Positions 1 to 64,000 of a stretch of DNA of 64,000 bases are shown piece after piece. The notes below the pieces were generated by a model. That model saw only the letters and a list, made by a program, of their open reading frames with translations, was not told the DNA's origin and searched no databases. Position 1 is the stretch's first letter. Every line of letters starts with the position of its first letter. The stretch spans positions 291-64,290 of the forward strand of contig NZ_SOFH01000002.1 of the NCBI RefSeq assembly GCF_004402495.1, in the 5' to 3' direction. Made by a program: the position numbers and the translations under genes. This DNA comes from Cryobacterium sp. HLT2-28 (GTDB lineage Bacteria > Actinomycetota > Actinomycetes > Actinomycetales > Microbacteriaceae).

Positions 1-30
1 ACCCTGTGGGAGAGTAGGACACCGCCGGAC
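1..30 (+). rRNA. rrf: 5S ribosomal RNA, 3' end (partial)
   Basis: The first 30 bases match the conserved 3' end of actinobacterial 5S rRNA (GGGAGAGTAGGACACCGCC). The gene enters from the left edge, so only its distal strand is visible. A 16S-23S-5S operon transcribed rightwards therefore probably ends here; the hairpin at 47-76 would terminate it. The exact 3' nucleotide is estimated from the family. Confidence 0.85.
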
Positions 31-46
31 TTGACTTAGCAAGATC

Positions 47-76
47 AGGAAAGCCACCCCACGGGGTGGCTTTCCT
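47..76 (+). terminator. Intrinsic terminator of the rRNA operon
   Basis: A perfect 14-bp stem (AGGAAAGCCACCCC at 47-60 against GGGGTGGCTTTCCT at 63-76) with a minimal 2-base loop sits 16 bases after the 5S end. The descending arm ends TTTCCT followed by GCGTT, a weak T-rich tail. Position and strength fit a rho-independent terminator for the rRNA operon. Confidence 0.88.
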
Positions 77-90
77 GCGTTAACGGCCCG

Positions 91-136
91 GGGTCTCGAC
101 ACGCTCGACCACCGGTGGTCGAACCTGTCGAGACCC
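91..136. repeat. Palindromic CTCGAC-type dispersed repeat
   Basis: A 46-base imperfect palindrome: outer arms GGGTCTCGAC (91-100) and GTCGAGACCC (127-136) enclose a perfect 18-bp palindrome TCGACCACCGGTGGTCGA (105-122). It lies between the rRNA terminator and the convergent phosphatase gene. Related words (CTCGACAGGCTCGATCACCGG) recur at 15980-16031 and 17538-17584, so it is a dispersed element. It may form a bidirectional terminator or a protein-bound site; function is unknown. Confidence 0.75.
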
Positions 137-159
137 GCTCCCGGACGGGCCTGGCGTGA

Positions 160-756
160 TCACCGGACCGGCTCGAGGACCTCTCCGTTCAGGACGTCCA
201 GGGTCCAGCCGGCGGGCCCGCTCTGCGCCACCGTGAGGGCGGCGTTGGCGATCGTCGGGATCGGCCGGTCCAGGACGCGCATCAGGCTGAGCCGGATCAG
301 GGTGCCGTGGCTGACCACGATGATGCGCGCCCCAGGGTAGTCGAGCGCCAGCATCCGCAGAGCCCCGACCCCCCTGTCGGCGACGTCGCCCTCCGTTTCG
401 GCGCCGCGGAAGCCGCCGTTGCCGGTCGGTCCCCCCGGCTCGCGCAGAGCCTCAAGCTCGGCGCCGGCGCCCAGACCCTCGGCCAGGCCGTAGTCCCGTT
501 CCCCGAGGGAGGGGATGCGCTGGGTCACCGTCAGTCCCAGGCCCTCGGCGATCAGGTCGGCCGTCTCGGCCGCGCGGGACAGGGGCGAGGAGACCAGGAA
601 GTCCCAGTCGTAGGGTGACAGAGCGCCGACAGCCGCGACGGCCTGCCCCCGTCCGGTGTCGTTGAGGGGGATGTCGGACCGCCCCTGGATGCGCATGGCG
701 GCGTTCCAGTCGGTTTGGCCGTGACGGACAAGGGCGAAGGTAGTTGCAGAACTCAC
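160..756 (-). CDS. Histidine phosphatase family protein (phosphoglycerate mutase-like)
   Basis: Cytoplasmic phosphohydrolase of the histidine phosphatase (branch 1) superfamily. The N-terminus carries the phospho-acceptor motif LVRHGQTDWN, followed by IQGRSDIPLNDTGRGQA; the second catalytic region is SPLSRAAETA, then ERDYGLAEG and VVSHGTLIRL with the second active-site His. About 198 residues, normal for CobC/GpmB-like phosphatases. I chose the GTG at 756 because GGAGG lies 11 bases upstream; a TTG at 774 would add six residues but overlaps that Shine-Dalgarno. The substrate cannot be deduced: the neighbours (a membrane glycosyltransferase upstream, the rRNA operon convergent) give no hint. 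Different from the larger mutase at 31395-32150. Confidence 0.85.
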   Translation of the reverse strand: MSSATTFALVRHGQTDWNAAMRIQGRSDIPLNDTGRGQAVAAVGALSPYDWDFLVSSPLSRAAETADLIAEGLGLTVTQRIPSLGERDYGLAEGLGAGAELEALREPGGPTGNGGFRGAETEGDVADRGVGALRMLALDYPGARIIVVSHGTLIRLSLMRVLDRPIPTIANAALTVAQSGPAGWTLDVLNGEVLEPVR

Positions 757-801
757 CCGTCCATTGTCCTCCAATGTCCTGCAGCCGTTGCCCTCCAGGC
801 G

Positions 802-2118
802 TCAGTCCCGGCCGACCGGGACGGTGCGCGCGCCGGACCGGGTGGCCGACCCGAGGATTCGGGGCGTGGAACGCACCAGGCGGGCCAGGGCGAGAACCGA
901 CCAGCCGAGCATGACCACGAGGAGCACATTGCGAGCGGTCAGGAGCAGGACGGCGAACGGATCCCCGTCGACCAGGGGCAGGTAGAAGACCGGGAAGATC
1001 AGGGTTGTCAGCACGCTGATGGCGAGCATCAGGTAGACCGGGGCGCGCCACTGCCGCCAGGCCGTGGCGGCGCCGACGACCACGATCGGCACGAGCCAGA
1101 GCATGTACTGCGGCGAACCGACCTTGTTGAAGACGATGAAGGCGCCAACGAGGGAAAGCGCGCCGAGCAGGAGCAGCCGGGAGGGGTCGCTGCGCCGGCG
1201 GAGCCCGACCAGCATAAGGGTGAGCACCGCGGCGAGCACCAGGAACATGAGCGGCGTCATCAACTCGGCGATGATGGCGGTGCCGGGGCCGGCGACCTCC
1301 CTGGTCGCAATGGCATAGTTCTGGTAGATGGCCGTGTCCGGCCTTCCGGAGACGGCCAGCCACACCCACGGCGTGGTGACGGGCGCCTCGAGCTGCAGGG
1401 CACGGTCGGACTGCATGGTGACGAACCCCGTGAGGAACCGGATTCCGCCCGAGGCCCACACCATCAGGGCGACGCCGGCGCTCATGGCCGCACCGGTCAC
1501 GGCGACCACCGTGCGGCGGCTGGAGACCGTGACGACGGCTAACATCACCGCGGCCGGCCAGACCTTGATCCAGGTGGCGGCGGTGAGCAGGGCGGCCGCC
1601 ACGATCGGGCGGCGGGAAAGGAGCACCAGACCGGTGATCACGAGCGGGGCGGTCAGTCCCTCCAACCGGAGAAGGCCGACCGGGCTCAGCACGAAGCTGA
1701 GCAGCAGCCAGAGCCAGGCGGCCCGATATCCCCGGGCGTCCCGGCCCCGATCGGTCAGCGCGGTCACGGCGATCGCGTTGAGGGCCATCGTCATCAGGAA
1801 CCACAGCAGTTGGTAGAGCAGGGGACCGCCGATGGCGGCGAAAACGATGGGGACGAGGGCCCCGATCGGGTACACCCACAGGACGTCGATGCCCGGCCAG
1901 AGGTGGTGGACGAGGCCGTTCTCCGCCCAGGTGCGGTAGAGCGGAAGGTCACCCAGGACATTTCCGGTGAGGATCGCCGGCAACAGGGCGAGGAGGAACA
2001 CGACGTGGATCGCCAGGAAGCCCAGCACCAGGGTGCGCGGAGAATGAAGCCAGGCCAGCCTGGCCGGGGTGAGGGCGTGGAAGAGCCGGCGATCGGCCCG
2101 GTCGAGAAGCTGGGACAC
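802..2118 (-). CDS. Integral membrane glycosyltransferase, DUF2029/GT87 type
   Basis: About 438 residues, polytopic. Hydrophobic segments begin near residue 32 (LVLGFLAIHVVFLLALLPAI) and continue to the C-terminus (ARNVLLVVMLGWSVLALARL), about ten in all. The pattern of an acidic/aromatic loop after the first helix (GDLPLYRTWAE) and the KVWPAAVML segment resembles DUF2029/GT87 polyprenyl-phosphate sugar mannosyltransferases, which in actinobacteria build cell-envelope glycolipids. The start is the GTG at 2118, preceded at 8 bases by GAGG; a longer version to 2211 lacks a site. Head-to-tail with glpX with a 151-base gap. The donor/acceptor is unknown, and a plain hypothetical membrane protein is the conservative alternative. 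Confidence 0.72.
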   Translation of the reverse strand: MSQLLDRADRRLFHALTPARLAWLHSPRTLVLGFLAIHVVFLLALLPAILTGNVLGDLPLYRTWAENGLVHHLWPGIDVLWVYPIGALVPIVFAAIGGPLLYQLLWFLMTMALNAIAVTALTDRGRDARGYRAAWLWLLLSFVLSPVGLLRLEGLTAPLVITGLVLLSRRPIVAAALLTAATWIKVWPAAVMLAVVTVSSRRTVVAVTGAAMSAGVALMVWASGGIRFLTGFVTMQSDRALQLEAPVTTPWVWLAVSGRPDTAIYQNYAIATREVAGPGTAIIAELMTPLMFLVLAAVLTLMLVGLRRRSDPSRLLLLGALSLVGAFIVFNKVGSPQYMLWLVPIVVVGAATAWRQWRAPVYLMLAISVLTTLIFPVFYLPLVDGDPFAVLLLTARNVLLVVMLGWSVLALARLVRSTPRILGSATRSGARTVPVGRD

Positions 2119-2140
2119 GGCACTCACCTCTGCAGACGAC

Positions 2141-2239
2141 GGCACCGGGAGCGGTGCCTGACGCCAGCGTAGAAACCTCAGGTGACAGGCAGGCTGCGTG
2201 CGGGCATCCATTGGGTGACACTTCTGAGAGTGCTCTCAG
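2141..2239. other. Two small hairpins in the glpX to glycosyltransferase gap
   Basis: The gap 2119-2269 holds two perfect inverted repeats: GGCACCG-GGAG-CGGTGCC at 2141-2158 and CTGAGAG-TG-CTCTCAG at 2224-2239. Neither is followed by a T-run on the minus strand. The second is 30 bases beyond the glpX stop and could be its terminator; the first lies in the leader of the glycosyltransferase. Roles are inferred. Confidence 0.4.
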
Positions 2240-2269
2240 CGGGGGAGGCTCACGCCGGCCGGCCGCGGA

Positions 2270-3154
2270 TCAGGTCACGGGCGAGGAAGCGAAGAGCACC
2301 CGGCTGCTGGCGACGAGATCGGAGACCTCGAAGAGACGGGCCAGGTCACGGCCGGCCGCGTGCGCCCCGTGCGCCTCGGCTTCGCTCTGCGGCGCCATCC
2401 GGCCCAGCATGACGCCACCGAGCGCGCGAACCGCGCAGGCCGCGATGACACCCTCCGGGGTTCCGCCGATTCCCATCACGAGGTCGATCGCGGTGCCGGG
2501 GGTCGCGGCGACGATGGCCATGGACACGTCGCCTTCGGCGGTGAGGCTCACGGTCGCGCCGGCGGCACGGAGCTCGCGGATCAGGGACGCGTGACGGGGT
2601 TTGTCGAGCACCGCGACCGTGAGCGAGGTTTCGGCGATGCCGCAGGCCGCCGCGTAGGCGCGGAGGTTCACCGTGGGAGAGCGTCGGAGGTCGAGCACGC
2701 CCAGGCCGGCGGCTCCCGCGATGAGTTTCTCCATGTAGAACACGCCGGCCGGGTCGAACATCGTGCCGCGGGGGGCAATCGCGATGACGCTCACCGCGCC
2801 CGGGCGGGCGAGCGCGGCGAGGCTGGTGCCGTCGAGCGGGTCGACGGCGATGTCGCACTCCGGACCCTGCCCGCTGCCGAGCCGTTCCCCGTTCGCGAGC
2901 ATCGGGGCGGCGTCCTTCTCGCCCTCGCCGATCACGACGGTTCCGGAGAATGGCGCACCCATCAGCACCGCCCGCATCGCGGCCACCGCGGCCGCGTCCG
3001 CGGCGATCTTGTCACCTCGCCCGACCCAGGCCCTGGCGGCCAGGGCGGCGGCGGCCGTCGAGGAGCGGACCGCCAGGACCAGGTCCGCCGGCCATGCCTC
3101 GGCGCCGATGACGGTGGTTTCGGCGACGCCGTCGGAAGGATCGTGCTGCGGCAT
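2270..3154 (-). CDS. glpX: Fructose-1,6-bisphosphatase class II
   Basis: Hydrolyses fructose-1,6-bisphosphate in gluconeogenesis; GlpX is the usual FBPase of actinobacteria. Visible family motifs: DKIAADAAAVAAMR, the metal-binding GEGEKDAAPML (usually GEGEMDEAPML), the phosphatase signature DPLDGTS, then VLDKPRH and GIGGTPEGVIAACA. With the ATG at 3154 the protein is 294 residues, slightly shorter than the typical 320-340 because the N-terminus is short. This start is preceded by GAGGTGG at 6 bases; the extension to 3223 has no site. The Met-to-Lys change next to the metal ligands is unusual but not in a ligand position. Confidence 0.93.
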   Translation of the reverse strand: MPQHDPSDGVAETTVIGAEAWPADLVLAVRSSTAAAALAARAWVGRGDKIAADAAAVAAMRAVLMGAPFSGTVVIGEGEKDAAPMLANGERLGSGQGPECDIAVDPLDGTSLAALARPGAVSVIAIAPRGTMFDPAGVFYMEKLIAGAAGLGVLDLRRSPTVNLRAYAAACGIAETSLTVAVLDKPRHASLIRELRAAGATVSLTAEGDVSMAIVAATPGTAIDLVMGIGGTPEGVIAACAVRALGGVMLGRMAPQSEAEAHGAHAAGRDLARLFEVSDLVASSRVLFASSPVT

Positions 3155-3247
3155 CCGCCACCTCAATGCTCTGGATTCGGTCCGGTGACCGGGCTCTTCC
3201 AGCCTACCGGGCGGTCGGATCACACCGCCGTGCGGGCTCGGCGCCGG

Positions 3248-6200
3248 TCAGGAGAGCAGTTCGCGGATGTCGGCGGCCGTCAGCGCCGCGCCGCGCGGGG
3301 CGGCATCCGTCATGACGCTCTCGAACAGGCGCGCCTTGGTGGCCTTGAGCGCCATCACCTTCTCCTCGATCGTGTCCTTGGCGACCAGGCGGTAGACCAT
3401 GACGTTCTTCGTCTGGCCGATCCGGTGCACCCGGTCGACGGCCTGCGCTTCCGTGGCCGGGTTCCACCACGGGTCGAGCAGGATGACGTAGTCGGCCTCG
3501 GTGAGGTTCAGGCCGAAGCCGCCGGCCTTGAGGCTGATCAGGAAGACCGAGTTGGTGCCGTTCTTGAAGTCGTCGATCGTGCGGGCCCGGCCACGGGTCT
3601 TGCCGTCCAGATACGAGTAGCTGATCCCGGCGGCGTCGAGCCGGTCCCTGGCCTTGCCGAGGTACTGGGTGAACTGGCTGAAGATGAGGGTGCGGTGCCC
3701 TTCGGCGACGGTGTCCTCCAGCAGCTCGAGCAGCGCGTCCAGCTTGGTCGACGGGACCCCGGCGTACTTCTCGTCGTACAGGCTCGCGTCGAGGCTGAGC
3801 TGACGCAGCATGGTGAGTGAGCGGAAGATCTCGAACCTGTTCGCGTTCAGGTCCTCGATCAGGCCGAGCACCTTCTGTCGTTCCCGGGCCAGGTGCATGT
3901 CGTAGACCTTGCGGTGCTTCGGGTTCAGCTCGAGTTCGAGCACCTGTTCCTGCTTTTCGGGAAGGTCGCCGGCCACCTGGTCCTTGGTGCGGCGCAGCAT
4001 GAACGGGCGGATGCGGCGGCGCAGCTGGGTGAGCCGGTCAGTGTCCGCGTCGGTCTCGATCGGTTTGCGGTAATAGTCGGTGAACCGGCCGGGGCTCGGG
4101 AACAGGCCGGGCGCCGTGATCGACAGCAGCGACCAGAGCTCCATCAGGTTGTTCTCCATCGGGGTGCCCGTGATCGCGAGCTTGAACGGCGTCTTGAGGC
4201 GGCGCGCGCACTGGTGCGCCCTGGCCTGGTGGTTCTTCACGAACTGGGCCTCGTCGAGCAGGAGTCCCGCCCAGTCCAGTCCGTCGTAATCGTCGAAGTC
4301 GAGCCGGAACAGAGTATACGAGGTGATCACGACATCGGCGCCGGCGGCGACGGAGGCGAGGCTTGTGGCGCGCTTCGCCGCGGTCTGCGTGATCGTGGCG
4401 ACGCGAAGGTCAGGGGCGAAGCGGGCGCACTCCGCGGCCCAGTTCGAGACCACGCTCGTGGGGGCAACCACGAGGAACGGCGCTCCCGGAGCCGAGGGGG
4501 ACGCCTGGTCGCGGGCGTGCGCGATCAGGGCGATCGCCTGCAGCGTCTTACCGAGCCCCATGTCATCGGCGAGGATGCCGCCGAGCCGGTGGTCGTAAAG
4601 GAAGCTGAGCCAGTCGAATCCGGACTGCTGGTAGGCGCGCAGGGTGGCGTGGACCGTGGCGGGGAGCGGGCGCCGGTCGATCTGGTCGGCATCCGTGAGC
4701 CCGGCGACGGCGGCGCGCCACCCGGCGGCCTGTTCGGCGACCACGCCGAGAGCCTGCAGCTCCTCCCAGAGATCGGCCTGGAACCGGCTGAGGCCGAGGG
4801 ACTCCGCTCCGGCGTCCTGCAGGCCGCGCGCCTCCTCGATCAGCCGGCGGAGCTGGTGCAGTTCGGGGCGGTCGAGGCTGAACCAGGTGCCGCTGTCCAG
4901 GATCAGGATCTCCTGGTCGGCGGCCAGCGCCCGGAACAGATCGTCGAACGGGATCTCCTCGCCGTCGATGCTGACGGTCACCGCGAGGTCGAACCAGTCC
5001 CGGGCGGCTGTGCTCTCGGTGGTGGCCAGGCTGATCACGGGGGCATCGTCGGCGGGGCGGTAGCGGGGCGCGTCGGCGCTGACGGTGACCCGGATGTCGT
5101 CCAGCGCCTCGAGCTCGGCCCGGGCCCCGGTCAGGAAGTCGATCATGGCGGCGCCCTCGAGGGTCGCGATCATGGCGAGGCGCGGCAGGCCCTCGTGCAC
5201 CGGCGCGAGCGTGGGGAAACCGGTGAGCACCGGCAGGATGGCAGCGAGGATGGCCTGTTCGCGCGTGGCGTCCCTGAACCGGGTGTCGCCGGGCGCCGGC
5301 CGGAGGGCGCTGCGATAGAGCGTGCCGGCCGTGCCGGTCTCCGCCCCGGCGGCGAGGTACTCCCAGTCCCAGTGCAGTTCGAGGCGCGCCCCCGGTTGGT
5401 GGGTGACCTGGAGGGCGAGCCGTGGCCGCGGCGTCTCCGGCAGGTCGAAGGAGCCGTCGGCGCTGGTCAGGGTGAGCTGTCGGCGCAGGAACGGGTAGAA
5501 GTCGGCGAGGAACAGAGCCTCGTCGGCGCGGGGGACGACGAGGGCTTCGGCGGACGCGGCCAGGGCGAGCAGCTCCGCGCCGAGCTGGTGTTCGAGTGGC
5601 GCGAGGGTGAGCACGGAGCCCGTGTCGTCGGTTTCCGTGCCCGCCGCGGGCTCCTCCCAGGTGAACACGCCGTGGGCGGGGCTGCCGATGAAACCGAATT
5701 GAGCGCGGTCGAGCCTGCGCCCGTCCAGGATGACCGCGGGCGAGAGGGTGAGGGTGCCGTCGGCGCGGCGGATGTCGAGTTGGAGCGCGGCGGGGCCAGG
5801 CGTCACGTCCACCCGGGCCCGGCCGCTCGCGGTGGTGACCAGGGCCAGCCCGGCCGTGCTCGCCTCGGCGAGGATCTCCCAGAACGCCCGGTTGGCGAAG
5901 CCGTCGAGAAGGATCCACTGCTGGGCGTAGCCGGTGGATCGGTTGCCGGCGGAGTACAGCGCGTAGAGCGCCTTGAGTACCGCCAGGTGGGCGGGGTCGT
6001 AGGCGCCGTAGACATAGGCGAGGTTGTCCCAGGTGAGATTGCCGCGGATCCACTTGCCCTTCTTGCCCATGACCACCGGGCGCGCGGCCAGCCGCCTGGG
6101 CCTGGCGCCGCCGCCGGCGAACCGTCCGTCTCGGACCGGGTCCTGAAGTTCGAACTGCAGGCCGACCACCGTGATCACCGGGCGAGAGGCGGCCGGGCGG

Positions 6201-6625
6201 GCGAGCGGCGCGAGGGCGCGCTGCCAGTCCGGCAGGACAGGCGGAGCGGGCGGGCCGGCGGACGGCTCGAACCGGGGCATCCGCCGGTCGCCGACCGCAC
6301 GGCCGGGTTCGCCACCCGGGTTGTGGTCCCCCGGGGAGCCCGCGGTTGCGATCAGGAGGGCCGCCACATGCTTGCAGTTCTTCTTCATCGGGCAGGTGCA
6401 CACGCCGGTGGCGCGCACGAGGGTGCCCGCCGCGTTGGCGGTGAAGGACACGGTCACGGCGTACGGCGCCGACCGGGTGCCCTGCACCTCGCCGAAAAGC
6501 TGGGTGCCTGCGCCGAACCATTCCGGCGGGTGGACGTTGCCGTTTCGGGCATAGCGCTCGCCGCGCGAGAACGCCTGACTGCCCACCAGTAGCGCGATCT
6601 GGTGGGAACTGAGCGAATGAGCCAT
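3248..6625 (-). CDS. SWIM zinc-finger SNF2-family helicase/ATPase
   Basis: A 1125-residue Swi2/Snf2 DNA-translocating ATPase of the HepA/RapA-like bacterial group. Near residues 76-86 is a SWIM zinc motif CTCPMKKNCKH (CxC-x5-CxH). A poorly conserved central part (about 150-640) precedes the motor: Walker A in ADDMGLGKTLQAIAL, motif II LLLDEAQFVKNH (DEAQ), motif III ITGTPMENN, and the helicase C lobe with LIFSQFTQY, LKAGGFGLNLTEAD and DRVHRIGQT. Such proteins remodel protein-DNA or RNA polymerase complexes; the in vivo role here is unknown. Start chosen at the ATG 6625 with GGGAG 8 bases upstream; the ATG at 6640 has its purine run directly abutting. Monocistronic by appearance. Confidence 0.92.
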   Translation of the reverse strand: MAHSLSSHQIALLVGSQAFSRGERYARNGNVHPPEWFGAGTQLFGEVQGTRSAPYAVTVSFTANAAGTLVRATGVCTCPMKKNCKHVAALLIATAGSPGDHNPGGEPGRAVGDRRMPRFEPSAGPPAPPVLPDWQRALAPLARPAASRPVITVVGLQFELQDPVRDGRFAGGGARPRRLAARPVVMGKKGKWIRGNLTWDNLAYVYGAYDPAHLAVLKALYALYSAGNRSTGYAQQWILLDGFANRAFWEILAEASTAGLALVTTASGRARVDVTPGPAALQLDIRRADGTLTLSPAVILDGRRLDRAQFGFIGSPAHGVFTWEEPAAGTETDDTGSVLTLAPLEHQLGAELLALAASAEALVVPRADEALFLADFYPFLRRQLTLTSADGSFDLPETPRPRLALQVTHQPGARLELHWDWEYLAAGAETGTAGTLYRSALRPAPGDTRFRDATREQAILAAILPVLTGFPTLAPVHEGLPRLAMIATLEGAAMIDFLTGARAELEALDDIRVTVSADAPRYRPADDAPVISLATTESTAARDWFDLAVTVSIDGEEIPFDDLFRALAADQEILILDSGTWFSLDRPELHQLRRLIEEARGLQDAGAESLGLSRFQADLWEELQALGVVAEQAAGWRAAVAGLTDADQIDRRPLPATVHATLRAYQQSGFDWLSFLYDHRLGGILADDMGLGKTLQAIALIAHARDQASPSAPGAPFLVVAPTSVVSNWAAECARFAPDLRVATITQTAAKRATSLASVAAGADVVITSYTLFRLDFDDYDGLDWAGLLLDEAQFVKNHQARAHQCARRLKTPFKLAITGTPMENNLMELWSLLSITAPGLFPSPGRFTDYYRKPIETDADTDRLTQLRRRIRPFMLRRTKDQVAGDLPEKQEQVLELELNPKHRKVYDMHLARERQKVLGLIEDLNANRFEIFRSLTMLRQLSLDASLYDEKYAGVPSTKLDALLELLEDTVAEGHRTLIFSQFTQYLGKARDRLDAAGISYSYLDGKTRGRARTIDDFKNGTNSVFLISLKAGGFGLNLTEADYVILLDPWWNPATEAQAVDRVHRIGQTKNVMVYRLVAKDTIEEKVMALKATKARLFESVMTDAAPRGAALTAADIRELLS

Positions 6626-6692
6626 GGTGAGGGCTCCCATTCTCCCACGGGACGGCGGCGTCGGCGCGGCAGGGGTGCGTCGACGTTCCAGG

Positions 6693-8234
6693 TTAGGCGG
6701 GGTCGGTCGAGGAACCCTTCCGGAGCGTGCGGCCCTGGAAGAACGCCGGGTCGGCTCGGCGCATCAGCAGCATCAGCACCACCCCGCCGATGAACAGCAC
6801 CATGGCGAGGATGAAGACGAGACCGACCCCGCCGATATTCGACCCGCTGCCGTAGTCGGGGTTCATGCTGTCATACAGGGTGGTCGCGAAGATCACGGCG
6901 AGGATCACCCCGCCGACGAGCGGGGCGAGGAACTTGAGCAGGAACGCCCTGGCGTTGGTGAAGGCCTCGGCCCGGAAATACCAGACGCAGGCGAACGCGG
7001 TGACGCCGTAGTAGAAACAGATCATCATGCCGAGGGTCAGGATGGTGTCGGTGAGGACATCCGTGCTGAGCACCCGCATCACCGCGTAGAACACCCAGGC
7101 CACGATGCCGGCCATCAGGGTGGAGAAGCCCGGCGACTTGTAGCGCGGGCTGATCGCGGCGAACCGCTTCGGGAAGGCCTTGTAGTGGCCCATCGCGAGC
7201 ATGGTGCGCGCGGGGCCGACGAAGGTGGACTGCAGCGATGCCGCCGAGCTCGACAGCACGGCCAGGGACATCAGGATCGCGAAGGGTCCCATCACCGGCC
7301 CGGCGAGGGCGGCGAAGACGTTCCCCTGGATGTCTTCGTTGCCCAGCCCGAGCTCGCCGGTGCCGACGCCGGAGAACATCAGGGCCGCGACGGCGACCAG
7401 GATGTAGAGCGCGAAGATGATGCCGACCGTGAGGGTGGCCGCGCGTCCGGGGGTGGTCTTGGGGTTCTTCGTCTCCTCGTTCATGGTGAGGGTCACGTCC
7501 CAGCCCCAGAAGATGAAGATGGAGAGCGACACCCCGGCCGCGAAGGCGGAGAACGACGGGGCGAGGAACGGGTTGAACCAGTCGGCGCTGAAGCCGAGGG
7601 CGTCGAACGACGTGCCGTTGCCGAAGTGCACCAGGGCGGCGACGCTGAACCAGACAAGCACGACCAGTTGGAAGGCCACGAGCACGTACTGCACCGCCTT
7701 GGTGGTTTCCATTCCCCGGTAGGAGACGTAACAGGCCGCGACCATGAAGACCAGGCAGGTGAGCACGTTGACGACCACGTTGGAGGCCAGATCGGCCAGG
7801 TCGGGATTGCCGAACAACTGGGCCAGCATGAGGTAGAAGAAGTCGACGGCGACGCCGGCGAGGTTGGACAGCACGACCACGGTGGCGACGATGAGCCCCC
7901 AGCCGCCCATCCAGCCGATCCACGGGCCGAACGCGCGGGTTGCCCAGGTGAAGGAGGTGCCGGCATCCGGCATGGCGTTGTTGAGCTCCCGGTAGCCGAG
8001 GGCGACCAGCAGCATCGGGATGAAGCCGACCAGGAAGATGCCGGGCATCTGCGTTCCGACGGCCGCGACCGTCGGGCCGAGCGAAGCCGTCAGGGTGTAG
8101 GCGGGGGCGATGCAGGAGATGCCGATCACGGTCGCGCCGAGCAGTCCGATCGAACCGGCGCGGAGGCCCTTGTCGGACAGGCCGCCGGCGGTGGTGGAGG
8201 CTCCGGTGGAGCCCGAGGAGTGGATGTTCGTCAT
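6693..8234 (-). CDS. APC-family amino acid/amine permease
   Basis: A 513-residue cytoplasmic-membrane transporter with about 12 hydrophobic helices. The first helices read GLLGATVIGISCIAPAYT and VGFIPMLLVALGYREL, then MPDAGTSFTWATRAFGP, the typical APC (amino acid-polyamine-organocation) segment between TM2 and TM3. The proton- or exchange-coupled substrate is probably an amino acid or amine. It is the distal gene of a leftward group amine oxidase - universal stress protein - permease, with gaps of 15 and 31 bases, so I infer import of an amine that the oxidase degrades. The start ATG has GAGG at 5 bases. A generic amino acid permease unrelated to amines remains possible. Confidence 0.88.
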   Translation of the reverse strand: MTNIHSSGSTGASTTAGGLSDKGLRAGSIGLLGATVIGISCIAPAYTLTASLGPTVAAVGTQMPGIFLVGFIPMLLVALGYRELNNAMPDAGTSFTWATRAFGPWIGWMGGWGLIVATVVVLSNLAGVAVDFFYLMLAQLFGNPDLADLASNVVVNVLTCLVFMVAACYVSYRGMETTKAVQYVLVAFQLVVLVWFSVAALVHFGNGTSFDALGFSADWFNPFLAPSFSAFAAGVSLSIFIFWGWDVTLTMNEETKNPKTTPGRAATLTVGIIFALYILVAVAALMFSGVGTGELGLGNEDIQGNVFAALAGPVMGPFAILMSLAVLSSSAASLQSTFVGPARTMLAMGHYKAFPKRFAAISPRYKSPGFSTLMAGIVAWVFYAVMRVLSTDVLTDTILTLGMMICFYYGVTAFACVWYFRAEAFTNARAFLLKFLAPLVGGVILAVIFATTLYDSMNPDYGSGSNIGGVGLVFILAMVLFIGGVVLMLLMRRADPAFFQGRTLRKGSSTDPA

Positions 8235-8249
8235 CAGAGCCTCTTTCGG

Positions 8250-9149
8250 TCAGTGCGTCAGCCGGGCGTGGGTGCCGGTGGGAACGACGATCAGGGGCAC
8301 GGGCAGGGCATGCAGCATGCGGTGGGCCGTGATGCCGAGGAAGATCGTGGTGGGCTGGGCGAGCCGGCTCGACCCGACGAAGGCGATCTCGGTCTCCTGC
8401 CAGTCGAGGGCCTCGACTGCGGCCTCCACGCTGTGGCCGGACGCCACTTCGGTGGTGATGTCCCCGTGTGCCCGGGAATGGGCCCCGAAGTAGTCGAGCA
8501 CGGTGCGCAGGTGGGCGCCGCTCTCGTTCTCATCGGCAACCGCCTCGCCGCCGGTGGCGTGGGTGCGGTGGGCGTCGACCTCGACCAGGGTGACGAAGCG
8601 CAGGTCGACGGTGAGGCCCTCCGAGAACGCGAGCACCGAGTCGAGCAGGGTGCGCCAGCCCGGCCGGGTGCCGATCGCGCAGGTGATCCGCGTGATCTGT
8701 TCCGGGGCGCGGTAGCCGTGCGGCGCGAGGGCGACGGGCACCGGTGAGGCGTGCAGCAGCGCGTTGGCCACGCTGCCTATAGTGAACCGGTTCAGGATGC
8801 CGCGGCGGGAGGCGCCGACGATGATCCGATCGGAGTCGAACCGTTCGACCGCCTGCAGCAGCCCCTCGGTGGCCGAATCCGCCCAGAGCAGGTTCGTCGT
8901 TGCGACGATGTCCGCCGGGATCCGCAGGGCGGCCTGGGCGAGCCAGTCCAGGCCCTGCTCCTCGAGCAGGGCCTGGAAGTCCGAGGCAGAGGCTCCCACC
9001 TTGGCGGGCACGGCGGAGGAGTGCGGCAGCACGAGGCAAAGCCGCAACTCGGCCCCGGTCAGGCGCGCCAGGGCGACACCCAACTCGATGGCTTCGTTGC
9101 CGCGTTCGGTCGCTTCGTAGGCGACGACGTAGTTCGCTACTCGGGTCAC
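8250..9149 (-). CDS. Tandem-domain universal stress protein
   Basis: A 299-residue cytoplasmic protein with two Usp folds (about 1-145 and 150-299). The first opens NYVVAYEATERGNEAIELGVALA and contains DRIIVGASRRGILNRFTIGSVANALLHASPVPVALAP, a good match to the ATP-binding G-2x-G-9x-G(S/T) pattern; the second has AFVGSSRLAQPTTIFLGITAHRMLHALPVPLIVVP. Universal stress proteins bind nucleotides and modulate stress tolerance or transporters. GTG start with GGAG 6 bases upstream. Placed 15 bases before the permease and 31 after the oxidase, so probably cotranscribed; USP/APC-permease pairs are common in actinobacteria and suggest the USP tunes transport. Confidence 0.88.
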   Translation of the reverse strand: MTRVANYVVAYEATERGNEAIELGVALARLTGAELRLCLVLPHSSAVPAKVGASASDFQALLEEQGLDWLAQAALRIPADIVATTNLLWADSATEGLLQAVERFDSDRIIVGASRRGILNRFTIGSVANALLHASPVPVALAPHGYRAPEQITRITCAIGTRPGWRTLLDSVLAFSEGLTVDLRFVTLVEVDAHRTHATGGEAVADENESGAHLRTVLDYFGAHSRAHGDITTEVASGHSVEAAVEALDWQETEIAFVGSSRLAQPTTIFLGITAHRMLHALPVPLIVVPTGTHARLTH

Positions 9150-9180
9150 TGCTCACTCCTTCGATTCTGTGGTGCCGTGG

Positions 9181-11151
9181 TCAGTGCTGATGCTCTGCGT
9201 GCCCGTCGTGATCGTGCCCGTCGTGTGCGTCGCCGGTGGTTCCCGGGGCGCAGTGTCCGCTCGGGCTCGGTGCCACGTCGAGCGACGGGTTGCGGTCGAA
9301 GAAACCGACCGGTTTCAGCCAGAACGATACCGTGTCGGCGGGCATGACCGGCCATTCCTCCGGCCGGGTGATGTGGTGGATGCCAAATACGTACCAGAGC
9401 ACGAGGTCGGTGTCGCGGACGGAACGACCGGCCTGGATCCACTCGGGCAGCCCGTGGTCCACCGAACTCTGGTTGACGAACTCGCCGCAGGGCCAGCGCT
9501 CCGTCTCGTCGTTCGGGGTGACCCAGACGGTGTGCCCGATCACCTGGGCGCGCTGCAGGGCCGGCGCGGCGGCGTCGAAGAACGACGGGATGGCGCCGCC
9601 GGGCACGAGCTTGTAGGAGACGGGCGTGCCGAGGCCGTTGAGCGACTTCTCGTTCACGACCTTCCAGGCCCGCTGGGTGTTCCACTCGAAGTCGTCGAAG
9701 CCCTCGGTCTCGATCGGCGTGTTCTGCTGGGTCAACGCCAGGCCGAGCGGGTTCGTCTCGCTGATCGGTTCGATCCGGGTCTCGGAGCGGAAGACCGTGT
9801 TCTCCGGGCCGTCGATGTCGAGGTCCATCCGGGCGACGATGAAATGCTGGTGGAACGGCGCGTAGGTGCGGGTGTCGACGAGCGTGCCGTTCGGATGCGG
9901 CTGGCCGGCGTCGAGGTGGGTGACCACCATGATCCCGGTGGCGCGCACCTCGCACTCCATGTTGCCGTCCTGGTAGAAGCGCCAGTAGACGAGGTACTCG
10001 TAGTTCGCGACGGTGACGTGGAAGGACACGACGAGGCGGCGCATCCGTCGCACCTCGGCGCCGCCGTCGTGGTCGACGTGCTTCCAGAGCACGGCGTTGT
10101 CCTCCTCGTGGATGCAGAAGGCGTTCGGGATCGTGTACGGCTCGCCGCGGCTGTTGTGCAGCACGGCGTCGAGATAGCGGATCTCGCCGAGGCAGTCGCA
10201 GCCGAGCTCGAGCGAGGTGGTCATGAAGCCGAGGCCCCACTCGCCGATGTCGAACGCGGTGCGGCGGAAGTGGTCGACGCTGGGGTCGCGGTAGGGCACG
10301 ACCATTTCGGCGAAGGAGAGCCGGTTGGCGATCGGGCGTACCCGGCCGCCGTCGGTGTAGCTCACGTTGTGCAGGGTCATGCCCTCGCGGTAGTTGAACC
10401 CGACGCGGAGCGACCAGTTCTGCCACCGGACCAGGTTGCCGTCGACCGTGAAGCTCGGCCCCTCGGACTGCACGATGTCGAGCGGCGCGAGCGGCGGGCG
10501 GTGGCTGAGCTCGCGGATGCGCGGCGGAATCAGGTGCGGGACGTACTCGCCCATCACCTCCGGGCGTTCGACCTCGAACGAGTCCTCGATCTCAAGGAGT
10601 TCCATGGTGTTCACGTCGATGACGAAGTGCAGGCCGCTGACCGGCCCGGCGTAAGGGTTCGCGCCCTTCTCCCGTCGCACCCAGATGTCCGCCCAGCCGA
10701 GCCGGCGGCCGCGGAAGCGGTCGGGGATGACGGCGTCGCCGTAGGTCCAGGTGTCGATGAACACATTGTCGAGGTCGGTGATGCCCCGGCCGGCGAGCAC
10801 GGCGATCACGTCGGGGTGGGCGCGGAGGGCGGTATCCGCCTCGTCCCACTCGTCCACGGTGAAGTTCGCCTGCACGCCGGGCACAGTGGCCCAGTCGAGC
10901 AGGGAGTCGTCGGTGAGGGAGACCAGCGCGACCCAGGTGCTGTTCTCCGCGCGGTTGAGCACGACGAGCCTGGCCCGCCGGTCCGGCACGGTGCCGTCGG
11001 CTTCGAAGGCCCGGACAGCGCCCTTGGGGGGTTCGACGAGTTCGATCGAGGCGAAGCGCCAGCCGTCGCCGACCCCGTGTTCGCGGGCGAGGATGGCGGA
11101 TGCGGCGCTGAACTCGGCGGCGGCAAGTGGATCGAGCGGGTGAAAGGCCAT
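9181..11151 (-). CDS. tynA: Primary-amine oxidase (copper/topaquinone)
   Basis: Oxidatively deaminates primary amines to aldehyde, ammonia and hydrogen peroxide (EC 1.4.3.21). 656 residues, the family's normal size. Visible elements: catalytic-base Asp301 in AFDIGEWGLG; topaquinone precursor Tyr384 in VANYEYLVYW; copper ligands His434 and His436 in APFHQHFIV and a third His near residue 595 in the IHHITRPEEWPVMP block. The C-terminus is a His/Asp-rich tail (DAHDGHDHDGHAEHQH) that could help acquire copper. No signal peptide, so cytoplasmic as in Arthrobacter enzymes. ATG start with AGGA at 6 bases. Leads the operon with the USP and permease. Natural amine (phenethylamine, tyramine or histamine) cannot be told from the sequence. 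Confidence 0.95.
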   Translation of the reverse strand: MAFHPLDPLAAAEFSAASAILAREHGVGDGWRFASIELVEPPKGAVRAFEADGTVPDRRARLVVLNRAENSTWVALVSLTDDSLLDWATVPGVQANFTVDEWDEADTALRAHPDVIAVLAGRGITDLDNVFIDTWTYGDAVIPDRFRGRRLGWADIWVRREKGANPYAGPVSGLHFVIDVNTMELLEIEDSFEVERPEVMGEYVPHLIPPRIRELSHRPPLAPLDIVQSEGPSFTVDGNLVRWQNWSLRVGFNYREGMTLHNVSYTDGGRVRPIANRLSFAEMVVPYRDPSVDHFRRTAFDIGEWGLGFMTTSLELGCDCLGEIRYLDAVLHNSRGEPYTIPNAFCIHEEDNAVLWKHVDHDGGAEVRRMRRLVVSFHVTVANYEYLVYWRFYQDGNMECEVRATGIMVVTHLDAGQPHPNGTLVDTRTYAPFHQHFIVARMDLDIDGPENTVFRSETRIEPISETNPLGLALTQQNTPIETEGFDDFEWNTQRAWKVVNEKSLNGLGTPVSYKLVPGGAIPSFFDAAAPALQRAQVIGHTVWVTPNDETERWPCGEFVNQSSVDHGLPEWIQAGRSVRDTDLVLWYVFGIHHITRPEEWPVMPADTVSFWLKPVGFFDRNPSLDVAPSPSGHCAPGTTGDAHDGHDHDGHAEHQH

Positions 11152-11328
11152 CGTGATTCCTCTGCGTTGAAGAGTGGATGTCTGTGGGGCGTGAAGATGC
11201 GGTCATCCACACCGTACATCCAGAGGACGGTTCGTGGCGGCGGAAGATCGGGGGCCGGGCGCAGTGAATTCGCCTGCCCCGCGCCCGGGCGGGCGCGGTG
11301 CTGGCGTGTCGGTCGAATATGAAATAAA

Positions 11329-11349
11329 GTTGAGTCGACAAGGCTCAGC
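11329..11349 (+). promoter_or_regulatory. HAIR-like HspR operator upstream of clpB
   Basis: GTTGAGT-N7-GCTCAGC at 11329-11349 matches the HAIR consensus CTTGAGT-N7-ACTCAAG at most positions, with the exact 7-7-7 spacing. HAIR is the binding site of HspR, the MerR-like repressor of dnaK and clpB operons in actinobacteria. It lies 50 bases before the ClpB start in an AT-richer stretch (GAATATGAAATAAAGTTGAG) that probably also holds the promoter. Heat-shock control of clpB is therefore inferred. Confidence 0.72.
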
Positions 11350-11399
11350 TTTTCCGCCGGTCTCCGTGTGGGGCCGGCCGGCCAGAGAGAGGTTTCCCG

Positions 11400-13553
11400 A
11401 TGCAAGCAGGTCAGCAGCCGCCCCAGGAAGACGCCAAGACGGCCCTCGAGCAGTACGGGGTCAACCTCACCGAGATCGCCAAGAGCGGCAAGCTCGACCC
11501 GGTGATCGGCCGGGACGCGGAGATCCGCCGGGTCAGCCAGGTGCTCACCCGGCGCACCAAGAACAACCCCGTGCTTATCGGCGAACCCGGCGTCGGCAAG
11601 ACGGCGGTCGTGGAGGGCCTCGCCCAGCGCATTGTCGCCGGCGACGTCGCCGACTCGCTCAAGGGCAAGCAGCTCGTGTCCCTCGACCTGGCGGCCCTGG
11701 TGGCCGGGGCAAAGTACCGCGGCGAGTTCGAGGAGCGGCTCAAGGCCGTGCTCAAGGAGATCAACGACGCCGAGGGGCAGATCATCACCTTCGTCGACGA
11801 GCTGCACACGCTGATGGGCGCCGGCGGCGGCGAAGGCTCGGTCGCGGCCTCCAACATGCTCAAACCGATGCTGGCCCGCGGCGAACTGCGCCTGATCGGC
11901 GCCACCACCCTCAACGAGTATCGCGAGTTCATTGAGAAGGATGCCGCGCTGGAGCGCCGCTTCCAGCCGGTGCTCGTGGACGAGCCGAGCGTCGAGGACA
12001 CCGTGGCCATCCTGCGCGGGCTCAAGGAGCGCTACGAGGCCCACCACAAGGTGTCGATCGCGGATGCGGCGCTGGTGGCCGCGGCATCCCTCTCCAATCG
12101 CTACATCACCGCCCGGCAGCTGCCGGACAAGGCGATCGACCTCATCGACGAGGCCGCGAGCCGGCTGCGGATGGAGATCGACTCGGCGCCGGTGGAGATC
12201 GACGAGCTGCGCCGCAGCGTCGACCGGCTCAAGCTCGAGGAGCTGGCGCTCAAGAAGGAGAAGGACGACGCGTCGAAGCAGCGGCTGGAGAAGCTGCGCG
12301 GGGACCTCGTCGAGCGGGAGGCGAACCTGGCCGGGCTGCAGGCCCGCTGGGACAAGGAGCGGTCCTCGCTCAACCGGATCGGCGAGCTCAAGGAGAAGCT
12401 GGACACCGCCCGGAGCGCCGCCGACCGGGCCCAGCGCGAGGGCAACCTGGAGAAGGCGTCCCGCCTGCTCTACGGCGACATCCCGGTGATGGAGCGCGAG
12501 CTGGCGGAGGCGGAGCGGGCGGAATCCGACGGGCCCCGGATGGTGAACGACCACGTCACCGCGGAGGACATCGCCGCGGTCGTGGCCATGTGGACCGGCA
12601 TCCCGGTGGGTCGGCTGCTGCAGGGCGAAACCGACAAGCTGCTGAACCTGGAGGGCGAGCTCGGACACCGGCTGATCGGGCAGAAGGAGGCCGTGCGCGC
12701 CGTCGCCGACGCCGTGCGCCGCAGCCGAGCCGGCATCTCCGACCCGGACCGGCCGACCGGGTCGTTCCTCTTCCTCGGGCCGACCGGCGTCGGCAAGACC
12801 GAACTGGCCAAGGCGCTCGCCGAGTTCCTCTTCGACGACGAGAAGGCGATGGTGCGCATCGACATGAGCGAATACGGGGAGAAGTTCTCCGTCTCCCGGC
12901 TCGTCGGGGCGCCCCCCGGTTACATCGGCTACGAGCAGGGCGGGCAGCTCACCGAGGCCGTGCGCCGCCGCCCCTACTCGGTGATCCTGTTCGACGAGGT
13001 GGAGAAGGCGCATCCGGAAGTCTTCGACGTTCTGCTGCAGGTGCTCGACGACGGCCGGCTGACGGATGGCCAGGGCCGCACCGTGGATTTCCGCAACACG
13101 ATCCTGGTGCTGACCTCGAACCTCGGTTCGCAGTTCCTGATCGACGCGAGCCTCAGCCGGCAGCAGAAGGAGGACGCCGTGCAGCAGCTCGTGCGGCAGA
13201 CCTTCAAGCCGGAGTTCGTCAACCGTCTCGACGACATCGTCGTGTTCGAGTCGCTGTCGATGGACGACCTCGGCCAGATCGTCGAACTGCTCGTGGACCG
13301 GCTGGAGCGACGCCTCGTCGAGCGGCGGCTCGAGCTCGCGGTGACCCCGGATGCCCGGTCCTGGCTGGCCGAACGCGGCTACGACCCGATCTACGGCGCG
13401 CGACCGCTGCGCCGGCTGATGCAGACCGAGATCGACGACCGCCTCGCGACGGCGCTGCTCTCGGGCAGGATCCGCGACGGGGACACGGTGCTGGTGGACC
13501 TGGACCCCGACGCGGACGCCCTCACCGTGGCATCCGCCCCCGCCCTGGTCTGA
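11400..13553 (+). CDS. clpB: ClpB-type AAA+ disaggregase lacking the N domain
   Basis: Protein disaggregase that works with DnaK to resolubilise aggregates in the cytoplasm. 717 residues against about 860 for classical ClpB: the two Clp-N repeats (about 145 residues) are absent and the protein starts almost at NBD1 ([21 protein letters not shown]). NBD1 has Walker A GEPGVGKT and Walker [14 protein letters not shown]; a long charged middle domain (about 260-390) marks it as ClpB rather than ClpC; NBD2 has [32 protein letters not shown] and a C-terminal D2 small domain. No ClpP-binding loop is evident. The ATG has GAGAGAGG 7 bases upstream, and a HAIR site precedes it, so the short form is genuine rather than a truncated call. 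Monocistronic. Confidence 0.9.
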
Positions 13554-13580
13554 CCCGGGCCCTCCCGCCGGTGCCGCGCG

Positions 13581-13641
13581 TGCCGCGAGAGTGCGATTTT
13601 CACCCCTTCTCGTTGAGGGCGAAAACCGCACTTTCGCGGCA
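13581..13641. repeat. Long 3'-end hairpin after clpB
   Basis: Arms of 21 bases at 13581-13601 and 13621-13641 pair with two mismatches (both can be G-U), enclosing a 19-base loop. It begins 27 bases after the clpB stop. The arm core CCGCGAGAGTGCG is shared with the hairpins at 14764-14830 and 18334-18400. No T-run follows, so it may be a terminator of a non-classical kind or an RNA-stabilising end. Confidence 0.75.
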
Positions 13642-13698
13642 AGCGAAAACCGGGGTGACGGACGGGTGACGGTCAGGAGCGGCACCTAGGCTAGAAGG

Positions 13699-14745
13699 AT
13701 GCGTGCAACAGTGATCTACGGCGAACGGGATGTTCGCCTTGAAGAAGTCCCAGACCCCATTCTTTCCACCGGCGGTGACGCCATCGTGCGCGTCGTCGCA
13801 GCCTGCGTCTGCGGCTCGGACCTCTGGCCCTACCGCGGCGTGCAGCCGACCGACGAACCACACCGGATCGGCCATGAATTCGTCGGCATCGTCGAGGAGA
13901 TCGGCGCCGACGTCTCCACCATCAAGGTCGGCGACTTCGTCATCGCGCCGTTCTACGACTGCGACAACACCTGCGTCAACTGTCGCAACGGCGTCAGCAC
14001 CTCCTGCCTGAACGGCGGCTGGTGGGGCTCCGACGACAAGCTCGGCGGCTTCGCCGACGGCGCCCAGGGCGAGAAGGTGCGCGTGCCGCACGCGGACGGC
14101 TCGCTCGTGGCGACCCCGACCCAGCCGACCGACGCCCAGGTTCCGGGCCTCCTCACCCTCGCCGACGTGATGGGCACCGGCCACCACGCCGCAGTGTCGG
14201 CCGGGGTGACCACCGGCAGCACCGTCGTCGTCGTCGGTGACGGCGCGGTCGGACTCTGCGGCATCATCGCCGCCAAGCGCCTCGGCGCCTCCCGGATCGT
14301 GGCGATGTCGCGCAACCCCGAACGGCAGGCCGTTGCCCGCGAGTTCGGTGCGACGGACATCGTCGAAGAGCGCGGCGACGCGGGCGTTGCCCGCATCCGT
14401 GAGATCTTCGACGGCATCGGCGCGGACTGCGTGCTCGAGTGCGTCGGCACGAAGGAGTCGATGGAGCAGGCGATCGCGTCGGCCCGGCCCGGCGGAATGG
14501 TCGGCTATGTCGGCGTGCCCACCGGTGGCCCGATCGAGGTGCGACCGCTGTTCAGTCGCAACGTCGGGCTCAACGGCGGCGTCGCATCCGTGCGCGGCTA
14601 CGTCGAGGAACTGCTGCCCGAGGTGCTCTCCGGCGCGATCAACCCCGGCCGCGTGTTCGACCTCGAACTGCCGCTGTCCGAGGTCGCCGAGGCGTACGCC
14701 GTGATGGACGAGCGCCGCGCGATCAAGGTGCTCCTCCGCCCGTAG
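13699..14745 (+). CDS. Zinc-dependent alcohol dehydrogenase (MDR family)
   Basis: A 348-residue medium-chain dehydrogenase/reductase. The catalytic zinc site is visible as ACVCGSDLWPYRG and RIGHEFVGIVEEIG; the structural zinc site has four Cys in YDCDNTCVNCRNGVSTSC; the NAD(P) Rossmann motif is VVVVGDGAVGLCGIIAAK. Oxidises an alcohol or polyol to aldehyde/ketone with NAD(P)+, in the cytoplasm. The substrate is undetermined; similarity of layout suggests the threonine/sorbitol dehydrogenase-like branch. Stands alone between two long hairpins (after clpB and after its own stop), so it is probably a separate transcription unit. I see no strong Shine-Dalgarno before the ATG (CTAGAAGG is 1-8 bases upstream). 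Confidence 0.92.
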   Translation: MRATVIYGERDVRLEEVPDPILSTGGDAIVRVVAACVCGSDLWPYRGVQPTDEPHRIGHEFVGIVEEIGADVSTIKVGDFVIAPFYDCDNTCVNCRNGVSTSCLNGGWWGSDDKLGGFADGAQGEKVRVPHADGSLVATPTQPTDAQVPGLLTLADVMGTGHHAAVSAGVTTGSTVVVVGDGAVGLCGIIAAKRLGASRIVAMSRNPERQAVAREFGATDIVEERGDAGVARIREIFDGIGADCVLECVGTKESMEQAIASARPGGMVGYVGVPTGGPIEVRPLFSRNVGLNGGVASVRGYVEELLPEVLSGAINPGRVFDLELPLSEVAEAYAVMDERRAIKVLLRP

Positions 14746-14763
14746 CCGGTCCCGGTAACCCCG

Positions 14764-14830
14764 CTCGCGAGAGCGCAAAAAATGGCCCCTTCACGACTCG
14801 TGAGCGGGCCATTTTGGCGCTCTCGCGGAG
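14764..14830. repeat. Long 3'-end hairpin after the alcohol dehydrogenase
   Basis: Arms of about 25 bases (14764-14788 and 14806-14830) carry CGCGAGAGCGC followed by an A/T-rich stretch and TGGCCC, pairing with a single one-base offset; loop 17 bases. Starts 18 bases after the dehydrogenase stop. Shares its GAGAGCG core with the hairpins after clpB and before the nitroreductase. Terminator-like position; no T-run. Confidence 0.75.
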
Positions 14831-14848
14831 GTCGGCAGCCGACAGGCG

Positions 14849-14911
14849 TCAGTCGTCGACGAGGAGCAGCTCGGCGAGGGCGCTGCCTTCACCGTGCGTC
14901 TGCCGGTGCAT
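14849..14911 (-). pseudogene. 3' fragment of a nitroreductase-like gene (relic)
   Basis: Bases 14849-14878 match 17617-17646, the very 3' end of the intact nitroreductase gene, at 28 of 30 positions including the stop codon; both encode an ending like LxELLLV(D/N)D. Upstream of this the reading frame stays open only for about 50 codons with no similarity I can recognise, and the only ATG gives a 20-residue peptide. I interpret it as a duplicated, mostly lost gene end. It could instead be a small repeated 3' element unrelated to coding. Confidence 0.35.
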
Positions 14912-14964
14912 GCCGCCGGGTCCCGTCACGATGACCTCGCCGGTGACATGGCAGGCTGTTCCGT

Positions 14965-15969
14965 ATGAGTCTGTCCCGTATGAGTTCCGTCGATTCCGCT
15001 CCCGTCATCCACGTCCTGCACGAGAACCCGGACTGGTTCGGCCCGTTCCAGGCCGCCTTCGAGGCCGCCGGAGTGCCGTACCGTGAATGGCTGCTGGTGG
15101 ACGGGGTGCTCGACCTCGATGAGGCTCCGCCGGCGGGGATCTACTGGTCGCGGATCAGCGCCTCGGCACACACCCGCGGGCACGGCCTGTCGAAGGACTA
15201 CACCCGCAGCGTGCTGAACTGGCTGGATGCCTACGGCGCCCGCACGGTGAACGGCCGCCGCACCATCGAACTCGAGATGAGCAAGGTCGACCAGCTCACC
15301 CGGCTTCGCGCGCAGGGCTTCGACGTGCCGCTCACCCGCGTGGTCGTCGGTACGCATCTCCTGGTGGCGGCGGCGGAGGGCTTCCCGACCCCGTTCATCA
15401 CCAAGCACAACCAGGGCGGCAAGGGCTTGGGCGTGCAGAAGTTCGACAGTGCGGCCGAACTGGCGGCGGCGATCGCCGCGGGGGACTACGAGGAACCCGA
15501 GGACGGCATCTCGCTGCTGCAGGAGTTCGTCGTGGCCGCCCGCCCCGAGGTCACCCGGGTGGAGATCATCGGCGATGAGTTCATCTACGCGATCACGGCC
15601 GACACCGCGCGCGGCGGCTTCCAGCTCTGCCCGGCGGATGCCTGCGCCATCGACCCGACCACCGGCGCGCTGCTGCTGCCGCCCGGCGCGACCATCCAGC
15701 CCGAGGTGGGACAGCATATCTTCGCCCTCCGTGAGGGGTTCGATCACCCGATCATCGACCGCTACCGGGCATTTTTGCGGGCCGAGGGGATCGAGGTCGC
15801 CGGGATCGAGTTCATCGAGACCGCTGACGGCCGCGTCGTGACCTACGACGTGAACACCAACACCAACTACAACGCCCAGATCGAGGCGTCCGCACCACGC
15901 TCCGGGCCCGGCGCGATCGCGGACTACCTGGCCGCACTGCTCGCCGACGCCTACCCGTCGGCTCGCTAG
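14965..15969 (+). CDS. ATP-grasp ligase, RimK-like
   Basis: A 334-residue cytoplasmic ATP-grasp enzyme. The fold's signatures are visible: the substrate-facing N-terminal domain (VIHVLHENPDWFGPF, SRISASAHTRGH), the ATP-binding lysine strand PFITKHNQGGKGLGVQ, EDGISLLQEFV for the adenine pocket, and the metal-binding end GIEFIETADGRVVTYDVNTNTNYN. RimK-type ligases join glutamate or another amino acid to a carboxylate in a protein or small molecule; no partner gene identifies the substrate here. Two in-frame ATGs (14965 and 14980) stand in a short direct repeat CCGTATGAGT; I keep the first, with AGG about 9 bases upstream. Monocistronic between the hairpin after adh and a convergent flavoprotein. 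Confidence 0.85.
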   Translation: MSLSRMSSVDSAPVIHVLHENPDWFGPFQAAFEAAGVPYREWLLVDGVLDLDEAPPAGIYWSRISASAHTRGHGLSKDYTRSVLNWLDAYGARTVNGRRTIELEMSKVDQLTRLRAQGFDVPLTRVVVGTHLLVAAAEGFPTPFITKHNQGGKGLGVQKFDSAAELAAAIAAGDYEEPEDGISLLQEFVVAARPEVTRVEIIGDEFIYAITADTARGGFQLCPADACAIDPTTGALLLPPGATIQPEVGQHIFALREGFDHPIIDRYRAFLRAEGIEVAGIEFIETADGRVVTYDVNTNTNYNAQIEASAPRSGPGAIADYLAALLADAYPSAR

Positions 15970-15979
15970 CTGCGGGGTT

Positions 15980-16031
15980 GATCACCGTGACAGGCTGCTC
16001 ACCGTGACAGGCTCGATCACCGTGACAGGCT
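15980..16031. repeat. Three tandem 17-bp units spanning a gene's 3' end
   Basis: GATCACCGTGACAGGCT at 15980-15996, a variant (GCTCACCGTGACAGGCT) at 15997-16013, and a perfect copy at 16015-16031. The stop codon of the flavoprotein (15982-15984) lies inside the first unit, so the array encodes its last residues. The words GACAGGCT and GATCACCG also occur in the CTCGACAGGCTCGA repeats at 91-136 and 17538-17584. Confidence 0.85.
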
Positions 16032-17427
16032 TCGGTACCTCCAGCAGGATTCGGCGGGCCGTGAGGCCGATGACCGCACTGTAGGTGGGGTAGGCGAAGC
16101 GCACCCCGGCCAGGGTGGCGACGTCGACGCCGGCGGCCATTGCCGTCGTCACGGACTGGATCACCTCGACCGCGTTCTCCCCGGTGGCATGGGCGCCGAG
16201 GATCAATTCCCGACGTCGGTCGGCGATCAGCTTGAGGAACCCGGGTTCCCGGCCGTCGATCACAGCGCGGTCGAGTTCGGTGTAGGGCACTGTCGCGACG
16301 ACGCAGTGCGGATCGCGAGACCGGGCCTCCTCCTCGGTGAACCCCACTCCCGCGTAGTCGGGGTCGGTGAAGCCGCCGGCCGGAAGCAGGTGGTGCGGCG
16401 TTCTGCGATTGGCTCCCAGCACTGCGTTCTCGGCGGCGGCTTCACCCTCGAACTGGGCGGCCTGCACGAGCATGTCCCGTCCGTTCGCGTCGCCGACGGC
16501 GAAAATGTGTGGCACGACGCTCCGAAAATACAGGTCCACCGGGATCGCCGAACGCGCCGTGGTGATGCCGGCCTTGTCGAGCCCCAGATCGTCGACATCC
16601 GCCGGCCAGCCCGTGGACATGATGACGGCGTCGAAGCCGGAGGAATGCTCCGTTCCGTTCTCGCGCCAGGACAGGGTGAGGGTTCCGTCAGCCTCCCGCT
16701 CGATCGCCGTGACCGTTTCAATGCCCGTGTGCACGGCCACGCCCTGCTGGCGGAACGCCGCCGACACCATGGCGGAGATGTCGGAATCGGAAGCCGTCAG
16801 GATGCGCGGGGCGACGTCGAGCACGGTCACGGCTGAGCCGAACGAGTTGAACACCGTGACCAATTGTGCGCCGGTGTTGCCGGCACCGATCACGGCGACA
16901 CGTCGGGGCAGTTCCGGCAGCTTCAGGATGTCTTCCGGGACGGTCGCCAGGTGCGCCCCCGGCACGGGGAGTCGACGTGAGTGCCCGCCGACGCAGACCA
17001 GGAACGTGTCGGCGGTGAGAATGCGGCCGGTGTCAAGGACGACGGAGTGCGGATCGATGAAACGCGCCCGACCTTCCAGCACGAGTTCGATTCCTGCGTC
17101 AGCGAAACGCTCGGCCTCGCTCTTGATCGAGCGCACCCTGTTCACCCGCGACTGCACCCGGTCCACCATGGTGGCCCAGTCGATGCGTGGGTCGCTGACC
17201 ACGATTCCATAGGTGTCCGCCGCGCGCACCTCGCGCATCAGCCGCGCCGCCTTGGCGAGCACTCTCGTCGGCACGCACCCTGTGTTCACGCAGGTTCCGC
17301 CGAGCTGATCGGCCTCCGCCACGGCGACGCGCGCTCCCAGTTCGGCGGCGCGGAGTGCCGCTGCCGTTCCGGCGGGCCCTGCGCCGATGACGACGACATC
17401 GAAGTGGTCGGGGGTTTTTGGGGTCAT
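15982..17427 (-). CDS. FAD-dependent pyridine nucleotide-disulfide oxidoreductase
   Basis: A 481-residue flavoprotein of the dihydrolipoamide dehydrogenase/mercuric reductase group. FAD site VVVIGAGPAGTAAALRAAE at the N-terminus, redox-active disulfide Cys46/Cys51 in GGTCVNTGCVPT, NAD(P) site VAVIGAGNTGAQLV, and second FAD motif FAVGDANGRDMLVQAA. The C-terminal interface, usually a catalytic His-Glu pair in lipoamide dehydrogenase, reads FAYPTYSAVIG, so His is replaced by Tyr: it is unlikely to be lipoamide dehydrogenase. The last residues (PVTVIEPVTVSSLSR) come from a 17-bp DNA repeat array. ATG start with GGAG at 6 bases; a GTG at 17439 is an alternative. Substrate unknown; MerA-like metal reduction is possible but the terminal Cys pair of MerA is missing. 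Confidence 0.87.
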   Translation of the reverse strand: MTPKTPDHFDVVVIGAGPAGTAAALRAAELGARVAVAEADQLGGTCVNTGCVPTRVLAKAARLMREVRAADTYGIVVSDPRIDWATMVDRVQSRVNRVRSIKSEAERFADAGIELVLEGRARFIDPHSVVLDTGRILTADTFLVCVGGHSRRLPVPGAHLATVPEDILKLPELPRRVAVIGAGNTGAQLVTVFNSFGSAVTVLDVAPRILTASDSDISAMVSAAFRQQGVAVHTGIETVTAIEREADGTLTLSWRENGTEHSSGFDAVIMSTGWPADVDDLGLDKAGITTARSAIPVDLYFRSVVPHIFAVGDANGRDMLVQAAQFEGEAAAENAVLGANRRTPHHLLPAGGFTDPDYAGVGFTEEEARSRDPHCVVATVPYTELDRAVIDGREPGFLKLIADRRRELILGAHATGENAVEVIQSVTTAMAAGVDVATLAGVRFAYPTYSAVIGLTARRILLEVPKPVTVIEPVTVSSLSR

Positions 17428-17537
17428 TGTGGTCTCCACCGGTGGTCACTCCTGAGAGCACCCGGACGCCTGGCCGGAAAAATAGTTGGATGACTTTTTT
17501 ACCGGATGGGGCTGTGGAGTTACTGTGCTGGGACGAG

Positions 17538-17584
17538 GATCTCGACAGGCTCGATCACCGGTGCGGCTGGATCACCGGGTCTCC
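17538..17584. repeat. CTCGACAGGCTCGA-type dispersed repeat
   Basis: Contains CTCGACAGGCTCGATCACCG followed by a near-direct copy GGATCACCGGGTCTCC. Related to the palindrome at 91-136 and the array at 15980-16031. It lies in the gap 17428-17616 between the convergent-side end of the nitroreductase and the start of the flavoprotein; the rest of that gap shows an AT-rich stretch at 17480-17515 that probably contains the flavoprotein promoter region. Confidence 0.6.
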
Positions 17585-17616
17585 ACGGCCGCCGGCGGGC
17601 GGCTGCTAGTCGTTGC

Positions 17617-18210
17617 TCAGTCGTTGACGAGGAGCAGCTCGGTGAGCGGCTTGCGGGTTCGCGGGGCGGTCTCGCGCTCGAGCAGCTCGGGGGAGAGCAG
17701 GGAGACGTCGCCGAGTACGCCGAGGGCGGTGATCGAAACGATGGCCTGGTCCTCGGCGAGGCCGAAGGCCAGGGCAAGAGCGGCGCCGTCGAAGCCGCCG
17801 AGCTGGTGGGTGTGCAGTCCCTCGTGCTGGGCCTGGATCGTCAGGTGCGCGACGGCCTGGCCGAGGTCATAGCGGGCCCAGGGGTTTTCGCGGCTTTCGT
17901 CGATCGCCAGGGTGGCGACGTTCACGATCAGCACGGAGGCGGCATTCGCCCACGCCTTGTTGAATCCCCTCAGCGTCTCGTGCACCTTCACGAAGCTGTC
18001 GGTGCCGCGGCGGGCGACGATGAACCGGGACGGCTGGATGTTGCTGGCCGAGGGCGCCCAGCGGGCGGCCTCGAGCACGGTGGTCAGGGTGGCCTCGTCG
18101 ACGAGGGCCGTCGGGTCGAAGCCGCGCGGGCTCCAGCGCCCGGCGAGCACGGGGAGAAGGGGCGACGTCGTGTCGGCGGCGCGGCTGAGGGTGTCGGTGA
18201 TGAGGGTCAT
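17617..18210 (-). CDS. Nitroreductase family FMN oxidoreductase
   Basis: About 197 residues, typical of the FMN-dependent nitroreductase family that reduces nitro groups, quinones or flavins with NAD(P)H. Motifs: GRWSPRGFD at the N-terminus (the usual RRSxRxF region), EAARWAPSASNIQPSRFIV with the phosphate-binding Ser/Asn/Gln, and YDLGQAVAHLTIQAQHEGLHTHQLGGFD. The ATG at 18210 begins the conserved fold; the open frame upstream is unrelated. No strong Shine-Dalgarno (AAGACGGG 4 bases before). It is downstream of the acyl-CoA synthetase gene but separated by the perfect hairpin at 18334-18400, so possibly a separate unit. Its 3' end is duplicated at 14849. Confidence 0.88.
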   Translation of the reverse strand: MTLITDTLSRAADTTSPLLPVLAGRWSPRGFDPTALVDEATLTTVLEAARWAPSASNIQPSRFIVARRGTDSFVKVHETLRGFNKAWANAASVLIVNVATLAIDESRENPWARYDLGQAVAHLTIQAQHEGLHTHQLGGFDGAALALAFGLAEDQAIVSITALGVLGDVSLLSPELLERETAPRTRKPLTELLLVND

Positions 18211-18333
18211 GGGCCCGTCTTTCGCTGTGTTCGCTGGGGGTGGAGGGGCAACGCTGACCCATCTGCTCCAACGTTCGGCGCTCCCTGCTATTCCACGAGT
18301 CCTGCTCTTCAGGCACGCCGGATGGCCACGACG

Positions 18334-18400
18334 TCTCGCGAGAGCGGGTGAATCGTCGGCAAGGGGCAGCGAAACCGACGATTCACCCGCTCTCGCGAGA
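18334..18400. repeat. Perfect 26-bp hairpin between two genes
   Basis: Two 26-base arms (18334-18359 and 18375-18400) are perfectly complementary, with a 15-base loop. Each arm begins with the self-complementary TCTCGCGAGA, so smaller alternative folds exist. It starts 22 bases beyond the stop of the acyl-CoA synthetase gene (minus strand). Shares the CTCGCGAGAGCG core with the hairpins near 13.6 and 14.8 kb. Terminator-like location without a T-run. Confidence 0.85.
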
Positions 18401-18422
18401 GGGGGACAGGGGGATCTGGCGG

Positions 18423-20114
18423 CTACTCCCCGGTGAGGGAGGCGCGCACCTCGCGGCGGAGTACCTTGCCGACGAGGGACCGGGGGAGCTCGTCGACCTG
18501 CACGATGTTGCGGGGGACCTTGTAGGCGGAGAGCCGGGTGCGGCAGTAGGCGCGCAGCTCCTCGACGTCGAGGGTCGCCCCCTCGCTGAGCACGATCGCG
18601 GCCACGACGTCTTCGCCGCCGTTCTTGCTCGGCAGGCCGACCGCCGCGGCGTCCGCGACATCCGGATGCGAGAGCAGCGCCGCCTCGACCTCCGACGGGG
18701 ACACGTTGAAACCGCCGGTGATGATCAGTTCCTTGATCCGGTCGACGACGGTGATGAAGCCGTCGGCGGAGACCCGCACGATATCGCCGGTGCGCAGCCA
18801 GCCGCCCGGAAGCAGCACCTTCGCACTCTCGCTCGGCTGGTCCCAGTAGCCGGAGAAGACTTGCGGGCCGCGGATGAGCAGCTCGCCCTCCTCTTCGATG
18901 CCCCGGTCGACGGTCGGGTCGGCCGGGTCGACCACCCGGATCTCCGTGCTCGGGAACGGGACCCCGACGGTGCCCGGCCGCCGGGTCGGCCCCATCGGGT
19001 TGCCGACGGCGATCGGCGAGGCCTCGGTCATGCCGTAGCCCTCGACCAGCAGTCCGCCGGTCGCGGCCTCCCAGCGTTCGACGATCGACACCGGCAGGCT
19101 CATCGCGCCCGAAATGGCGAAGCGGATGCTGCGCAGGCTCACCTGGCGTTTCGCGGCGGCCGTGACCAGCCGGTCGTAGATCGGCGGGACCGCGGGCATG
19201 AACGTCGGCGGGGTGCGCCGGGCCGCGTCGAGCAGCAGCCCCTCGTCGAACTTGGGGAACAGGACGAGCCGGGCCCCGGTGGCCATCGCGAAGGTGAGGC
19301 ACAGGGTGAGGCCGTAGGCGTGGAACATCGGAAGGACCGCGTAGAACACCTCCTCGCCCACGTGCAGGCCCGGCACCCACGCCTCGCCCTGGAGGGCGTT
19401 CGCGCGCAGGTTGAAGTGGCTGAGGATGGCGCCCTTGGGGCTGCCGGTCGTGCCGCTGGTGTACTGCAGCGCGGCGGTGTCGCCGATCTTCGGCCGGGGG
19501 TGGTTGTGGCGGAGTTTGCGCGACCCGAGGAGCGAGGACCAGTCGATCGCGCCCTTCGGCAGCGAGTCCACGGTGAGGGCGCTCCGGGCGGCGCGGGCCT
19601 TGCCGACGGGCAGCCGCAGCGCCACCCGTTTGGCGAAGGGCATGGCCTCCGTCAGGTCGACGGCGATCACGGAGCGCAGCCCCATGTCGGCCGGGAAGTC
19701 GCGCACGGTCGAATAGACCTTGTCCCAGACCACGGCCACGGTGGCGCCGTGGTCCTCGAACTGGTGCCGCAGCTCACGCTCGGTGTAGAGCGGGTTGTGC
19801 TCGACCACGATCGCGCCGAGCCGGAGCACAGCGTAGAACGCCACCACGTGCTGGGGGCAGTTCGGCAGCACGAGGGCCACTCGGTCGCCGGGCTTCACGC
19901 CGAGGCGCAGCAGCCCGTTGGCCACCCGGGAGATCTGCTCGCCGAGTTCGGCGTAGCTGGTCGTGGCGCCGAAGAAGTCGAGCGCGACGTCGCCGGAGAA
20001 CCGCCGCACCGACGTCTCGATCATGTCGACGAGGGTCTCGGTCGGCTCGGTGATGGTGGAGGGAACGCCGGGCGCGTACGCACCGAGCCAGGGCTTGTTC
20101 GCGAACGCGTTCAT
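18423..20114 (-). CDS. fadD: Long-chain acyl-CoA synthetase (AMP-dependent ligase)
   Basis: Activates a fatty or other carboxylic acid with ATP and CoA through an acyl-AMP. 563 residues, normal for FadD. Motifs: P-loop-like YTSGTTGSPKGAILSH, AMP-binding EGYGMTEASP, GWLRTGDIVR with ribose-binding Asp, DRIKELIITGGFNVSP linker/hinge and the catalytic Lys in SLVGKVLRREVR. The ATG overlaps the stop of the upstream PLP enzyme (ATGA, 4 bases), so translation is coupled; AAGGAA lies inside that gene. The coupling to a threonine-aldolase-like enzyme is uncommon and argues for a shared pathway; ordinary fatty-acid catabolism remains the default. Confidence 0.9.
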   Translation of the reverse strand: MNAFANKPWLGAYAPGVPSTITEPTETLVDMIETSVRRFSGDVALDFFGATTSYAELGEQISRVANGLLRLGVKPGDRVALVLPNCPQHVVAFYAVLRLGAIVVEHNPLYTERELRHQFEDHGATVAVVWDKVYSTVRDFPADMGLRSVIAVDLTEAMPFAKRVALRLPVGKARAARSALTVDSLPKGAIDWSSLLGSRKLRHNHPRPKIGDTAALQYTSGTTGSPKGAILSHFNLRANALQGEAWVPGLHVGEEVFYAVLPMFHAYGLTLCLTFAMATGARLVLFPKFDEGLLLDAARRTPPTFMPAVPPIYDRLVTAAAKRQVSLRSIRFAISGAMSLPVSIVERWEAATGGLLVEGYGMTEASPIAVGNPMGPTRRPGTVGVPFPSTEIRVVDPADPTVDRGIEEEGELLIRGPQVFSGYWDQPSESAKVLLPGGWLRTGDIVRVSADGFITVVDRIKELIITGGFNVSPSEVEAALLSHPDVADAAAVGLPSKNGGEDVVAAIVLSEGATLDVEELRAYCRTRLSAYKVPRNIVQVDELPRSLVGKVLRREVRASLTGE

Positions 20115-21199
20115 CGGGCTGCCAGTTCCTTCTTCAGGGCGTCGACGAACGCGTCGATGTCCTCCTCGGTGGTGTCGAAGCCGCACATCCAGCGCACCTC
20201 GTTCCGGGCCGCGTCCCAGTCGTAGAAGCGGAACGACTCGCGCAACCGGTCGGCGACCCCGGCGGGCACCACCGCGAACACGGCGTTGGACTGGGTGGCC
20301 TGGCTGAAGCTGACGCCCTGGATCGAGCCGTCCGCCACGCCCCGCTCGAGGGCGGCGCGCAGCCGGGCGGCCATCTCGTTGGCGTGGCCGGCGTTGCGCC
20401 GCCAGAGGTCGTTCTCGAGCAGCGCGATCAGCTGGGCGGAGATGAAGCGCATCTTCGACGCCAGCTGCATGTTCAGCTTGCGCAGGTAGATCAGGCCGTC
20501 GGATGCCTCGGGGTTGAGCACCACGACGCACTCGCCGTACATCATGCCGTTCTTGGTGCCGCCGAAACTGAGCACGTCGACGCCGGCGTCGCGGGTGAAC
20601 GCCCGGAACGGCAGCCCGAGCGAGGCAGCGGCGTTGGAGAGCCTCGCCCCGTCCATGTGCAGCTTCATGCCGTGCGCGTGCGCATGGTCGGCAATGGCCC
20701 GCACCTCGTCGACGGTGTACAGGGTGCCGAGCTCGGTGGTCTGGGTGATCGACACGACGAGCGGCTGGGCGCGGTGCTCGTCGCCCCAGCCCCAGGCCTG
20801 CTGGTCGATCAGCGCCGGGGTGAGCTTGCCGTCGGGGGTGTCCACGGTGAGCAGCTTGATGCCGGCCACCTTCTCCGGCGCCCCGGCCTCGTCGGAGTTG
20901 ATGTGCGCGGTCGACGCGCAGACCACCGCCCCCCAGCGCGGCAGCATCGACTGCAGCCCGATCACGTTGGCGCCGGTGCCGTTGAACACGGGGAAGGCTT
21001 CGACGCCCGGGCCGAAGTGCTCCGCGAAGACCTCCTGCAGCCGGGCCGTGTAGACGTCTTCGCCGTAGGCGATCTGGTGGGCGCCGTTCGCCCGGGTGAT
21101 GGCGCCCAGGATCTCGGGATGCACGCCCGAGTAGTTGTCCGAGGCGAAACCGCGCGAGCTGAGGTCATGGAGTTGAGTCACTCCTCCATCTTCGCGCAT
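20111..21199 (-). CDS. Low-specificity L-threonine aldolase-like PLP enzyme
   Basis: A 362-residue PLP enzyme of the beta-eliminating lyase/aldolase family (fold type I). Visible: substrate/PLP contacts FASDNYSGVHPEI and NGTGANVIGLQ, the Asp that binds the pyridine nitrogen in LHMDGARLSNAAASLG, and the Schiff-base Lys in LSFGGTKNGMMYG. Family members cleave L-threonine or L-allo-threonine to glycine and acetaldehyde, or related 3-hydroxy amino acids. ATG at 21199 has AAGGAG 4 bases upstream. Stop overlaps the acyl-CoA synthetase start. Preceded by an SDR gene but separated from it by a perfect 26-bp hairpin. Exact amino acid substrate not determinable. Confidence 0.88.
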   Translation of the reverse strand: MREDGGVTQLHDLSSRGFASDNYSGVHPEILGAITRANGAHQIAYGEDVYTARLQEVFAEHFGPGVEAFPVFNGTGANVIGLQSMLPRWGAVVCASTAHINSDEAGAPEKVAGIKLLTVDTPDGKLTPALIDQQAWGWGDEHRAQPLVVSITQTTELGTLYTVDEVRAIADHAHAHGMKLHMDGARLSNAAASLGLPFRAFTRDAGVDVLSFGGTKNGMMYGECVVVLNPEASDGLIYLRKLNMQLASKMRFISAQLIALLENDLWRRNAGHANEMAARLRAALERGVADGSIQGVSFSQATQSNAVFAVVPAGVADRLRESFRFYDWDAARNEVRWMCGFDTTEEDIDAFVDALKKELAAR

Positions 21200-21222
21200 C
21201 AAGCTCCTTCGAGGCCGCAGCC

Positions 21223-21288
21223 GACTGTTGCCCGGGCGGACAACTGTTCCCGGGGTGACGGCAACAGTTGTCCGCCCGGGCAACAGTC
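21223..21288. repeat. Perfect 26-bp hairpin after the SDR gene
   Basis: Arms 21223-21248 and 21263-21288 are perfectly complementary over 26 bases; loop 14 bases (rich in G and C). It begins only 6 bases beyond the stop of the SDR gene (minus strand) and ends 24 bases before the aldolase start. Arm length is identical to the hairpin at 18334-18400 though the sequence is unrelated. Confidence 0.85.
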
Positions 21289-21294
21289 AGTGAT

Positions 21295-22125
21295 TCACGG
21301 TGTCGGCGGGGCCAGGAACACCCGGGTGTTGTTGACGGATGCGGCATCCGTGTCCCAGAGGCCGACGACGCGGCCGGCGAGCTCGGTTTCGAGCCCGTCG
21401 AGTGCCTTGACGACGAAGACGACGGCCGCGGCCGGCGCCCCGGCCTTGCGGAAGCCCTGCCCGACGGCGCGGGTCCAGGTCTCGGCGGCGGCCTTCGTGG
21501 CGGCGTAGTTCGCCCCGCCGGCGAGCGGGTTGTCGACCGACACTGAGGAGACGATCGCCAGGCGACCGGCGGGCGAGGCCAGCAGGTCGTCGTTGAAGGC
21601 GCGGGTCGTGTTGCGGAGGGTGGTCACGACATTACGGTGCAGGAAGTCCCAGTCCTCGTCGGACTGCCCGGCGAGGCCGCCGCCGCCGCGCCAACCGCCG
21701 ACAAGGTGGATGAGGCCGTCGATCGGACCGTGCTCGGCATGTACCACCGCGGCGAGGCTGGTCACGGCCGCGAAGTCGGCCAGGTCGCACTGGTAGGTCA
21801 CGGCGGCCGGGACGGCGGCCCGGAGTGTGCGCAGCCGTTCGACGTGGGAACCGACCGCGATCACTCCCGCGCCGGCCCTGGCGAGGGCGGAGACCACGGC
21901 GAGGCCGGCGGCGCTGGTCGCCCCGGCGACGAGCACGATGCGACCGGCCACGGTTGGCCCGGCCACGGTGCTGCCGTCGGCGTCCTCTTCGGCGGCGTAG
22001 GCCGCGGCGCGGTCGATCCCGGATGCCTGGCCCGCGCGGTCGATCCCGGATGCCTGGCCCGAGCGGTCGACCGTGGGGCCGGCGTCAGACGCCGACCCCA
22101 CGGTGTCGTCCGGTCGTTCAGTCAC
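21295..22125 (-). CDS. SDR-family oxidoreductase with repeat-expanded N-terminus
   Basis: 276 residues. The Rossmann domain starts near residue 60 (GRIVLVAGATSAAGLAVVSAL; a variant of TGxxxGxG), with CDLADFAAVT for cofactor specificity, LIHLVGGWRGGGG, catalytic Ser in AIVSSVSVDNP and YxxxK in NYAATKAAAE. Cytoplasmic NAD(P)-dependent reductase of unknown substrate. Residues 1-58 are an extra, low-complexity leader containing a tandem peptide repeat (GQASGIDRA twice) that comes from a 27-bp DNA duplication. The GTG start overlaps the stop of the DUF6421 gene by 8 bases, implying translational coupling. The real start could also lie inside this leader. Confidence 0.82.
   Translation of the reverse strand: MTERPDDTVGSASDAGPTVDRSGQASGIDRAGQASGIDRAAAYAAEEDADGSTVAGPTVAGRIVLVAGATSAAGLAVVSALARAGAGVIAVGSHVERLRTLRAAVPAAVTYQCDLADFAAVTSLAAVVHAEHGPIDGLIHLVGGWRGGGGLAGQSDEDWDFLHRNVVTTLRNTTRAFNDDLLASPAGRLAIVSSVSVDNPLAGGANYAATKAAAETWTRAVGQGFRKAGAPAAAVVFVVKALDGLETELAGRVVGLWDTDAASVNNTRVFLAPPTP
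22007..22072. repeat. 27-bp tandem duplication inside the SDR gene
   Basis: Two perfect 27-base copies (22007-22033 and 22034-22060), followed by a 12-base imperfect third start. In frame, so it repeats nine residues in the N-terminal leader of the SDR protein. One of several short tandem duplications in this window. Confidence 0.9.
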
Positions 22126-23497
22126 GCCCGGTGAGCCCGGCCGTCGACTCGATCACGGTCTTCATCTTCTTGTCGAGCGCCTCGAAGAACATCGACAGCG
22201 GGAACTCGTCGTCGAGGACGAGGTCGGTGTACCCCTTCGGCGCGCCGGCGAGCACCTCCAACGGCAGGCCGCGAGCCCAGGTCGACGCCGGGTTCGGCGT
22301 CAGTGTCTTCGCGATCATCTCGTAGGCGGCCAGCCAGTGCGCCTTCTTCGGCCGGTCGATCGACGCCCAGTACAGGTCGTCGATCTGCGCGCCGAGGGCG
22401 ATGACGACCTCGGGCACTGCCTCCCAGTCGAAGGTGAGCGCCGTGTCGGTCCAGTGCAGCACGTGGTGCTGGTGCATCCACGCGAAGAGCAACTGGCCGC
22501 CGAGCCCGTCGTAGTTGCGCACCCGGCTGCCGCTGATCGCGAACCGGAAGATCCGGTCGAAGATCACGGCGTACTGCACCAGTTTCGCGTGCTTGCGCGC
22601 CTCGGGGCTGGCCGCCTCGTCGCGTTCGATCGTGACCGATTCGCGGAAAGCGGTCAGGTCGCAGCGCAGTTCCTCGAGGGAGTAGAGGAAGAACGGCATC
22701 CGCTGCTTGATCATGAACGGGTCGAACGGCAGGTCGCCGCGCATGTGCGTGCGGTCGTGGATGAGGTCCCACATCACAAAGGTTTCCTCGGTGAGGTGCT
22801 GGTCGTCCAGGAGCGCGGCGGCGTCGGCGGGCAGGTCGAGACGGGTGATCCCGGCGGCCGCGCGCACCACCCGGCGGAACCTCGCGGCCTCCCGGTCGGC
22901 GAAGATCGCCCCCCAGGTGAACGTGGGGATCTCGCGCATCGCGACGGTCTCGGGGAACAGGACGGCCGAGTTGGTGTCGTAGCCGGGCGTGAAGTCGAGG
23001 AACCGGATCGGCACGAACAGCCCGTTCGTGTACTCCTTCTCCAGTTCGTCGATGAACGCCGGCCAGATGACCTCGATCAGCACGGCCTCGACCAGGCGGT
23101 TGGTGCTGCCGTTCTGGGTGTACATCGGGAACACGACCAGGTGGCGGATGCCGTCGGCCCGGTGCAGCTGCGGCTGGAAGGCCATCAGCGAGTCGTAGAA
23201 GTCGGGCTCGCCGAAGCCCTCCGCGACCCAGCGGGCGAAGTCCCTCGTGAGTGCCGTCAGGTAGGCGGCGTCGTGCGGGAAGCGCGGGGCGAGCTCGTCG
23301 ACGGCTTCGGTGATCGTCGCCACGTGGGCGGCGGCATCCGGGTGCGCGGTGGCCTCGGGGACCGAACCGTTCTTGACCTGCAGAGCCTGCAGCGCGGTGG
23401 CGGCGGCCTTGAGGCGGAGCCAGGCGGGGGAGGCGGCGACATCCTCGAGAACCTCGGGCTCACCGACCAGTGCTTCTTGCGCAACATAATTCGACAT
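22118..23497 (-). CDS. DUF6421 family protein
   Basis: A 459-residue cytoplasmic protein that I recognise as the actinobacterial DUF6421 family; function unknown. No signal peptide or membrane helix. Notable conserved-looking stretches: TRDFARWVAEGFGEPDFYDS, LVVFPMYTQNGSTNRLVEA, and a polar run EETFVMWDLIHDRTHMRGD whose His, Asp and Glu could bind a metal or act in catalysis (my inference). ATG start with GGGAGG 5 bases upstream. First gene of a leftward series: its end overlaps the SDR start by 8 bases, and an aldolase-like PLP enzyme and acyl-CoA synthetase follow. I infer participation in the same, undescribed metabolic route. Confidence 0.8.
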   Translation of the reverse strand: MSNYVAQEALVGEPEVLEDVAASPAWLRLKAAATALQALQVKNGSVPEATAHPDAAAHVATITEAVDELAPRFPHDAAYLTALTRDFARWVAEGFGEPDFYDSLMAFQPQLHRADGIRHLVVFPMYTQNGSTNRLVEAVLIEVIWPAFIDELEKEYTNGLFVPIRFLDFTPGYDTNSAVLFPETVAMREIPTFTWGAIFADREAARFRRVVRAAAGITRLDLPADAAALLDDQHLTEETFVMWDLIHDRTHMRGDLPFDPFMIKQRMPFFLYSLEELRCDLTAFRESVTIERDEAASPEARKHAKLVQYAVIFDRIFRFAISGSRVRNYDGLGGQLLFAWMHQHHVLHWTDTALTFDWEAVPEVVIALGAQIDDLYWASIDRPKKAHWLAAYEMIAKTLTPNPASTWARGLPLEVLAGAPKGYTDLVLDDEFPLSMFFEALDKKMKTVIESTAGLTGRD

Positions 23498-23636
23498 GGG
23501 AACCTCCCGTCCTCCTGGATGCCGCGGTTGCGGCAGTGGCGGCGCCGGCTTCAGCGCCACGGTCCAGCGTATCGGGACGACCCCGGCGTTTTCTTGCGAC
23601 TTCCCGCAACGAATCGCCGGAAACGTGGTCTGACCT

Positions 23637-23710
23637 CGCCGAATTCGAGCGTTTCGGTCGAGGTCGTCACTTCCGGCGGCCGGGCTCGACCGGAAAGGTC
23701 GATGTCGGCG
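23637..23710. repeat. 26-nt-arm inverted repeat in a divergent promoter region
   Basis: Arms 23637-23662 and 23685-23710 match at 21 of 26 positions around a 22-base loop; core words CGCCGA and CGGTCGAG. The same arm length, loop length and core occur at 34366-34439. Unlike the other long hairpins it lies between divergent genes (DUF6421 and the AlkD-like gene), so termination is unlikely here. The gap 23498-23755 otherwise holds an AT-richer segment near 23590. Confidence 0.75.
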
Positions 23711-23755
23711 GGGGCGCGGCGGGCGAGGGAGCGGCTTCCGAGCTACCCTGCGAGG

Positions 23756-24559
23756 GTGACGGATGCGACGGTGACGGATGCGATGGGCACGGCGGGCACC
23801 ACGGCATCCGTGGGCGCGGCGGCATCCGTGGTCGCGGCGCTGGCCGAGCTCGCGGACCCGGCGCGCGCCGAGGGTGCATCCCGGTACTTCCAGGGCGGCC
23901 CGGGCCAGTACGGCGAGGGGGACGTGTTCCTCGGGGTCAGTGTGCCGGCGACCCGGCAGGTGGTGAAGCGCTTCACCGGGCTTCCGTTGGCCGAGATCGA
24001 CCTGCTCCTGGCCAGCCCGGTGCACGAACACCGGCTCGCCGCACTGCTGATTCTGGTGGCCCGGTTCGAACGGGCCGGCACGACCCGTCACCGCGACGAC
24101 GACGCGCGCGCCGCCATCGCCGGGTTCTACCTCGACGCCGTGCGCCGCGGCCGGGTCAACAATTGGGACCTGGTCGACTCGTCGGCTCCCGCGGTGCTCG
24201 GCGGGTACCTCTTCGACCGGCCGCGCGGCGTGCTGTTCGAGCTGGCCGGCAACGAACTGCTCTGGCAGCGGCGCACGGCGATGATCGCCACGCTCGGCTT
24301 CATCGCCCGCGGCGACGCGTCGACGACGCTCGAACTCTCCGCGCTGCTCCTGGACGACACGGAGAGCCTGATCCACAAGGCGGTCGGCTGGATGCTGCGC
24401 GAGGTCGGCAAGCGCGTCGACCGGGCCCTGCTGCTCGCCTTCCTCGACGAGAACGCCGGGCGGATGCCGCGCACCGCGCTCAGCTACGCGACCGAGCACC
24501 TCGACGCCGGGCTGCGCGCCCACTACCGGGCACTGCCCCGGCCCACGGATCGGACGTGA
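23756..24559 (+). CDS. alkD: DNA alkylation repair protein, AlkD-like
   Basis: About 267 residues of HEAT-like helical repeats, the AlkC/AlkD DNA glycosylase family that excises alkylated purines without base flipping. Recognisable: VFLGVSVPATRQVVKRF near the N-terminus, EHRLAALLILV, the signature RGRVNNWDLVDSSAPAVLG, WQRRTAMIATLGFI, and LIHKAVGWMLREVGKR. The N-terminal 25 residues are Ala/Thr/Val-rich and repetitive (tandem GTGACGGATGCG in the DNA), so the start is uncertain: GTG 23756, GTG 23771 or ATG 23783 are all in frame and none has a convincing Shine-Dalgarno. Four bases before the DUF1622 gene, so cotranscribed. Confidence 0.88.
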   Translation: MTDATVTDAMGTAGTTASVGAAASVVAALAELADPARAEGASRYFQGGPGQYGEGDVFLGVSVPATRQVVKRFTGLPLAEIDLLLASPVHEHRLAALLILVARFERAGTTRHRDDDARAAIAGFYLDAVRRGRVNNWDLVDSSAPAVLGGYLFDRPRGVLFELAGNELLWQRRTAMIATLGFIARGDASTTLELSALLLDDTESLIHKAVGWMLREVGKRVDRALLLAFLDENAGRMPRTALSYATEHLDAGLRAHYRALPRPTDRT

Positions 24560-24562
24560 ACC

Positions 24563-24931
24563 ATGGCATTCGAAGAGGTCATCCGGACGGTCGTGCAGGT
24601 GGTCGAGGCGGCCGGCGCCGGGATCATGGTGCTGGGCGGGGCCTCCGCGTTCGTCGTGGCGGTGCCGCGGGCGCTCGCCGCCGCCACGCGGAAGAGCGCC
24701 TACACCGAGCTGCGCCGCAACCTCGGCCGGGCGATCCTGCTCGGGCTGGAGGTGCTGATCGTGGCCGACATCATCCGCACGATCCTGGTCGACCTGACCA
24801 CGGAGAGCGTGCTCGGCCTGGCCGGGATCGTCATCATCCGGATCCTGCTCAGCTTCTCGCTCGAGGTGGAGATGGACGGCGTCTGGCCGTGGGCGCGCTG
24901 GCGGATGCGCCGCGGCGACCCGCCGTCCTGA
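24563..24931 (+). CDS. DUF1622 domain membrane protein
   Basis: 122 residues with three hydrophobic helices (about 14-36, 53-72 and 77-96). The pattern RRNLGRAILLGLEVLIVADIIRTI is the DUF1622 signature; function unknown, inner membrane. ATG follows the alkylation-repair stop by 3 bases. A DNA-repair plus small membrane protein pairing is not obviously meaningful. Confidence 0.82.
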   Translation: MAFEEVIRTVVQVVEAAGAGIMVLGGASAFVVAVPRALAAATRKSAYTELRRNLGRAILLGLEVLIVADIIRTILVDLTTESVLGLAGIVIIRILLSFSLEVEMDGVWPWARWRMRRGDPPS

Positions 24932-25256
24932 CCGGCCTGGGCCAGGGTCGCGCCCGGGCAGGCAGCCCTGATCGCATCCGCCTGAAAAAAACCGGCGGGT
25001 ACCGGTGCGCAGTCTTCTCGTGAGAGCGCGACCATGTTTGGCTGGTCATCACCGCAATCGGGCGACCGCCGGCGGCGTGAACGGAGATTCGGCTGTCGCC
25101 CCAGACGAAGAACGAGTTTCGACTCTTCCCTAATAACCGTTATCGTTGCTAATGATACGTGAAGATTTACAGGACCTTCTCAGCCGGCCACCGCGGTTTG
25201 CACGAGTCGTGCCAGGGGGAATCCCACGTTCCACATCCACATCAAGGGAGAACCAA
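24932..25256. other. Gene-free leader region before the PTS permease
   Basis: 325 bases without a convincing gene. It holds a run of seven A bases near 24986, a weak hairpin GACCA-N8-TGGTC at about 25030, a degenerate CTCGTGAGAGCGCG (half of the local hairpin core), and then the promoter/operator described at 25118-25146. The 110-base leader after it shows no riboswitch or antiterminator (RAT) structure that I can recognise. Confidence 0.5.
25118..25146 (+). promoter_or_regulatory. Promoter and small operator of the PTS gene
   Basis: TTCGAC (25118-25123), 17 bases, TATCGT (25141-25146) resembles a sigma-70-type promoter. The inverted repeat ATAAC-C-GTTAT (25133-25143) overlaps the -10 box, and a second imperfect dyad ATCGTTGCTAATGAT follows at 25142-25156. 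This suggests a transcription factor site; no regulator gene is adjacent. Computed by eye only. Confidence 0.4.
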
Positions 25257-27317
25257 GTGGCATCCAAACCTGCTGCAGACATTATTGAAAGCATGGGAGG
25301 GGCCGCGAATATCGTCGGCCTCACCCACTGCGCGACCCGCCTACGCTTCCAGCTCAAGGACGCGTCGGGCATCGACCAGAAGGCGGTTGAGGCGATCCCC
25401 GTCGTCCTGGGCGGCGTCGCCCAGACCGGGGACCGTTATCAGGTGGTCATCGGCGGAGCAGTCGAGACCGTCTACAACGACATTATGGCGCTGCCCGCAT
25501 TGAAGAAGATGCACTCCGGTGACAGCCACTCCGGCGACGCCGCCGACATTAAGGCCGCGGAACGGGCCAAGGGCCCGCGAGGAAAGTTCGCGGGGCTCGA
25601 CACGTTCTTCGAGATCCTCTCCGACTCCTTCCGCCCGATCCTGGGCGCACTGCTCGGCGCATCGCTGTTCATCACCTTCATGGCCCTGATGGCGACCCTC
25701 GGTGTCATCCCGGCCTGGAACGCCCCCGGCGTCACCCTGGACCCGTCCTGGCAGTTCGTGAACCTGATGTGGCAGGGCGTCTTCGTCTTCCTGCCGCTCA
25801 TGGTGGCCTACAACGCCTCCAAGCGGCTCGGCGCCGACCCCTGGGTCGGTTTCGCCATCATGGCCGTCGTCATGCTGCCGGGCTTCACCGCCCTGGGCCA
25901 GACCGACGGCGCGGAAACCGTCTTCGGCGGCAAGGCGTCCGTCGTGCAGATCTTCGGACTGCCGCTGACCGTCACGGACTACAGCTCGCAGGTGTTCCCG
26001 CCGCTGCTCATGGCGGTCGTGCTCGGCCTGCTGACCAAGTACCTGAAGAAGATCATTCCGTCCAGCGTTCAGTTGATTTTCGTGCCGTTCCTCAGCATGC
26101 TGATCATGATCCCGCTGACCGCCTTCCTGATCGGCCCGATGGGCGTGTACGGGGGCGCCGCGCTCGGCAACTTCCTCAAGTCGATCAACGACTTCTCGCC
26201 GTTCATCTTCGCCGTTGTCATTCCGCTGGCCTACCCGTTCATGGTTCCGCTGGGCCTGCACTGGCCGCTCAACGCGATCATGCTGCTCAACATCCAGTCA
26301 CTGGGCTTTGACTTCATTCAGGGCCCGATGGGTGCCTGGAACTTCGCCTGCTTCGGTGCGACCGCCGGTGTGCTGTTCCTCTCCATCCGCGAGAAGGACC
26401 GTCAGATGAAGCAGACGGCGACGGGCGCGCTCGCAGCCGGACTCCTCGGCGGCATCTCCGAACCCTCGCTGTACGGCATCCACCTGCGCTTCAAGCGCAT
26501 CTACCCGCGCATGCTCCTCGGTTGCCTCGTCGGTGGCGTCATCATCGGCCTCGGCGGCGGCGTGAAGACCAGCGCGTTCGTCTTCACCTCGCTGCTGACG
26601 ATTCCCGCGTTCGACAACATCCCGCTGTACGCCGGCGCCGTTGCCGCCGCGTTCTTCACCGCGATGATCCTCGTGATCCTCTCCGGCTACCAGACGCCTG
26701 AGCAGAAGGCGGAGGTTGCCGCCCAGGTTGCCGCCGACGAAGCCGCCGCAAGTGAGAAGGCCGCCGATTCCGCACACGTGGCAGCTCCGGTTGCTGCCGC
26801 TGCCATGGCTGGCGCTGGCGCAGGCGCTGGCGCAGGCACGGCGACCGCGGTCGCCACCGTCCTGGCCACCGTCGGTTCGCCCGTCGCCGGCATCGCCATC
26901 CCGCTCTCCGACGTGCCGGACCCGGTGTTCAGCAAGGGCATCGTCGGCCTCGGCGTCGGAGTGGACCCGACCGAGGACACCGTGTACGCACCTGGTGCGG
27001 GCAAGGTCGTCGTCGCGCAGGCGACCGGCCATGCCTTCGGCCTGCTGCTGGACAACGGCGTCGAACTGCTCATCCACGTGGGCATCGACACCGTCAACCT
27101 GGCCGGCAAGGGCTTCACCGTCAAGGTGGCCGCGGGCGACCGGGTTGAAGCCGGCACTCCGCTGGTGACCTTCGACCGCAAGGTGATCGAGGAGGCCGGC
27201 TACTCGCTGGTCACCCCGGTGCTCGTCACGAACCCCAAGAAGTTCGGATCGGTCGATCAGGCGGCGTTCGGACAGGTGAGCGTCGGAAGCCCGCTCATCA
27301 CGGTCGCGGCCAAGTAA
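25257..27317 (+). CDS. bglF: PTS sugar permease EIIBCA (beta-glucoside/glucose family)
   Basis: A 686-residue phosphoenolpyruvate:sugar phosphotransferase permease that imports and phosphorylates a sugar. Order B-C-A: EIIB (about 1-80) with phospho-Cys25 in GLTHCATRLRFQL; EIIC (about 105-480) with some ten helices and the motif GGISEPSLYGIHLRFKR; an Ala/Gly linker (about 490-545, partly encoded by GGCGCAGGCGCT repeats); EIIA of the glucose type with His592 (GHAFGLLLDNG) and the phospho-His607 (ELLIHVGIDTV). Order and motifs fit beta-glucoside or trehalose/sucrose types. GTG start with AGGGAG 6 bases upstream; a longer frame to 25146 is not needed. Ends in a strong terminator, so monocistronic. 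No phospho-beta-glucosidase gene is nearby. Confidence 0.92.
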   Translation: MASKPAADIIESMGGAANIVGLTHCATRLRFQLKDASGIDQKAVEAIPVVLGGVAQTGDRYQVVIGGAVETVYNDIMALPALKKMHSGDSHSGDAADIKAAERAKGPRGKFAGLDTFFEILSDSFRPILGALLGASLFITFMALMATLGVIPAWNAPGVTLDPSWQFVNLMWQGVFVFLPLMVAYNASKRLGADPWVGFAIMAVVMLPGFTALGQTDGAETVFGGKASVVQIFGLPLTVTDYSSQVFPPLLMAVVLGLLTKYLKKIIPSSVQLIFVPFLSMLIMIPLTAFLIGPMGVYGGAALGNFLKSINDFSPFIFAVVIPLAYPFMVPLGLHWPLNAIMLLNIQSLGFDFIQGPMGAWNFACFGATAGVLFLSIREKDRQMKQTATGALAAGLLGGISEPSLYGIHLRFKRIYPRMLLGCLVGGVIIGLGGGVKTSAFVFTSLLTIPAFDNIPLYAGAVAAAFFTAMILVILSGYQTPEQKAEVAAQVAADEAAASEKAADSAHVAAPVAAAAMAGAGAGAGAGTATAVATVLATVGSPVAGIAIPLSDVPDPVFSKGIVGLGVGVDPTEDTVYAPGAGKVVVAQATGHAFGLLLDNGVELLIHVGIDTVNLAGKGFTVKVAAGDRVEAGTPLVTFDRKVIEEAGYSLVTPVLVTNPKKFGSVDQAAFGQVSVGSPLITVAAK

Positions 27318-27331
27318 GACACCATACGGAC

Positions 27332-27363
27332 AGGGTGGGCAGAGAATCTTCTCTGCCCACCCT
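27332..27363 (+). terminator. Intrinsic terminator of the PTS gene
   Basis: Perfect 15-bp stem AGGGTGGGCAGAGAA (27332-27346) and TTCTCTGCCCACCCT (27349-27363) with a 2-base loop, followed by TTCTGTCTGTT. Fifteen bases after the PTS stop codon. Also lies on the 3' side of the convergent methyltransferase. Confidence 0.92.
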
Positions 27364-27374
27364 TTCTGTCTGTT

Positions 27375-27418
27375 CGGATTCTGTCTGCGCGGATTCTTTC
27401 TGTGTGGATTCTGTTGTG
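27375..27418. repeat. Three approximate 15-bp repeats after the terminator
   Basis: CGGATTCTGTCTGCG, CGGATTCTTTCTGTG and TGGATTCTGTTGTG follow each other between the PTS terminator and the methyltransferase stop. They echo the T-rich tail of the terminator (CTTTCTGTCTG). Probably replication slippage; no function seen. Confidence 0.7.
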
Positions 27419-27465
27419 CGGATGCGCAGGTCGCCGCGTCAGCGACTCAACGCGGGGCCTCCGGG

Positions 27466-28635
27466 TCAGCCGGCGGATGCCGCGCGCAACCGCCAGAGCG
27501 AGGTCACTTCCTTCGAGCGGGCGAGGTGCAGCGGGTCGCTCGCGTCCGCCGCCTTGCGGTGCACGGGCCGGGTGTCCTGCCGTGCGACGACCTCGAGGCC
27601 GGCGTCCTCGATGAGGTCAAGAAGCTCGCTGCGGCTTCGCAGGCCGAGGTGCTCGGCGATGTCGGAGAGCACGAGCCAGCCCTCGCCGCCAGGTTCGAGG
27701 TGTTCCGCGAGTCCGGAGAGAAAGCCGCGCAGCATCCGGCTGTCGGGATCGTAGACGGCGAAGTCGGTCGCGGTCACGGCGGCGGCCGGGATCCACGGCG
27801 GGTTGCACACGACGACGCTCGCCCGGCCTTCCGGGAACAGGTCCGCGTCGACGACGTCGACGGCCCCGGTCAGGCCCAGCCGCGCGATGTTCTCCCGGGC
27901 GCAGGCCAGCGCACGCGGCGCCTGGTCGGTGCCGACGACGCGTGCGATGCCGCGCCGGGCGAGGATCGCGGCGAGCACGCCCGTTCCCGTGCCGATGTCG
28001 AAGGCTGAGCTCGCCCCGTCCGGCAGGGGTGCCGTGCGCACGAGGTCGAGGTACTCGCCGCGCACGGGGGAGAAGACGCCGTAGTGCGGGTGGATGCGCG
28101 CCCCGAGCGCCGGGACGTCGACGCCCTCGATGCGCCACTGGTGCGCCCCGATCACGCCGAGGAGTTCGCGCAGGGCGAGGACCGACGGCTCGGTTGCCGG
28201 CCCGTAGGTCTCGGTGCAGGCATCCGCCACCAGCGGCGCCCGGCGGAGGGGAACCGAGTAGTCGGCGCCCAGCGGAACGAGGACCAGCCCGAGCAGGCGG
28301 GCCCGGCGAACCGCCTCGGTGCGGGTGCGGCGGAATGCGCTCGCCAGGTCGGGTGACGGGGTGTGCCGGCCGCGGTCGACACGGCGCGCGAGGGCCTGCA
28401 GCAGCTGGCGGCCGCCCAGGTAGTCGCCGCGCCACAGCATCCCGGTGCCCGCCTTCGCCAGGCGGTAGGCGGCATCCGCGGTGAGGGTGTCGTCGACGGG
28501 GATGATCCGCGTTGGCGGCGCCCAGCCGCTCTCCGAATGCCAGGCCGCCGACCGCGCCTCGCCGGCCTCGACCCAGCCGGCGCGGTCCGGTGACGGATGC
28601 CCGGGCGTGCCGGGGGCGGAGTTCGTGCCGATCAT
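27466..28635 (-). CDS. Class I SAM-dependent methyltransferase (HemK/RsmC-like)
   Basis: 389 residues. An N-terminal helical domain (about 50-190) precedes a Rossmann methyltransferase domain: motif I AFDIGTGTGVLAAILARRG, acidic GTDQAPRALACARENIARLG, and the catalytic NPPW motif in VVVCNPPWIP, which is diagnostic for N-methyltransferases acting on Gln, Ade or Gua amino groups. Target is unknown; the arrangement is like actinobacterial release-factor/rRNA methyltransferase homologues. ATG with AGAGGG 5 bases upstream. Convergent with the PTS gene. It precedes the LLM oxidoreductase gene's stop by 53 bases in the same direction. Confidence 0.86.
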   Translation of the reverse strand: MIGTNSAPGTPGHPSPDRAGWVEAGEARSAAWHSESGWAPPTRIIPVDDTLTADAAYRLAKAGTGMLWRGDYLGGRQLLQALARRVDRGRHTPSPDLASAFRRTRTEAVRRARLLGLVLVPLGADYSVPLRRAPLVADACTETYGPATEPSVLALRELLGVIGAHQWRIEGVDVPALGARIHPHYGVFSPVRGEYLDLVRTAPLPDGASSAFDIGTGTGVLAAILARRGIARVVGTDQAPRALACARENIARLGLTGAVDVVDADLFPEGRASVVVCNPPWIPAAAVTATDFAVYDPDSRMLRGFLSGLAEHLEPGGEGWLVLSDIAEHLGLRSRSELLDLIEDAGLEVVARQDTRPVHRKAADASDPLHLARSKEVTSLWRLRAASAG

Positions 28636-28688
28636 GGGGTCCCTCTTCCTGCTCGGGGGCGTGGGCGGTGTGGGCCGGGGCGGGGAGG

Positions 28689-29681
28689 CTAGCGGAGAGC
28701 CGGCATGACCTCGCGCTCGAACAGCTCGATGCCCGACCGGTCATAGGCCGCCTCGGGGAAGTAGTGGATGGCGTAGCCGAGGCCCCGCTCCTTCATCCCG
28801 CTCAGCCGCTCGACGATCTGCTCCGGCGTGCCGACTCCCTGCGCCTGACCGCTGCGGTACTCCGCCATGAAGTCCGCCGCGCCCGCGACGCCGAGATGGG
28901 GCGTGACCCGCGCCTCGATCACGTCGAGGCGGTCGGCCACCTCGGCCTCGGTCGCCGCGATCACGGTGTTGTAGTTGGCCGAGCGCGTGATGGCGGCGAA
29001 GTCCGTGCCCAGCACCCGGCAGTGTTCCTCGAGCAGGGCGCTCTTGTGGCTGAACCCCTCCGGCGACCCGTCGAAGTTGGTGTAATTCGCGTACTGCGCC
29101 GCGATGCGGAGCGTGACCTTCTCGCCGCCGCCCGCGATCCAGATCGGGATGCCGTCGTCCTGGAGCGGGAGCGGCCGCACGATCGCGCCGTCCACCTGGT
29201 AATGCGTGCCGTCGAGGGTGGCCGTTCCGGTCGTCCAGGCCTGCTTCATGATCTCGACGCCCTCCTCGAGCCGGGCGAGGCGTTCACCGGCCCGGGGGAA
29301 CCCGTAGCCGTAGGCGCGCCACTCGTGCTCGTACCAGCCGGCCCCGATGCCCATCTCGACCCGGCCGCCGGAGATGATGTCGATGGTCGCGGCCACCTTG
29401 GCCAGGTAGGCCGGGTTGCGATAGCTCATGCAGGTGCACATCTGGCCGAGCCGCACCCGCTTCGTCGTGGCCGCGAAGGCGCTCATCAGGGTCCAGGCCT
29501 CATGCGTGGCCTCCTCGCTCGGCACCGGGACGGTGTGGAAGTGGTCGTACACCCAGATCGATTCCCAGTCGCCGGCGTCGGCGTGCGCGGCGAGGCCGCT
29601 CATCGCCGCCCACTGCTCGGCGGGGTCGATCCCGACCAGATCGTGACGCCAGCCCTGGGGTACAAACAGTCCGAATCGCAT
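28689..29681 (-). CDS. LLM-class F420-dependent oxidoreductase
   Basis: 330-residue luciferase-like TIM barrel. Opens MRFGLFVPQGWRHDLVG; contains WVYDHFHTVPVPS, the cis-peptide region RVRLGQMCTCMSYRNPAYLAKVAATIDIISGGR, and MGIGAGWYEHEWRAYGYGFP, typical of F420-dependent members (TIGR03560-like). Hydride transfer with F420H2 on an unknown substrate, cytoplasmic. The genome makes F420 (cofE, cofC in this window), which supports the cofactor assignment. The start ATG lacks an obvious Shine-Dalgarno apart from GGGGTAC about 9 bases upstream. Confidence 0.88.
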   Translation of the reverse strand: MRFGLFVPQGWRHDLVGIDPAEQWAAMSGLAAHADAGDWESIWVYDHFHTVPVPSEEATHEAWTLMSAFAATTKRVRLGQMCTCMSYRNPAYLAKVAATIDIISGGRVEMGIGAGWYEHEWRAYGYGFPRAGERLARLEEGVEIMKQAWTTGTATLDGTHYQVDGAIVRPLPLQDDGIPIWIAGGGEKVTLRIAAQYANYTNFDGSPEGFSHKSALLEEHCRVLGTDFAAITRSANYNTVIAATEAEVADRLDVIEARVTPHLGVAGAADFMAEYRSGQAQGVGTPEQIVERLSGMKERGLGYAIHYFPEAAYDRSGIELFEREVMPALR

Positions 29682-29920
29682 AGGTCGAGCCTAGGCGCAG
29701 TCGGGCGGGAGCCCGGTGACGGCCCGGGGTCGCGATGGCCAGGGCCGGCACTCCGGGGCCGCGATGTCCATACGCGCGCATGGGTTTCACAGGTAAAAGT
29801 GAGGATTCATCCAGTACCGGCGTGCAGACTGACCACTTCGCCCGCCCGGCAATCCGGCCGCGGGTCCACCGACCCGGCGCCCCGGCCTCGTTTGCCCGCC
29901 GGCGCCGCCACCTGGAAGTC

Positions 29921-30778
29921 ATGATCTCCCTCCTCCGCACCCTGTTCCGCCCGTCCGCCCGCGTGCCGTCCACCCCGTCCTCCCGAAAGTCGCTCGCCGC
30001 CCGGCGGAAGCGCAGCCGCACCACGGTCGTGTCGGCCGCGGCCGCCCTGGCCCTCACCGGACTCATCGTCGGCGCCGCATCCTCCGCCCAGACAAGCGAG
30101 GCCGGCGCCGCGAGGATGGCGGCGACCACCGAGCTCTCCCAGAGCACCGGCCTCCGCCACGACCAGCTCGCCGTCCACCCCCAGACGGCGAAGGCGCACG
30201 CCGACGGGCGCGCGAAGAACACCCTCCGCGACGCCACCGTGGTGATGGCCTCGACCCGCGACAAGGTCGATGTCGGCCCGCTGGTGGCATCCGTCACGTC
30301 GCTCGCGAACTACCAGACCCTCGACCTCGACGCGGTCATCTCCCTGACCGGCCGGACCCGCACCATTGCGGCCACCGTGCAGGCCGCGGCGGCCGAAGCG
30401 GACCGGGCCGCCGCTGCGGCGGCCGCAACGGCAGCGGATGCCGCAGCCTCCGCGCTCACCGCCGCCAACACTCCCGACGGGGCCCGCGCCACCGCCCGCG
30501 ACCTCGCCGCCGCACGGTACGGCTGGGGCGAGTCCCAGTTCTCCTGCCTGACCCAGCTGTGGGCCAAGGAATCCGGCTGGTCGTACACGGCCCTCAATGA
30601 GGCCAGCGGCGCCACCGGCATCCCGCAGGCTCTGCCGGGCAACAAGATGGCCTCGGCCGGGCCGGACTGGCAGACCAACGCGAGCACCCAGATCAAGTGG
30701 GGCCTCGACTACATCAGCCGCGGCTACGGCACCCCGTGCTCGGCCTGGTCGCACTCTCAGGCGATGGACTGGTACTAG
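29921..30778 (+). CDS. Secreted/anchored lysozyme-like protein (aggregation-promoting-factor C-terminus)
   Basis: 285 residues. A basic N-terminus (RRKRSRTT) and hydrophobic segment VVSAAAALALTGLIVGAAS (about 36-55) act as signal or anchor. The middle is an Ala-rich helical region (about 140-185). The C-terminal 80 residues are a transglycosylase-like lysozyme fold: LTQLWAKESGW (likely catalytic Glu), NEASGATGIPQALPGNKMAS, WGLDYISRGYGTPCSAW, as in aggregation-promoting factors and actinobacterial resuscitation-type muralytic proteins. Probably remodels peptidoglycan outside the cell. ATG at 29921 chosen because the signal follows directly; GGAAG is 2-6 bases upstream, an unusually close site. 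The upstream gap 29682-29920 shows no riboswitch I can recognise. Confidence 0.8.
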   Translation: MISLLRTLFRPSARVPSTPSSRKSLAARRKRSRTTVVSAAAALALTGLIVGAASSAQTSEAGAARMAATTELSQSTGLRHDQLAVHPQTAKAHADGRAKNTLRDATVVMASTRDKVDVGPLVASVTSLANYQTLDLDAVISLTGRTRTIAATVQAAAAEADRAAAAAAATAADAAASALTAANTPDGARATARDLAAARYGWGESQFSCLTQLWAKESGWSYTALNEASGATGIPQALPGNKMASAGPDWQTNASTQIKWGLDYISRGYGTPCSAWSHSQAMDWY

Positions 30779-30862
30779 GCCGCCGGGTCGTGCCGCGAGG
30801 CGCGGCGTCAACCCGAGCGGCGTCAGCGCCGGGGGTGCCGGTGCGACGGTGGACGTGGGAAC

Positions 30863-31381
30863 ATGGGCGGCATGGACCGCATCGACCCGACCCCGGCCGC
30901 CGACGAAGCAACGACGCTCGCCCAGTTCCTCGACTACCAGCGGGCGACCCTGCTCGGCAAGGCCGAGGGGCTGGATGCCGCGGGGCTGAGCCGGCGCCTC
31001 CCGCCGTCCACCCTCACCCTCGGCGGGCTGCTCAAGCACCTCGCCCTGGTCGAGGAGCACTGGATCCAGGTGCGCTTCCTCGGCCGGCCGGAGCAGGAGC
31101 CCTGGGTCAGCGTCTCCTGGGAGGACGACCCCGACTGGGAGTTCCGCACCGCGGCCCAGGACGACTCCGAGGCGCTCCGGGAGCTCTATCGCACGGCCTG
31201 TGACCATAGCCGCGCGGCCGTCGCCGGCGTCGACCTTGGGGCCCTGTCGGCCGGCGTCAACCGGGCCGGCGAGCACTGGAGCCTGCGGTGGATCCTCGTG
31301 CACCTGATCGAGGAGACCGCACGCCACAACGGGCACGCCGACCTGCTCCGCGAGGCCGTGGACGGCACGGTCGGCGAGTAA
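30863..31381 (+). CDS. DinB family protein (DUF664)
   Basis: 172 residues forming the four-helix DinB/YfiT-like fold. Putative metal-binding His residues are visible in LKHLALVEEHW and EETARHNGHADLLREA. Family members include mycothiol- or bacillithiol-dependent transferases and stress-induced proteins; in actinobacteria a mycothiol-dependent role is plausible, not shown. ATG at 30863, with GTGGGA 4 bases upstream; ATG 30872 is the alternative. Convergent with the mutase at 31395 (13-base gap). Confidence 0.87.
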   Translation: MGGMDRIDPTPAADEATTLAQFLDYQRATLLGKAEGLDAAGLSRRLPPSTLTLGGLLKHLALVEEHWIQVRFLGRPEQEPWVSVSWEDDPDWEFRTAAQDDSEALRELYRTACDHSRAAVAGVDLGALSAGVNRAGEHWSLRWILVHLIEETARHNGHADLLREAVDGTVGE

Positions 31382-31394
31382 CCCGGCCGACCGG

Positions 31395-32150
31395 TCAGGT
31401 TCCGCCCTCGCGGGCGAGAGTGATCGCGGCCGCGTGCGCGCCGACGGCATCCAGATAGCGGCCGCCGGGCGGCCGGAGCGCCGGAGCATCGCCGAACCGG
31501 TAGACGAGCGGATGCCCGGTCGGCAGGTTGAGCCGGTGGATGGCGTGGTCGTCGAGCGCGTCGAGCACGGCGCAGTATGCCCGCAGGGAGTTGCCGTGCG
31601 CGACGACGAGCACGACCTGGCCGGCGGTAAGCCGCGGCTCGATCCGTTCGGCGTGGAAGGCGACGACCCGGGTCATCACCTCGCTCAGCGACTCGGTGCG
31701 GGTGAGGGCCTCGGCGGGGAGCCGCCGGAACAGTGCCGACTCCCGCAGCGCGGCGAAGGCGGAGTCGCCCAGCGGCGGCGGCGCCGTGTGCACCGAGCGA
31801 CGCCAGGCGAGGAACTGCTCCTGACCGAACTCGGCCCGCACGTCCTCCTTCGACCGGCCGGTCAGGGCACCGTAGTTGCGTTCGTTCACCCGCCAGTCCG
31901 CGGCGAGGACCTCCGGGCGGGAGGGCAGCTCCCCGGTCACGATCTCGGCGGTCTGCCTGGCCCGGTGCAACTCGGAACTGAAGACGGACTGCGGGGCGAG
32001 GCCCGCCGCGGCGAGCAGGGCGGCGGCGGACTGCGCCTCGTGGATCCCGCGCACCGACAGCGGGACATCCAGAACACCCGTGAACAGTCCGGCCGCATTC
32101 GCGGTGCTCTCGCCGTGACGGAGCAGGACCAGGATGCCGGCGTCTCGCAC
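31395..32150 (-). CDS. gpmA: 2,3-bisphosphoglycerate-dependent phosphoglycerate mutase
   Basis: Interconverts 3- and 2-phosphoglycerate in glycolysis/gluconeogenesis. 251 residues, the normal length of dPGM. Diagnostic motifs: LLRHGESTANAAGLFTG with the phospho-His, DVPLSVRGIHEAQ, FSSELHRARQTAEIV, NERNYGALTGRSKED (the mutase signature ERHYG...L.GL.K) and VVAHGNSLRAYCAVLD. The GTG start at 32150 begins the fold directly; no strong Shine-Dalgarno is visible. A His-to-Asn change in ERHYG (here ERNYG) is a deviation worth noting. Confidence 0.88.
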   Translation of the reverse strand: MRDAGILVLLRHGESTANAAGLFTGVLDVPLSVRGIHEAQSAAALLAAAGLAPQSVFSSELHRARQTAEIVTGELPSRPEVLAADWRVNERNYGALTGRSKEDVRAEFGQEQFLAWRRSVHTAPPPLGDSAFAALRESALFRRLPAEALTRTESLSEVMTRVVAFHAERIEPRLTAGQVVLVVAHGNSLRAYCAVLDALDDHAIHRLNLPTGHPLVYRFGDAPALRPPGGRYLDAVGAHAAAITLAREGGT

Positions 32151-32274
32151 GGGTCACCAGCCTGTTTTCCGTCGCGGATGCCCGCGGGCCGGTCTCCCGG
32201 CAGCCGCGGCCGTCCTGGGCCGTTGTTCGGTCTCAGGCTACCGGTTAAGGCTCACGGTTTCGGGCTCACGGTCC

Positions 32275-32332
32275 CGCTCGCAGCGGGTGCGCGCCGGCAC
32301 CCGGGTGCGCGCTCGCAGCGGGTGCGCGCCGG
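32275..32332. repeat. 23-bp direct repeat after the Gly-rich protein gene
   Basis: CGCTCGCAGCGGGTGCGCGCCGG occurs at 32275-32297 and exactly again at 32310-32332, 12 bases apart. It lies in the gap 32151-32360, upstream of the mutase and downstream of the Gly-rich protein (both minus strand). No function is evident. Confidence 0.85.
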
Positions 32333-32360
32333 GGAGCGGTCAGAACCGGCCGGGGAGCCG

Positions 32361-32966
32361 TCAGAACCCGCCGAAGTCCCCGCCCCCGAAGTCCCCGCCG
32401 CCGAAACCGCCGCCCGAGTCGCCGCCGAAGTCCCCGCCGGAGGAGGCCGTGTCGGCGCTGGAGCTGTCGGCGCCGGCATCCGAGCCGGAGTCGCCCGAGG
32501 AGTCGCCACCGGCATCCGTGCCCCCGGAATCGCCCGGCAGGAACGCGCTCACCAGGGCGGACCCGATCACATAGCCGGCGACCGTGCCGAGGATGGTGCT
32601 GCCGACCATGCCGCCGAAGCCGAGCCCGCCCTGGCCCTGACCGCCGAAGCTGCGGGCGAGGGTGCCGGGCTGCCGGAGCTCCTGGCGGGTGGCGGCCTGC
32701 GCGAGCGTGGCCGGTTCGGCGTTCGCGGGTCGCTCGGCGGCGTCGGCGTTCTCGCTCAGCCGGCGGAAGAGCAGGTCGCGCTGCTCCTCGGTGAGTTTGC
32801 TGAACGCCTCGGTGTGCACCTGCTCGATCGTTTCAGGCGGGGCCGTGCGCAGCAGGTACTCGTAGCGTTCGACGGCGATCTCATCGTCGGTGCGTTTCGG
32901 CGCGGCCGGGCGGGCGGGTGAGCGCTCCGGCTCGTCGCGGCCGAGGAGGCGGTCGAGGAATCCCAT
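32361..32966 (-). CDS. Hypothetical membrane protein with Gly/Asp/Ser-rich tail
   Basis: 201 residues, not recognised with certainty. The N-terminal part is charged and helical (DEIAVERYEYLLRTAPPETI, LTEEQRDLLFRRLSE). One hydrophobic segment follows (GGMVGSTILGTVAGYVIGSA, about 119-145), and then a tail of Gly, Asp and Ser ending GGDFGGGDFGGGDFGGF-like. The tail resembles those of TPM/YgcG-type proteins. ATG with AAGGAG 7 bases upstream, so it is surely translated. Divergent from the relic xylulokinase. Could be a membrane-associated stress or envelope protein. Confidence 0.8.
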   Translation of the reverse strand: MGFLDRLLGRDEPERSPARPAAPKRTDDEIAVERYEYLLRTAPPETIEQVHTEAFSKLTEEQRDLLFRRLSENADAAERPANAEPATLAQAATRQELRQPGTLARSFGGQGQGGLGFGGMVGSTILGTVAGYVIGSALVSAFLPGDSGGTDAGGDSSGDSGSDAGADSSSADTASSGGDFGGDSGGGFGGGDFGGGDFGGF

Positions 32967-33130
32967 GGTGTGCTCCTTCTGGCTGTCGGGATGACTGGCG
33001 GGCGCCGCATCGGGGCCGACGCCGACGTGGGTGGCAGTGCCGGTGGCGGCAGTGCCGGTGTCGGTGTCGTTGTCGGCAAGACTGGCAGGCGAGGCTGGGC
33101 GCGGGCTGGGCTTATTCTCCCAGCCGGCCG

Positions 33131-33189
33131 AGCGCCCGGGTGCCCGCCTGGCCCAGCGCCCGGGTGCCCGCCTGGCCCAGCGCCCGGCC
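33131..33189. repeat. 24-bp tandem repeat before the xylulokinase relic
   Basis: Two perfect 24-base units (33131-33154, 33155-33178) plus 11 bases of a third. Located in the divergent gap 32967-33251, which also holds a run of GGTGGCAGTGCC-like words at 33030-33070. Probably slippage; could disturb a promoter. Confidence 0.88.
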
Positions 33190-33251
33190 GCGCACCCGGC
33201 GTAGCATTCGATCGTCCGTCGACGCGCTTTCGCGCAGACCCAGGAGGCAGC

Positions 33252-34359
33252 GTGCGCGGTGGTGAGAAGACCCTGCTCGGCATCGACCTGGGCACCAGCT
33301 CGGTCAAGGTCGCGCTCTTCGATGCGGACGGGCGGCGGCTGGCCGGCGCCCAGGCGGCCTACCCGCTCGACGCGCCGCACCCCGGCTGGGCCGAAACGAG
33401 CCCCGACGCCTGGTGGGCGGCCGTCTGCGCGGCCGTGCGGGAGGTGACGGCGGCTGCCGACCGTGACGTCGGCGCCGTCGGACTGTCCGGCCAGATGCAC
33501 GGGCTCGTCCTCGTCGACGGGCGCGGCGCGCCGGTGCGGCCCGCGATCACCTGGGCGGACACCCGGGCGGCAGGACTCCAGCCCGACTGGGCCCGGCTGG
33601 CCCCCACGGTGCTCGAGCGGCTCGGCAACCCGTTCAGCCCCGGAATGGCCGGCGTGCTCCTCGGCTGGCTCGCCCGGCACGAGCCGGCCACGCTGCGGGC
33701 GGCAGCCGTCGCCCTGCAGCCCAAGGACTACCTCCGGCTGCGCCTCACCGGCATCGCGGCGACCGAGCACACCGACGCCTCCGCGACCCTGCTCTACGAC
33801 CTGACCGGCCGGGCGTGGCTGACCGGCCTCGCCGCCGGTCTGGGCATCGACCCGGGGCTGCTCCCGCCGATCAACGAGGCCGCCGAGATCGCCGGGCCGC
33901 TGACAGCGGATGCCGCGGCCGACCTCGGCCTGCGGGCGGGCATCCCGGTGGCGCACGGTCTCGCCGACACGGCCGCCGCGATGCTCGGCAGCGGGCTGGT
34001 CACTCCCGGGGCCGTGCAGCTGACCCTCGGCACGGGCGGCCAGTTCGTCACCCCGGTGGCCGCGCCCGCCCCGGCGGCGACCTCTGGCTCGCCGGCGGCG
34101 GTACGACCTCGCCGCCCTGGCGCGGGATGCTGGCCGACCACCTCGGCGGGGGGTGGCCGCCGTGGAGGTGCCGGGGGCATCCGCTCGCGGGGCGGCGCTC
34201 GTCGCCGGACTGGCCGTCGGGCAGGTGGACCGGGCCGGGATCGCCGGGCCGCTGACCCCGGCGCGGCGGCACGTGGCCGATCCGCGGCCGGGCTCCACCG
34301 CCCAGGTTGAGGAGCGGGCCGCACTCTGGGCGGATGCCGTGCGGCGGAGCCTGGAGTGA
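33252..34359 (+). pseudogene. xylB: Xylulokinase, internally deleted and frameshifted
   Basis: FGGY-family kinase relic. The intact first part (33252 to about 34063, 270 codons) has LLGIDLGTSSVKVALFDADG, GLSGQMHGLVLVD, AITWADTRA, the conserved QPKDYLRLRLTG and TLGTGGQ. The following roughly 120 codons of the C-lobe are missing. A second piece in another frame (about 34077-34150) encodes GGDLWLAGGGTTSPPWRGML, and a third frame (34153-34359) encodes VEVPGASARGAALVAGLAVG to a normal end. The second shift coincides with a run of six G (34148-34153). A good Shine-Dalgarno (AGGAGG, 4 bases) still precedes the GTG. D-xylulose phosphorylation is therefore lost here unless the G-run shift and deletion are sequencing faults. 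Confidence 0.85.
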
Positions 34360-34365
34360 TCCTCT

Positions 34366-34439
34366 CGCCGTGATCGACCTTTTCGGTCGAGGCCGACCGG
34401 TGTGCCGGTCGCCCTCGACCGGAATGGCAGATCTCGGCG
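34366..34439. repeat. 26-nt-arm hairpin after the xylulokinase relic
   Basis: Arms 34366-34391 and 34414-34439 match at 21 of 26 positions around a 22-base loop; begins 6 bases after the relic's stop. Same family as 23637-23710 (CGCCG...TCGACCTTT..CGGTCGAG). Terminator-like position, no T-run. Confidence 0.78.
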
Positions 34440-34498
34440 GGGTGGCGGGGTGGCGGTGGCGAGGTGGCGAGGTGGCGGGGTGGCGGGTGGCGGGTGGT
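34439..34498. repeat. GGTGGCG low-complexity tract
   Basis: Some 60 bases of GGTGGCG/GAGGTGGC repeats directly before the SDR gene at 34529. Simple-sequence expansion in the leader; may affect secondary structure. Nothing else is seen in this gap. Confidence 0.85.
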
Positions 34499-34528
34499 CC
34501 GCAGGGAAAGTCTTGGGATGATGGAGCA

Positions 34529-35365
34529 ATGACTCGAACCGTATCCGGAGCCCGCGTGCTGATCACCGGCGCAGCCATGGGCATGGGCCGCCTCTACGCC
34601 GAGCGGGCGGTGGCCGAGGGAGCCAAGGCCGTAATCCTCTGGGACCGCGACCCCGCGGCGCTGGCGGTCACCGCCGCCATCCTGAACGAACGTTCGGATG
34701 GCCGCAGCCAGGTGACGCCGTACGTCGTCGACATCGCCGACCTGGGAGCGATCGCCCAGGCGGCCCAGCGGGTGCGGATGGAGGTCGGCAATCCCGACAT
34801 CGTCATCAACAATGCCGGCATCGTGCGCGGCTCCTACTTCTGGGAACATGACAACGGCGACGACACCCGGCCGACCATGCAGGTAAACGCCCTCGCCCCC
34901 ATGTACATCACGCGTGAGTTCCTGCCCGCGATGATCGAGGGAACCGGCCGCGAATCGCGCATCGTCAACATCGCGTCGGCCGCGGGGATGCTGTCCACTC
35001 CTCGGATGAGCGTCTACGCCGCGTCGAAGGCCGCGCTGATCGGCTGGAGCGACTCCCTCCGCCTCGAACTCACCCAGCAGGGCCACGGTCAGGTGAAGGT
35101 CACCACTGTCTGCCCGAGTTACATCTCCACCGGCATGTTCGAGGGTGCCCGCGGCCCACTGTTCACCCCGCTGATGACGCCCGAGCATGTCGTCGACCGG
35201 GTGTGGCGGGCCATGCTCGCGGGCCGTCCGAGGCTCCTGATGCCGTGGACGGTCGGCCTGTCCAGCGCGGTGCGGGGCCTGCTCCCCCTGCCGGCGTGGG
35301 ACCTGGTCGCCGGCCGGGTCTTCGGCGTGTACCGGTCGATGGACGCCTTCACCGGCCGACGCTGA
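34529..35365 (+). CDS. SDR-family oxidoreductase (retinol/17-beta-HSD-like)
   Basis: 278 residues. Rossmann motif VLITGAAMGMGRLYAERA (TGxxxGxG-like), ILWDRDPAAL, NNAGIV, catalytic Ser in VNIASAAGMLS and YxxxK in VYAASKAALIGWSDSLRLE; C-terminal hydrophobic stretch WTVGLSSAVRGLLPLPAW suggests lipid or membrane association. NAD(P)-dependent oxidation/reduction of an alcohol/ketone, substrate unknown. ATG preceded by GGAG at only 2 bases (GGAGCAATG), a tight but usable site. Single gene followed by a hairpin at 35400. Confidence 0.88.
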   Translation: MTRTVSGARVLITGAAMGMGRLYAERAVAEGAKAVILWDRDPAALAVTAAILNERSDGRSQVTPYVVDIADLGAIAQAAQRVRMEVGNPDIVINNAGIVRGSYFWEHDNGDDTRPTMQVNALAPMYITREFLPAMIEGTGRESRIVNIASAAGMLSTPRMSVYAASKAALIGWSDSLRLELTQQGHGQVKVTTVCPSYISTGMFEGARGPLFTPLMTPEHVVDRVWRAMLAGRPRLLMPWTVGLSSAVRGLLPLPAWDLVAGRVFGVYRSMDAFTGRR

Positions 35366-35399
35366 CCTGCCCGCCCCGCCGCATCCGTCGCCCGCCCGC

Positions 35400-35454
35400 T
35401 GAGATGCGGAGAATGCACCTTCGTGGCGCGGGAGGGTGCTTTTTCCGCAACTCA
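35400..35454. repeat. Long hairpin after the SDR gene
   Basis: Arms of 21-22 bases (35400-35420 and 35433-35454) pair with a few mismatches; loop 12 bases. Thirty-four bases after the SDR stop. The descending arm contains CTTTTTCC, the closest to a T-run among these hairpins, so it is the best terminator candidate of the family. It separates the SDR from the riboswitch unit. Confidence 0.72.
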
Positions 35455-35491
35455 CCAACAACGCGCCGGCGCCGGCGTGCCCCGAACTGGG

Positions 35492-35509
35492 GTCCTCATT
35501 TATGAGGAC
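35492..35509. promoter_or_regulatory. 18-bp palindrome upstream of the riboswitch
   Basis: GTCCTCAT-TT-ATGAGGAC, a perfect palindrome in an AT-richer spot, 57 bases before the riboswitch aptamer. GACAAC (35507-35512) and TACGTT (35528-35533) could form a weak promoter just downstream (15-base spacer). Plausible operator for transcription of the diguanylate cyclase; inferred. Confidence 0.4.
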
Positions 35510-35566
35510 AACGGGGTGGTCTTCGCCTACGTTGAAGGTGCGCCCCCGGACGAGCTCACAACCGAC

Positions 35567-35645
35567 GGCCGGAGGAAAGGCACACCCGTCGCGAGGCGGG
35601 GTCGCAAAGGCACGGGGCCTCATGGTCAGCCGGCCCACCGGGAAC
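35567..35645 (+). ncRNA. Candidate cyclic di-GMP-I (GEMM) riboswitch
   Basis: The RNA can fold as a GEMM-I aptamer. P1: GGCCGG (35567-35572) with CCGGCC (35630-35635). Conserved entry AAAGGCACACC (consensus AGGGCAAACC), then hairpin CCCGTC-GCGA-GGCGGG with a GNRA tetraloop as in the P2 arm that docks into P3. The joining strand GTCGCAAAGGC corresponds to GACGCAAAGCC, followed by CACGGGGCC-TCAT-GGTC-AGCCGG for P3. The Shine-Dalgarno-like AGGAACC at 35645 follows P1, so translation control is plausible. It sits 24 bases before a diguanylate cyclase, a classical GEMM regulon type. Several consensus positions differ, so ligand binding is inferred. Confidence 0.78.
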
Positions 35646-35658
35646 AGGAACCAGATCG

Positions 35659-37197
35659 ATGAACACAGTGACCGACGGCCCCGCCGTCCGCACGGGTGGG
35701 TCGGGAATCTTCACGCGGCCCACGGGCATTGCGGATGGCGCCCGCTGGCTCTTTCTCTGGCTGGCCGTCGTCTCCGTGGTCCTGGCCGTCCCCGGGGTGC
35801 TGCTCACGGCGCGCGGCGGACTGCTGGCCCTGGGCCTCGCCGGCGGTGCCGTGCTCGTCTCCTCGCTCACCACCGGCTTCGTGCGCCGGCGCATTCCCCT
35901 GGGCGTCGACCTGATCGACGCGCTGGCGATGATGGCATTCGCCCTGGCGTCGCCGAAGGCGTCGGCCGTGGTCATGGTCATGTTCGGCGCCCTCTGGTTC
36001 CGGTCACTGTACGGCTCCGGCGCGCAGGCCCTGCTGCGGGTCAGCCTGTTCGCCGCGGCCCTCGGCTCGCTCTACGCGGTGTGGCCGCTGTTGCGGGAGG
36101 ACAGGATCGGGACCGACTTCGGCGCGTTCCTCGGCGTTCTCCCCACCATGTTCTTCACCGTGCTGATCGCCCGCCAGCTGGGCAAGTCGCTCGCCGCCCG
36201 GGAGCAGAGCATGGGGCGCGACCGCGTGCTCGCCGCGACCGGCTCCCAGCTGCTCGGCGCCACCAGCACGGCCGCGATCCTGGCCCTGGGCTGGTCGGCC
36301 TCGGCCGAGTTCTGCGCGGCGACTCCCGGGCTCCGGCTCGTCCTGCTCGCACCGGACGGGCGCACCCTGCGGGTCGCGGGCACGGCCGGCAACTTCCGGA
36401 ACGTCCCCGGCCGGCTCCCCGGCGAGGTCCTGTTCACCCGGCCAGGGACATCCGTCGCCCGTATCCTCGACCCCGCGCCGCTGAACGCCGCGGTCGGCGA
36501 GCCGCTGATGTGGGAGTGCCTCGAATTCGAGGGGCGGGACGAGCGGAGCTGGCTGCTGGTCGGCGCGCCGGGCAGGATCCCCGCCGAGGCGATCCTCTCC
36601 GTGCGGGGCCTGGCCGGCCAGGTCGCGCTCGCCATCCGCAACAGCCACGCGCACGAGGAGCTCTCGGCGCAGGCCCGCACCGACTCGCTGACCGGCCTGC
36701 ACAACCGCGCCTCGCTGCTCGCTGGGCTCTCCGCCGGCCTGGCCGGCGGCGACGATCCGGCCGGGTTGCAGGTGCTCTTCCTCGACCTGGACGACTTCAA
36801 GGACGTGAACGACGAGCTCGGGCACCGGGCCGGCGACATCGTGCTGGTCGAGGTCGCCGCCAGGCTGCGCGCCTCGGTGCGCCCGACCGACGTCTGCGCG
36901 CGGCTCGGCGGCGACGAATTCGCGGTGCTCCTGCACGGCACCGGCCTGGCCGAGGCCACCGAGATCGCCCAGCGAATCGTCGACGCCGTGGCGGAACCGT
37001 TCCTGGTCGGCGCCGAGTCGATGCGGGTCGGCGCCAGCATCGGCATCGCGACGCCCGCCGCCGGAGTCGGCATCGAAGAGCTCGTGCACCAGGCCGACGT
37101 GGCGATGTACGCCGCCAAGGCGAAGGGAAAGGGCCGGGTCGAGCCATTCACCCCCGGTCTCCTTACCATGGATCGGTACCACACCGTCCACGCCTGA
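35659..37197 (+). CDS. Membrane diguanylate cyclase (GGDEF)
   Basis: Synthesises cyclic di-GMP from two GTP. 512 residues: N-terminal membrane region with five or six helices (about 30-175), a GAF-like sensory middle (about 180-325), then the GGDEF domain (about 340-500) starting ARTDSLTGLHNRASLL, with LFLDLDDFKDVND, the intact catalytic signature ARLGGDEFAVLL (Gly417-Phe421) and an inhibitory I-site RPTD (408-411) exactly five residues ahead. Active, product-inhibited cyclase expected; no EAL domain. ATG at 35659; AGGAACCAGATCG precedes it. The riboswitch in its leader implies expression is itself controlled by c-di-GMP. Monocistronic. Confidence 0.93.
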   Translation: MNTVTDGPAVRTGGSGIFTRPTGIADGARWLFLWLAVVSVVLAVPGVLLTARGGLLALGLAGGAVLVSSLTTGFVRRRIPLGVDLIDALAMMAFALASPKASAVVMVMFGALWFRSLYGSGAQALLRVSLFAAALGSLYAVWPLLREDRIGTDFGAFLGVLPTMFFTVLIARQLGKSLAAREQSMGRDRVLAATGSQLLGATSTAAILALGWSASAEFCAATPGLRLVLLAPDGRTLRVAGTAGNFRNVPGRLPGEVLFTRPGTSVARILDPAPLNAAVGEPLMWECLEFEGRDERSWLLVGAPGRIPAEAILSVRGLAGQVALAIRNSHAHEELSAQARTDSLTGLHNRASLLAGLSAGLAGGDDPAGLQVLFLDLDDFKDVNDELGHRAGDIVLVEVAARLRASVRPTDVCARLGGDEFAVLLHGTGLAEATEIAQRIVDAVAEPFLVGAESMRVGASIGIATPAAGVGIEELVHQADVAMYAAKAKGKGRVEPFTPGLLTMDRYHTVHA

Positions 37198-37271
37198 CCC
37201 GGCGCCGCGGACCCGACCGCGGCGCCCGGAGCGGGGCGTGGGGCCCGGCTGCCGGCCCTGGCGGGACGAGG

Positions 37272-37330
37272 TTGACGGATGCTCACTCAGCGTCGTAGTA
37301 TGGAATCGTTTCCATGGAAACGATTCCATA
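37272..37330 (+). promoter_or_regulatory. rbs promoter with double LacI-type operator
   Basis: TTGACG (37272-37277), 18 bases, TAGTAT (37296-37301) forms a good promoter. A perfect 32-bp palindrome (37299-37330) overlaps the -10 end and start site. It consists of two abutting LacI-family operators in inverted order, TGGAATCGTTTCCA and TGGAAACGATTCCA, each centred on CG as LacI/RbsR sites are. Twenty-two bases before rbsR: autoregulation and ribose induction are inferred. Confidence 0.85.
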
Positions 37331-37352
37331 CAACACGACGAGGTGACACCCG

Positions 37353-38387
37353 ATGGTTGCGATCACGATCAAGGACGTGGCGGCGCTCGCCGGCGTCTCC
37401 GTGGCCACGGCCTCGCGGGTGCTCTCCGGCAACCCGGCCACCTCACCGGACTCCCGGGCGCGGGTCGCCGCGGCCGTCACGGAACTCGATTACCGGCCCA
37501 ACGCCCAGGCCCGCGCCCTGCGCTCGACCCGGTCGGACTCGATCGGCCTGCTCGTCTCGGACGTGCGCAACCCCTTCTTCGCCGACCTGGCCCACACCGT
37601 GGAGCAGGCCGCCCTGGCCGCCGGCTACGTCACCCTGCTCGGCAACGCCAATGAGCGCAAGGAACAGCAGGACCGCTACCTCGACACGCTGATCTCCCGC
37701 CGGGTGGACGGCATCATCGTGGCCCCCCTCGGCGAAGGCAGCGGCAGCATCCGTTCGCTCATCACCCGGGAGATCCCCACCGTCTTCGTCGACCGCACCG
37801 TGGACGGCCTCGACATCCCGAGCGTGACCACCGACAGTGAGGCCGGCATCCGGCAGGCCGTCCACCATCTCGCGGCGGCCGGGCACACCCGGATCGGCTA
37901 CATCTCCGGGCCGCAGGCCACCTCCACCGGCCGGGACCGGTTCGCCGCGTTCACCCGGGCGATCGCCGCCGCCGGACTCAGCCAGGATCCCGAACTCGTC
38001 TACTTCGGCGACTATCAGGCGGCCAGCGGCTCGGCCGGCGTGCACGCCCTGCTCCAGCTGCGCGAGCCGCCGACGGCCCTGCTCGCCGCCGACAGCCTGA
38101 TGGCCGTCGGGGCGATCGCCATCCTGCACAAGCTCGGCCGCCGGATCGGCGCCGACATCGCGCTGATCGCCTTCGACGACATCGAATGGTTTGCCCTGCT
38201 CAACCCCGCGCTGAGCGTGATCTCGCACAGCGTCGAGGAGATGGGCCGGATCGCCGTGGACATGCTGCTCCAGGTCATCGACGGCGGAGAGCCGGAATCG
38301 GTGGTGCTGCCCAGCGAACTGATCGTGCGCGCCTCGTCGTCTACCCCCACCTCACCCGCATCCGGGCCCAGCCTAAGGACGAACTGA
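37353..38387 (+). CDS. rbsR: LacI-family repressor of the ribose operon
   Basis: 344 residues. Helix-turn-helix TIKDVAALAGVSVATASRVLSG at 5-26 with the LacI hinge RPNAQARALR, then a periplasmic-binding-protein-like core: IGLLVSDVRNPFFADLAHTVEQAA, VDGIIVAPLG, FVDRTVDGLDIPSVTTDSEAG, and AFDDIEWFALLNPALSVISHS for dimerisation. Binds DNA and releases it on sugar binding. First gene of rbsRACBKD, one base before rbsA, so cotranscribed and probably autoregulated through the palindrome at 37299-37330. Assigned RbsR from context; the ligand could be another pentose. Confidence 0.9.
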   Translation: MVAITIKDVAALAGVSVATASRVLSGNPATSPDSRARVAAAVTELDYRPNAQARALRSTRSDSIGLLVSDVRNPFFADLAHTVEQAALAAGYVTLLGNANERKEQQDRYLDTLISRRVDGIIVAPLGEGSGSIRSLITREIPTVFVDRTVDGLDIPSVTTDSEAGIRQAVHHLAAAGHTRIGYISGPQATSTGRDRFAAFTRAIAAAGLSQDPELVYFGDYQAASGSAGVHALLQLREPPTALLAADSLMAVGAIAILHKLGRRIGADIALIAFDDIEWFALLNPALSVISHSVEEMGRIAVDMLLQVIDGGEPESVVLPSELIVRASSSTPTSPASGPSLRTN

Positions 38388-38388
38388 A

Positions 38389-39909
38389 ATGAGCCAACAA
38401 CCACTCGTCACCCTGCAGAACGTGGGCAAGACGTTCGGCCCGGTCACGGTCATCAAGGACGTCACCGTGAGCGTCTACGCCGGCAAGGTGCAGGTGCTGC
38501 TCGGTGAGAACGGCGCCGGCAAGTCGACCCTGATCAAGATGATGGCCGGCGTCTACCAGCCCGATGCCGGCCGGATCGTCGTCGACGGCAAGACCGTCAC
38601 ACTGCCGACCACCCGCGCCGCCGAAGAGCTCGGCATCGCCACCATCCACCAGGAACTCAATCTGGTGCCCACCATGAGCATCGCCGAGAACGTGATGCTG
38701 GGGCGGATGCCGACCAGGCACGGCATGGTCGACCGCAGCGCCCTCCGCAACCGGGCGCGCGCCGCCCTCAACCTGATCGGCCTCGACATCGACGTCGACA
38801 CCCTGGTCGGCGAGCTCGGCATCGCCCGGCAGCAGCTCGTCGAGATCGCCAAGGCGCTCAGCATCAATGCCCGCATCCTCATCCTGGACGAGCCGACCGC
38901 GGCCCTGACCCGGCACGAGACCGAGAGCCTGTTCGCCGTGATGGCCGACCTGCGCAGCCGCGGCGTCGGGATGCTCTTCATCAGCCACCACCTCGACGAG
39001 ATCGCCGAGGTCGGCGACACCGTGACCGTGCTCCGCGACGGCGAGTTCGTCGCCGAGGTGCCGGCCTCCACCCCGGAGGACGAACTCGTCAAGCTGATGG
39101 TCGGCCGGAGCATCGAGGACCAGTACCCCCGCAATACCGGCGCCGGGACCCAGCCGGCCGGGACCCAGCCGGCCGGGATCCTTGCCGTCGAGCACCTCAG
39201 CTCGACCGGGCGGTTCTCCGACATCACCTTCACCGTGCGCGCCGGCGAGGTGCTCGGCATCGCCGGCCTGGTCGGAGCGGGCCGCACCGAGCTGATTCGC
39301 GCCATCGCCGGCGCCGACCACTACGACTCCGGCACCGTCACCGTGCGCGGCCAGGCGCTGCCCAAGGGCAACATCCAGGCGGCGATCAAGGCCGGCATCG
39401 GGCACGTCCCCGAGGACCGCAAGGGGCAGGGCCTCGTGACGGGCGCCTCGGTCAACGACAACCTCGGCTACGCCACCCTCGCCTCCACCGCCCGGCTCGG
39501 CCTGGCCGACTTCGCCGGCCAGCGCAGCCGGGCGCAGGCGGTCGCGACGAAACTGCGCATCCGGATGCACACCATCGACCAGGCGGTCGGCGCCCTCTCC
39601 GGCGGCAACCAGCAGAAGGCCGTCTTCGGCCGTTGGATCATCGCCGCCTCCACTGTGCTCCTGCTCGACGAACCCACCCGCGGAGTCGACGTCGGCGCGA
39701 AGGTCGAGATCTACGAGCTGATGAACGCGATCACCGCGGCCGGCGGCGCGATCGTCATGGTCTCCAGCGAACTTCCCGAGATCCTCGGGATGAGCGACCG
39801 CATCCTCGTGATGCGCGACGGCAAGCTGGCCGGCGAACTCACCACGGCCGAGGCCACCCAGGACGCAGTAATGACACTCGCCGCCCGCGATGTCGACGAG
39901 AAGAACTGA
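38389..39909 (+). CDS. rbsA: Ribose ABC transporter, ATP-binding protein
   Basis: 506 residues with two nucleotide-binding domains, as usual for RbsA/MglA. First: Walker A GENGAGKSTLIKMMAG, Walker B ILILDEPTAALT. Second: degenerate Walker A GLVGAGRTELIRAIAG, signature LSGGNQQKAVFGRW, Walker B VLLLDEPTRGVDVG. Energises sugar uptake with RbsC and RbsB. The inter-domain linker (about 245-262) carries AGTQPAGTQPAG from a 15-bp tandem duplication (39142-39171). ATG one base after the rbsR stop. Confidence 0.95.
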   Translation: MSQQPLVTLQNVGKTFGPVTVIKDVTVSVYAGKVQVLLGENGAGKSTLIKMMAGVYQPDAGRIVVDGKTVTLPTTRAAEELGIATIHQELNLVPTMSIAENVMLGRMPTRHGMVDRSALRNRARAALNLIGLDIDVDTLVGELGIARQQLVEIAKALSINARILILDEPTAALTRHETESLFAVMADLRSRGVGMLFISHHLDEIAEVGDTVTVLRDGEFVAEVPASTPEDELVKLMVGRSIEDQYPRNTGAGTQPAGTQPAGILAVEHLSSTGRFSDITFTVRAGEVLGIAGLVGAGRTELIRAIAGADHYDSGTVTVRGQALPKGNIQAAIKAGIGHVPEDRKGQGLVTGASVNDNLGYATLASTARLGLADFAGQRSRAQAVATKLRIRMHTIDQAVGALSGGNQQKAVFGRWIIAASTVLLLDEPTRGVDVGAKVEIYELMNAITAAGGAIVMVSSELPEILGMSDRILVMRDGKLAGELTTAEATQDAVMTLAARDVDEKN

Positions 39910-39927
39910 AAGAAAAGGGATCCACGC

Positions 39928-40899
39928 ATGTCAACGACAACCCAGCCCGCAACGAGGCGCGGCTTCAACTACAAGAAGTTCCTCGCCAACAACGGCGCCC
40001 TGGTCGGCCTCGTCGTGCTCTGCATCGCGTTGTTCATCGCGACCCCCGACTTCCTGACCGGGCAGAACCTGCTCAACATCGGCATCCAGGTCTCCACGGT
40101 GGCTGTGCTGGCCTTCGGCATGACGTTCGTCATCGTCGCCGGCGGGATCGACCTGTCGGTCGGCGCCGTCGCGGCCCTCTCGGCGATGGTGTCGAGCTGG
40201 CTGTTCGTCAGCGCCGGCCTGCCGGGCTGGCTCGCCCTCGTCGGCGGACTCGTCGCCGGCCTGCTCGCCGGAGTGGTCAACGGCCTCGCCAACGCCTACG
40301 GCAAGCTGCCCAGCTTCATCGCCACCCTCGCCATGCTCAGCGTCGCCCGCGGGCTGACCCTGGTCATCTCCGACGGCCGCCCGATCAAGACGCCCGCCGA
40401 GGTCTCCTTCCTGGGCGGAAACCTGGGTCCCGTGCCGATGCCCATCGTGGTGCTCCTGGTGGCCGCCCTGGTCGCGTCATTCCTGCTCAACCGCACCGTG
40501 ATCGGCCGCTCGATGTACGCCGTCGGCGGCAACGCCGAGGCCGCACGCCTGTCCGGACTGCCCGTCAAGCGCATCCTCGTCACCGTGTTCGCGCTCGCCG
40601 GGCTCTTCGCGGCGCTCGCCGGGCTGCTGCTGGCCGGCCGCCTCGACTCCGCCCAGCCTCAGGCCGCGGCGGGCTACGAACTCGACGCCATCGCCGCGGT
40701 CGTCATCGGCGGCGCCTCGCTCTCCGGCGGGCTCGGCAAGATCTCGGGCACCTTCGTCGGCGCCCTGGTGCTCGTGGTCATCCGCAACGGCCTCAACCTG
40801 CTCAACGTCACGTCGTTCTGGCAGCAGGTCGTGATCGGCCTCGTGATCGCCCTCGCCGTCGGCGTCGACGTGCTGCGCCGCAAGACCCGCAGTAGCTGA
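39928..40899 (+). CDS. rbsC: Ribose ABC transporter, permease
   Basis: 323 residues, about eight to ten transmembrane helices. RbsC/AraH-type features: GIQVSTVAVLAFGMTFVIVAGGIDLSVG after the first helix, GVVNGLANAYGKLPSFIATLAMLSVARG and AVGGNAEAARLSGLPVKR, the cytoplasmic coupling loop. Forms the homodimeric channel with RbsA and RbsB. ATG with a weak GGGA 8-9 bases upstream; 18 bases after rbsA. Confidence 0.95.
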   Translation: MSTTTQPATRRGFNYKKFLANNGALVGLVVLCIALFIATPDFLTGQNLLNIGIQVSTVAVLAFGMTFVIVAGGIDLSVGAVAALSAMVSSWLFVSAGLPGWLALVGGLVAGLLAGVVNGLANAYGKLPSFIATLAMLSVARGLTLVISDGRPIKTPAEVSFLGGNLGPVPMPIVVLLVAALVASFLLNRTVIGRSMYAVGGNAEAARLSGLPVKRILVTVFALAGLFAALAGLLLAGRLDSAQPQAAAGYELDAIAAVVIGGASLSGGLGKISGTFVGALVLVVIRNGLNLLNVTSFWQQVVIGLVIALAVGVDVLRRKTRSS

Positions 40900-40955
40900 G
40901 TCGTCCCGCTCCCTCCCTCACATCACCACCCCGCTCCACCAACAAAGGAAAAACA

Positions 40956-41900
40956 ATGAAGTCCTCCTCATTCCGCAAGATCGCCGCACTGACCGCCACC
41001 GCGGCCCTGATCCTCACAGGCACGACCGCCTGCGGCCGGGGCGGCGGAGACGCGGCCGGCAGCACCAAGATCGTGATGGCCATCTCCACCCTGAACAACC
41101 CGTTCTTCGTCGAGCTGCGCGACGGCGCCCAGGCGGCCGCCAAGACCGCCGGCGTGCAGTTGAACATCGTCGACGCCCAGAACGACTCGGCCACCCAGGC
41201 CAACCAACTGGCCACCGCGGCCGCCGGCGCCACCAAGGCAGTCATCGTCAACCCGGTCGACTCCGATGCCGCGGCATCCGCCGTCAAGGCCCTGACCAAG
41301 GCCAATATTCCCGTCATCGCCGTCGACCGCACCGTCAACGGCGCTGAGCTGACCTCCCTCGTCGCCAGCGACAACGTCGCCGGCGGACGCCAGGCCGCCG
41401 ACGAGCTCGCCAAGTCGATGGGCGAGAAGGGCAGCGTCATCGCCCTGCAGGGCGTCTCCGGCACCTCCGCCAGCCGTGACCGCGGCGCCGGGTTCGCGGA
41501 GGGCATGAAGGCCTACCCGAACATCACGGTCGTCGCCAAGCAGACCGCGAACTTCGACCGCGCCGCCGCCCTCGACGTGACCACGAACCTCATGCAGGCG
41601 CACCCCGACGTGACCGGCCTGTTCGCCGAGAACGATGAGATGGCCCTCGGAGCCGTTCAGGCCCTCGGAGCCCGCGCCGGCACGGATGTCATGGTCGTCG
41701 GCTTCGACGGCACCTCCGATGGCCTCGCCGCCATCAAGAAGGGCACCCTCGTCGCGACCATCGCGCAGCAGCCGGCCGAACTCGGCAAGCTCGCCGTCGA
41801 ACTCGCCGTCAAGGCCATCAAGGGCACCAAGGTCGACAAGACCGTCCCCGTCGAGGTCGTCTCGGTCACGAAGACGAACGTGGGCGACTTCGCCAAGTGA
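40956..41900 (+). CDS. rbsB: Ribose ABC transporter, substrate-binding lipoprotein
   Basis: 314 residues. Signal peptide with lipobox LTGTTAC (Cys26), so membrane-anchored outside the cell. The sugar-binding fold is of cluster B: IVMAISTLNNPFFVELRDGAQAAAK, VDAQNDSATQANQL, VNPVDSDAAASAVK, IPVIAVDRTVNGAEL, LFAENDEMALGAVQALG and VVGFDGTSDGLAAI, matching ribose-binding contacts (Asn, Phe, Asp-Arg, Asn-Asp-Glu, Asp). ATG with AAAGGA 6 bases upstream. Its stop overlaps the rbsK start by 4 bases. Confidence 0.94.
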   Translation: MKSSSFRKIAALTATAALILTGTTACGRGGGDAAGSTKIVMAISTLNNPFFVELRDGAQAAAKTAGVQLNIVDAQNDSATQANQLATAAAGATKAVIVNPVDSDAAASAVKALTKANIPVIAVDRTVNGAELTSLVASDNVAGGRQAADELAKSMGEKGSVIALQGVSGTSASRDRGAGFAEGMKAYPNITVVAKQTANFDRAAALDVTTNLMQAHPDVTGLFAENDEMALGAVQALGARAGTDVMVVGFDGTSDGLAAIKKGTLVATIAQQPAELGKLAVELAVKAIKGTKVDKTVPVEVVSVTKTNVGDFAK

Positions 41901-42820
41901 TCCCCTCCACAGCGTCAGTGGTCGTCGTCGGATCGATCAACGTCGACCAGCTGATCACCATTGAACGCCACCCGCTGCCCGGCGAGACCCTGATCGGGAA
42001 GTCGATGGAGTTCCTCCCCGGCGGCAAGGGCGCAAACCAGGCGGTCGCCGCCGCCCAGCTCGGTGCCACCGTGCGCCTGGTCGGCGCCGTCGGCCGGGAC
42101 GCGCAGGCGCAGGTCGCGACCGCGATCCTGACCCGCGCCGGAGTCGGGCAGTCTGCGGTTCAGACCGTCGACGGCCCGACCGGCCTGGCCCTGGTGACCG
42201 TGGCCGACGACGGCGAGAACACCATCGTCGTCATCCCCGGCGCCAACGCTCTGGTGGGCGCGGATGCCGTCACCGCCAACGCGCACGAGATCGCCGCCGC
42301 CGCGGTGGTCGTGTTGCAGGGCGAGATCCCGGCCGACGGGATCGACACCGCTGCCCGGCTCGCCACGGGACGGGTGGTGCTGAACCTGGCGCCGGTCATC
42401 CCCGTGGCCGCCGAGACGATCCGGCGCGCCGATCCCCTCGTCGTCAACGAGCACGAGGCTGCCCTCGTGCTCGCCCAGGTCGAACCCGGTGCGGGAATCC
42501 CCGCGACGGACGAAGACCTGGTGGCCCGTCTGCGCGCCTGGGGTGTGGCATCGGTGGTGCTCACCCGCGGCGCGAAGGGGGCGATCTGCTCCGACGCGAG
42601 CGGCACGACCAGCGTGCCGTCGCCGGTGGTGTCCGCGGTGGACTCCTCCGGCGCCGGCGACGCGTTCGTCGGGGCGCTGAGCGCCCGGCTCGCGGCCGGA
42701 GCCTCGCTGCTGGACGCGGCACGCTTCGCCGTGCGCGTCGGCGCGTTCGCGGTGCAGGGACGTGGCACCCAGACGTCGTACCCGACCCTGGCCGACACCA
42801 TGCCGGAGGTGCTCGCGTGA
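41897..42820 (+). CDS. rbsK: Ribokinase
   Basis: Phosphorylates D-ribose to ribose-5-phosphate. 307 residues of the PfkB family: signature 1 GSINVDQLITIERHPLPGETLIG and FLPGGKGANQAVAAAQLG; signature 2 DSSGAGDAFVGALSARLAAG with the catalytic Asp; VNEHEAALV and LTRGAKGAI for the monovalent-cation and ATP region. GTG start inside the rbsB stop (GTGA), translationally coupled. Confidence 0.95.
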   Translation: MIPSTASVVVVGSINVDQLITIERHPLPGETLIGKSMEFLPGGKGANQAVAAAQLGATVRLVGAVGRDAQAQVATAILTRAGVGQSAVQTVDGPTGLALVTVADDGENTIVVIPGANALVGADAVTANAHEIAAAAVVVLQGEIPADGIDTAARLATGRVVLNLAPVIPVAAETIRRADPLVVNEHEAALVLAQVEPGAGIPATDEDLVARLRAWGVASVVLTRGAKGAICSDASGTTSVPSPVVSAVDSSGAGDAFVGALSARLAAGASLLDAARFAVRVGAFAVQGRGTQTSYPTLADTMPEVLA

Positions 42821-43200
42821 AGCGCGGGGGCATCCTGAACGCCGAGCTGTCGGGGGCCATCGCCCGGCTCGGGCACACCGACCTGGTGCTGCTCGCGGAC
42901 TGCGGGATGCCCATCCCGCGCGGCGTGCCGGTGATCGACCTGGCCCTCGTGCACGGCGTGCCGCGGTTCGAGCAGGTGCTCGACGCGCTGCTCGGCGAGC
43001 TGGTCGTGCAGCACGCCATCGCGGCGGACGAGGCGCAGGGGGCTCCGGCCGGGGCCTGGCTGGCCGACCGGTTCGACGAGATCGAGTACATCAGCCACGA
43101 GGAGCTCAAGGACCTCTCCGCCTCGGCGAAGCTGTTCATCCGCACCGGCGAGGCCACCCCGTTCGCCAACGCGGCGCTGGTCTGCGGCGTCTCGTTCTGA
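42817..43200 (+). CDS. rbsD: D-ribose pyranase
   Basis: Interconverts beta-pyranose and furanose forms of ribose so that ribokinase can act. 127 residues. Typical start MKRGGILNAELSGAIARLGHTDLVLLADCG with the catalytic His20, and the C-terminal motif FIRTGEATPFANAALVCGV. GTG start overlaps the rbsK stop by 4 bases. Last gene of the rbs operon; a long hairpin starts 4 bases after its stop. Confidence 0.94.
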   Translation: MKRGGILNAELSGAIARLGHTDLVLLADCGMPIPRGVPVIDLALVHGVPRFEQVLDALLGELVVQHAIAADEAQGAPAGAWLADRFDEIEYISHEELKDLSASAKLFIRTGEATPFANAALVCGVSF

Positions 43201-43204
43201 TGCT

Positions 43205-43270
43205 CGCGGCTCAGGTTGGGGAAGGCGGCTCAGGTTGGACCCTGCGCCCGCCTCCCCAACCTGAGCCGCG
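43205..43270. repeat. Long hairpin ending the rbs operon
   Basis: Arms 43205-43228 and 43248-43270 pair over 23 bases with one bulged A. The 19-base loop begins with another copy of the arm word (GCGGCTCAGGTTGG occurs at 43207 and again at 43225), so the descending arm could pair with either copy. Starts 4 bases after rbsD. Likely transcript end; no T-run. Confidence 0.8.
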
Positions 43271-43298
43271 ACAGGGGTGCCCGGAGTAGGCTCGCCGG

Positions 43299-43826
43299 AT
43301 GACTGAAGCCTTCCGCCGCCGGCTGCGCGCCCTGCCGGATTTCCCGAGCGACCTGCCCGTGTTCGACCCGGCCACCGCGCCGGACGACCCGACGGTGTTG
43401 TTCAAGGAGTGGTTCGAGGACGCACTCGCCGCGGGCGTTCCGCAGCCGCACGCGTTCAGCCTCGCCACGGTCGGCGCGGCGGGCATGCCCTCGTCCCGGA
43501 TGCTGATCCTCAAGAACCTGGATGCCCGGGGCTGGCAGTTCGCGTCGGCGCGCACCTCGCGCAAGGGTCGCGAACTCGGCGAGAACCCGCAGGCCGCGAT
43601 GAACTTCTACTGGTCGCGCCTCGGCCGGCAGGTGCGCGTGCTCGGACCGGTCTCCGAGCTCTCGGCGGAGGCATCCGCCCTCGACTGGGCCGAGCGTCCG
43701 GCGGCGGGCGGCGGCGCCAACCCGGCCTGGCAGCTGTACGCCCTGCGCCCGGTCGAGATCGAGTTCTGGCAGGCCAGCGCCGACCGCAACCACGTGCGGC
43801 ACCGCTACGAGCTGACCGCCGGCTGA
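43299..43826 (+). CDS. pdxH: Pyridoxamine 5'-phosphate oxidase family protein
   Basis: FMN flavoprotein of the PNPOx fold; the closest role is oxidation of pyridoxine/pyridoxamine phosphate to PLP. 175 residues, shorter than typical PdxH (about 210-220) because the N-terminal segment and the last loop are reduced. Motifs: PHAFSLATVGAAGMPSSRMLILKNL (FMN), FASARTSRKGRELGENPQAAMNFYW, RQVRVLGPVSELS, and a C-terminal LRPVEIEFWQASADRNHVRHRYEL (usual: W.g...R.HdR..Y). Here the H-D-R is NHVRHR, so specificity may differ. The ATG has a weak upstream site. Monocistronic. Confidence 0.8.
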   Translation: MTEAFRRRLRALPDFPSDLPVFDPATAPDDPTVLFKEWFEDALAAGVPQPHAFSLATVGAAGMPSSRMLILKNLDARGWQFASARTSRKGRELGENPQAAMNFYWSRLGRQVRVLGPVSELSAEASALDWAERPAAGGGANPAWQLYALRPVEIEFWQASADRNHVRHRYELTAG

Positions 43827-43831
43827 GCCAG

Positions 43832-43897
43832 GAAACAGGCCGGGCCGGGAACAGGCCGGGCCGGGAACAGGCCGGGCCGGGAACCAGGCCGGGCCGG
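43832..43897. repeat. Four 16-17-bp tandem units between convergent genes
   Basis: GAACAGGCCGGGCCGG occurs four times (two units carry one extra base), running from 6 bases after the PdxH-like stop exactly to the stop codon of the GT2 gene. Each unit is rich in the partly palindromic CCGGGCCGG. Minisatellite-like; not CRISPR because there are no unique spacers. Confidence 0.93.
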
Positions 43898-45304
43898 CTA
43901 CTTCCAGCGGCGCGCGGAACCCGCCAGGTACTGCGTGTAGCCGGCCAGCGACGCGAACGAGCAGAGCACCTGGTAGCCGAGCAGGAAGGCCAGGTAGCCG
44001 ACCGCGTTGCGCCGCACGTGCAGGTCCAGCGGGCCGAACACCGAGCGCCGCTGGTGCCGGCGGAGTCCGCCGTAGATGAGCAGGGTGACCGGGAGCACGG
44101 TCAGCGCCCAGACCGATACGATCGCGGGGACCCCGAAGAGGAACAGGACCAGGCCCGGCAGCCAGATCAGGGCGTAGCCGACGTCGAGCAGCGGGATGAG
44201 GTAGTCGATCCCGCTGATCAGGCCGGCCAGCCGGCGCTTCTGCCGCCACGGCGGCACCGCGTGCAGCCCCTCGAACATGCCGCGGGCCCAGCGCGCCCGC
44301 TGCCGCAGGAAGTGCGGGACGGTCGCCGGGGCATCCGTGAACGCCACGGCGGTGGGCTCGAACAGGACTCGTCCGCCCTGCTGCAGCAGCTTCCAGGTGA
44401 CGACGATGTCCTCGCCGATCGCGTCTGGCCAGCCGCCGATCGCCTTCACGTCATCGGTGCGGTAGACCGAGAACGCGCCCTGGGCCACGAGGGTGGCCTG
44501 GTAGAGGCCCTGCATGCGCTTCACAGCGGCGATGCCGAGGTAGTAGTCCCACTCCTGCATGCGGGTGAGCAGGTTGACCCGGGAATTGCGCACGAGCACG
44601 GTGCCGGCCACGGCGACCGTATCGGCCGGGGCGGACTCGAGCCGGGAGATCAGGCGGCGCAGGGCCTCGCGGTGCAGCAGGGTGTCGGCGTCTACGGTGA
44701 TGACGTAGGGCGTCGTGACCTGCTCGAGCGCGGTGTTGAGGGCGTGCGACTTGCCCGGGCTCGACTCGGGGAGCACCTGCAGGGTCATGCCCGAGGTGGC
44801 GGCGGTCCGGGCGGCGACGGCGGCCGTCGCGTCCTCCGAGCCGTTGTCGGCGAGGATCACGGTGACCGCGCCGGCGTAGTCGCTCTCGCCGATGCACCGG
44901 ATCGTGCCGGCGATGCCGGCCTGCTCGTTGCGGGCCGCGACGATGATCGTGACCGGGGACACCGGGTTGCTGATCCGCAACGGCGGCTGGCGGTCGAGGA
45001 GCAGCGACATGGTCATCAACGCCACCACGAAGCCGGGCAGGTAGGCGACGAGGGTGACCATGACCCAGGCGGCCGGCTCGCCGACGCTGTGGGAGAGATC
45101 GGCGATCCAGGGCTGGGAGATCCACACCGCCGCGCCAGCCCAGGAGACTGCGAAGAGGGTGGAGAGCAGGAACTTGACCGTCACGGACAGGTAGAAGCCT
45201 GTGTACGCGTTCCGCGGGTGCTCCGGCCGGGCCGTGGGCGGTGTGCTCTGCGGGAATTCGGGCGGGCGTGAGTCCGCGTGCTGCGCGTGCTCCGTGCCGG
45301 ACAT
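43898..45304 (-). CDS. Membrane glycosyltransferase family 2
   Basis: 468 residues. Two N-terminal helices (about 38-60 and 75-100), a GT-A domain with [46 protein letters not shown] (DxD), [10 protein letters not shown] and the processive signature [13 protein letters not shown], then three or four C-terminal helices. This is the layout of N-acetylglucosaminyltransferases of the PgaC/IcaA/NodC type, which polymerise and export polysaccharide. Product unknown. ATG at 45304 has GAGGGG about 7 bases upstream. A c-di-GMP system 7 kb away could influence such an enzyme, but no PilZ domain is seen. Divergent from an SDR. Confidence 0.85.
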
Positions 45305-45416
45305 CCTGTAACCCCTCCCCTCAACGCTATGCCTTTCCCCGCTCATCGACGAAAGGAGCGCCCTCCCATTTCGGGGGTCAGGCCGGGCCTTTCGCTCGGT
45401 GCGGGGGTCAGCCCGG

Positions 45417-45448
45417 GGCGCAATCGTTTACAGTGCTCTTATTGCGCC
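45417..45448. promoter_or_regulatory. Operator-like dyad upstream of the SDR gene
   Basis: GGCGCAAT (45417-45424) and ATTGCGCC (45441-45448) form a perfect 8-bp inverted repeat with a 16-base spacer containing TTTACA. It lies 26 bases before the SDR start in the divergent gap 45305-45474. The geometry suits a dimeric repressor of TetR/MarR type. No such regulator is adjacent. Confidence 0.5.
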
Positions 45449-45474
45449 GTCGGAGCGCGAGTGAGGACGAAACC

Positions 45475-46428
45475 ATGGCCCGAAGCACACCGCCCCGGTC
45501 CGGCTGGACCGCCGCCGACATTCCCGATCTGGCCGGCCGCACGGCCATCGTCACGGGCGCGAACTCGGGGCTCGGCTTCGTGACGGCGTCGGAACTGGCC
45601 CGGCACGGCGCATCCGTCACCCTGGCCGCGCGCGACCCGGACCGGGGCGAGGAAGCGGCCGCCCGCATCCGGGCCGCCGCACCGGATGCCTGGGTGCAGG
45701 TGCGCACGCTCGACCTGTCGAGCCTGGCCTCGATTCGCGCCTTCGCCGGCGCATGGGCCGACGAACACGTCGACGGGCTCGACCTGCTGGTCAACAACGC
45801 CGGCGTGATGAACGTGCCGCGGCGGTTCACCGCGGACGGTTTCGAGCTGCAACTCGGCACCAACCACCTCGGCCACTTCGCGCTCACCGGGCTGCTGCTG
45901 GGCTCCCTGCTGCGCCGCCCGGCCGCCCGGGTGGTGACGGTCTCCTCGACCCTGCACCGCCGCGGCCGGATGAACTTCGACGACCTGATGGGGGAGGCGA
46001 GCTACAGCGGCTGGGCCGCCTACGGCCAGAGCAAACTGGCGAATCTGCTCTTCACGAAGGAGCTGGCACGCCGGGCCGCGGTGGCCGGCCTGCCGCTCCT
46101 CGCGCTCGCCGCGCACCCCGGTTACGCCGACACCAACCTGCAGGCGGTGGGACCCTCGATGCGGGGCAGCGCGTTCCAGCGGGGCGTGTCCGCCCTCGCC
46201 AACCGATTCCTGGCCCAGCCGGCCGAGATGGGCGCGCTGCCCTCCCTCTATGCCGCGACGGCCCCCGGGCTGGCCGGCGATTCGTTCGTCGGGCCGGACG
46301 GGCGCGGCGAGCAGCGCGGCCACCCGCGCCTCGTCGACCGGTCGGCGGCGGCGAAGAACGGCACGGATGCCCGGCGTCTCTGGGAGGAGAGCGAACGCCT
46401 CACCGGCGTGCGTTACGCCCTCGGCTGA
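45475..46428 (+). CDS. SDR-family oxidoreductase (retinol-dehydrogenase-like)
   Basis: 317 residues. [28 protein letters not shown] (TGxxxGxG), [48 protein letters not shown] and YxxxK in [13 protein letters not shown] are the hallmarks of the WWOX/retinol dehydrogenase-like SDRs common in actinobacteria. Substrate unknown. ATG with GAGGA 7 bases upstream, behind a candidate operator. Downstream gap 46429-46515 contains only repeats. Confidence 0.9.
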
Positions 46429-46429
46429 G

Positions 46430-46497
46430 CGGTCCGGGTCGACGCAGTCCGACGCGGTGCGACGCGGTCCCGGTCGACGCGGTCCGACGCGGTGCGG
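46430..46497. repeat. GACGCGGTCCGACGCGGTGC repeats after the SDR gene
   Basis: Overlapping copies of GACGC(A/G)GTCC and GACGCGGTGC follow one another between the SDR and the convergent nucleoside hydrolase, the last GTCCGACGCGGTGCGG being a repeat of an earlier one about 43 bases before. Slippage-type array. Confidence 0.8.
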
Positions 46498-46515
46498 AAG
46501 CTCCCGCAGCCCCGC

Positions 46516-47598
46516 TCAGGCGGCCACCGATTCGGACAGGCCGGCGGCATAGGCGGGTTCCGGCATGGGCACCGCTGCGGTGGACCGGGCCGGAGTCGTG
46601 GTCCGCGCCGGCGCGAGGGCGAGGATCCGCTCGAGCAGGCGCGGCGCGGCATCCCGGCGCAGGGACAGCAGCACCCGGGCCTCGTGCGGGTTCTGCCCGT
46701 TGCGCACGTCGGCGCTGACCGGGCCGTCGACCTTGGCGAAGTAGGTCTGGCCGCGACGCGGGCCGGCGGTCGTGTCGACGCCGATGCGGAGGGTGGGCAT
46801 CCGCTCTGGGTCGAGGTCACCGGAGGCGAACGCCGCGGCCAGGCAGTCGTGCGGGGACATCCGCCGGGTGCTGAAGTGCTTCTCGTAATAGGTGAAGCAG
46901 GTGCCGAGCATCTGCGCCAGCGCCTGCTGGGTGAGGCCCTCCGCGGCGGCCAGCGCACGCCGGTGGGTCTCGTCGAAGGAGTGGGCGAGGGCCACGTCGA
47001 GCGGCACCAGGGTCACCGGCCAACTGGCCGCGAACACGTCCGCGGCCGCCTCGGGGTTGGCGGCGACGTTGGCCTCGGCGAACTTGCCGGCATTGCCCGG
47101 TGCGAAGACGGCGCCGCCCATGACCGTCACTCGGCGCACCAGGCGCGGCAGTTCGGGGTCGAGGTAGAGCGCCTCCGCGAGGTTGGTCAGCGGCCCGGTG
47201 GCGATGATCTCGAGCCTGCCCGGGTGCTCGTGCGCGAGCCGGATCAGGAGTTCCGTGGCGCTCTCGTCCACGGGATGCCGGCGCGAGCGGGGGAGCAGCA
47301 CGTCCCCGATCCCGTTCCGGCCCTGTCCGGTCCGGCCGTGCCCGGGGGTCCCGGGCCGCGGCCCGTCCACGGGATCGTACCCGCCGACGGCGACGGGGAT
47401 GTCGTCGCGGCCGGCCGTGGCGAGCAGGTTCAGGGTGTTGGCGGCGGCGACGGCCGCATTCAGGGCGCCGGCCACGGTGCCGATCCCGGCCAGGCGAATG
47501 CCGGGCGTCGCGAGCAGGTAGGCGATCGCCAGCGCGTCGCCGACCCCGGTGTCGCAGTCGAGGTAGATCGGGGTGAGCGGGGTGGGGTGGGTGTTCAT
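46516..47598 (-). CDS. Inosine-uridine-type nucleoside hydrolase
   Basis: Cleaves ribonucleosides to base and ribose. 360 residues, slightly longer than the usual 310-320 because of a C-terminal Ala/Thr/Pro-rich tail. Family motifs: PIYLDCDTGVGDALAIAYLL (normally D-D at the position that is G-D here), IATGPLTNLAEAL, VMGGAVFAPGNAGKFAEANVAANPEAA, and MSPHDCLAAAF with the C-terminal catalytic His-Asp. The first Asp of the ribose-binding pair is Gly, which may change specificity. ATG 47598 chosen (GGATGG 7 bases upstream). Follows the MFS gene by 40 bases; ribose released could feed the rbs operon. Confidence 0.88.
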   Translation of the reverse strand: MNTHPTPLTPIYLDCDTGVGDALAIAYLLATPGIRLAGIGTVAGALNAAVAAANTLNLLATAGRDDIPVAVGGYDPVDGPRPGTPGHGRTGQGRNGIGDVLLPRSRRHPVDESATELLIRLAHEHPGRLEIIATGPLTNLAEALYLDPELPRLVRRVTVMGGAVFAPGNAGKFAEANVAANPEAAADVFAASWPVTLVPLDVALAHSFDETHRRALAAAEGLTQQALAQMLGTCFTYYEKHFSTRRMSPHDCLAAAFASGDLDPERMPTLRIGVDTTAGPRRGQTYFAKVDGPVSADVRNGQNPHEARVLLSLRRDAAPRLLERILALAPARTTTPARSTAAVPMPEPAYAAGLSESVAA

Positions 47599-47638
47599 CG
47601 GTGAACCATCCATTTCGGGGTCGACGGGTTCGAGGGGG

Positions 47639-49045
47639 TCAGGCGCCGGTCTTCACGGCGGCGCGCAGGACGAGGGAGGCGAGGAAGGACCCCGTGCACA
47701 GCAGGGCGGAGATCCAGAGCGCGCTCTGGTAACCGGCGGCGGATGCCGTCGCCACGGCGGGCGCGACCAGGGCGATGCCGGTGCCGATCCCAATCCCGAA
47801 GCAGGCGCCGTTGAGACCGGGCAGGGCCCCGCGGGCCTCGGGCGGGGAGTTGAGCACGGACACGCCGTTGACGGCGCTCTGGAACAGGCCGAGGTAGCAG
47901 ATCCCCATCACGATGAGCAGGCCGAAGACGGCCCAGCGGTCGAGGGCGAACACGGCCAGAGCCACGGCGACCAGCGCGATCAGGCCGCTGCTCAGCCGGA
48001 GGGAGGTGATCCAGCCGATCCGCACGGCCACCCAGCCGGAGAAGATCGCCGCGGTCACGCCGAACAGGGCGGTCGGGGAGAGGTAGAGCAGCGCGGACAT
48101 CGACGCGTTCAGGCCGTAACCGACCTGCTGGTCCTGGCTGAGCATGATGACCGTGAAGTTGAGTGCCGAGTACGCTCCCGCCATGGTCAGGACCGTGCTG
48201 ACCAGAAGCGGCCAGACCTGCCGGGAGCGCAGGGCGCGGATCGGGATCAGGGGCCGGATGATCCGGTTCTCGACCAGGACGAAGGCGACGGCGGTGACGA
48301 GGGTTCCACCGAGGCAGGCGATCGTCAGCGGGTCCGACCAGCCGGCGGAGGAGGCCTGCGAGATCAGGCTGGTGACCGAGACCAGGAAGAGGGAGAGGAT
48401 GCCGGCGCCCCACCAGTCCATCGACCCGGCCTGGGTCCCCGGCTCATCCTGCGGCACGAACCGGGCGACGCAGACGATCGCGATCAGCCCGAGAACGAGG
48501 GTGATCACGAACAGGAACCGCCAGCCGATGGTGTCGGTCACCAGGCCGCCGAGGAGCCCGTCGACGCCGAACAGGCCGCCGTTGACCGAGGTGATGATGC
48601 CGACCGCGATCCCGAACAGGCGGGAGTCCAGCCGCTCGGAGAGCAGCAGGAAGGAGATCGTGAAGGTGGCACTGGCCGCACCCTGCAGAACCCGGCCCAC
48701 GAGCAGCATCGCGAGGCTGGGGGCGAGCACGCAGACGACGGTGCCGACCAGGAGCATCGTGAGCACGATCACCAGGCTGCGCCTGCGGCCGATGAAGTCG
48801 CTCCAGCGGGAGAACACCATGCCGAACACGGCGCCGGCGAGGAAGAAGGTCGACTGCACCCGGGCGACGTCCCGCATGCTCTCGCCCAGCTGCACGCCGA
48901 TCGCGGGCAGGGCGGCGGAGAGGAGGGTCGCGTTCAGCTGGAAGGTGAGGATGGCCAGCACCAGTGTGCCGATCAGCACCCCGGCGGAGCGGGGAGCCCG
49001 GTCCCGGACGGGTGCCGGGATCACTTCGGGGGCAAGCACGAGCAT
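47639..49045 (-). CDS. MFS transporter, probable nucleoside or drug type
   Basis: 468 residues with 12-14 helices. MFS loop 2-3 motif is visible as GMVFSRWSDFIGRRRSLVIV; LVGRVLQGAASATFTISFLLLSERL resembles motif C of the DHA2 (14-helix) group. Exports or imports a small molecule with proton coupling. Transcribed with the nucleoside hydrolase and divergent from a GntR regulator, so a nucleoside substrate is an attractive inference, although DHA2 members are usually drug exporters. ATG at 49045 has AAGGAG 7 bases upstream. Confidence 0.85.
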   Translation of the reverse strand: MLVLAPEVIPAPVRDRAPRSAGVLIGTLVLAILTFQLNATLLSAALPAIGVQLGESMRDVARVQSTFFLAGAVFGMVFSRWSDFIGRRRSLVIVLTMLLVGTVVCVLAPSLAMLLVGRVLQGAASATFTISFLLLSERLDSRLFGIAVGIITSVNGGLFGVDGLLGGLVTDTIGWRFLFVITLVLGLIAIVCVARFVPQDEPGTQAGSMDWWGAGILSLFLVSVTSLISQASSAGWSDPLTIACLGGTLVTAVAFVLVENRIIRPLIPIRALRSRQVWPLLVSTVLTMAGAYSALNFTVIMLSQDQQVGYGLNASMSALLYLSPTALFGVTAAIFSGWVAVRIGWITSLRLSSGLIALVAVALAVFALDRWAVFGLLIVMGICYLGLFQSAVNGVSVLNSPPEARGALPGLNGACFGIGIGTGIALVAPAVATASAAGYQSALWISALLCTGSFLASLVLRAAVKTGA

Positions 49046-49089
49046 GAACGAACTCCTTCGTTGGAGCAACCACAAGGTCGATACGCTTA

Positions 49090-49135
49090 GTGTACATGCA
49101 TGTTATACACGTGCACCAGTTCCGCCCGGTATACT
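49090..49135. promoter_or_regulatory. GntR-type operator and -10 box in divergent promoter
   Basis: GTGTA (49090-49094) and TACAC (49106-49110) flank a central CATGCATG, giving a 21-base dyad typical of GntR-family sites. It lies in the 112-base gap between the MFS and GntR genes. TATACT at 49130-49135 is a likely -10 box for the GntR gene. Repression of both directions is inferred. Confidence 0.6.
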
Positions 49136-49157
49136 CGGTCGCGACCGGGGGAGACGA

Positions 49158-49946
49158 ATGGATCGACGCACCGAGGCGGCCCTGGCCGGGCCGCTCGAGA
49201 GCACCGGCGGGATTCCGCTGCGCGTGGCCGTGTACTCGCGGATCACCGAGGCCATCCGCGACGGCTCGCTGCCGATCGCCTCCCTCCTGCCCTCGGAGAC
49301 CGAACTCGGCGCCGCGATGGGGGTCAGCCGCACGGTCGTGCGCGAGGCGCTGATGCTCCTCGAGGAGGACCGTTTCGTGCGCAGCCGCCGGGGAATCGGC
49401 CGATTCGTCGCCGACCGGCTGCCGCACCTCGGGTTGCAGAAGATCCGCCCGATCGAGGACCTGCTCGGCGAGACGGGCCAGCCGGTGCAGGTGCGACGCA
49501 CCCAGAACGCACTGCAGCCCTCGTCGCCGGCGTTCACCGCCGACGCGATCGGGATCCTGCCCGGCGAACCGTCCTGGTTCATCGAGAGCGTCATCTCCCG
49601 CGACGGCGCGCCGATCGCCCTGCTGCAGGAACACGTGCCGGCCGAGGGACTGGACCGGCTCGGCCAGGCCGCCGTCGCCGCCGTCGCCGACGACCAGGCG
49701 GATGCCCGCAGCGTGCTCTCCGCCCTCATCGCGGTGCTCGGGCCGACCTTCGGGCCCGGCGAGACCGACATCACGATCGGCGTTCCCGGGGCGACCAGGG
49801 GCAAGCTGCTCGGGCTGCCCGCGAACAGCCCCGTGCTCATCCTCACCCAGACCCTCGAACGCGAGGGACACCCGTTCTACCTCTCCAAGGCCCTCATCAA
49901 CACGAACCCCGTGCAGCTGACGATCAGCCACTCCGCGCAGTCCTGA
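49158..49946 (+). CDS. GntR-family regulator (HutC subfamily)
   Basis: 262 residues. Winged helix-turn-helix at about 18-88 (LRVAVYSRITEAIRDGSLPIASLLPSETELGAAMGVSRTVVREAL), then a UTRA ligand domain with LGIPGE-like spacing (AIGILPGEPSWFIESVISRDGAPIALLQEHVPAE) and VLILTQTLEREGHPFYLSKALINT. Controls the divergent transporter/nucleoside hydrolase unit presumably in response to a nucleoside or sugar. ATG with GGGGAG 4 bases upstream. Confidence 0.9.
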   Translation: MDRRTEAALAGPLESTGGIPLRVAVYSRITEAIRDGSLPIASLLPSETELGAAMGVSRTVVREALMLLEEDRFVRSRRGIGRFVADRLPHLGLQKIRPIEDLLGETGQPVQVRRTQNALQPSSPAFTADAIGILPGEPSWFIESVISRDGAPIALLQEHVPAEGLDRLGQAAVAAVADDQADARSVLSALIAVLGPTFGPGETDITIGVPGATRGKLLGLPANSPVLILTQTLEREGHPFYLSKALINTNPVQLTISHSAQS

Positions 49947-49957
49947 TCGGGTCCTCC

Positions 49958-52900
49958 TCAGCGCAGCGCGGAGATGCCCAGGGCGATCGCCTTGAGGTTG
50001 CCGATCCGCTGCTCGTAGCGGGCGGCGAGCACGATCAGCACGGCGCCGCCGATCCCGAGCCACAGCCACCACGGCACGGCGCCGTAGGCCAGCGAGATCC
50101 ACGGCCAGAGCTGGGCGATCGCGTGCACGAGCAGCACGACGGCGCCGATCACGAAGGGCGCCTGCAGGCGGCGCATCGCGCCGACCACGATCACGACGGT
50201 GGCGACGACGCCGAGGCCGACCACCCGCCAGAGCGGGCTCTCGGTCACGTCGAGCAGCAGTGACGGCACGAGGAGCACGAGCAGGCCGGGCGCGAACCAG
50301 GGCCAGCTGCGCGCGGCCGGCGTCGCCTCGAGGTGCAACCAGCCCGTGGTCAGCAGCGCGACGGCGAGCGGAACGCTGACGATCTCGATCGTGTCGGGAG
50401 CCGCGTGTGCGAAGCCGGCCAGCACGGCGACCGCCCCGGCCGCGATGAACACCCAGCTGACACCGCGCCCGAGCGGGCTCTCGTCGAGCCAGAACGCGGC
50501 CAGGTGCAGGGAGGAGAAGGTCCAGACGAGCAGGATCACCCGGATCGTGGCCAGGGGCGCGAAGTCGAGGGCGGGCAGCTCTGCGGCGAGCACGAGCGCG
50601 GTCGCCAGGATGACCAGCGTGTAGCCGCGGCGGAGTGCCACGGCATCCGTCGGCCGGCCGGCGCCGGCCGGGATCGCGCCGACAGGCAGGGTGAGGGCAG
50701 CGGGGCCGTGAGCTCCGGTGACGAGGATGGTGCCGGCGACCACGAGAGCGAGCGCTGCCGGGAACAGCCAGGCCTCGAGCCGGGCATCCGGGCCGGCCGG
50801 CACCTCGGCGAGGAGCCTCACGATGCGCCCGCCCGCGGCCGAGACGACTCCCACCAGGCCGAGCACGAGGGCGAGCCCGGCGGGCGCCCTCCACCGCCGG
50901 TGCGGGGTCAGGACGGCCGCACCGACGGCCAGCGCGCCGCCGACCGCGAGCGCGAGGATCGGCCGCAGCACGGCGTCGCCGCCGGTGAACGCACTGGGCA
51001 GCAGCCCGATCGCGAGGCCGGCCCCGAACCGGCGGGTGGCCAGGGCGTCGAACGCGAGGCCGCCGACGCGGAGCCGGGGAAGCAGCTGCCCCACGGCGAC
51101 GACGAGGCCGAGCGGCACGGTGACGAGTTCGAGCGGGTCCACCGCTCCGGTCACGATCGCGACGAACGCCACGAGCACAGCCAGGGCCACGGCCAGCCAG
51201 CCGGTTTCCGCGCGCAACGGCCCCCGGCTGCCGTCCCTGGTGAGGGCGAGCAGGTGAAGCGCGCCCAGCCCGAGCACGAGCGCGGTTCCGCGCAGGGTGC
51301 CGACCCAGCCTTCGGCCTGGCCGCCCGCGCCGTCGAAGCCGGCGATCTCGGCGAGGCTCACGATCGTGAGAACGCCGGCCAGCAGCAGCATGCCGGCGAA
51401 CCGGCGCGCGGACCGGGTGCGGGCATCCGGGTGGCGAGGCAGCAGGAAGGCGGCCGCCGCCACGACGGCCAGCGGCAGCAGCCACAGTTCGAGGCGGCCG
51501 TCCGGCGGCCCGGGTTCGTTCAGCACGGTGACCGCCCGGGCCACGACGGCGAGGGCCAGGCCGGCCGCCCCCGCGGTGCCGGCTGCCGCCAGGTAGGCCG
51601 ACCGGGCCGGCGACCAGCGGATGCCGGTGACGGCCAGGAGCAGCAGGGCGCAGACCAGCATGACCACGACCGGGCGGGCGACCGGGCCGGTCTGGCCGGC
51701 CACGGCGAGCGGCAGCACGGCCACGAGCAGGCCGGCCAGGGTGAGCAGGGCGGCGACCGGGCTGGCGGCGGCGGCCCGGTCGACCCGGCCGAACCGGCGC
51801 ACCAGCACGGCCACGACGAGCAACAGCCCGGCGACGGAGAGCACGAAGGGTTCGAGAGCGGCCGTGCCGGCGGCGGAGAGCCCCCGCCAGAGCCCGGCGA
51901 TGCCGAGGACCATGGCCAGCCAGCCCAGGTGGCGGCGCGGCGAGCGGGAGGCGAAGAGGCCGTCGGCCGCGATCGCCGCGACCAGGGCCCCGACGCCGGC
52001 CACGAGCAGCACCAGCCAGCCGAGGTCCGGGTCGGCGGTGACGGCCCAGCCAGTGGCAGGCACGAGCACCAGCGTTGCGCCGGCCTCGACGGCGAGCCGG
52101 TCGCGGTCGCGGTCCGCGCCCCCGGCTGTGGCGGTGGCCCCGGCTGTGGGCCAGCCGTGGGTGCCGAGGAACAGGGCGAGGGCGAAGACGAGCAGCGCGG
52201 CGGCCGCGGCGGGAAGGGCGATGGTGGCCACGGCGGCCGGGGCATCCGTCGCCCGGATCACGCTCCACCCCAGCAGCAGGAGCACCGGGGCAAGCGCCAC
52301 GGCGGCGGTCAGGCGCTCGCGGTGCAGCTCACGGTTGCGGGGCGCCAGCACCCAGACCAGCGGCACCGCGAGCAGGATCGCCGCGTGCGCGATGCCCGCG
52401 GCCGGTTCGCCCTGCAGGAGCGTGGCATGCTCGGCGGGCGTGAGACCTTCCGCGATGGCGGAAAGCGGCGGCGCGAAGGCGGCCGCCGTGGGGGCGAGCA
52501 GGGTCCAGAAGGCCCAGCGGCGTTCGGTCGCCCCGAACAGCGGGAGGGGGACGGCCACGAGGAGCTGGAGCAGGGCCGCCACCAGGGTGAGGCCGCGGAG
52601 CTGGTCGACCAGCCGGGCGTCCCCGGTCGGCGCCGCGTCGAGGTTCAGCGCCCAGGGCGCGGCGACGGCGGCGACCAGGGTCAGCAGCAGCGCGCCGGCG
52701 AGCAGTGCCCCGCGGACGGTGCCGCCTCTGGCCCGGTCGACGAGGAGCCGAGCGGTGAACAGGGCCACGATCGCCCCGGCCGAGCCGACCCACCAGCTGC
52801 CGCTGCTGTTGCAGCTGACCAGGTAGCCGAACAGCACGGTGGCGGTGAGGAAGGCGACGACGACCGGGCGGAACCGGCCGAAGGACGCCCGGCCGAACCG

Positions 52901-54853
52901 CTGCAGCAGCAGACCGAGGAGGGACAGCAGGCCGAGGAGCACGTAGACCAGGGTGACCAGCCAGAGCGCGCCGAGGAACGGAACCGCGAGCACCGCGACG
53001 ACGGCGAACAACCAGGCGATGACACGAGCCCTGACCGTGAGGATGCCGCCCAGCGCCCAGGCGAGCGTCGTCAGCAGGCCGACCCCGGCCAGGGCGCCGA
53101 GCGCCCAGACGTTCTCCGCGACCGGCGGCGCGAGCGGATCACCGGCCCCGGACAGACCCCCGGCCACGGCGCCGACCAGCGGGATGGCGGCATAGAGGCC
53201 CGTGAGCACGGCGAAATTGGCTGCCGCGAATGCCGCGGTCAGGGCGGCGACGATCGCCGCGGTGCGGGTCGGCCCCGAGCTCCGGCGGGCCAGGAGCTCG
53301 AGGGCGAGGGCCAGGCCGACGGCGATCAGGATCGGCCCGGCGGTGGCTCCGGCGAGGTCGCCGGCCCGGAAGGTGGCCACCGGAGCGATTGCCACCACCG
53401 CCAGGGTGGCCAGCGCGGCCGCGCCGGAGGCGAACGCGCGATGTGGCCCGCCGGCCGCCGGGGCGACCAGCACGACGACGGTGTGCAGCAGGGCGGCGGC
53501 CGCCACCAGCCCGAGGGTGAGGACAGGCGCGAGCGCGTTGGCGGGGTCGACGAAGACGGCGGCGAGGAAGGCGCCGGCCAGGGCCAGGCCGCCCAGGGTG
53601 ACCACGGCCGCGCGCTCCGGCACCCGGTCGATCGAGGGCCAACGGCCGCCGCGCACAGTCGGGGCGGCGGCGGGAACGGCGTTCGGGGCTTCGGCAACCG
53701 GAGCCACGGCGACCGGGGTGTCGCCGACCGGGGCGTCGCCGACCGGGGCATCGGAGTCCCGGCCCGGTGCGGGCAGGGTGAACCGGTGCACCAGCGCGCC
53801 GATCGACGCGCCGAGGAACGCGAGGTAGAGGCGCGTGGCGTCGGGCTGCCCGGTCGCCAGGCCCGCGGCGAGCAGCCCCAGCCCCGGTGCGGCGGCGGCG
53901 AACCCGGCGACGCTGGCGACCCGGAGCCGGGAGACGGCGTGCCAGCCCAGGAAGAGGACCGTGCAGGCCACCAGGGTCACGCCCCAGTAGGTCAGGGCGT
54001 CCGTTCCGGCCAGCCCGAACAGGTCGTTCTGCCGCAGGGCCCAGGCGTCGAGGAGCACGAGCACGACGGCGAGGGCGCCGATGCCCTCGGCCGTCGCCAC
54101 GAGAGTGCGACGGCGGAGGGCCGCCGCGGTGACGAGCGCCGCCACTGTGACCAGGCCGACGATCAGCGAGCGCACCGCGAGCCCGGCGAAGAGCCACGCC
54201 ACGGTGAGGAAGAAGATCGCCGCGACCGACACGAGCGTGACGCCGACCAGCAGCAGGAGGATCTGCACGCTCGAGCGCTTCGGCGGCCGGGATGCCCCGG
54301 CGGCGTGGGGCTCGGCTCGCGGCGGGAGCGGAGGCGCCGGCTGTGGTCCGAGCGGAAGCAGCGGCTGGGCGGGCCGCGGTGCGCCTGCCGGTGGTGCGCC
54401 TGCCGGCGGCGCGAAGACTGGCGGCGCGAAGACCGGCGGCGCGAAGACCGGCGGCGCGGCGGGAGTCGTCGAGGATTCGGGCGCCGCGGCGGCCGTCGGC
54501 GCAGCCACGGCCACGGCCTCGGCCACGGCCACGGCCACGGCACAGGCTACGGCCGCGACCGGGCCGCGGGGGAGCGGCAGCTGCGCGGTGCGGGCCCGCT
54601 CGAGGTCGAAGCGGATGCGCCCGATCAGCGCGACGCGCTTGTCGAGCAGCGCCGCGGCATCCGTCGACGCGGCCAGCAGCTCCGTCGCCGCGGGGTGCGA
54701 GAGGTCGAGCCCGCAGGACGGGCAGCGGAACGATCGCAGCCGGGACTGGCAGGCGGGGCACTGGGTGACATCGGTCAGGTCGGCGGGCCGGCGAGGCCAG
54801 AGCACCCGCCCCGCGAACTGCGCGAACGAGCCTGGTGTTCCGGTGCCTGACAT
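49958..54853 (-). CDS. Giant polytopic membrane protein, SCO7613-like
   Basis: 1631 residues, one of the largest genes in the window; function unknown. N-terminus: a zinc ribbon CPACQSRLRSFRCPSCGLDL (about 33-52), an Ala/Val-rich stretch (VAVAVAEAVAVAAP), a Pro-rich linker (about 128-195) with PPVFA repeated three times and PPAGA twice, then dozens of hydrophobic helices from about residue 205 to the end (well over 30 by eye), in Leu/Ala/Val runs separated by short Arg/Gly/Pro turns. I recognise the family from actinobacteria as SCO7613 C-terminal-domain membrane proteins. ATG at 54853 with GAGGGG 5 bases upstream. Convergent with the GntR gene (11-base gap). Could be an envelope scaffold or transporter; nothing decides. 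Confidence 0.82.
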   Translation of the reverse strand: MSGTGTPGSFAQFAGRVLWPRRPADLTDVTQCPACQSRLRSFRCPSCGLDLSHPAATELLAASTDAAALLDKRVALIGRIRFDLERARTAQLPLPRGPVAAVACAVAVAVAEAVAVAAPTAAAAPESSTTPAAPPVFAPPVFAPPVFAPPAGAPPAGAPRPAQPLLPLGPQPAPPLPPRAEPHAAGASRPPKRSSVQILLLLVGVTLVSVAAIFFLTVAWLFAGLAVRSLIVGLVTVAALVTAAALRRRTLVATAEGIGALAVVLVLLDAWALRQNDLFGLAGTDALTYWGVTLVACTVLFLGWHAVSRLRVASVAGFAAAAPGLGLLAAGLATGQPDATRLYLAFLGASIGALVHRFTLPAPGRDSDAPVGDAPVGDTPVAVAPVAEAPNAVPAAAPTVRGGRWPSIDRVPERAAVVTLGGLALAGAFLAAVFVDPANALAPVLTLGLVAAAALLHTVVVLVAPAAGGPHRAFASGAAALATLAVVAIAPVATFRAGDLAGATAGPILIAVGLALALELLARRSSGPTRTAAIVAALTAAFAAANFAVLTGLYAAIPLVGAVAGGLSGAGDPLAPPVAENVWALGALAGVGLLTTLAWALGGILTVRARVIAWLFAVVAVLAVPFLGALWLVTLVYVLLGLLSLLGLLLQRFGRASFGRFRPVVVAFLTATVLFGYLVSCNSSGSWWVGSAGAIVALFTARLLVDRARGGTVRGALLAGALLLTLVAAVAAPWALNLDAAPTGDARLVDQLRGLTLVAALLQLLVAVPLPLFGATERRWAFWTLLAPTAAAFAPPLSAIAEGLTPAEHATLLQGEPAAGIAHAAILLAVPLVWVLAPRNRELHRERLTAAVALAPVLLLLGWSVIRATDAPAAVATIALPAAAAALLVFALALFLGTHGWPTAGATATAGGADRDRDRLAVEAGATLVLVPATGWAVTADPDLGWLVLLVAGVGALVAAIAADGLFASRSPRRHLGWLAMVLGIAGLWRGLSAAGTAALEPFVLSVAGLLLVVAVLVRRFGRVDRAAAASPVAALLTLAGLLVAVLPLAVAGQTGPVARPVVVMLVCALLLLAVTGIRWSPARSAYLAAAGTAGAAGLALAVVARAVTVLNEPGPPDGRLELWLLPLAVVAAAAFLLPRHPDARTRSARRFAGMLLLAGVLTIVSLAEIAGFDGAGGQAEGWVGTLRGTALVLGLGALHLLALTRDGSRGPLRAETGWLAVALAVLVAFVAIVTGAVDPLELVTVPLGLVVAVGQLLPRLRVGGLAFDALATRRFGAGLAIGLLPSAFTGGDAVLRPILALAVGGALAVGAAVLTPHRRWRAPAGLALVLGLVGVVSAAGGRIVRLLAEVPAGPDARLEAWLFPAALALVVAGTILVTGAHGPAALTLPVGAIPAGAGRPTDAVALRRGYTLVILATALVLAAELPALDFAPLATIRVILLVWTFSSLHLAAFWLDESPLGRGVSWVFIAAGAVAVLAGFAHAAPDTIEIVSVPLAVALLTTGWLHLEATPAARSWPWFAPGLLVLLVPSLLLDVTESPLWRVVGLGVVATVVIVVGAMRRLQAPFVIGAVVLLVHAIAQLWPWISLAYGAVPWWLWLGIGGAVLIVLAARYEQRIGNLKAIALGISALR
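54379..54459. repeat. 15-bp tandem repeats in the giant membrane protein gene
   Basis: Units like GCGGCGCGAAGACCG repeat three times and GGTGCGCCTGCCG twice; in frame they give the PPVFA and PPAGA peptide repeats of the Pro-rich linker. A neighbouring GGCCAC run (about 54497-54550) encodes the Ala/Val stretch. These repeats leave the reading frame intact. Confidence 0.88.
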
Positions 54854-54959
54854 CGTTGCCCCTCGCTGGATGTGAACCTTCCCCACAGGCTAGCGGCACG
54901 GGTGCGTTCGTGGCGGTACGGTCGCAACCGGGGGCACGTGATGACCGACCGCGGGTGGG

Positions 54960-55775
54960 TTACAGCCGGTTCTCGGCCAGCCAGGCCAGAAGCACCCGTT
55001 CGAACTCCGCCGGCCGTTCCGCGCTGGGCAGGTGGGCGGTGTTCCGGAACGTGCAGCCGGTGGCTTGCGGCAGGGTCGACAGCAGGTATTCGTATTGCGC
55101 CAGCGCGGGGGTGATGTCGAATTCGCCGACCGTGACCAGGGCAGGCACCTCGATGTCGACCACCCGGATGCTCGCCGGCGGCTCCAGTGGGATGGGGAGC
55201 GGATTCTCCTCGGCGTGCACCACGTTCACCCGGTTGAGGGCATAGGCCGTGGAGAGGAACTCGGGGTCGAGGTCGGCTTCGGTGCGGAGCGGCCCGATCG
55301 CCCAGAGGGCGACTTCGAGCCGGGCCAGGCGGTGCCAGTCCTTCACGTCGAACGCGCGGTCGAGTTCGTCGAAGAGGGCATCCTCCGCCTCGGTCAGTTC
55401 CACCTCGGGGAAACCGCTGGGGCCCGACCCGATCGTGACCAGCCCGGTCACCCGGTCGGGGTGTTCCAGGGCCAGGTCGATGGCGATCGAGCCCCCGCGA
55501 GAGCACCCGACCAGGGTGGCCGCGGCCACCCCGAGGTGGTCGAGAACGGCGACGGCGTCGGCGCGGTTGGAGAAGGCGACATCCTCGGTGCTGGTCTGGC
55601 CGAATCCGCGGCTGTCGAAGCGGATGACGAAGTGGCCGGCCGCCAGCGCGGCGATTTGCGGGTCCCACATCCGGAGGTTCGCGATGCCGGCGTGCAGCAG
55701 CAGTAGGGCGGGCGCCGAGGCATGCCCGTCGGTCTCGTAGTACAGCGATGCGCCTGGAACGGTGAGATGGGGCAT
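54960..55775 (-). CDS. Alpha/beta-fold hydrolase
   Basis: 271 residues. Oxyanion region LLLLHAGIANLRMWDPQI, FDSRGFGQTS, nucleophile elbow VGCSRGGSIAIDLAL (Ser in GxSxG), acidic residue in VTVGEFDI and catalytic His in NTAHLPSAERPAEFERVLLAWL. Serine hydrolase of the 3-oxoadipate enol-lactonase/haloperoxidase-like group, substrate unknown, cytoplasmic. Start ATG at 55775 is where the fold begins; the upstream sequence has no Shine-Dalgarno, so it may be leaderless. Divergent from the AEC transporter (82 bases). Confidence 0.88.
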   Translation of the reverse strand: MPHLTVPGASLYYETDGHASAPALLLLHAGIANLRMWDPQIAALAAGHFVIRFDSRGFGQTSTEDVAFSNRADAVAVLDHLGVAAATLVGCSRGGSIAIDLALEHPDRVTGLVTIGSGPSGFPEVELTEAEDALFDELDRAFDVKDWHRLARLEVALWAIGPLRTEADLDPEFLSTAYALNRVNVVHAEENPLPIPLEPPASIRVVDIEVPALVTVGEFDITPALAQYEYLLSTLPQATGCTFRNTAHLPSAERPAEFERVLLAWLAENRL

Positions 55776-55857
55776 GGCTCGAGCGTAGGCGGGCCGCTTC
55801 TCCGGCCGCAAGGACCCGGCTGACTTTCGGCCGCCGCCACCCCGTAGGCTCTGTCCC

Positions 55858-56787
55858 ATGGGCGGTGTGCTGGTGGGGTTCGCCATCATCGGGTTCGTGA
55901 TCCTGGTCGGCTACCTGATCGAACGATTCGGGGTGGCCGGCGCGGGCGCGCAGCGGGTGCTCAACCGGGTCGCCTTCTTCGTGGCGACACCGGCCCTGTT
56001 GTTCACGGTGCTGTCCCACGCGGATGCCCGGGTGCTGTTCTCGTCGTTCCTCCTGACCAGCCTCTGCAGCGTCCTGCTCGGCGCCGGGCTCTACCTCGTC
56101 ATCGCGCGGCTGTTCTTCCACACCCCGGTCGCCGAAACCGTTCTCGGCGCGGCCTCGTCGGGCTACGTCAACGCGAACAACATCGGGCTGCCCGTGGCCA
56201 TCTACGTGCTCGGGAGCGCGCGCTTCGTCGCCCCGATCCTGCTGCTGCAACTGCTCGTGCTCGCCCCGGTGATCCTGGCGGTGCTCGACGTGTCGACGAG
56301 GGGCCGGCTGTCCGTGCGCGCCATCCTGACCCAGCCGTTGCGCAACCCGATGATCATCGCCTCCGCAGCCGGGGTGCTGGTCTCGATCTCGGGGATGCGG
56401 CTGCCCGCTCCCGTGCTGGCGCCGCTGGAGCTGCTCGGCGGTGCGGCGATCCCGATGGTGCTGCTCGCGTTCGGGATGTCGCTCTCCGGGGAGCGGCTGC
56501 TGCGGGCCGGCTCCGGGCGGAGGCTGGTCGCCACCGCCGCCGTGATCAAGGTGGTCGTGGTGCCGTCGATCGCATTCCTGCTCGGCCGGTTCGTGTTCGC
56601 GCTCGACGCGGCCGAGCTGTTCGGTGTCGTCACCATCTCCGCGCTGCCCACGGCGCAGAACATCTACAACTTCGCCGCCCGGTATGACCGTGGCGTGACG
56701 GTGACGCGGGACACCGTGCTGGTCACGACCCTGGCCTCGGTGCCGGCCCTGCTGCTGATCGCGGCGCTCCTGGCGCCCGGTCGCTGA
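55858..56787 (+). CDS. AEC-family (auxin efflux carrier) transporter
   Basis: 309 residues, ten hydrophobic helices in two halves: GFAIIGFVILVGYLIERFG, TPALLFTVLSHAD, SSGYVNANNIGLPVAIYVLG (conserved Asn-Asn-Gly-Leu-Pro in TM4), then LRNPMIIASAAGVLVSISG, AIPMVLLAFGMSLSG and ALPTAQNIYNFAARYDRG in the second half. Bacterial members export or import organic acids such as malate. ATG start without a clear Shine-Dalgarno. Shares its promoter gap with the hydrolase, which might act on the transported compound (inference). Confidence 0.88.
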   Translation: MGGVLVGFAIIGFVILVGYLIERFGVAGAGAQRVLNRVAFFVATPALLFTVLSHADARVLFSSFLLTSLCSVLLGAGLYLVIARLFFHTPVAETVLGAASSGYVNANNIGLPVAIYVLGSARFVAPILLLQLLVLAPVILAVLDVSTRGRLSVRAILTQPLRNPMIIASAAGVLVSISGMRLPAPVLAPLELLGGAAIPMVLLAFGMSLSGERLLRAGSGRRLVATAAVIKVVVVPSIAFLLGRFVFALDAAELFGVVTISALPTAQNIYNFAARYDRGVTVTRDTVLVTTLASVPALLLIAALLAPGR

Positions 56788-56802
56788 GCGAGCCCGTCGA
56801 AA

Positions 56803-57444
56803 TCAGTGCCGGATCGGGTGACTGGCCGCCGGCCGTCGCGTCAGCCAGGGCCGCAGCATCCGGGTGACCCGCGGCATCACCAGGAAGGTCATGGTCGGGG
56901 CCATCACGAGTGTCGTCACCAGGATCTTGGGCAGGACGTCCACGTCGTGCCAGCCGGGGATCAGCCAGGTCGCGAGCAGGGTGAAGGCCAGGTTCGTCGG
57001 GAGGAAGCCCAGCCCGATGCTCACGGCCTGCTTCCACCGCGGCGGCTGGAAGGATGGCGCCGCGTCGACGTCGTCATCATCGGAAGCAGGGGCGTCGAAC
57101 CAACCCTCGATACCGGTGCGCTTCTCCACCCGGGCGTCGAGGATGAGATCGTGGCCGTCGATCAGCCAGTGCGCCCGCTCCTCAGAGCCCTCCCAGGCAT
57201 CCAGCAGCTCGGAGTTCGCGAAGCGGTAGAGCATGTGCCAGCTGAGCGAATCCGCGGTGGCGCGCACCCAGCCGGAGCCGAGGAACCCGGGGAAGCTGCC
57301 GGCGAGGTCCATCCCCTGCTGGGCCCAGTGGGTGGCGTCCGGGATTCGGGTGGGCTCGACCCGGCGGGTGACGGACACGGTGACGGAGGACGCAGGCTGC
57401 GCTTGTGGCGCTCCGGCGGCGTTCCCCGGAGACACGGAAGACAT
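56803..57444 (-). CDS. Antibiotic-biosynthesis-monooxygenase-like protein with membrane tail
   Basis: 213 residues. The N-terminal half is an ABM/dimeric alpha-beta barrel (VTVSVTRRVEP, HWAQQGMDLAGSFPGFLGSGWVRA, HMLYRFANSELLDAWEGSEER), followed by a linker (DDDDVD) and two hydrophobic helices (AVSIGLGFLPTNLAFTLLATW, ILVTTLVMAPTMTFLVM) with a basic end. Such ABM-membrane hybrids are frequent in bacteria; their reaction is unknown. ATG with GGAACC adjacent; weak site. Convergent with the AEC gene. Confidence 0.82.
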   Translation of the reverse strand: MSSVSPGNAAGAPQAQPASSVTVSVTRRVEPTRIPDATHWAQQGMDLAGSFPGFLGSGWVRATADSLSWHMLYRFANSELLDAWEGSEERAHWLIDGHDLILDARVEKRTGIEGWFDAPASDDDDVDAAPSFQPPRWKQAVSIGLGFLPTNLAFTLLATWLIPGWHDVDVLPKILVTTLVMAPTMTFLVMPRVTRMLRPWLTRRPAASHPIRH

Positions 57445-57522
57445 GGTTCCAGTATCGCCGCTGCGTGCACTCCTACCGTTGCCGTCTCGTTTCCGGCTCG
57501 TTGCGGGCGGCCGGGCACCCGC

Positions 57523-58359
57523 TTAGAAGATCATCGGGCGGTCGTCGTCCTCGCCGTCCAGGGCCAGCTCCACCACGACGGGAACATGGTCGCTGGGCGC
57601 GTCGCCCTTGCGTTCGCCCCGGTGGATGCTCGCCCCGGTGACCAGGTCGGCGAACGCCGGCGAGCCGAGGATGAAGTCGATCCGCAGGCCCTCGTTGCGC
57701 GGGAAACGCAGCTGCTTGTAGTCCCAGTAGGTGAAGCCCTCCGGAACCAGCGGGCGCACCACGTCGTGCAGCCCCGCGCCTTCGAAGGCCGCGAAGGCCG
57801 CGCGCTCAGGCGGCGAGATGTGCGTGGAGACCCCGGGGATCAGGGTGGGGTCGCCCACGTCACGCTCCAACGGGGCGACGTTCCAATCGCCCATCAGGGC
57901 CAGGGCCAGCTGCGGGTTCGCGGCGAGTTCCTGCCGCGCGTGCTCCTCGAGCCGGGCCAGCCAGTCCAGCTTGTAGGCGTAGTGCGGGTCGTCGAGGGAC
58001 CGCCCGTTCGGCACGTACAGGCTCCACAGGCGCAGGTCGCCGACGGTGGCGCCGAGCGCACGCGCCTCGAGCGGCAGGCCGGGACCTTCCTCGCCCTTCT
58101 GGAAACCGGGCATCCCGGGGAAGGCGGTGGCGACATCCGTCAGTTCGTGACGGCTCGCGAACGCGACCCCGTTCCACTGGCTCAGGCCGTGGATGGCCAG
58201 CTCGTAACCGGCCTCTTCGAACTGATGGGCCGGGAACTGCTCCGGCTTGCACTTGATCTCCTGCATCGCGAGCACGTCGATGTCCTCGCGCACCATCCAA
58301 TCGACCACCCGGTCGACGCGGGCTCGGATCGAATTGACGTTCCAGGTGGCGATGCGCAT
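57523..58359 (-). CDS. xthA: Exodeoxyribonuclease III / AP endonuclease
   Basis: 278 residues of the EEP fold. Base-excision repair enzyme that incises abasic sites and trims 3' blocked ends, needs Mg2+. Catalytic motifs in order: ATWNVNSIRAR, LAMQEIKCK (metal Glu), LWSLYVPNGR, LMGDWNVAP (Asp-Asn), FDY-like YWDYKQLRFPRNEGLRIDFIL and SDHVPVVVEL (catalytic Asp-His). ATG begins the fold. Single gene divergent from the F420 enzyme unit. Confidence 0.93.
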   Translation of the reverse strand: MRIATWNVNSIRARVDRVVDWMVREDIDVLAMQEIKCKPEQFPAHQFEEAGYELAIHGLSQWNGVAFASRHELTDVATAFPGMPGFQKGEEGPGLPLEARALGATVGDLRLWSLYVPNGRSLDDPHYAYKLDWLARLEEHARQELAANPQLALALMGDWNVAPLERDVGDPTLIPGVSTHISPPERAAFAAFEGAGLHDVVRPLVPEGFTYWDYKQLRFPRNEGLRIDFILGSPAFADLVTGASIHRGERKGDAPSDHVPVVVELALDGEDDDRPMIF

Positions 58360-58459
58360 GCCCCCAGCCTATTTGACGGACACCGCACCGCCCGGGACGG
58401 GGATACTCGGAGACAGCAATGGCAGGATTGACGCACGACCAGAAGGCAGGGGTGGACCC

Positions 58460-59461
58460 ATGACGGATTTGCAGATCGGCTACGCGGCGATGCTGGAGCA
58501 GTTCGCGCCGGCGGAGGCCGTTGCGCTCTCGGCCTACGCCGAGGAACACGGCTTCACCGGCGTGATGGCGGCGGACCACTTCCAGCCGTGGGTGCCCGCC
58601 CAGGGCCAGTCCTCGTTCGTCTGGAGCGTGCTCGCCGCGGTCGCCGAGCGCACCAAGGGCGACTTCGGCCCCGGCGTCACCGCGCCCACCTTCCGCTGGC
58701 ACCCGGCGATGGTCGCCCAGGCCTCGGCCACGCTGGCGTCGATGTACCCGGGCCGGCACTGGCTCGGCCTCGGCTCCGGCGAGGCCCTCAACGAGCACAT
58801 CGTCGGCGGCTACTGGCCCGAGGCCCCCGAACGCATCAACCGCATGTTCGAGGCCATCGAGATCATCTCGAAGCTGTTCACCGCGTCGATCGCCGGCAAG
58901 GACGTCAAGCACTCCGGCCAGTTCTTCAAACTCGAGTCGACCCGGCTCTGGACCATGCCGGAGGTTGCCCCCGAGATCCTCGTCGCGACCGCCGGGCCGG
59001 TCACCGCCAAGCGCGCGGGGCGGCAGGCCGACGGCCTGATCACGGTCGGAGCCCCGCTGGAGAAGATCTCGATGCTGTTCGGCAAGTTCGACGACGGCGC
59101 CCGCGACGCCGGCAAGGACCCGTCGACCATGCCCAAGGTGCTGCAACTGCACATGAGCTGGGCCGAGACCGACGAAGAGGCGATGACGAACGCGCTGCAC
59201 GAATGGCCGAACGGCGGGATGAAGTTCCCGAAGGGGGACATCCGGTCGCCGTTCGAGTTCGAGCAGATGGCGAAGCTGGTGCGGCCGGAGGACTTCGAGG
59301 GGCGGATGATCATCTCGGCCGACCCCGACGACCACCGCGCCTACATCCAGAAGTTCGTCGACCTCGGCTTCGACCGGATCTACCTGCACAATGTGGGGCG
59401 CAACCAGCGCCAGTGGATCGACGTGTTCGGCGCATCCGTGCTGCCGAAGCTCGTGCGGTAG
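58460..59461 (+). CDS. LLM-class F420-dependent oxidoreductase (G6PDH-like, TIGR03557)
   Basis: 333 residues. Luciferase-like barrel with [53 protein letters not shown] and [45 protein letters not shown], the F420-dependent glucose-6-phosphate dehydrogenase-like pattern (TIGR03557). Probably reduces F420 or an acceptor with it. ATG with AGGGG 8 bases upstream. Its TAG overlaps the cofE GTG by one base, so the enzyme and the cofactor gene are coupled. Identity as true Fgd is not established. Confidence 0.9.
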
Positions 59462-60321
59462 TGGCGCCCGACCCCACCGGGATGCACGTCTTCGTGCTCG
59501 CGGGCATCGGCGAGGTGCGGGCCGGTGACGACCTCGCCGCGCTCATTCTGGCCGCCGCCGAGTCGCCGGCCGCCCGTCTGGCGGACGGCGATATCCTCGC
59601 TGTGACCAGCAAAATTGTCTCCAAGGCCGAGGGGCGCCAGGTCGCCGCGACCGACCGGGAGCAGGCGATCACCGACGAGACCGTGCGCGTGGTCGCCACC
59701 CGCGTCTACCCGGGCGGGGTCACCCGCATCGTGGAGAACCGGCAGGGACTTGTGATGGCGGCGGCCGGCGTCGACGCGAGCAACACCGCCGACGGCACGG
59801 TGCTGCTGCTGCCCGTCGACCCGGATGCCTCCGCCCGCGCGCTCTGCACCGCCCTGCGCGCGCGCACCGGGCTGCGGCTCGGCGTGCTGATCACCGACAC
59901 GGTCGGCCGCCCGTGGCGGGAGGGCCAGACCGACATTGCGATCGGCGCGGCTGGGGTGGCGGTGCTCGACGACCTGCGCGGCACGACGGATGCCTCCGGC
60001 CGGCAACTCGACGTCACCGTCGCCGCCGTCGCCGACGAGATCGCCGGCGCGGCCGACCTCGTCAAGGGCAAGACCAGCGGCAACCCCGTCGCCGTCGTGC
60101 GCGGGCTCGGCCGGCTGGTTGAGGCGCTGCAACTGCAGCAGGGGCCGGCGCCGCAGGATGCCGCGGGCGGCGCATCCGCTTTGCTGCGCCCGAGTGAGAC
60201 CGACATGTTCCGGCTCGGCACCGCCGAAGCCGTGGCAGAGGGGTACGCGGCGGGCTATGCCGCCGGAATCGCCGCGGCACGCGCGGCGGGTCCCGTGGCG
60301 GAGCGGTCGGGGCGCGGCTAG
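59461..60321 (+). CDS. cofE: Coenzyme F420-0:L-glutamate ligase
   Basis: Adds gamma-linked glutamates to F420-0 with GTP to give F420-n. 286 residues, about the CofE size; the C-terminal nitroreductase-like domain of mycobacterial FbiB is absent. Motifs: [81 protein letters not shown] and [29 protein letters not shown] start overlaps the LLM stop. A C-terminal Ala/Gly-rich tail follows [11 protein letters not shown]. Confidence 0.93.
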
Positions 60322-60667
60322 CGCAGTGAGGCGGCGTGACGGCGCGCCGTGAGGCACCGAGCGCCCCACTGCGAGACGGCGTCGACGAGTACGGCAATCG
60401 ACATGGGTGCCGTTGCTGTTTCCGGGGCGGAGCGCTAAGTTGAGGATTTTCTGCGCGAACCGTTGCCATTGACCCAGGTCTCCGCGACAACAGGCTCGGA
60501 AGCCCCACCGAACCACTTCACTCCGGTCGGCCTTCGAGCGTCCCAGACCTGGTCAAGAACTCGACGAAGCAGCGCTGAAACCTGGCATTCGCACTCTTGT
60601 CTTGTCCCGCAGGTCCCTGTCCGCCGTCACTCCCAACAACCGTCACTCCCAACAAAGGGGTTGTCTC
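60322..60667. other. Gene-free gap upstream of the M1 peptidase, with a direct repeat
   Basis: 346 bases without a gene. Visibly lower in G+C than the flanking F420 genes, in keeping with the peptidase gene that follows. Contains one exact 15-base direct repeat CGTCACTCCCAACAA at 60625-60639 and 60641-60655 immediately before the Shine-Dalgarno AAGGGG. No promoter that I could assign confidently. Confidence 0.6.
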
Positions 60668-62359
60668 GTGCACTCATCCAGAAAGTTCCACACCGTCGCC
60701 CTCGCGGGGCTGTCCGTGTTCGCACTGGCTGCCTGCGGGACTGGAACAGCAGCGACCCCCAACACGTCTGCAGGCACGGTGAGGGTGACACCGGCGGTCG
60801 CGGTCGTTCCGGCAACGATCGGATTCGGCGCGCTCAGTGGTACGGCGCAGGTCTCTCCCGGGAAGGATGAGGCGCGCTACCCGGCCGGCGCCGCCGGAAG
60901 CGGTGACCCGTACTTCCCCAACGCCGGCAACGGCGGGTACGACGTCCAGCACTACGACCTCGCTCTCCGTTACTCGCCGCCGGTGGACCCCACGGTGCTC
61001 ACCGGCCGCCTGAGCGCCGTCGCGACCATCACACTTCGCGCGACGCAGGATCTACAGTCACTGAACTTCGACTTGCGCGGGCTCGACGTCACCTCGGTCC
61101 GGGTGGACGGCAAGGCGGCGGTACACGGGGATTCGCGCGGCAAAGACAGCGCCGAGTGGTCACAGATTCAGGACGATGCGAACCGATACTGGGAACTCAC
61201 CGTCGGGCTGCTGCCGAAGCTCAAAGAAGGACGGACGACGACCATCGTCATTGAGTATGGCGGGATCACCGGGCGGCCGCTCGACACGACCGGTGCTCTC
61301 TACGGGTGGGTCACCACTGCTGACGGGGCCATGGTGGTCAATGAGCCCGACGGCGCGGCGACCTGGTATCCCGTGAACGACGACCCGCAAGACAAGGCAA
61401 CGTACACCTTCCGGATCACGGTCCCGGCCGGTAAGACGGCTGTGGCGAACGGCCTGCCTGCAGGGGAGCCCCGTACCAAGGCCGGGTGGACGACCTGGAC
61501 GTGGCGGGCAACGGACCCGATGTCCAGTTACCTGTCGACGGCGAGCGTCGGTGACTTCGCCATATCCCGCGACCCGAGTTCGGACCGTCTGCCCATCATC
61601 AATGCTGTCGACGATGGTGTCACGGGTGAGGCCCTCACAGAGACGACAGCGGCCCTCGCGCTACAGCCCCGGATGATCACCTTTCTGGAGGCCCAGTTCG
61701 GGCGATACCCGTTCGAGTCGTTCGGCGCGATTGTCGACGACGATTCGGTCGACTACGCGCTGGAAACCCAGACGCGTCCGGTCTACTCAGGGGTCGCGGA
61801 CGAATACACGGTGGTGCACGAACTGGGTCACCAGTGGTTCGGCAACTCTGTCACCCCGTCAGATTGGAAGGACATCTGGCTGAACGAAGGCTGGGCGAGC
61901 TATATCGAGTGGCTGTGGGCCGAGCATCAAGGCACGGCCACAATTCCCGACCAGTTCGCCGACACCGTGGCATTTCTCGACGCAACCAACGGCTGGGCGC
62001 TCAACATCGCAGACCCGGGTCGCGACAATCTGTTCGCGAATCCGGTCTACCTGCGGGGAGCGGCCACCTTGTACGCGTTGCGCGCCAAGATCGGCGATGC
62101 CGCGTTCTTCGCCGGCGCCCGGTTGTGGCTCACCCGGTACAACGACTCGAATGCGACCACTGAGGACTTCGAAGCCGTGATGGAAAAGACCTCGGGCCAG
62201 CAACTCCACACCTTCTTCGACGACTGGCTGCGCGAAGGCGACCGCCCGGCAATGCCCCAGCCCCAAGCGCCGTCTCCGGCGAGGAGCGCTCAAGCAACCC
62301 AGGCGCCCGTCGGGTTCGCGGGTTCCCACGGCAGAGAAGGTCGGCCAGGCTCTCGTTGA
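60668..62359 (+). CDS. M1-family zinc metallopeptidase lipoprotein
   Basis: 563 residues. Signal peptide with a perfect lipobox LAAC (Cys23), so anchored outside the membrane. M1 layout: N-terminal beta domain (YDVQHYDLALRYSP), GAMEN-like region DYALETQTRPVYSG, zinc motif HELGH (384-388) with third ligand Glu407 in WLNEGWASYIEW (HExxH-x18-E), and FFDDWLREGDRPAMP near the end; the ERAP-like C-domain is absent, as in short bacterial M1s. Cleaves N-terminal residues from peptides. GTG with AAGGGG 7 bases upstream. Codon use is less GC-rich than its neighbours (see findings), suggesting acquisition. Separates cofE from cofC. Confidence 0.93.
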   Translation: MHSSRKFHTVALAGLSVFALAACGTGTAATPNTSAGTVRVTPAVAVVPATIGFGALSGTAQVSPGKDEARYPAGAAGSGDPYFPNAGNGGYDVQHYDLALRYSPPVDPTVLTGRLSAVATITLRATQDLQSLNFDLRGLDVTSVRVDGKAAVHGDSRGKDSAEWSQIQDDANRYWELTVGLLPKLKEGRTTTIVIEYGGITGRPLDTTGALYGWVTTADGAMVVNEPDGAATWYPVNDDPQDKATYTFRITVPAGKTAVANGLPAGEPRTKAGWTTWTWRATDPMSSYLSTASVGDFAISRDPSSDRLPIINAVDDGVTGEALTETTAALALQPRMITFLEAQFGRYPFESFGAIVDDDSVDYALETQTRPVYSGVADEYTVVHELGHQWFGNSVTPSDWKDIWLNEGWASYIEWLWAEHQGTATIPDQFADTVAFLDATNGWALNIADPGRDNLFANPVYLRGAATLYALRAKIGDAAFFAGARLWLTRYNDSNATTEDFEAVMEKTSGQQLHTFFDDWLREGDRPAMPQPQAPSPARSAQATQAPVGFAGSHGREGRPGSR

Positions 62360-62702
62360 GCTCCTCACGATCGAGAGCGGGCCGGCGCCGCCGGACTCCG
62401 GCGGATCTAGCCCGGCGACCGGAGGCATCCGCGGTGAAACCGACCCCACCGCCGACCGTCGGGATGGAGTTTTTCGCGACGCGCCGGTTGCCTCGGCGCG
62501 AATGGCGGCGAGTCGCGCAAATCTCCGTCTGAACCATCCTGCGTTGCGGCAGCTGCGGCCGGGCATGGCGCGACCCGGGGCATCCGGGCACGCCGTCGAC
62601 GCGCTCGAGCGACGGCTCGGCGGAGGCCTGCGGTGAGCCCGGTGCTTCTCGCGAGCATCGCCGGGCTGGGCCGGGCCGACCCGCGACGGTAAACTTCGGG
62701 GC
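62360..62702. other. Gene-free gap between the peptidase and cofC
   Basis: 343 bases. Contains a small perfect hairpin CCGCCGG-ACT-CCGGCGG (62388-62404, possible peptidase terminator without a T-run), the inverted repeat at 62466-62526, and a 23-codon open stretch near 62565-62636 (MARPGASGH...) that looks fortuitous. Nothing else recognised. Confidence 0.55.
62466..62526. repeat. Inverted repeat upstream of cofC, paired with 63463-63523
   Basis: Arms 62466-62485 and 62507-62526 match at 17 of 20 positions; an inner GCGCCG-N7-CGGCGC fits in the middle. The leading words ATGGAGTTTTTCGCGAC recur as ATGGAGTTATTCGCGAC at 63461, and ATCTCCG follows both. The two copies flank cofC about 1 kb apart. 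Confidence 0.75.
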
Positions 62703-63425
62703 ATGGAATCGGGGCAGTCGGCGCAGTGGGTGGCGGTCGTCCCGGTGAAGGGAAACCCGGACGCGAAGAGCCGGCTCGGCGACCGGCCCGACCGGCCCCG
62801 GCTGGCGGATGCCTTCGCCCTCGACACGGTCGCAGCGGTGCTCGCGGCACCGCGGGTGGGCCGGGTGCTGGTAGTCACGGCCGATGACGCCCTCGCCGCA
62901 CGGTTGGCCGCCCTCGGGGCGGAGATCGTGCCGGAAGCAGCCGTGCCGGAAGCAGCCGTGCCCGTGACGGAACCGGCTGCCGGGGAGGGTTCCGGCGAGA
63001 GCGCCCGGCCTCCGGCCGGCCCGATGAACGCGGCGATCCGGCAGGGGCTGACCGCGGCGCGCACCCGGTTCCCGCGGGCGAACCTGCTGGTGCTGACCGG
63101 GGATCTCCCGGCCCTCACGCCCGCCGACGTCGAGCAGGCCCTCGCGCTCGCCGCCGGCCACGAGCGATCGATGGTTCCCGACGCCGCCGGAACCGGCACG
63201 ACGACCCTGCTCGCGCTCGCCGGGGTGCCGGTCGAGCCCCGCTTCGGGCCGGGCTCGCGGGCGGCGCACGAGGCCGCCGGGCACGTTCCCCTGGAGATCC
63301 CGCCGGCCGCCGGCATCCGCAGCGACGTCGACACCGCCGCCGACCTGCTCGTCGCGGAGCGCCTCGGGCTCGGGGTGCACACGCGTCCCCTGGTCGCCGC
63401 CGACCCGGCCTCGATCGGGCGCTGA
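62703..63425 (+). CDS. cofC: 2-phospho-L-lactate/PEP guanylyltransferase
   Basis: Activates 2-phospholactate or phosphoenolpyruvate with GTP for F420 biosynthesis (FbiD in mycobacteria). 240 residues. Nucleotidyltransferase fold: VAVVPVKGNPDAKSRLGD, DTVAAVLAAPRVGRVLVVTAD, MNAAIRQGLTAAR, LLVLTGDLPALTPADVEQAL and GTGTTTLLA. Residues EAAVPEAAVPV derive from a 15-bp tandem duplication (62928-62957) in a surface loop. The start ATG lacks a strong Shine-Dalgarno (GGGGC adjacent). Closely follows the F420 set but separated from cofE by the peptidase. Confidence 0.93.
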   Translation: MESGQSAQWVAVVPVKGNPDAKSRLGDRPDRPRLADAFALDTVAAVLAAPRVGRVLVVTADDALAARLAALGAEIVPEAAVPEAAVPVTEPAAGEGSGESARPPAGPMNAAIRQGLTAARTRFPRANLLVLTGDLPALTPADVEQALALAAGHERSMVPDAAGTGTTTLLALAGVPVEPRFGPGSRAAHEAAGHVPLEIPPAAGIRSDVDTAADLLVAERLGLGVHTRPLVAADPASIGR

Positions 63426-63462
63426 CTCCGGGCGCCTGCTCCGGGCGCTGACGCTCCGGAAT

Positions 63463-63523
63463 GGAGTTATTCGCGACACGCGGTGTTTCCGGGCGCGGAT
63501 CGCGGCGCGTCCCGAGGATCTCC
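63463..63523. repeat. Inverted repeat after cofC, second copy
   Basis: Arms 63463-63482 and 63504-63523 match at 14 of 20 positions. Homologous to 62466-62526 in its outer words. Thirty-seven bases after the cofC stop, between convergent genes; terminator-like location. Confidence 0.6.
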
Positions 63524-63605
63524 GCATCAAGCAGATTCGGACGCCGCGGAGAAAAGCGGATGCCGGCCGCGTCGGCTAGCGGCGGCATCCGTCTGGGGGC
63601 CGGGC

Positions 63606-64000
63606 TCAGATCGCGGCGGGGGCCGTCTTCTTCGCGCCGACCTGACCGGCCAGCGCCTCGAGCACCTCCGCGGGGGTCGCGGCGGCCTGGAGTGCGGCCC
63701 GGAAGGCGGGTTTCACCAGGGCGCGGGACAGCTGCGCGAGCACGGTGAGGTGCTCGGTGCCGGCCGCCGCCTCGGGAACGGCGATCATGAAGACCAGCGT
63801 GGCCGGGGAGCCGTCGACCGAATTCCAGTCGATGCCTGTCCTGCTGCGGGCGAAGGCGAGCACCGGGGCGCTCACCCCGTCGGACTTGGCGTGGGGGATC
63901 GCGATGCCGTCGCCGATGCCCGTCGTGCCATGCTCCTCGCGGGCGAAGGCCGCCTGGACGACACCGGCTTCGTCGGTGACGCGGCCGGTCGTGCTCATCA
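63606..64000 (-). CDS. PTS system EIIA component, fructose/mannitol type (partial)
   Basis: Phosphate-relay domain of a PTS permease. Visible 131 residues end with a normal stop. The phospho-His is in GIGDGIAIPHAKSDGV; SRTGIDWNSVDGSPATLVFMIAVPE and HLTVLAQLSRAL complete the EIIA type-2 pattern. The first visible Met (63998) falls where about 20 residues of the fold (the helix before RVTDEAGVV) are still missing and the frame stays open to the edge, so the gene continues beyond the window. It could be free EIIA or the A domain of a larger protein. Confidence 0.88.
   Translation of the reverse strand, partial: MSTTGRVTDEAGVVQAAFAREEHGTTGIGDGIAIPHAKSDGVSAPVLAFARSRTGIDWNSVDGSPATLVFMIAVPEAAAGTEHLTVLAQLSRALVKPAFRAALQAAATPAEVLEALAGQVGAKKTAPAAI

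Follow-up and report, generated by a model that had tools for sequence, protein, structure and literature searches.

Intergenic hairpins of a Cryobacterium genome as candidate families of REPIN-like repeats at transcript ends

The long hairpins that follow many genes in Cryobacterium sp. HLT2-28 are somewhat probably, judging from sequence features, members of several families of REPIN-like repeats that would act at transcript ends, with one superfamily constrained as DNA. They were analyzed in a stretch of 64,000 nucleotides, hereafter the window. Two conserved inverted ends would enclose an interior of nearly fixed length, and each copy would be acquired, lost or swapped as a whole. In families A, B, D, E and F, whose arms pair, the transcribed palindrome may fold at the mRNA end and mark or protect it, and may halt polymerase arriving from either side with no need of a U-tract. 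In the G/H superfamily the constraint would lie on the DNA, with a protein gripping the conserved ends and the A/T-phased middle bending round it.

All ten hairpins of the preliminary description exist where it placed them, with predicted stem-loops of −29.7 to −60.8 kcal/mol (Table 1), and the outer arms are indeed perfect over 26 bp in two of them, 18334 and 21223. Nine begin within 110 nt of a stop codon by our own gene calls, which come from a purpose-written script and not a published gene finder. The tenth, 23637, lies away from any 3′ end, which speaks against the REPIN-like reading. A T-run had been described as absent except at 35400; 14764 also carries TTTT, within its right arm, and it is a T-run after the stem that is absent. 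Of three proposed subfamilies, the existence of sequence families was borne out and the count was not: about ten repeat families were distinguished, and the ten elements represent six of them. The D element 34366 matches 16 distinct genome places including itself (E ≤ 1e-8). In an additional hairpin, 27332, one pair is altered on both sides in the nearest relative with pairing retained. At the Rfam gathering threshold, a riboswitch was the sole match in the window.

Table 1. Hairpin elements of the window, with family assignment and nearest gene end.
Position	Strand	Family	Features	Context
13581–13641	.	B	palindrome CCGCGAGAGTGC..GCACTTTCGCGG; GAGAG..CTTTC distance 49, below the usual family 55	27 nt past stop, ClpB-like AAA gene 11400–13553(+)
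14764–14830	.	B	palindrome; GAGAG..CTCTC distance 56	18 nt past stop, zinc dehydrogenase gene 13711–14745(+)
18334–18400	.	B	perfect 26-bp arms GAGAGCGGGTGAATCGTCGG; distance 55	22 nt past stop, AMP-binding gene 18423–20114(−)
21223–21288	.	A	palindrome GACTGTTGCC..GGCAACAGTC; CTGTTGCC..GGCAACAG distance 62	6 nt past stop, SDR gene 21295–22125(−)
23637–23710	.	D	palindrome CGCCGA..TCGGCG, 74 bp	sole listed element in a divergent gap
27332–27363	.		extra intergenic hairpin, 14-bp perfect stem, T-rich tail after	14 nt past stop, gene 25293–27317(+)
34366–34439	.	D	palindrome, 74 bp	55 nt past stop, FGGY kinase gene 33252–34310(+)
35400–35454	.	F	palindrome TGAGATGCGGAGAATGCACC..; TTTTT within right arm	34 nt past stop, SDR gene 34556–35365(+)
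43205–43270	.	E	palindrome CGCGGCTCAGGTTGGGGAAGG..	4 nt past stop, RbsD-like gene 42817–43200(+)
62466–62526	.	G	61 bp, GGAGTTTTTCGCGAC..AAATCTCC	106 nt from a stop
63463–63523	.	G	61 bp	37 nt past stop, gene 62703–63425(+); convergent gap

To assess the density of such hairpins, inverted repeats were sought in 1,144,448 bp (1.14 Mb, 31% of the genome). At a score of at least 16 we found 36 in intergenic DNA (169 kb) versus one in genes (975 kb), and three dinucleotide-shuffled versions of the intergenic sequence yielded none. At a score of at least 14 the counts were 62 intergenic and 3 genic, with 0.33 per shuffle. A chance origin of the hairpins was ruled out by these counts and the near-empty shuffles. 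The preliminary description had named equal density inside genes as evidence against its proposal, and the proposal withstood this test because genic density is more than 100-fold lower at a score of at least 14. Hairpins per gap were most frequent between convergent genes (21 of 106 gaps), followed by tandem (34 of 382) and divergent gaps (5 of 145). Enrichment at 3′ ends, which had been suggested as a check, was also found: in tandem gaps, 29 of 32 hairpins with a score of at least 14 lie nearer the upstream stop, at a median of 27 nt. This count leaves out two hairpins that extend into the end of a called gene.

Within families, total length varies little. Family A measures 62 bp in 9 of 11 copies when 46–86 bp were allowed, and family B exactly 55 bp in 25 of 35 (40–80 bp allowed), with a low median loop identity of 0.40; the window holds two off-length B copies (Table 1). 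Family H measures 77 bp in 44 of 48 copies, and family J ranges from 84 to 86 bp. A fixed spacer between inverted ends was thus found for A, B and H. For D the support for a fixed length is weak, with 13 of 40 loose matches. When C, D, E and F were sought with loose patterns, the matches were of mixed lengths and included false members, so that our length claims are limited to A, B and H, and to D with caution. An apparent 63-bp E group from a loose pattern turned out to be H. A single 91-bp reading of H was likewise an artefact of the relaxed pattern, and the copy in genome G254 is 76 bp long. The earlier statement that architecture is conserved more than sequence was right, and, because length is nearly fixed, it is stronger than could be seen from the window.

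The elements 62466 and 63463 appear to belong to the G/H superfamily. The former has the length of the inner 61 bp of an H element, and its ends are near those of that inner part. The 61-bp G set consists partly of H copies, and 7 distinct 61-bp places remain without H outer ends; among these, L206 is likely to be a decayed H copy, and L167 comes from Mycetocola. Counted as exact matches to both ends, H occurs in 19 of 57 Cryobacterium genomes, with up to 131 copies per genome and more than 100 in some species, counts of 131, 112 and 101 being reached; such copies are absent from most congeners and from every one of the 247 genomes sampled elsewhere in the order. Of 46 H copies, 18 lie in convergent, 17 in tandem and 2 in divergent gaps, and 15 of the 17 tandem copies lie nearer the stop. 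The ends are nearly always paired: a shared-core query of 31% of the genome and parts of relatives gave 114 distinct end matches, of which 113 have their partner no more than 160 bp away, and the other has a disrupted partner. At orthologous sites between species the ends are 94% identical and the centre 62%. These comparisons (22 orthologous; 28 present and 35 absent) are directed, so that many pairs are counted twice.

The H centre of about 40 bp keeps a constant length and is enriched in A/T at 10-bp intervals, a pattern shared with bent or wrapped DNA. Its identity between copies is 0.43 versus 0.42 in column-permuted controls, with 4 of 946 pairs above 0.7. Its self-complementarity is 0.355 versus 0.391; the centre is not self-complementary, and an RNA hairpin spanning the whole H element was rejected. 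The 10-bp phasing was recovered in 45 of the 46 copies taken from other genomes, for which the peaks were partly learned from the same copies, and in 8 of 8 copies of our own genome, where the test is independent of them: peaks from other genomes alone predict the own copies with a z of 8.4. Phasing is restricted to the element and ends at 85 bp; periodicity z-scores outside H are based on related copies and are hints only. We tentatively regard it as possible that G/H represents a novel type of site dispersed over the chromosome, in which conserved inverted ends at one spacing flank a middle free in sequence but fixed in length and A/T phase, and which a lineage-specific protein would bend or wrap at the 3′ ends of genes and between convergent pairs.

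Next, we compared stem pairing between copies and between relatives. In family B, pairing at positions 6–20 is 0.91 when both arms come from one element and 0.55 when they come from different elements (18 distinct left arms), so that pairing is retained across diverged copies. Covariation between strains, suggested earlier as a check, gave a mixed outcome. Between our genome and two close relatives, 5 pairs were restored and 4 doubly compensated, while 38 showed single and 3 double breaks, and 18 changed to G-U; the gappy alignments of 21223 and 34366 with genome G250 were left out. Since changed pairs are mostly broken, stem pairing is not tightly held at each site over short times. A single gene's 3′ end can bear different families in different species. 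No phage match was found for one B copy, and no plasmid match for one H copy.

The preliminary description had proposed that the hairpins are either a lineage-specific terminator or mRNA-end element, or relics of a REP/MITE-like replicator, and each proposal found partial support. For the former, the 3′-end bias is real, and families H and J, sought by end pattern, were found in Cryobacterium only within the samples searched. For the latter, A, B and H are built like REPINs, with inverted ends and a fixed length, and the word relics is doubtful for H because its ends are far better conserved between species than its centre. Canonical intrinsic terminators were rejected as a general account, given low downstream T and scans no richer than shuffles. 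Among 56 tandem hairpins (score at least 14, own genome plus CryoA), the 8 nt past the stem contain 0–1 T in 39, 2 in 10 and 3–4 in 7. Terminator scans of 13000–32500 and 34000–53900, regions with eight of the ten elements, gave 6 versus 5.9 and 3 versus 4.0 sites in shuffles and overlapped one element (35400). A T-run directly past the stem is not a general feature in either data set. It is unlikely that the hairpins are plain U-tract-less ('I-shaped') bidirectional terminators, selected gene by gene and grouped into families by occasional copying alone. Such terminators would fit the 3′-end and convergent bias and the low T content, and have a precedent in Streptomyces clavuligerus, where Term-seq found no U-rich tract in 353 of 535 structured transcript ends (PMC8269248). 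Comparable hairpins in other actinobacterial genera also favor them: long 3′ hairpins are dense in the examined loci of Leifsonia, Curtobacterium, Plantibacter and Arthrobacter, so that the hairpin class is wider than the present families. The named loci, with two Cryobacterium sets labelled CryoA (12 loci) and CryoB (25), all come from one chromosomal neighbourhood and are thus neither a genome sample nor independent. I-shaped terminators, however, have no need of a fixed total length, yet B, whose loops share little identity, stays at 55 bp and H, whose centre is unpaired, at 77 bp, and stems are often broken by short-term changes.

Also somewhat doubtful, and most apt for G/H, is an account in which the elements would be protein-wrapped DNA sites, bound by gyrase, a different topoisomerase or a nucleoid protein where supercoils accumulate through transcription, their hairpin capacity being incidental. 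The 10-bp phasing of the sequence-free H centre, which is confined to the element, and the gap bias of H point to such wrapping, which leaves the pairing in A, B, D and E unexplained. Gyrase is near-universal among bacteria, whereas H is present in only a third of the congeners (19 of 57). A precedent is the motif of E. coli gyrase, in which G/C content varies in a 10-bp phase; this motif spans about 130 bp (PMC6379681), beyond the 85 bp at which H phasing ends. We consider it quite improbable that the families are MITEs of a classical DNA transposon, with the fixed length and bendable middle serving end pairing in transposition. Presence and absence between species, the range of 0 to 131 copies and the nearly always paired ends agree with MITEs. 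The H centres, on the other hand, have no detectable common descent, and an interior shared by descent was not found for H, the family examined; at orthologous sites the ends stay alike and the centres diverge; the alignments, poor because the intergenic flanks are too diverged, showed no evident target duplication; and 31% of the genome and parts of relatives contained no unpaired H end next to a transposase. Imperfect palindromes can be corrected by template switching. That such correction and not selection made the perfect arms is very improbable: B pairing kept across diverged copies, with single changes building up between close species, fits occasional one-step repair, which does not account for the 3′-end bias, the fixed lengths or the 10-bp phase of H, whose centre is unpaired.

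The literature searched yielded no report of these repeats in Cryobacterium, and in one Cryobacterium genome paper a term search places palindromes in connection with CRISPR only (PMC7381226); PMC12306157, PMC2267715 and PMC1852404 contributed nothing decisive. The REPIN-like families touch the question of what marks transcript ends without a T-run in GC-rich bacteria, and that of what carries REPIN-like repeats where RAYT is not found. Because H copies share ends, length and 10-bp phase and have unrelated middles, they are natural replicates for selection on bendability alone, and the H family makes the question of whether DNA bendability is under selection testable. The spread of copy number within one genus provides a ready comparison for finding the acting protein.

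Several known systems resemble these elements in part. Like the I-shaped terminators of GC-rich bacteria, they combine GC-rich stems with the lack of a T-run, here at putative transcript ends; the portion of the description in PMC8269248 considered here mentions neither repeat families nor a fixed total length nor an A/T phase of the DNA. The BIME-2 repeats cut by E. coli gyrase are likewise intergenic repeated palindromes and are associated with a protein preferring 10-bp phased composition (PMC6379681), but the phased stretch is shorter here, and the likeness is one of description. CGTC-tagged REPs are palindromic repeats without a dedicated transposase, in units of 20–40 bp versus nearly constant 55–85 bp here, and REPs sit mainly in unidirectional and convergent gaps (PMC3733652); CGTC/GACG occurs inside the H ends by eye only, which does not establish membership. 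REPINs, the hairpin-forming REP doublets of Pseudomonas and other bacteria, are defined by conserved inverted ends, an interior whose length and hairpin capacity are critical, and compensatory changes (PMC3116915). In contrast to REPINs, several unrelated families share one genome here, with a strong gene-3′-end bias, and the H interior is A/T-phased and not hairpin-forming. The ends also lack the GTAG tag: near them, GTAG/CTAC was found in none of the 10 elements of the window and in 2 of 59 H copies. Nor was the REPIN engine found, as no match to a Y1/RAYT-type transposase (PF01797) was obtained in the window's own genome; the control search matched 5 of 14 genomes including E. coli, with H-rich congeners outside it. 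A hairpin-forming spacer with compensatory changes was found for B across diverged copies, and not for H, with few such changes between close species. Family B matches all features of the REPIN definition, and family A matches its inverted ends and length.

All ten hairpins of the preliminary description lie where it had placed them, and every one folds. Their density was assessed in the 1,144,448 bp sampled (31%) of the genome of Cryobacterium sp. HLT2-28, using ungapped inverted repeats as the search and our own gene calls as the partition into genic and intergenic DNA. At a score of at least 16, the intergenic part (169 kb) contains 36 inverted repeats and the genic part (975 kb) only 1, while three dinucleotide shuffles of the former contained none. 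Thus, the predicted excess over genes and shuffled sequence holds. The proposed enrichment at 3' ends was also borne out. For 29 of 32 hairpins with a score of at least 14 in same-strand gaps, with two excluded for overlap with the end of a called gene, the upstream stop is closer than the next start (median 27 nt). Among gaps of at least 30 bp, hairpins are most frequent in convergent (21/106), then in tandem (34/382) and then in divergent ones (5/145), with P = 3e-5 for convergent versus divergent and P = 0.04 for tandem versus divergent. Hairpins are more crowded on the window's contig (15 in 110 kb) than in the remaining sample (47 in 1035 kb; P = 0.0006).

All-against-all comparison of intergenic sequences in this sample, extended by profile searches, resulted in about ten palindromic families, of which A, B, D, E, F and G are represented among the ten hairpins. 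In addition, five contigs (C5, C6, C9, C11 and C15) start with a near-identical sequence of ~93 bp, probably a repeated insertion sequence that breaks the assembly.

Palindromic families in the genome sample, and other features of the window
Feature	Places in sample	Position in window (hairpins by start)	Remark
Family A	8	21223
Family B	3 for each of three subtypes	13581, 14764, 18334	subtypes overlap
Family C	6
Family D	10	23637, 34366	one place weak and genic
Family E	4	43205
Family F	4	35400
Family G	3	62466, 63463
Family H	8		one place within a called gene
Family I	4
Family J	2
Start of the window		1-144	opens in what is presumably the tail of a ribosomal RNA gene; a hairpin and a GGTGGTCGAGCC..GTCGAGACC repeat copy follow
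Hairpin		46-77	after the rRNA-like sequence, within 1-144
c-di-GMP-I riboswitch		35569-35642	Rfam RF01051, 44.5 bits; immediately 5' of gene 35659-37197, ~115 nt past hairpin 35400
Perfect palindrome GTATGGAATCGTTTCCATGGAAACGATTCCATAC		37298-37331	conserved in two relatives, close 5' of gene 37353; apparently an operator for a regulator, with a resemblance to LacI-family sites, rather than a 3'-end hairpin
Short tandem repeat of CAGGCCGGGCCGGGAA		43836-43897	related array on another contig

A protein search assigned the genome to Cryobacterium (family Microbacteriaceae) and left 80 loci for comparison, 37 of them from Cryobacterium and all covering one chromosomal neighbourhood. Downstream of the dehydrogenase gene beside hairpin 14764, 8 of the 22 Cryobacterium loci shown carry a clear B-type hairpin; locus L135 has a decayed one, L110 and L113 have members of other families, and the others have another hairpin or none. 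L143, whose protein is 98.5% identical, keeps only a remnant. The 3' side of the Clp-like gene holds one B subtype in the window, L108 and L143, another in L112, L115 and L117, an H element in L110 and none in further loci. Similarly, the AMP-binding gene is followed by the GGGTGAATCGTCG subtype in the window, L112, L115 and L117 and by the TTTTCGCCC subtype in L108 and L109, and many loci have no hairpin there. The slot at the gene 3' end recurs while its occupant varies.

In this neighbourhood, hairpin density exceeds the mean of our genome in loci of Leifsonia, Curtobacterium, Plantibacter and Arthrobacter, and falls below it in a second Cryobacterium group and in Mycetocola. Since they are dense in other genera, long 3'-end hairpins are a trait of the wider group. 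Families H and J, the two searched across genomes by end pattern, are local. J is present in 4 of 199 Microbacteriaceae genomes, these being all the Cryobacterium of that sample. Searched as an exact pattern, the H ends give 23 copies in our genome, whereas a sample of 247 further genomes from the order, including two Cryobacterium, contains no copy; the reversed control pattern had no match. Within Cryobacterium, H occurs in 19 of 57 genomes including ours, the highest copy numbers being 131, 112, 101, 69, 49 and 41. Genomes G223 (another family of the order) and G216 (a Microbacteriaceae genus other than Cryobacterium) contain CGCGAGAG..CTCTCGCG palindromes of their own, whose interiors differ and whose inner motifs are repeated (20 overlapping pattern matches in G223, 6 in G216).

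The preliminary description had called for a check of covariation between strains, and the outcome was divided. At positions 6-20 of B (18 distinct left arms), pairing is 0.91 within an element versus 0.55 between arms of different elements, and therefore the arms covary. Over shorter times, between our genome and two close relatives, breaks prevail: the changed stem pairs at 14 sites comprise 38 single and 3 double breaks, 18 G-U pairs, 5 restored and 4 doubly compensated pairs. As breaks are common between close relatives despite the pairing across diverged B elements, we read this as whole-palindrome turnover or occasional one-step repair, more than as tight selection on each stem.

Lengths are nearly fixed. 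B measures 55 bp from GAGAG to CTCTC in 25 of 35 elements, with 40-80 bp allowed (55, 56 and 49 bp for the window copies), and its loops are diverse (median identity 0.40). For A, 9 of 11 elements are 62 bp long, and both window D elements measure 74 bp, the commonest length also in a loose search (13/40). J, seen in our genome, G125, L122, L016 and L019, falls into classes of 72-73 and 84-86 bp, with seven copies measuring 72, 73, 84 or 85 bp; a spacing of about one helical turn between the classes is suggestive only. By eye, J has A/T clusters at roughly 10-bp intervals.

H consists of two inverted ends around a ~40-bp centre. Its span is exactly 77 bp in 44 of 48 distinct copies, and its ends are nearly invariant and nearly always occur in twos (113 of 114 distinct end matches in the sequences collected have a partner within 160 bp). 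The centre has neither shared sequence (pairwise identity 0.43 versus 0.42 in column-permuted controls) nor self-complementarity (0.355 versus 0.391). Its A/T content oscillates between about 0.1 and 0.85 with a 10-bp period, a swing confined to the 85-bp element and ending at its edges; the autocorrelation has maxima at 10 and 20-21 bp. Among copies from other genomes, 45 of 46 show this phasing, as do 8 of 8 of our own; the latter are predicted by phase peaks learned from the other genomes alone (z 8.4). In 22 directed comparisons of orthologous sites, identity is 94% in the ends, 62% in the centre and 89% in the mostly genic flanks, and length stays at 77 bp except for one 76-bp copy. The fixed length, the unpaired and unconserved centre, the phasing and the conserved ends suggest that it is the shape and spacing of the DNA that are constrained rather than RNA pairing. 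Relative to genes, 46 copies comprise 18 convergent, 17 tandem (15 closer to the stop), 2 divergent, 2 in called genes and 7 at a stretch edge.

The G elements 62466 and 63463 are 61 bp long with ends GGAG[AT]TTTT / AAAA[AT]CTCC or close variants, matching H's inner 61 bp in both ends and spacing. A relaxed search of all sequence collected for these inner ends gave 61 bp in 70 of 80 matches, the majority H and some counted from overlapping loci. Seven distinct 61-bp places have no H outer ends, one of them (L206) probably a decayed H. We therefore infer from spacing and ends that G and H may form one superfamily.

We think that the paired families are REPIN-like repeats that persist at places where they help or do no harm, namely transcript ends. 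REPINs, hairpin-forming REP doublets, are described in PMC3116915 as having inverted conserved ends and an interior whose length and hairpin capacity are critical; A and B, and perhaps D, share this build, given their near-fixed length between inverted ends. The Y1 transposase family that includes RAYTs had no match in our genome (as a control, the same search was positive in 5 of 14 named genomes, among them E. coli). The tag of GTAG REPs is absent from the ends of all ten window elements; GTAG/CTAC lies near the ends of 2 of 59 H copies. As RNA, hairpins of the paired families might mark, protect or make transcript ends without a T-run, much like the structured ends without a U-tract discussed for Streptomyces in PMC8269248. 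For G and H, we think that a putative protein grips both ends while the middle bends. For E. coli gyrase (PMC6379681), a 10-bp phased composition accompanies DNA wrapping, and gyrase cuts BIME-2 intergenic palindrome repeats. H shares a 10-bp phasing; because the gyrase motif is about 130 bp, compared with 85 bp for H, gyrase would be only one candidate for the binding protein.
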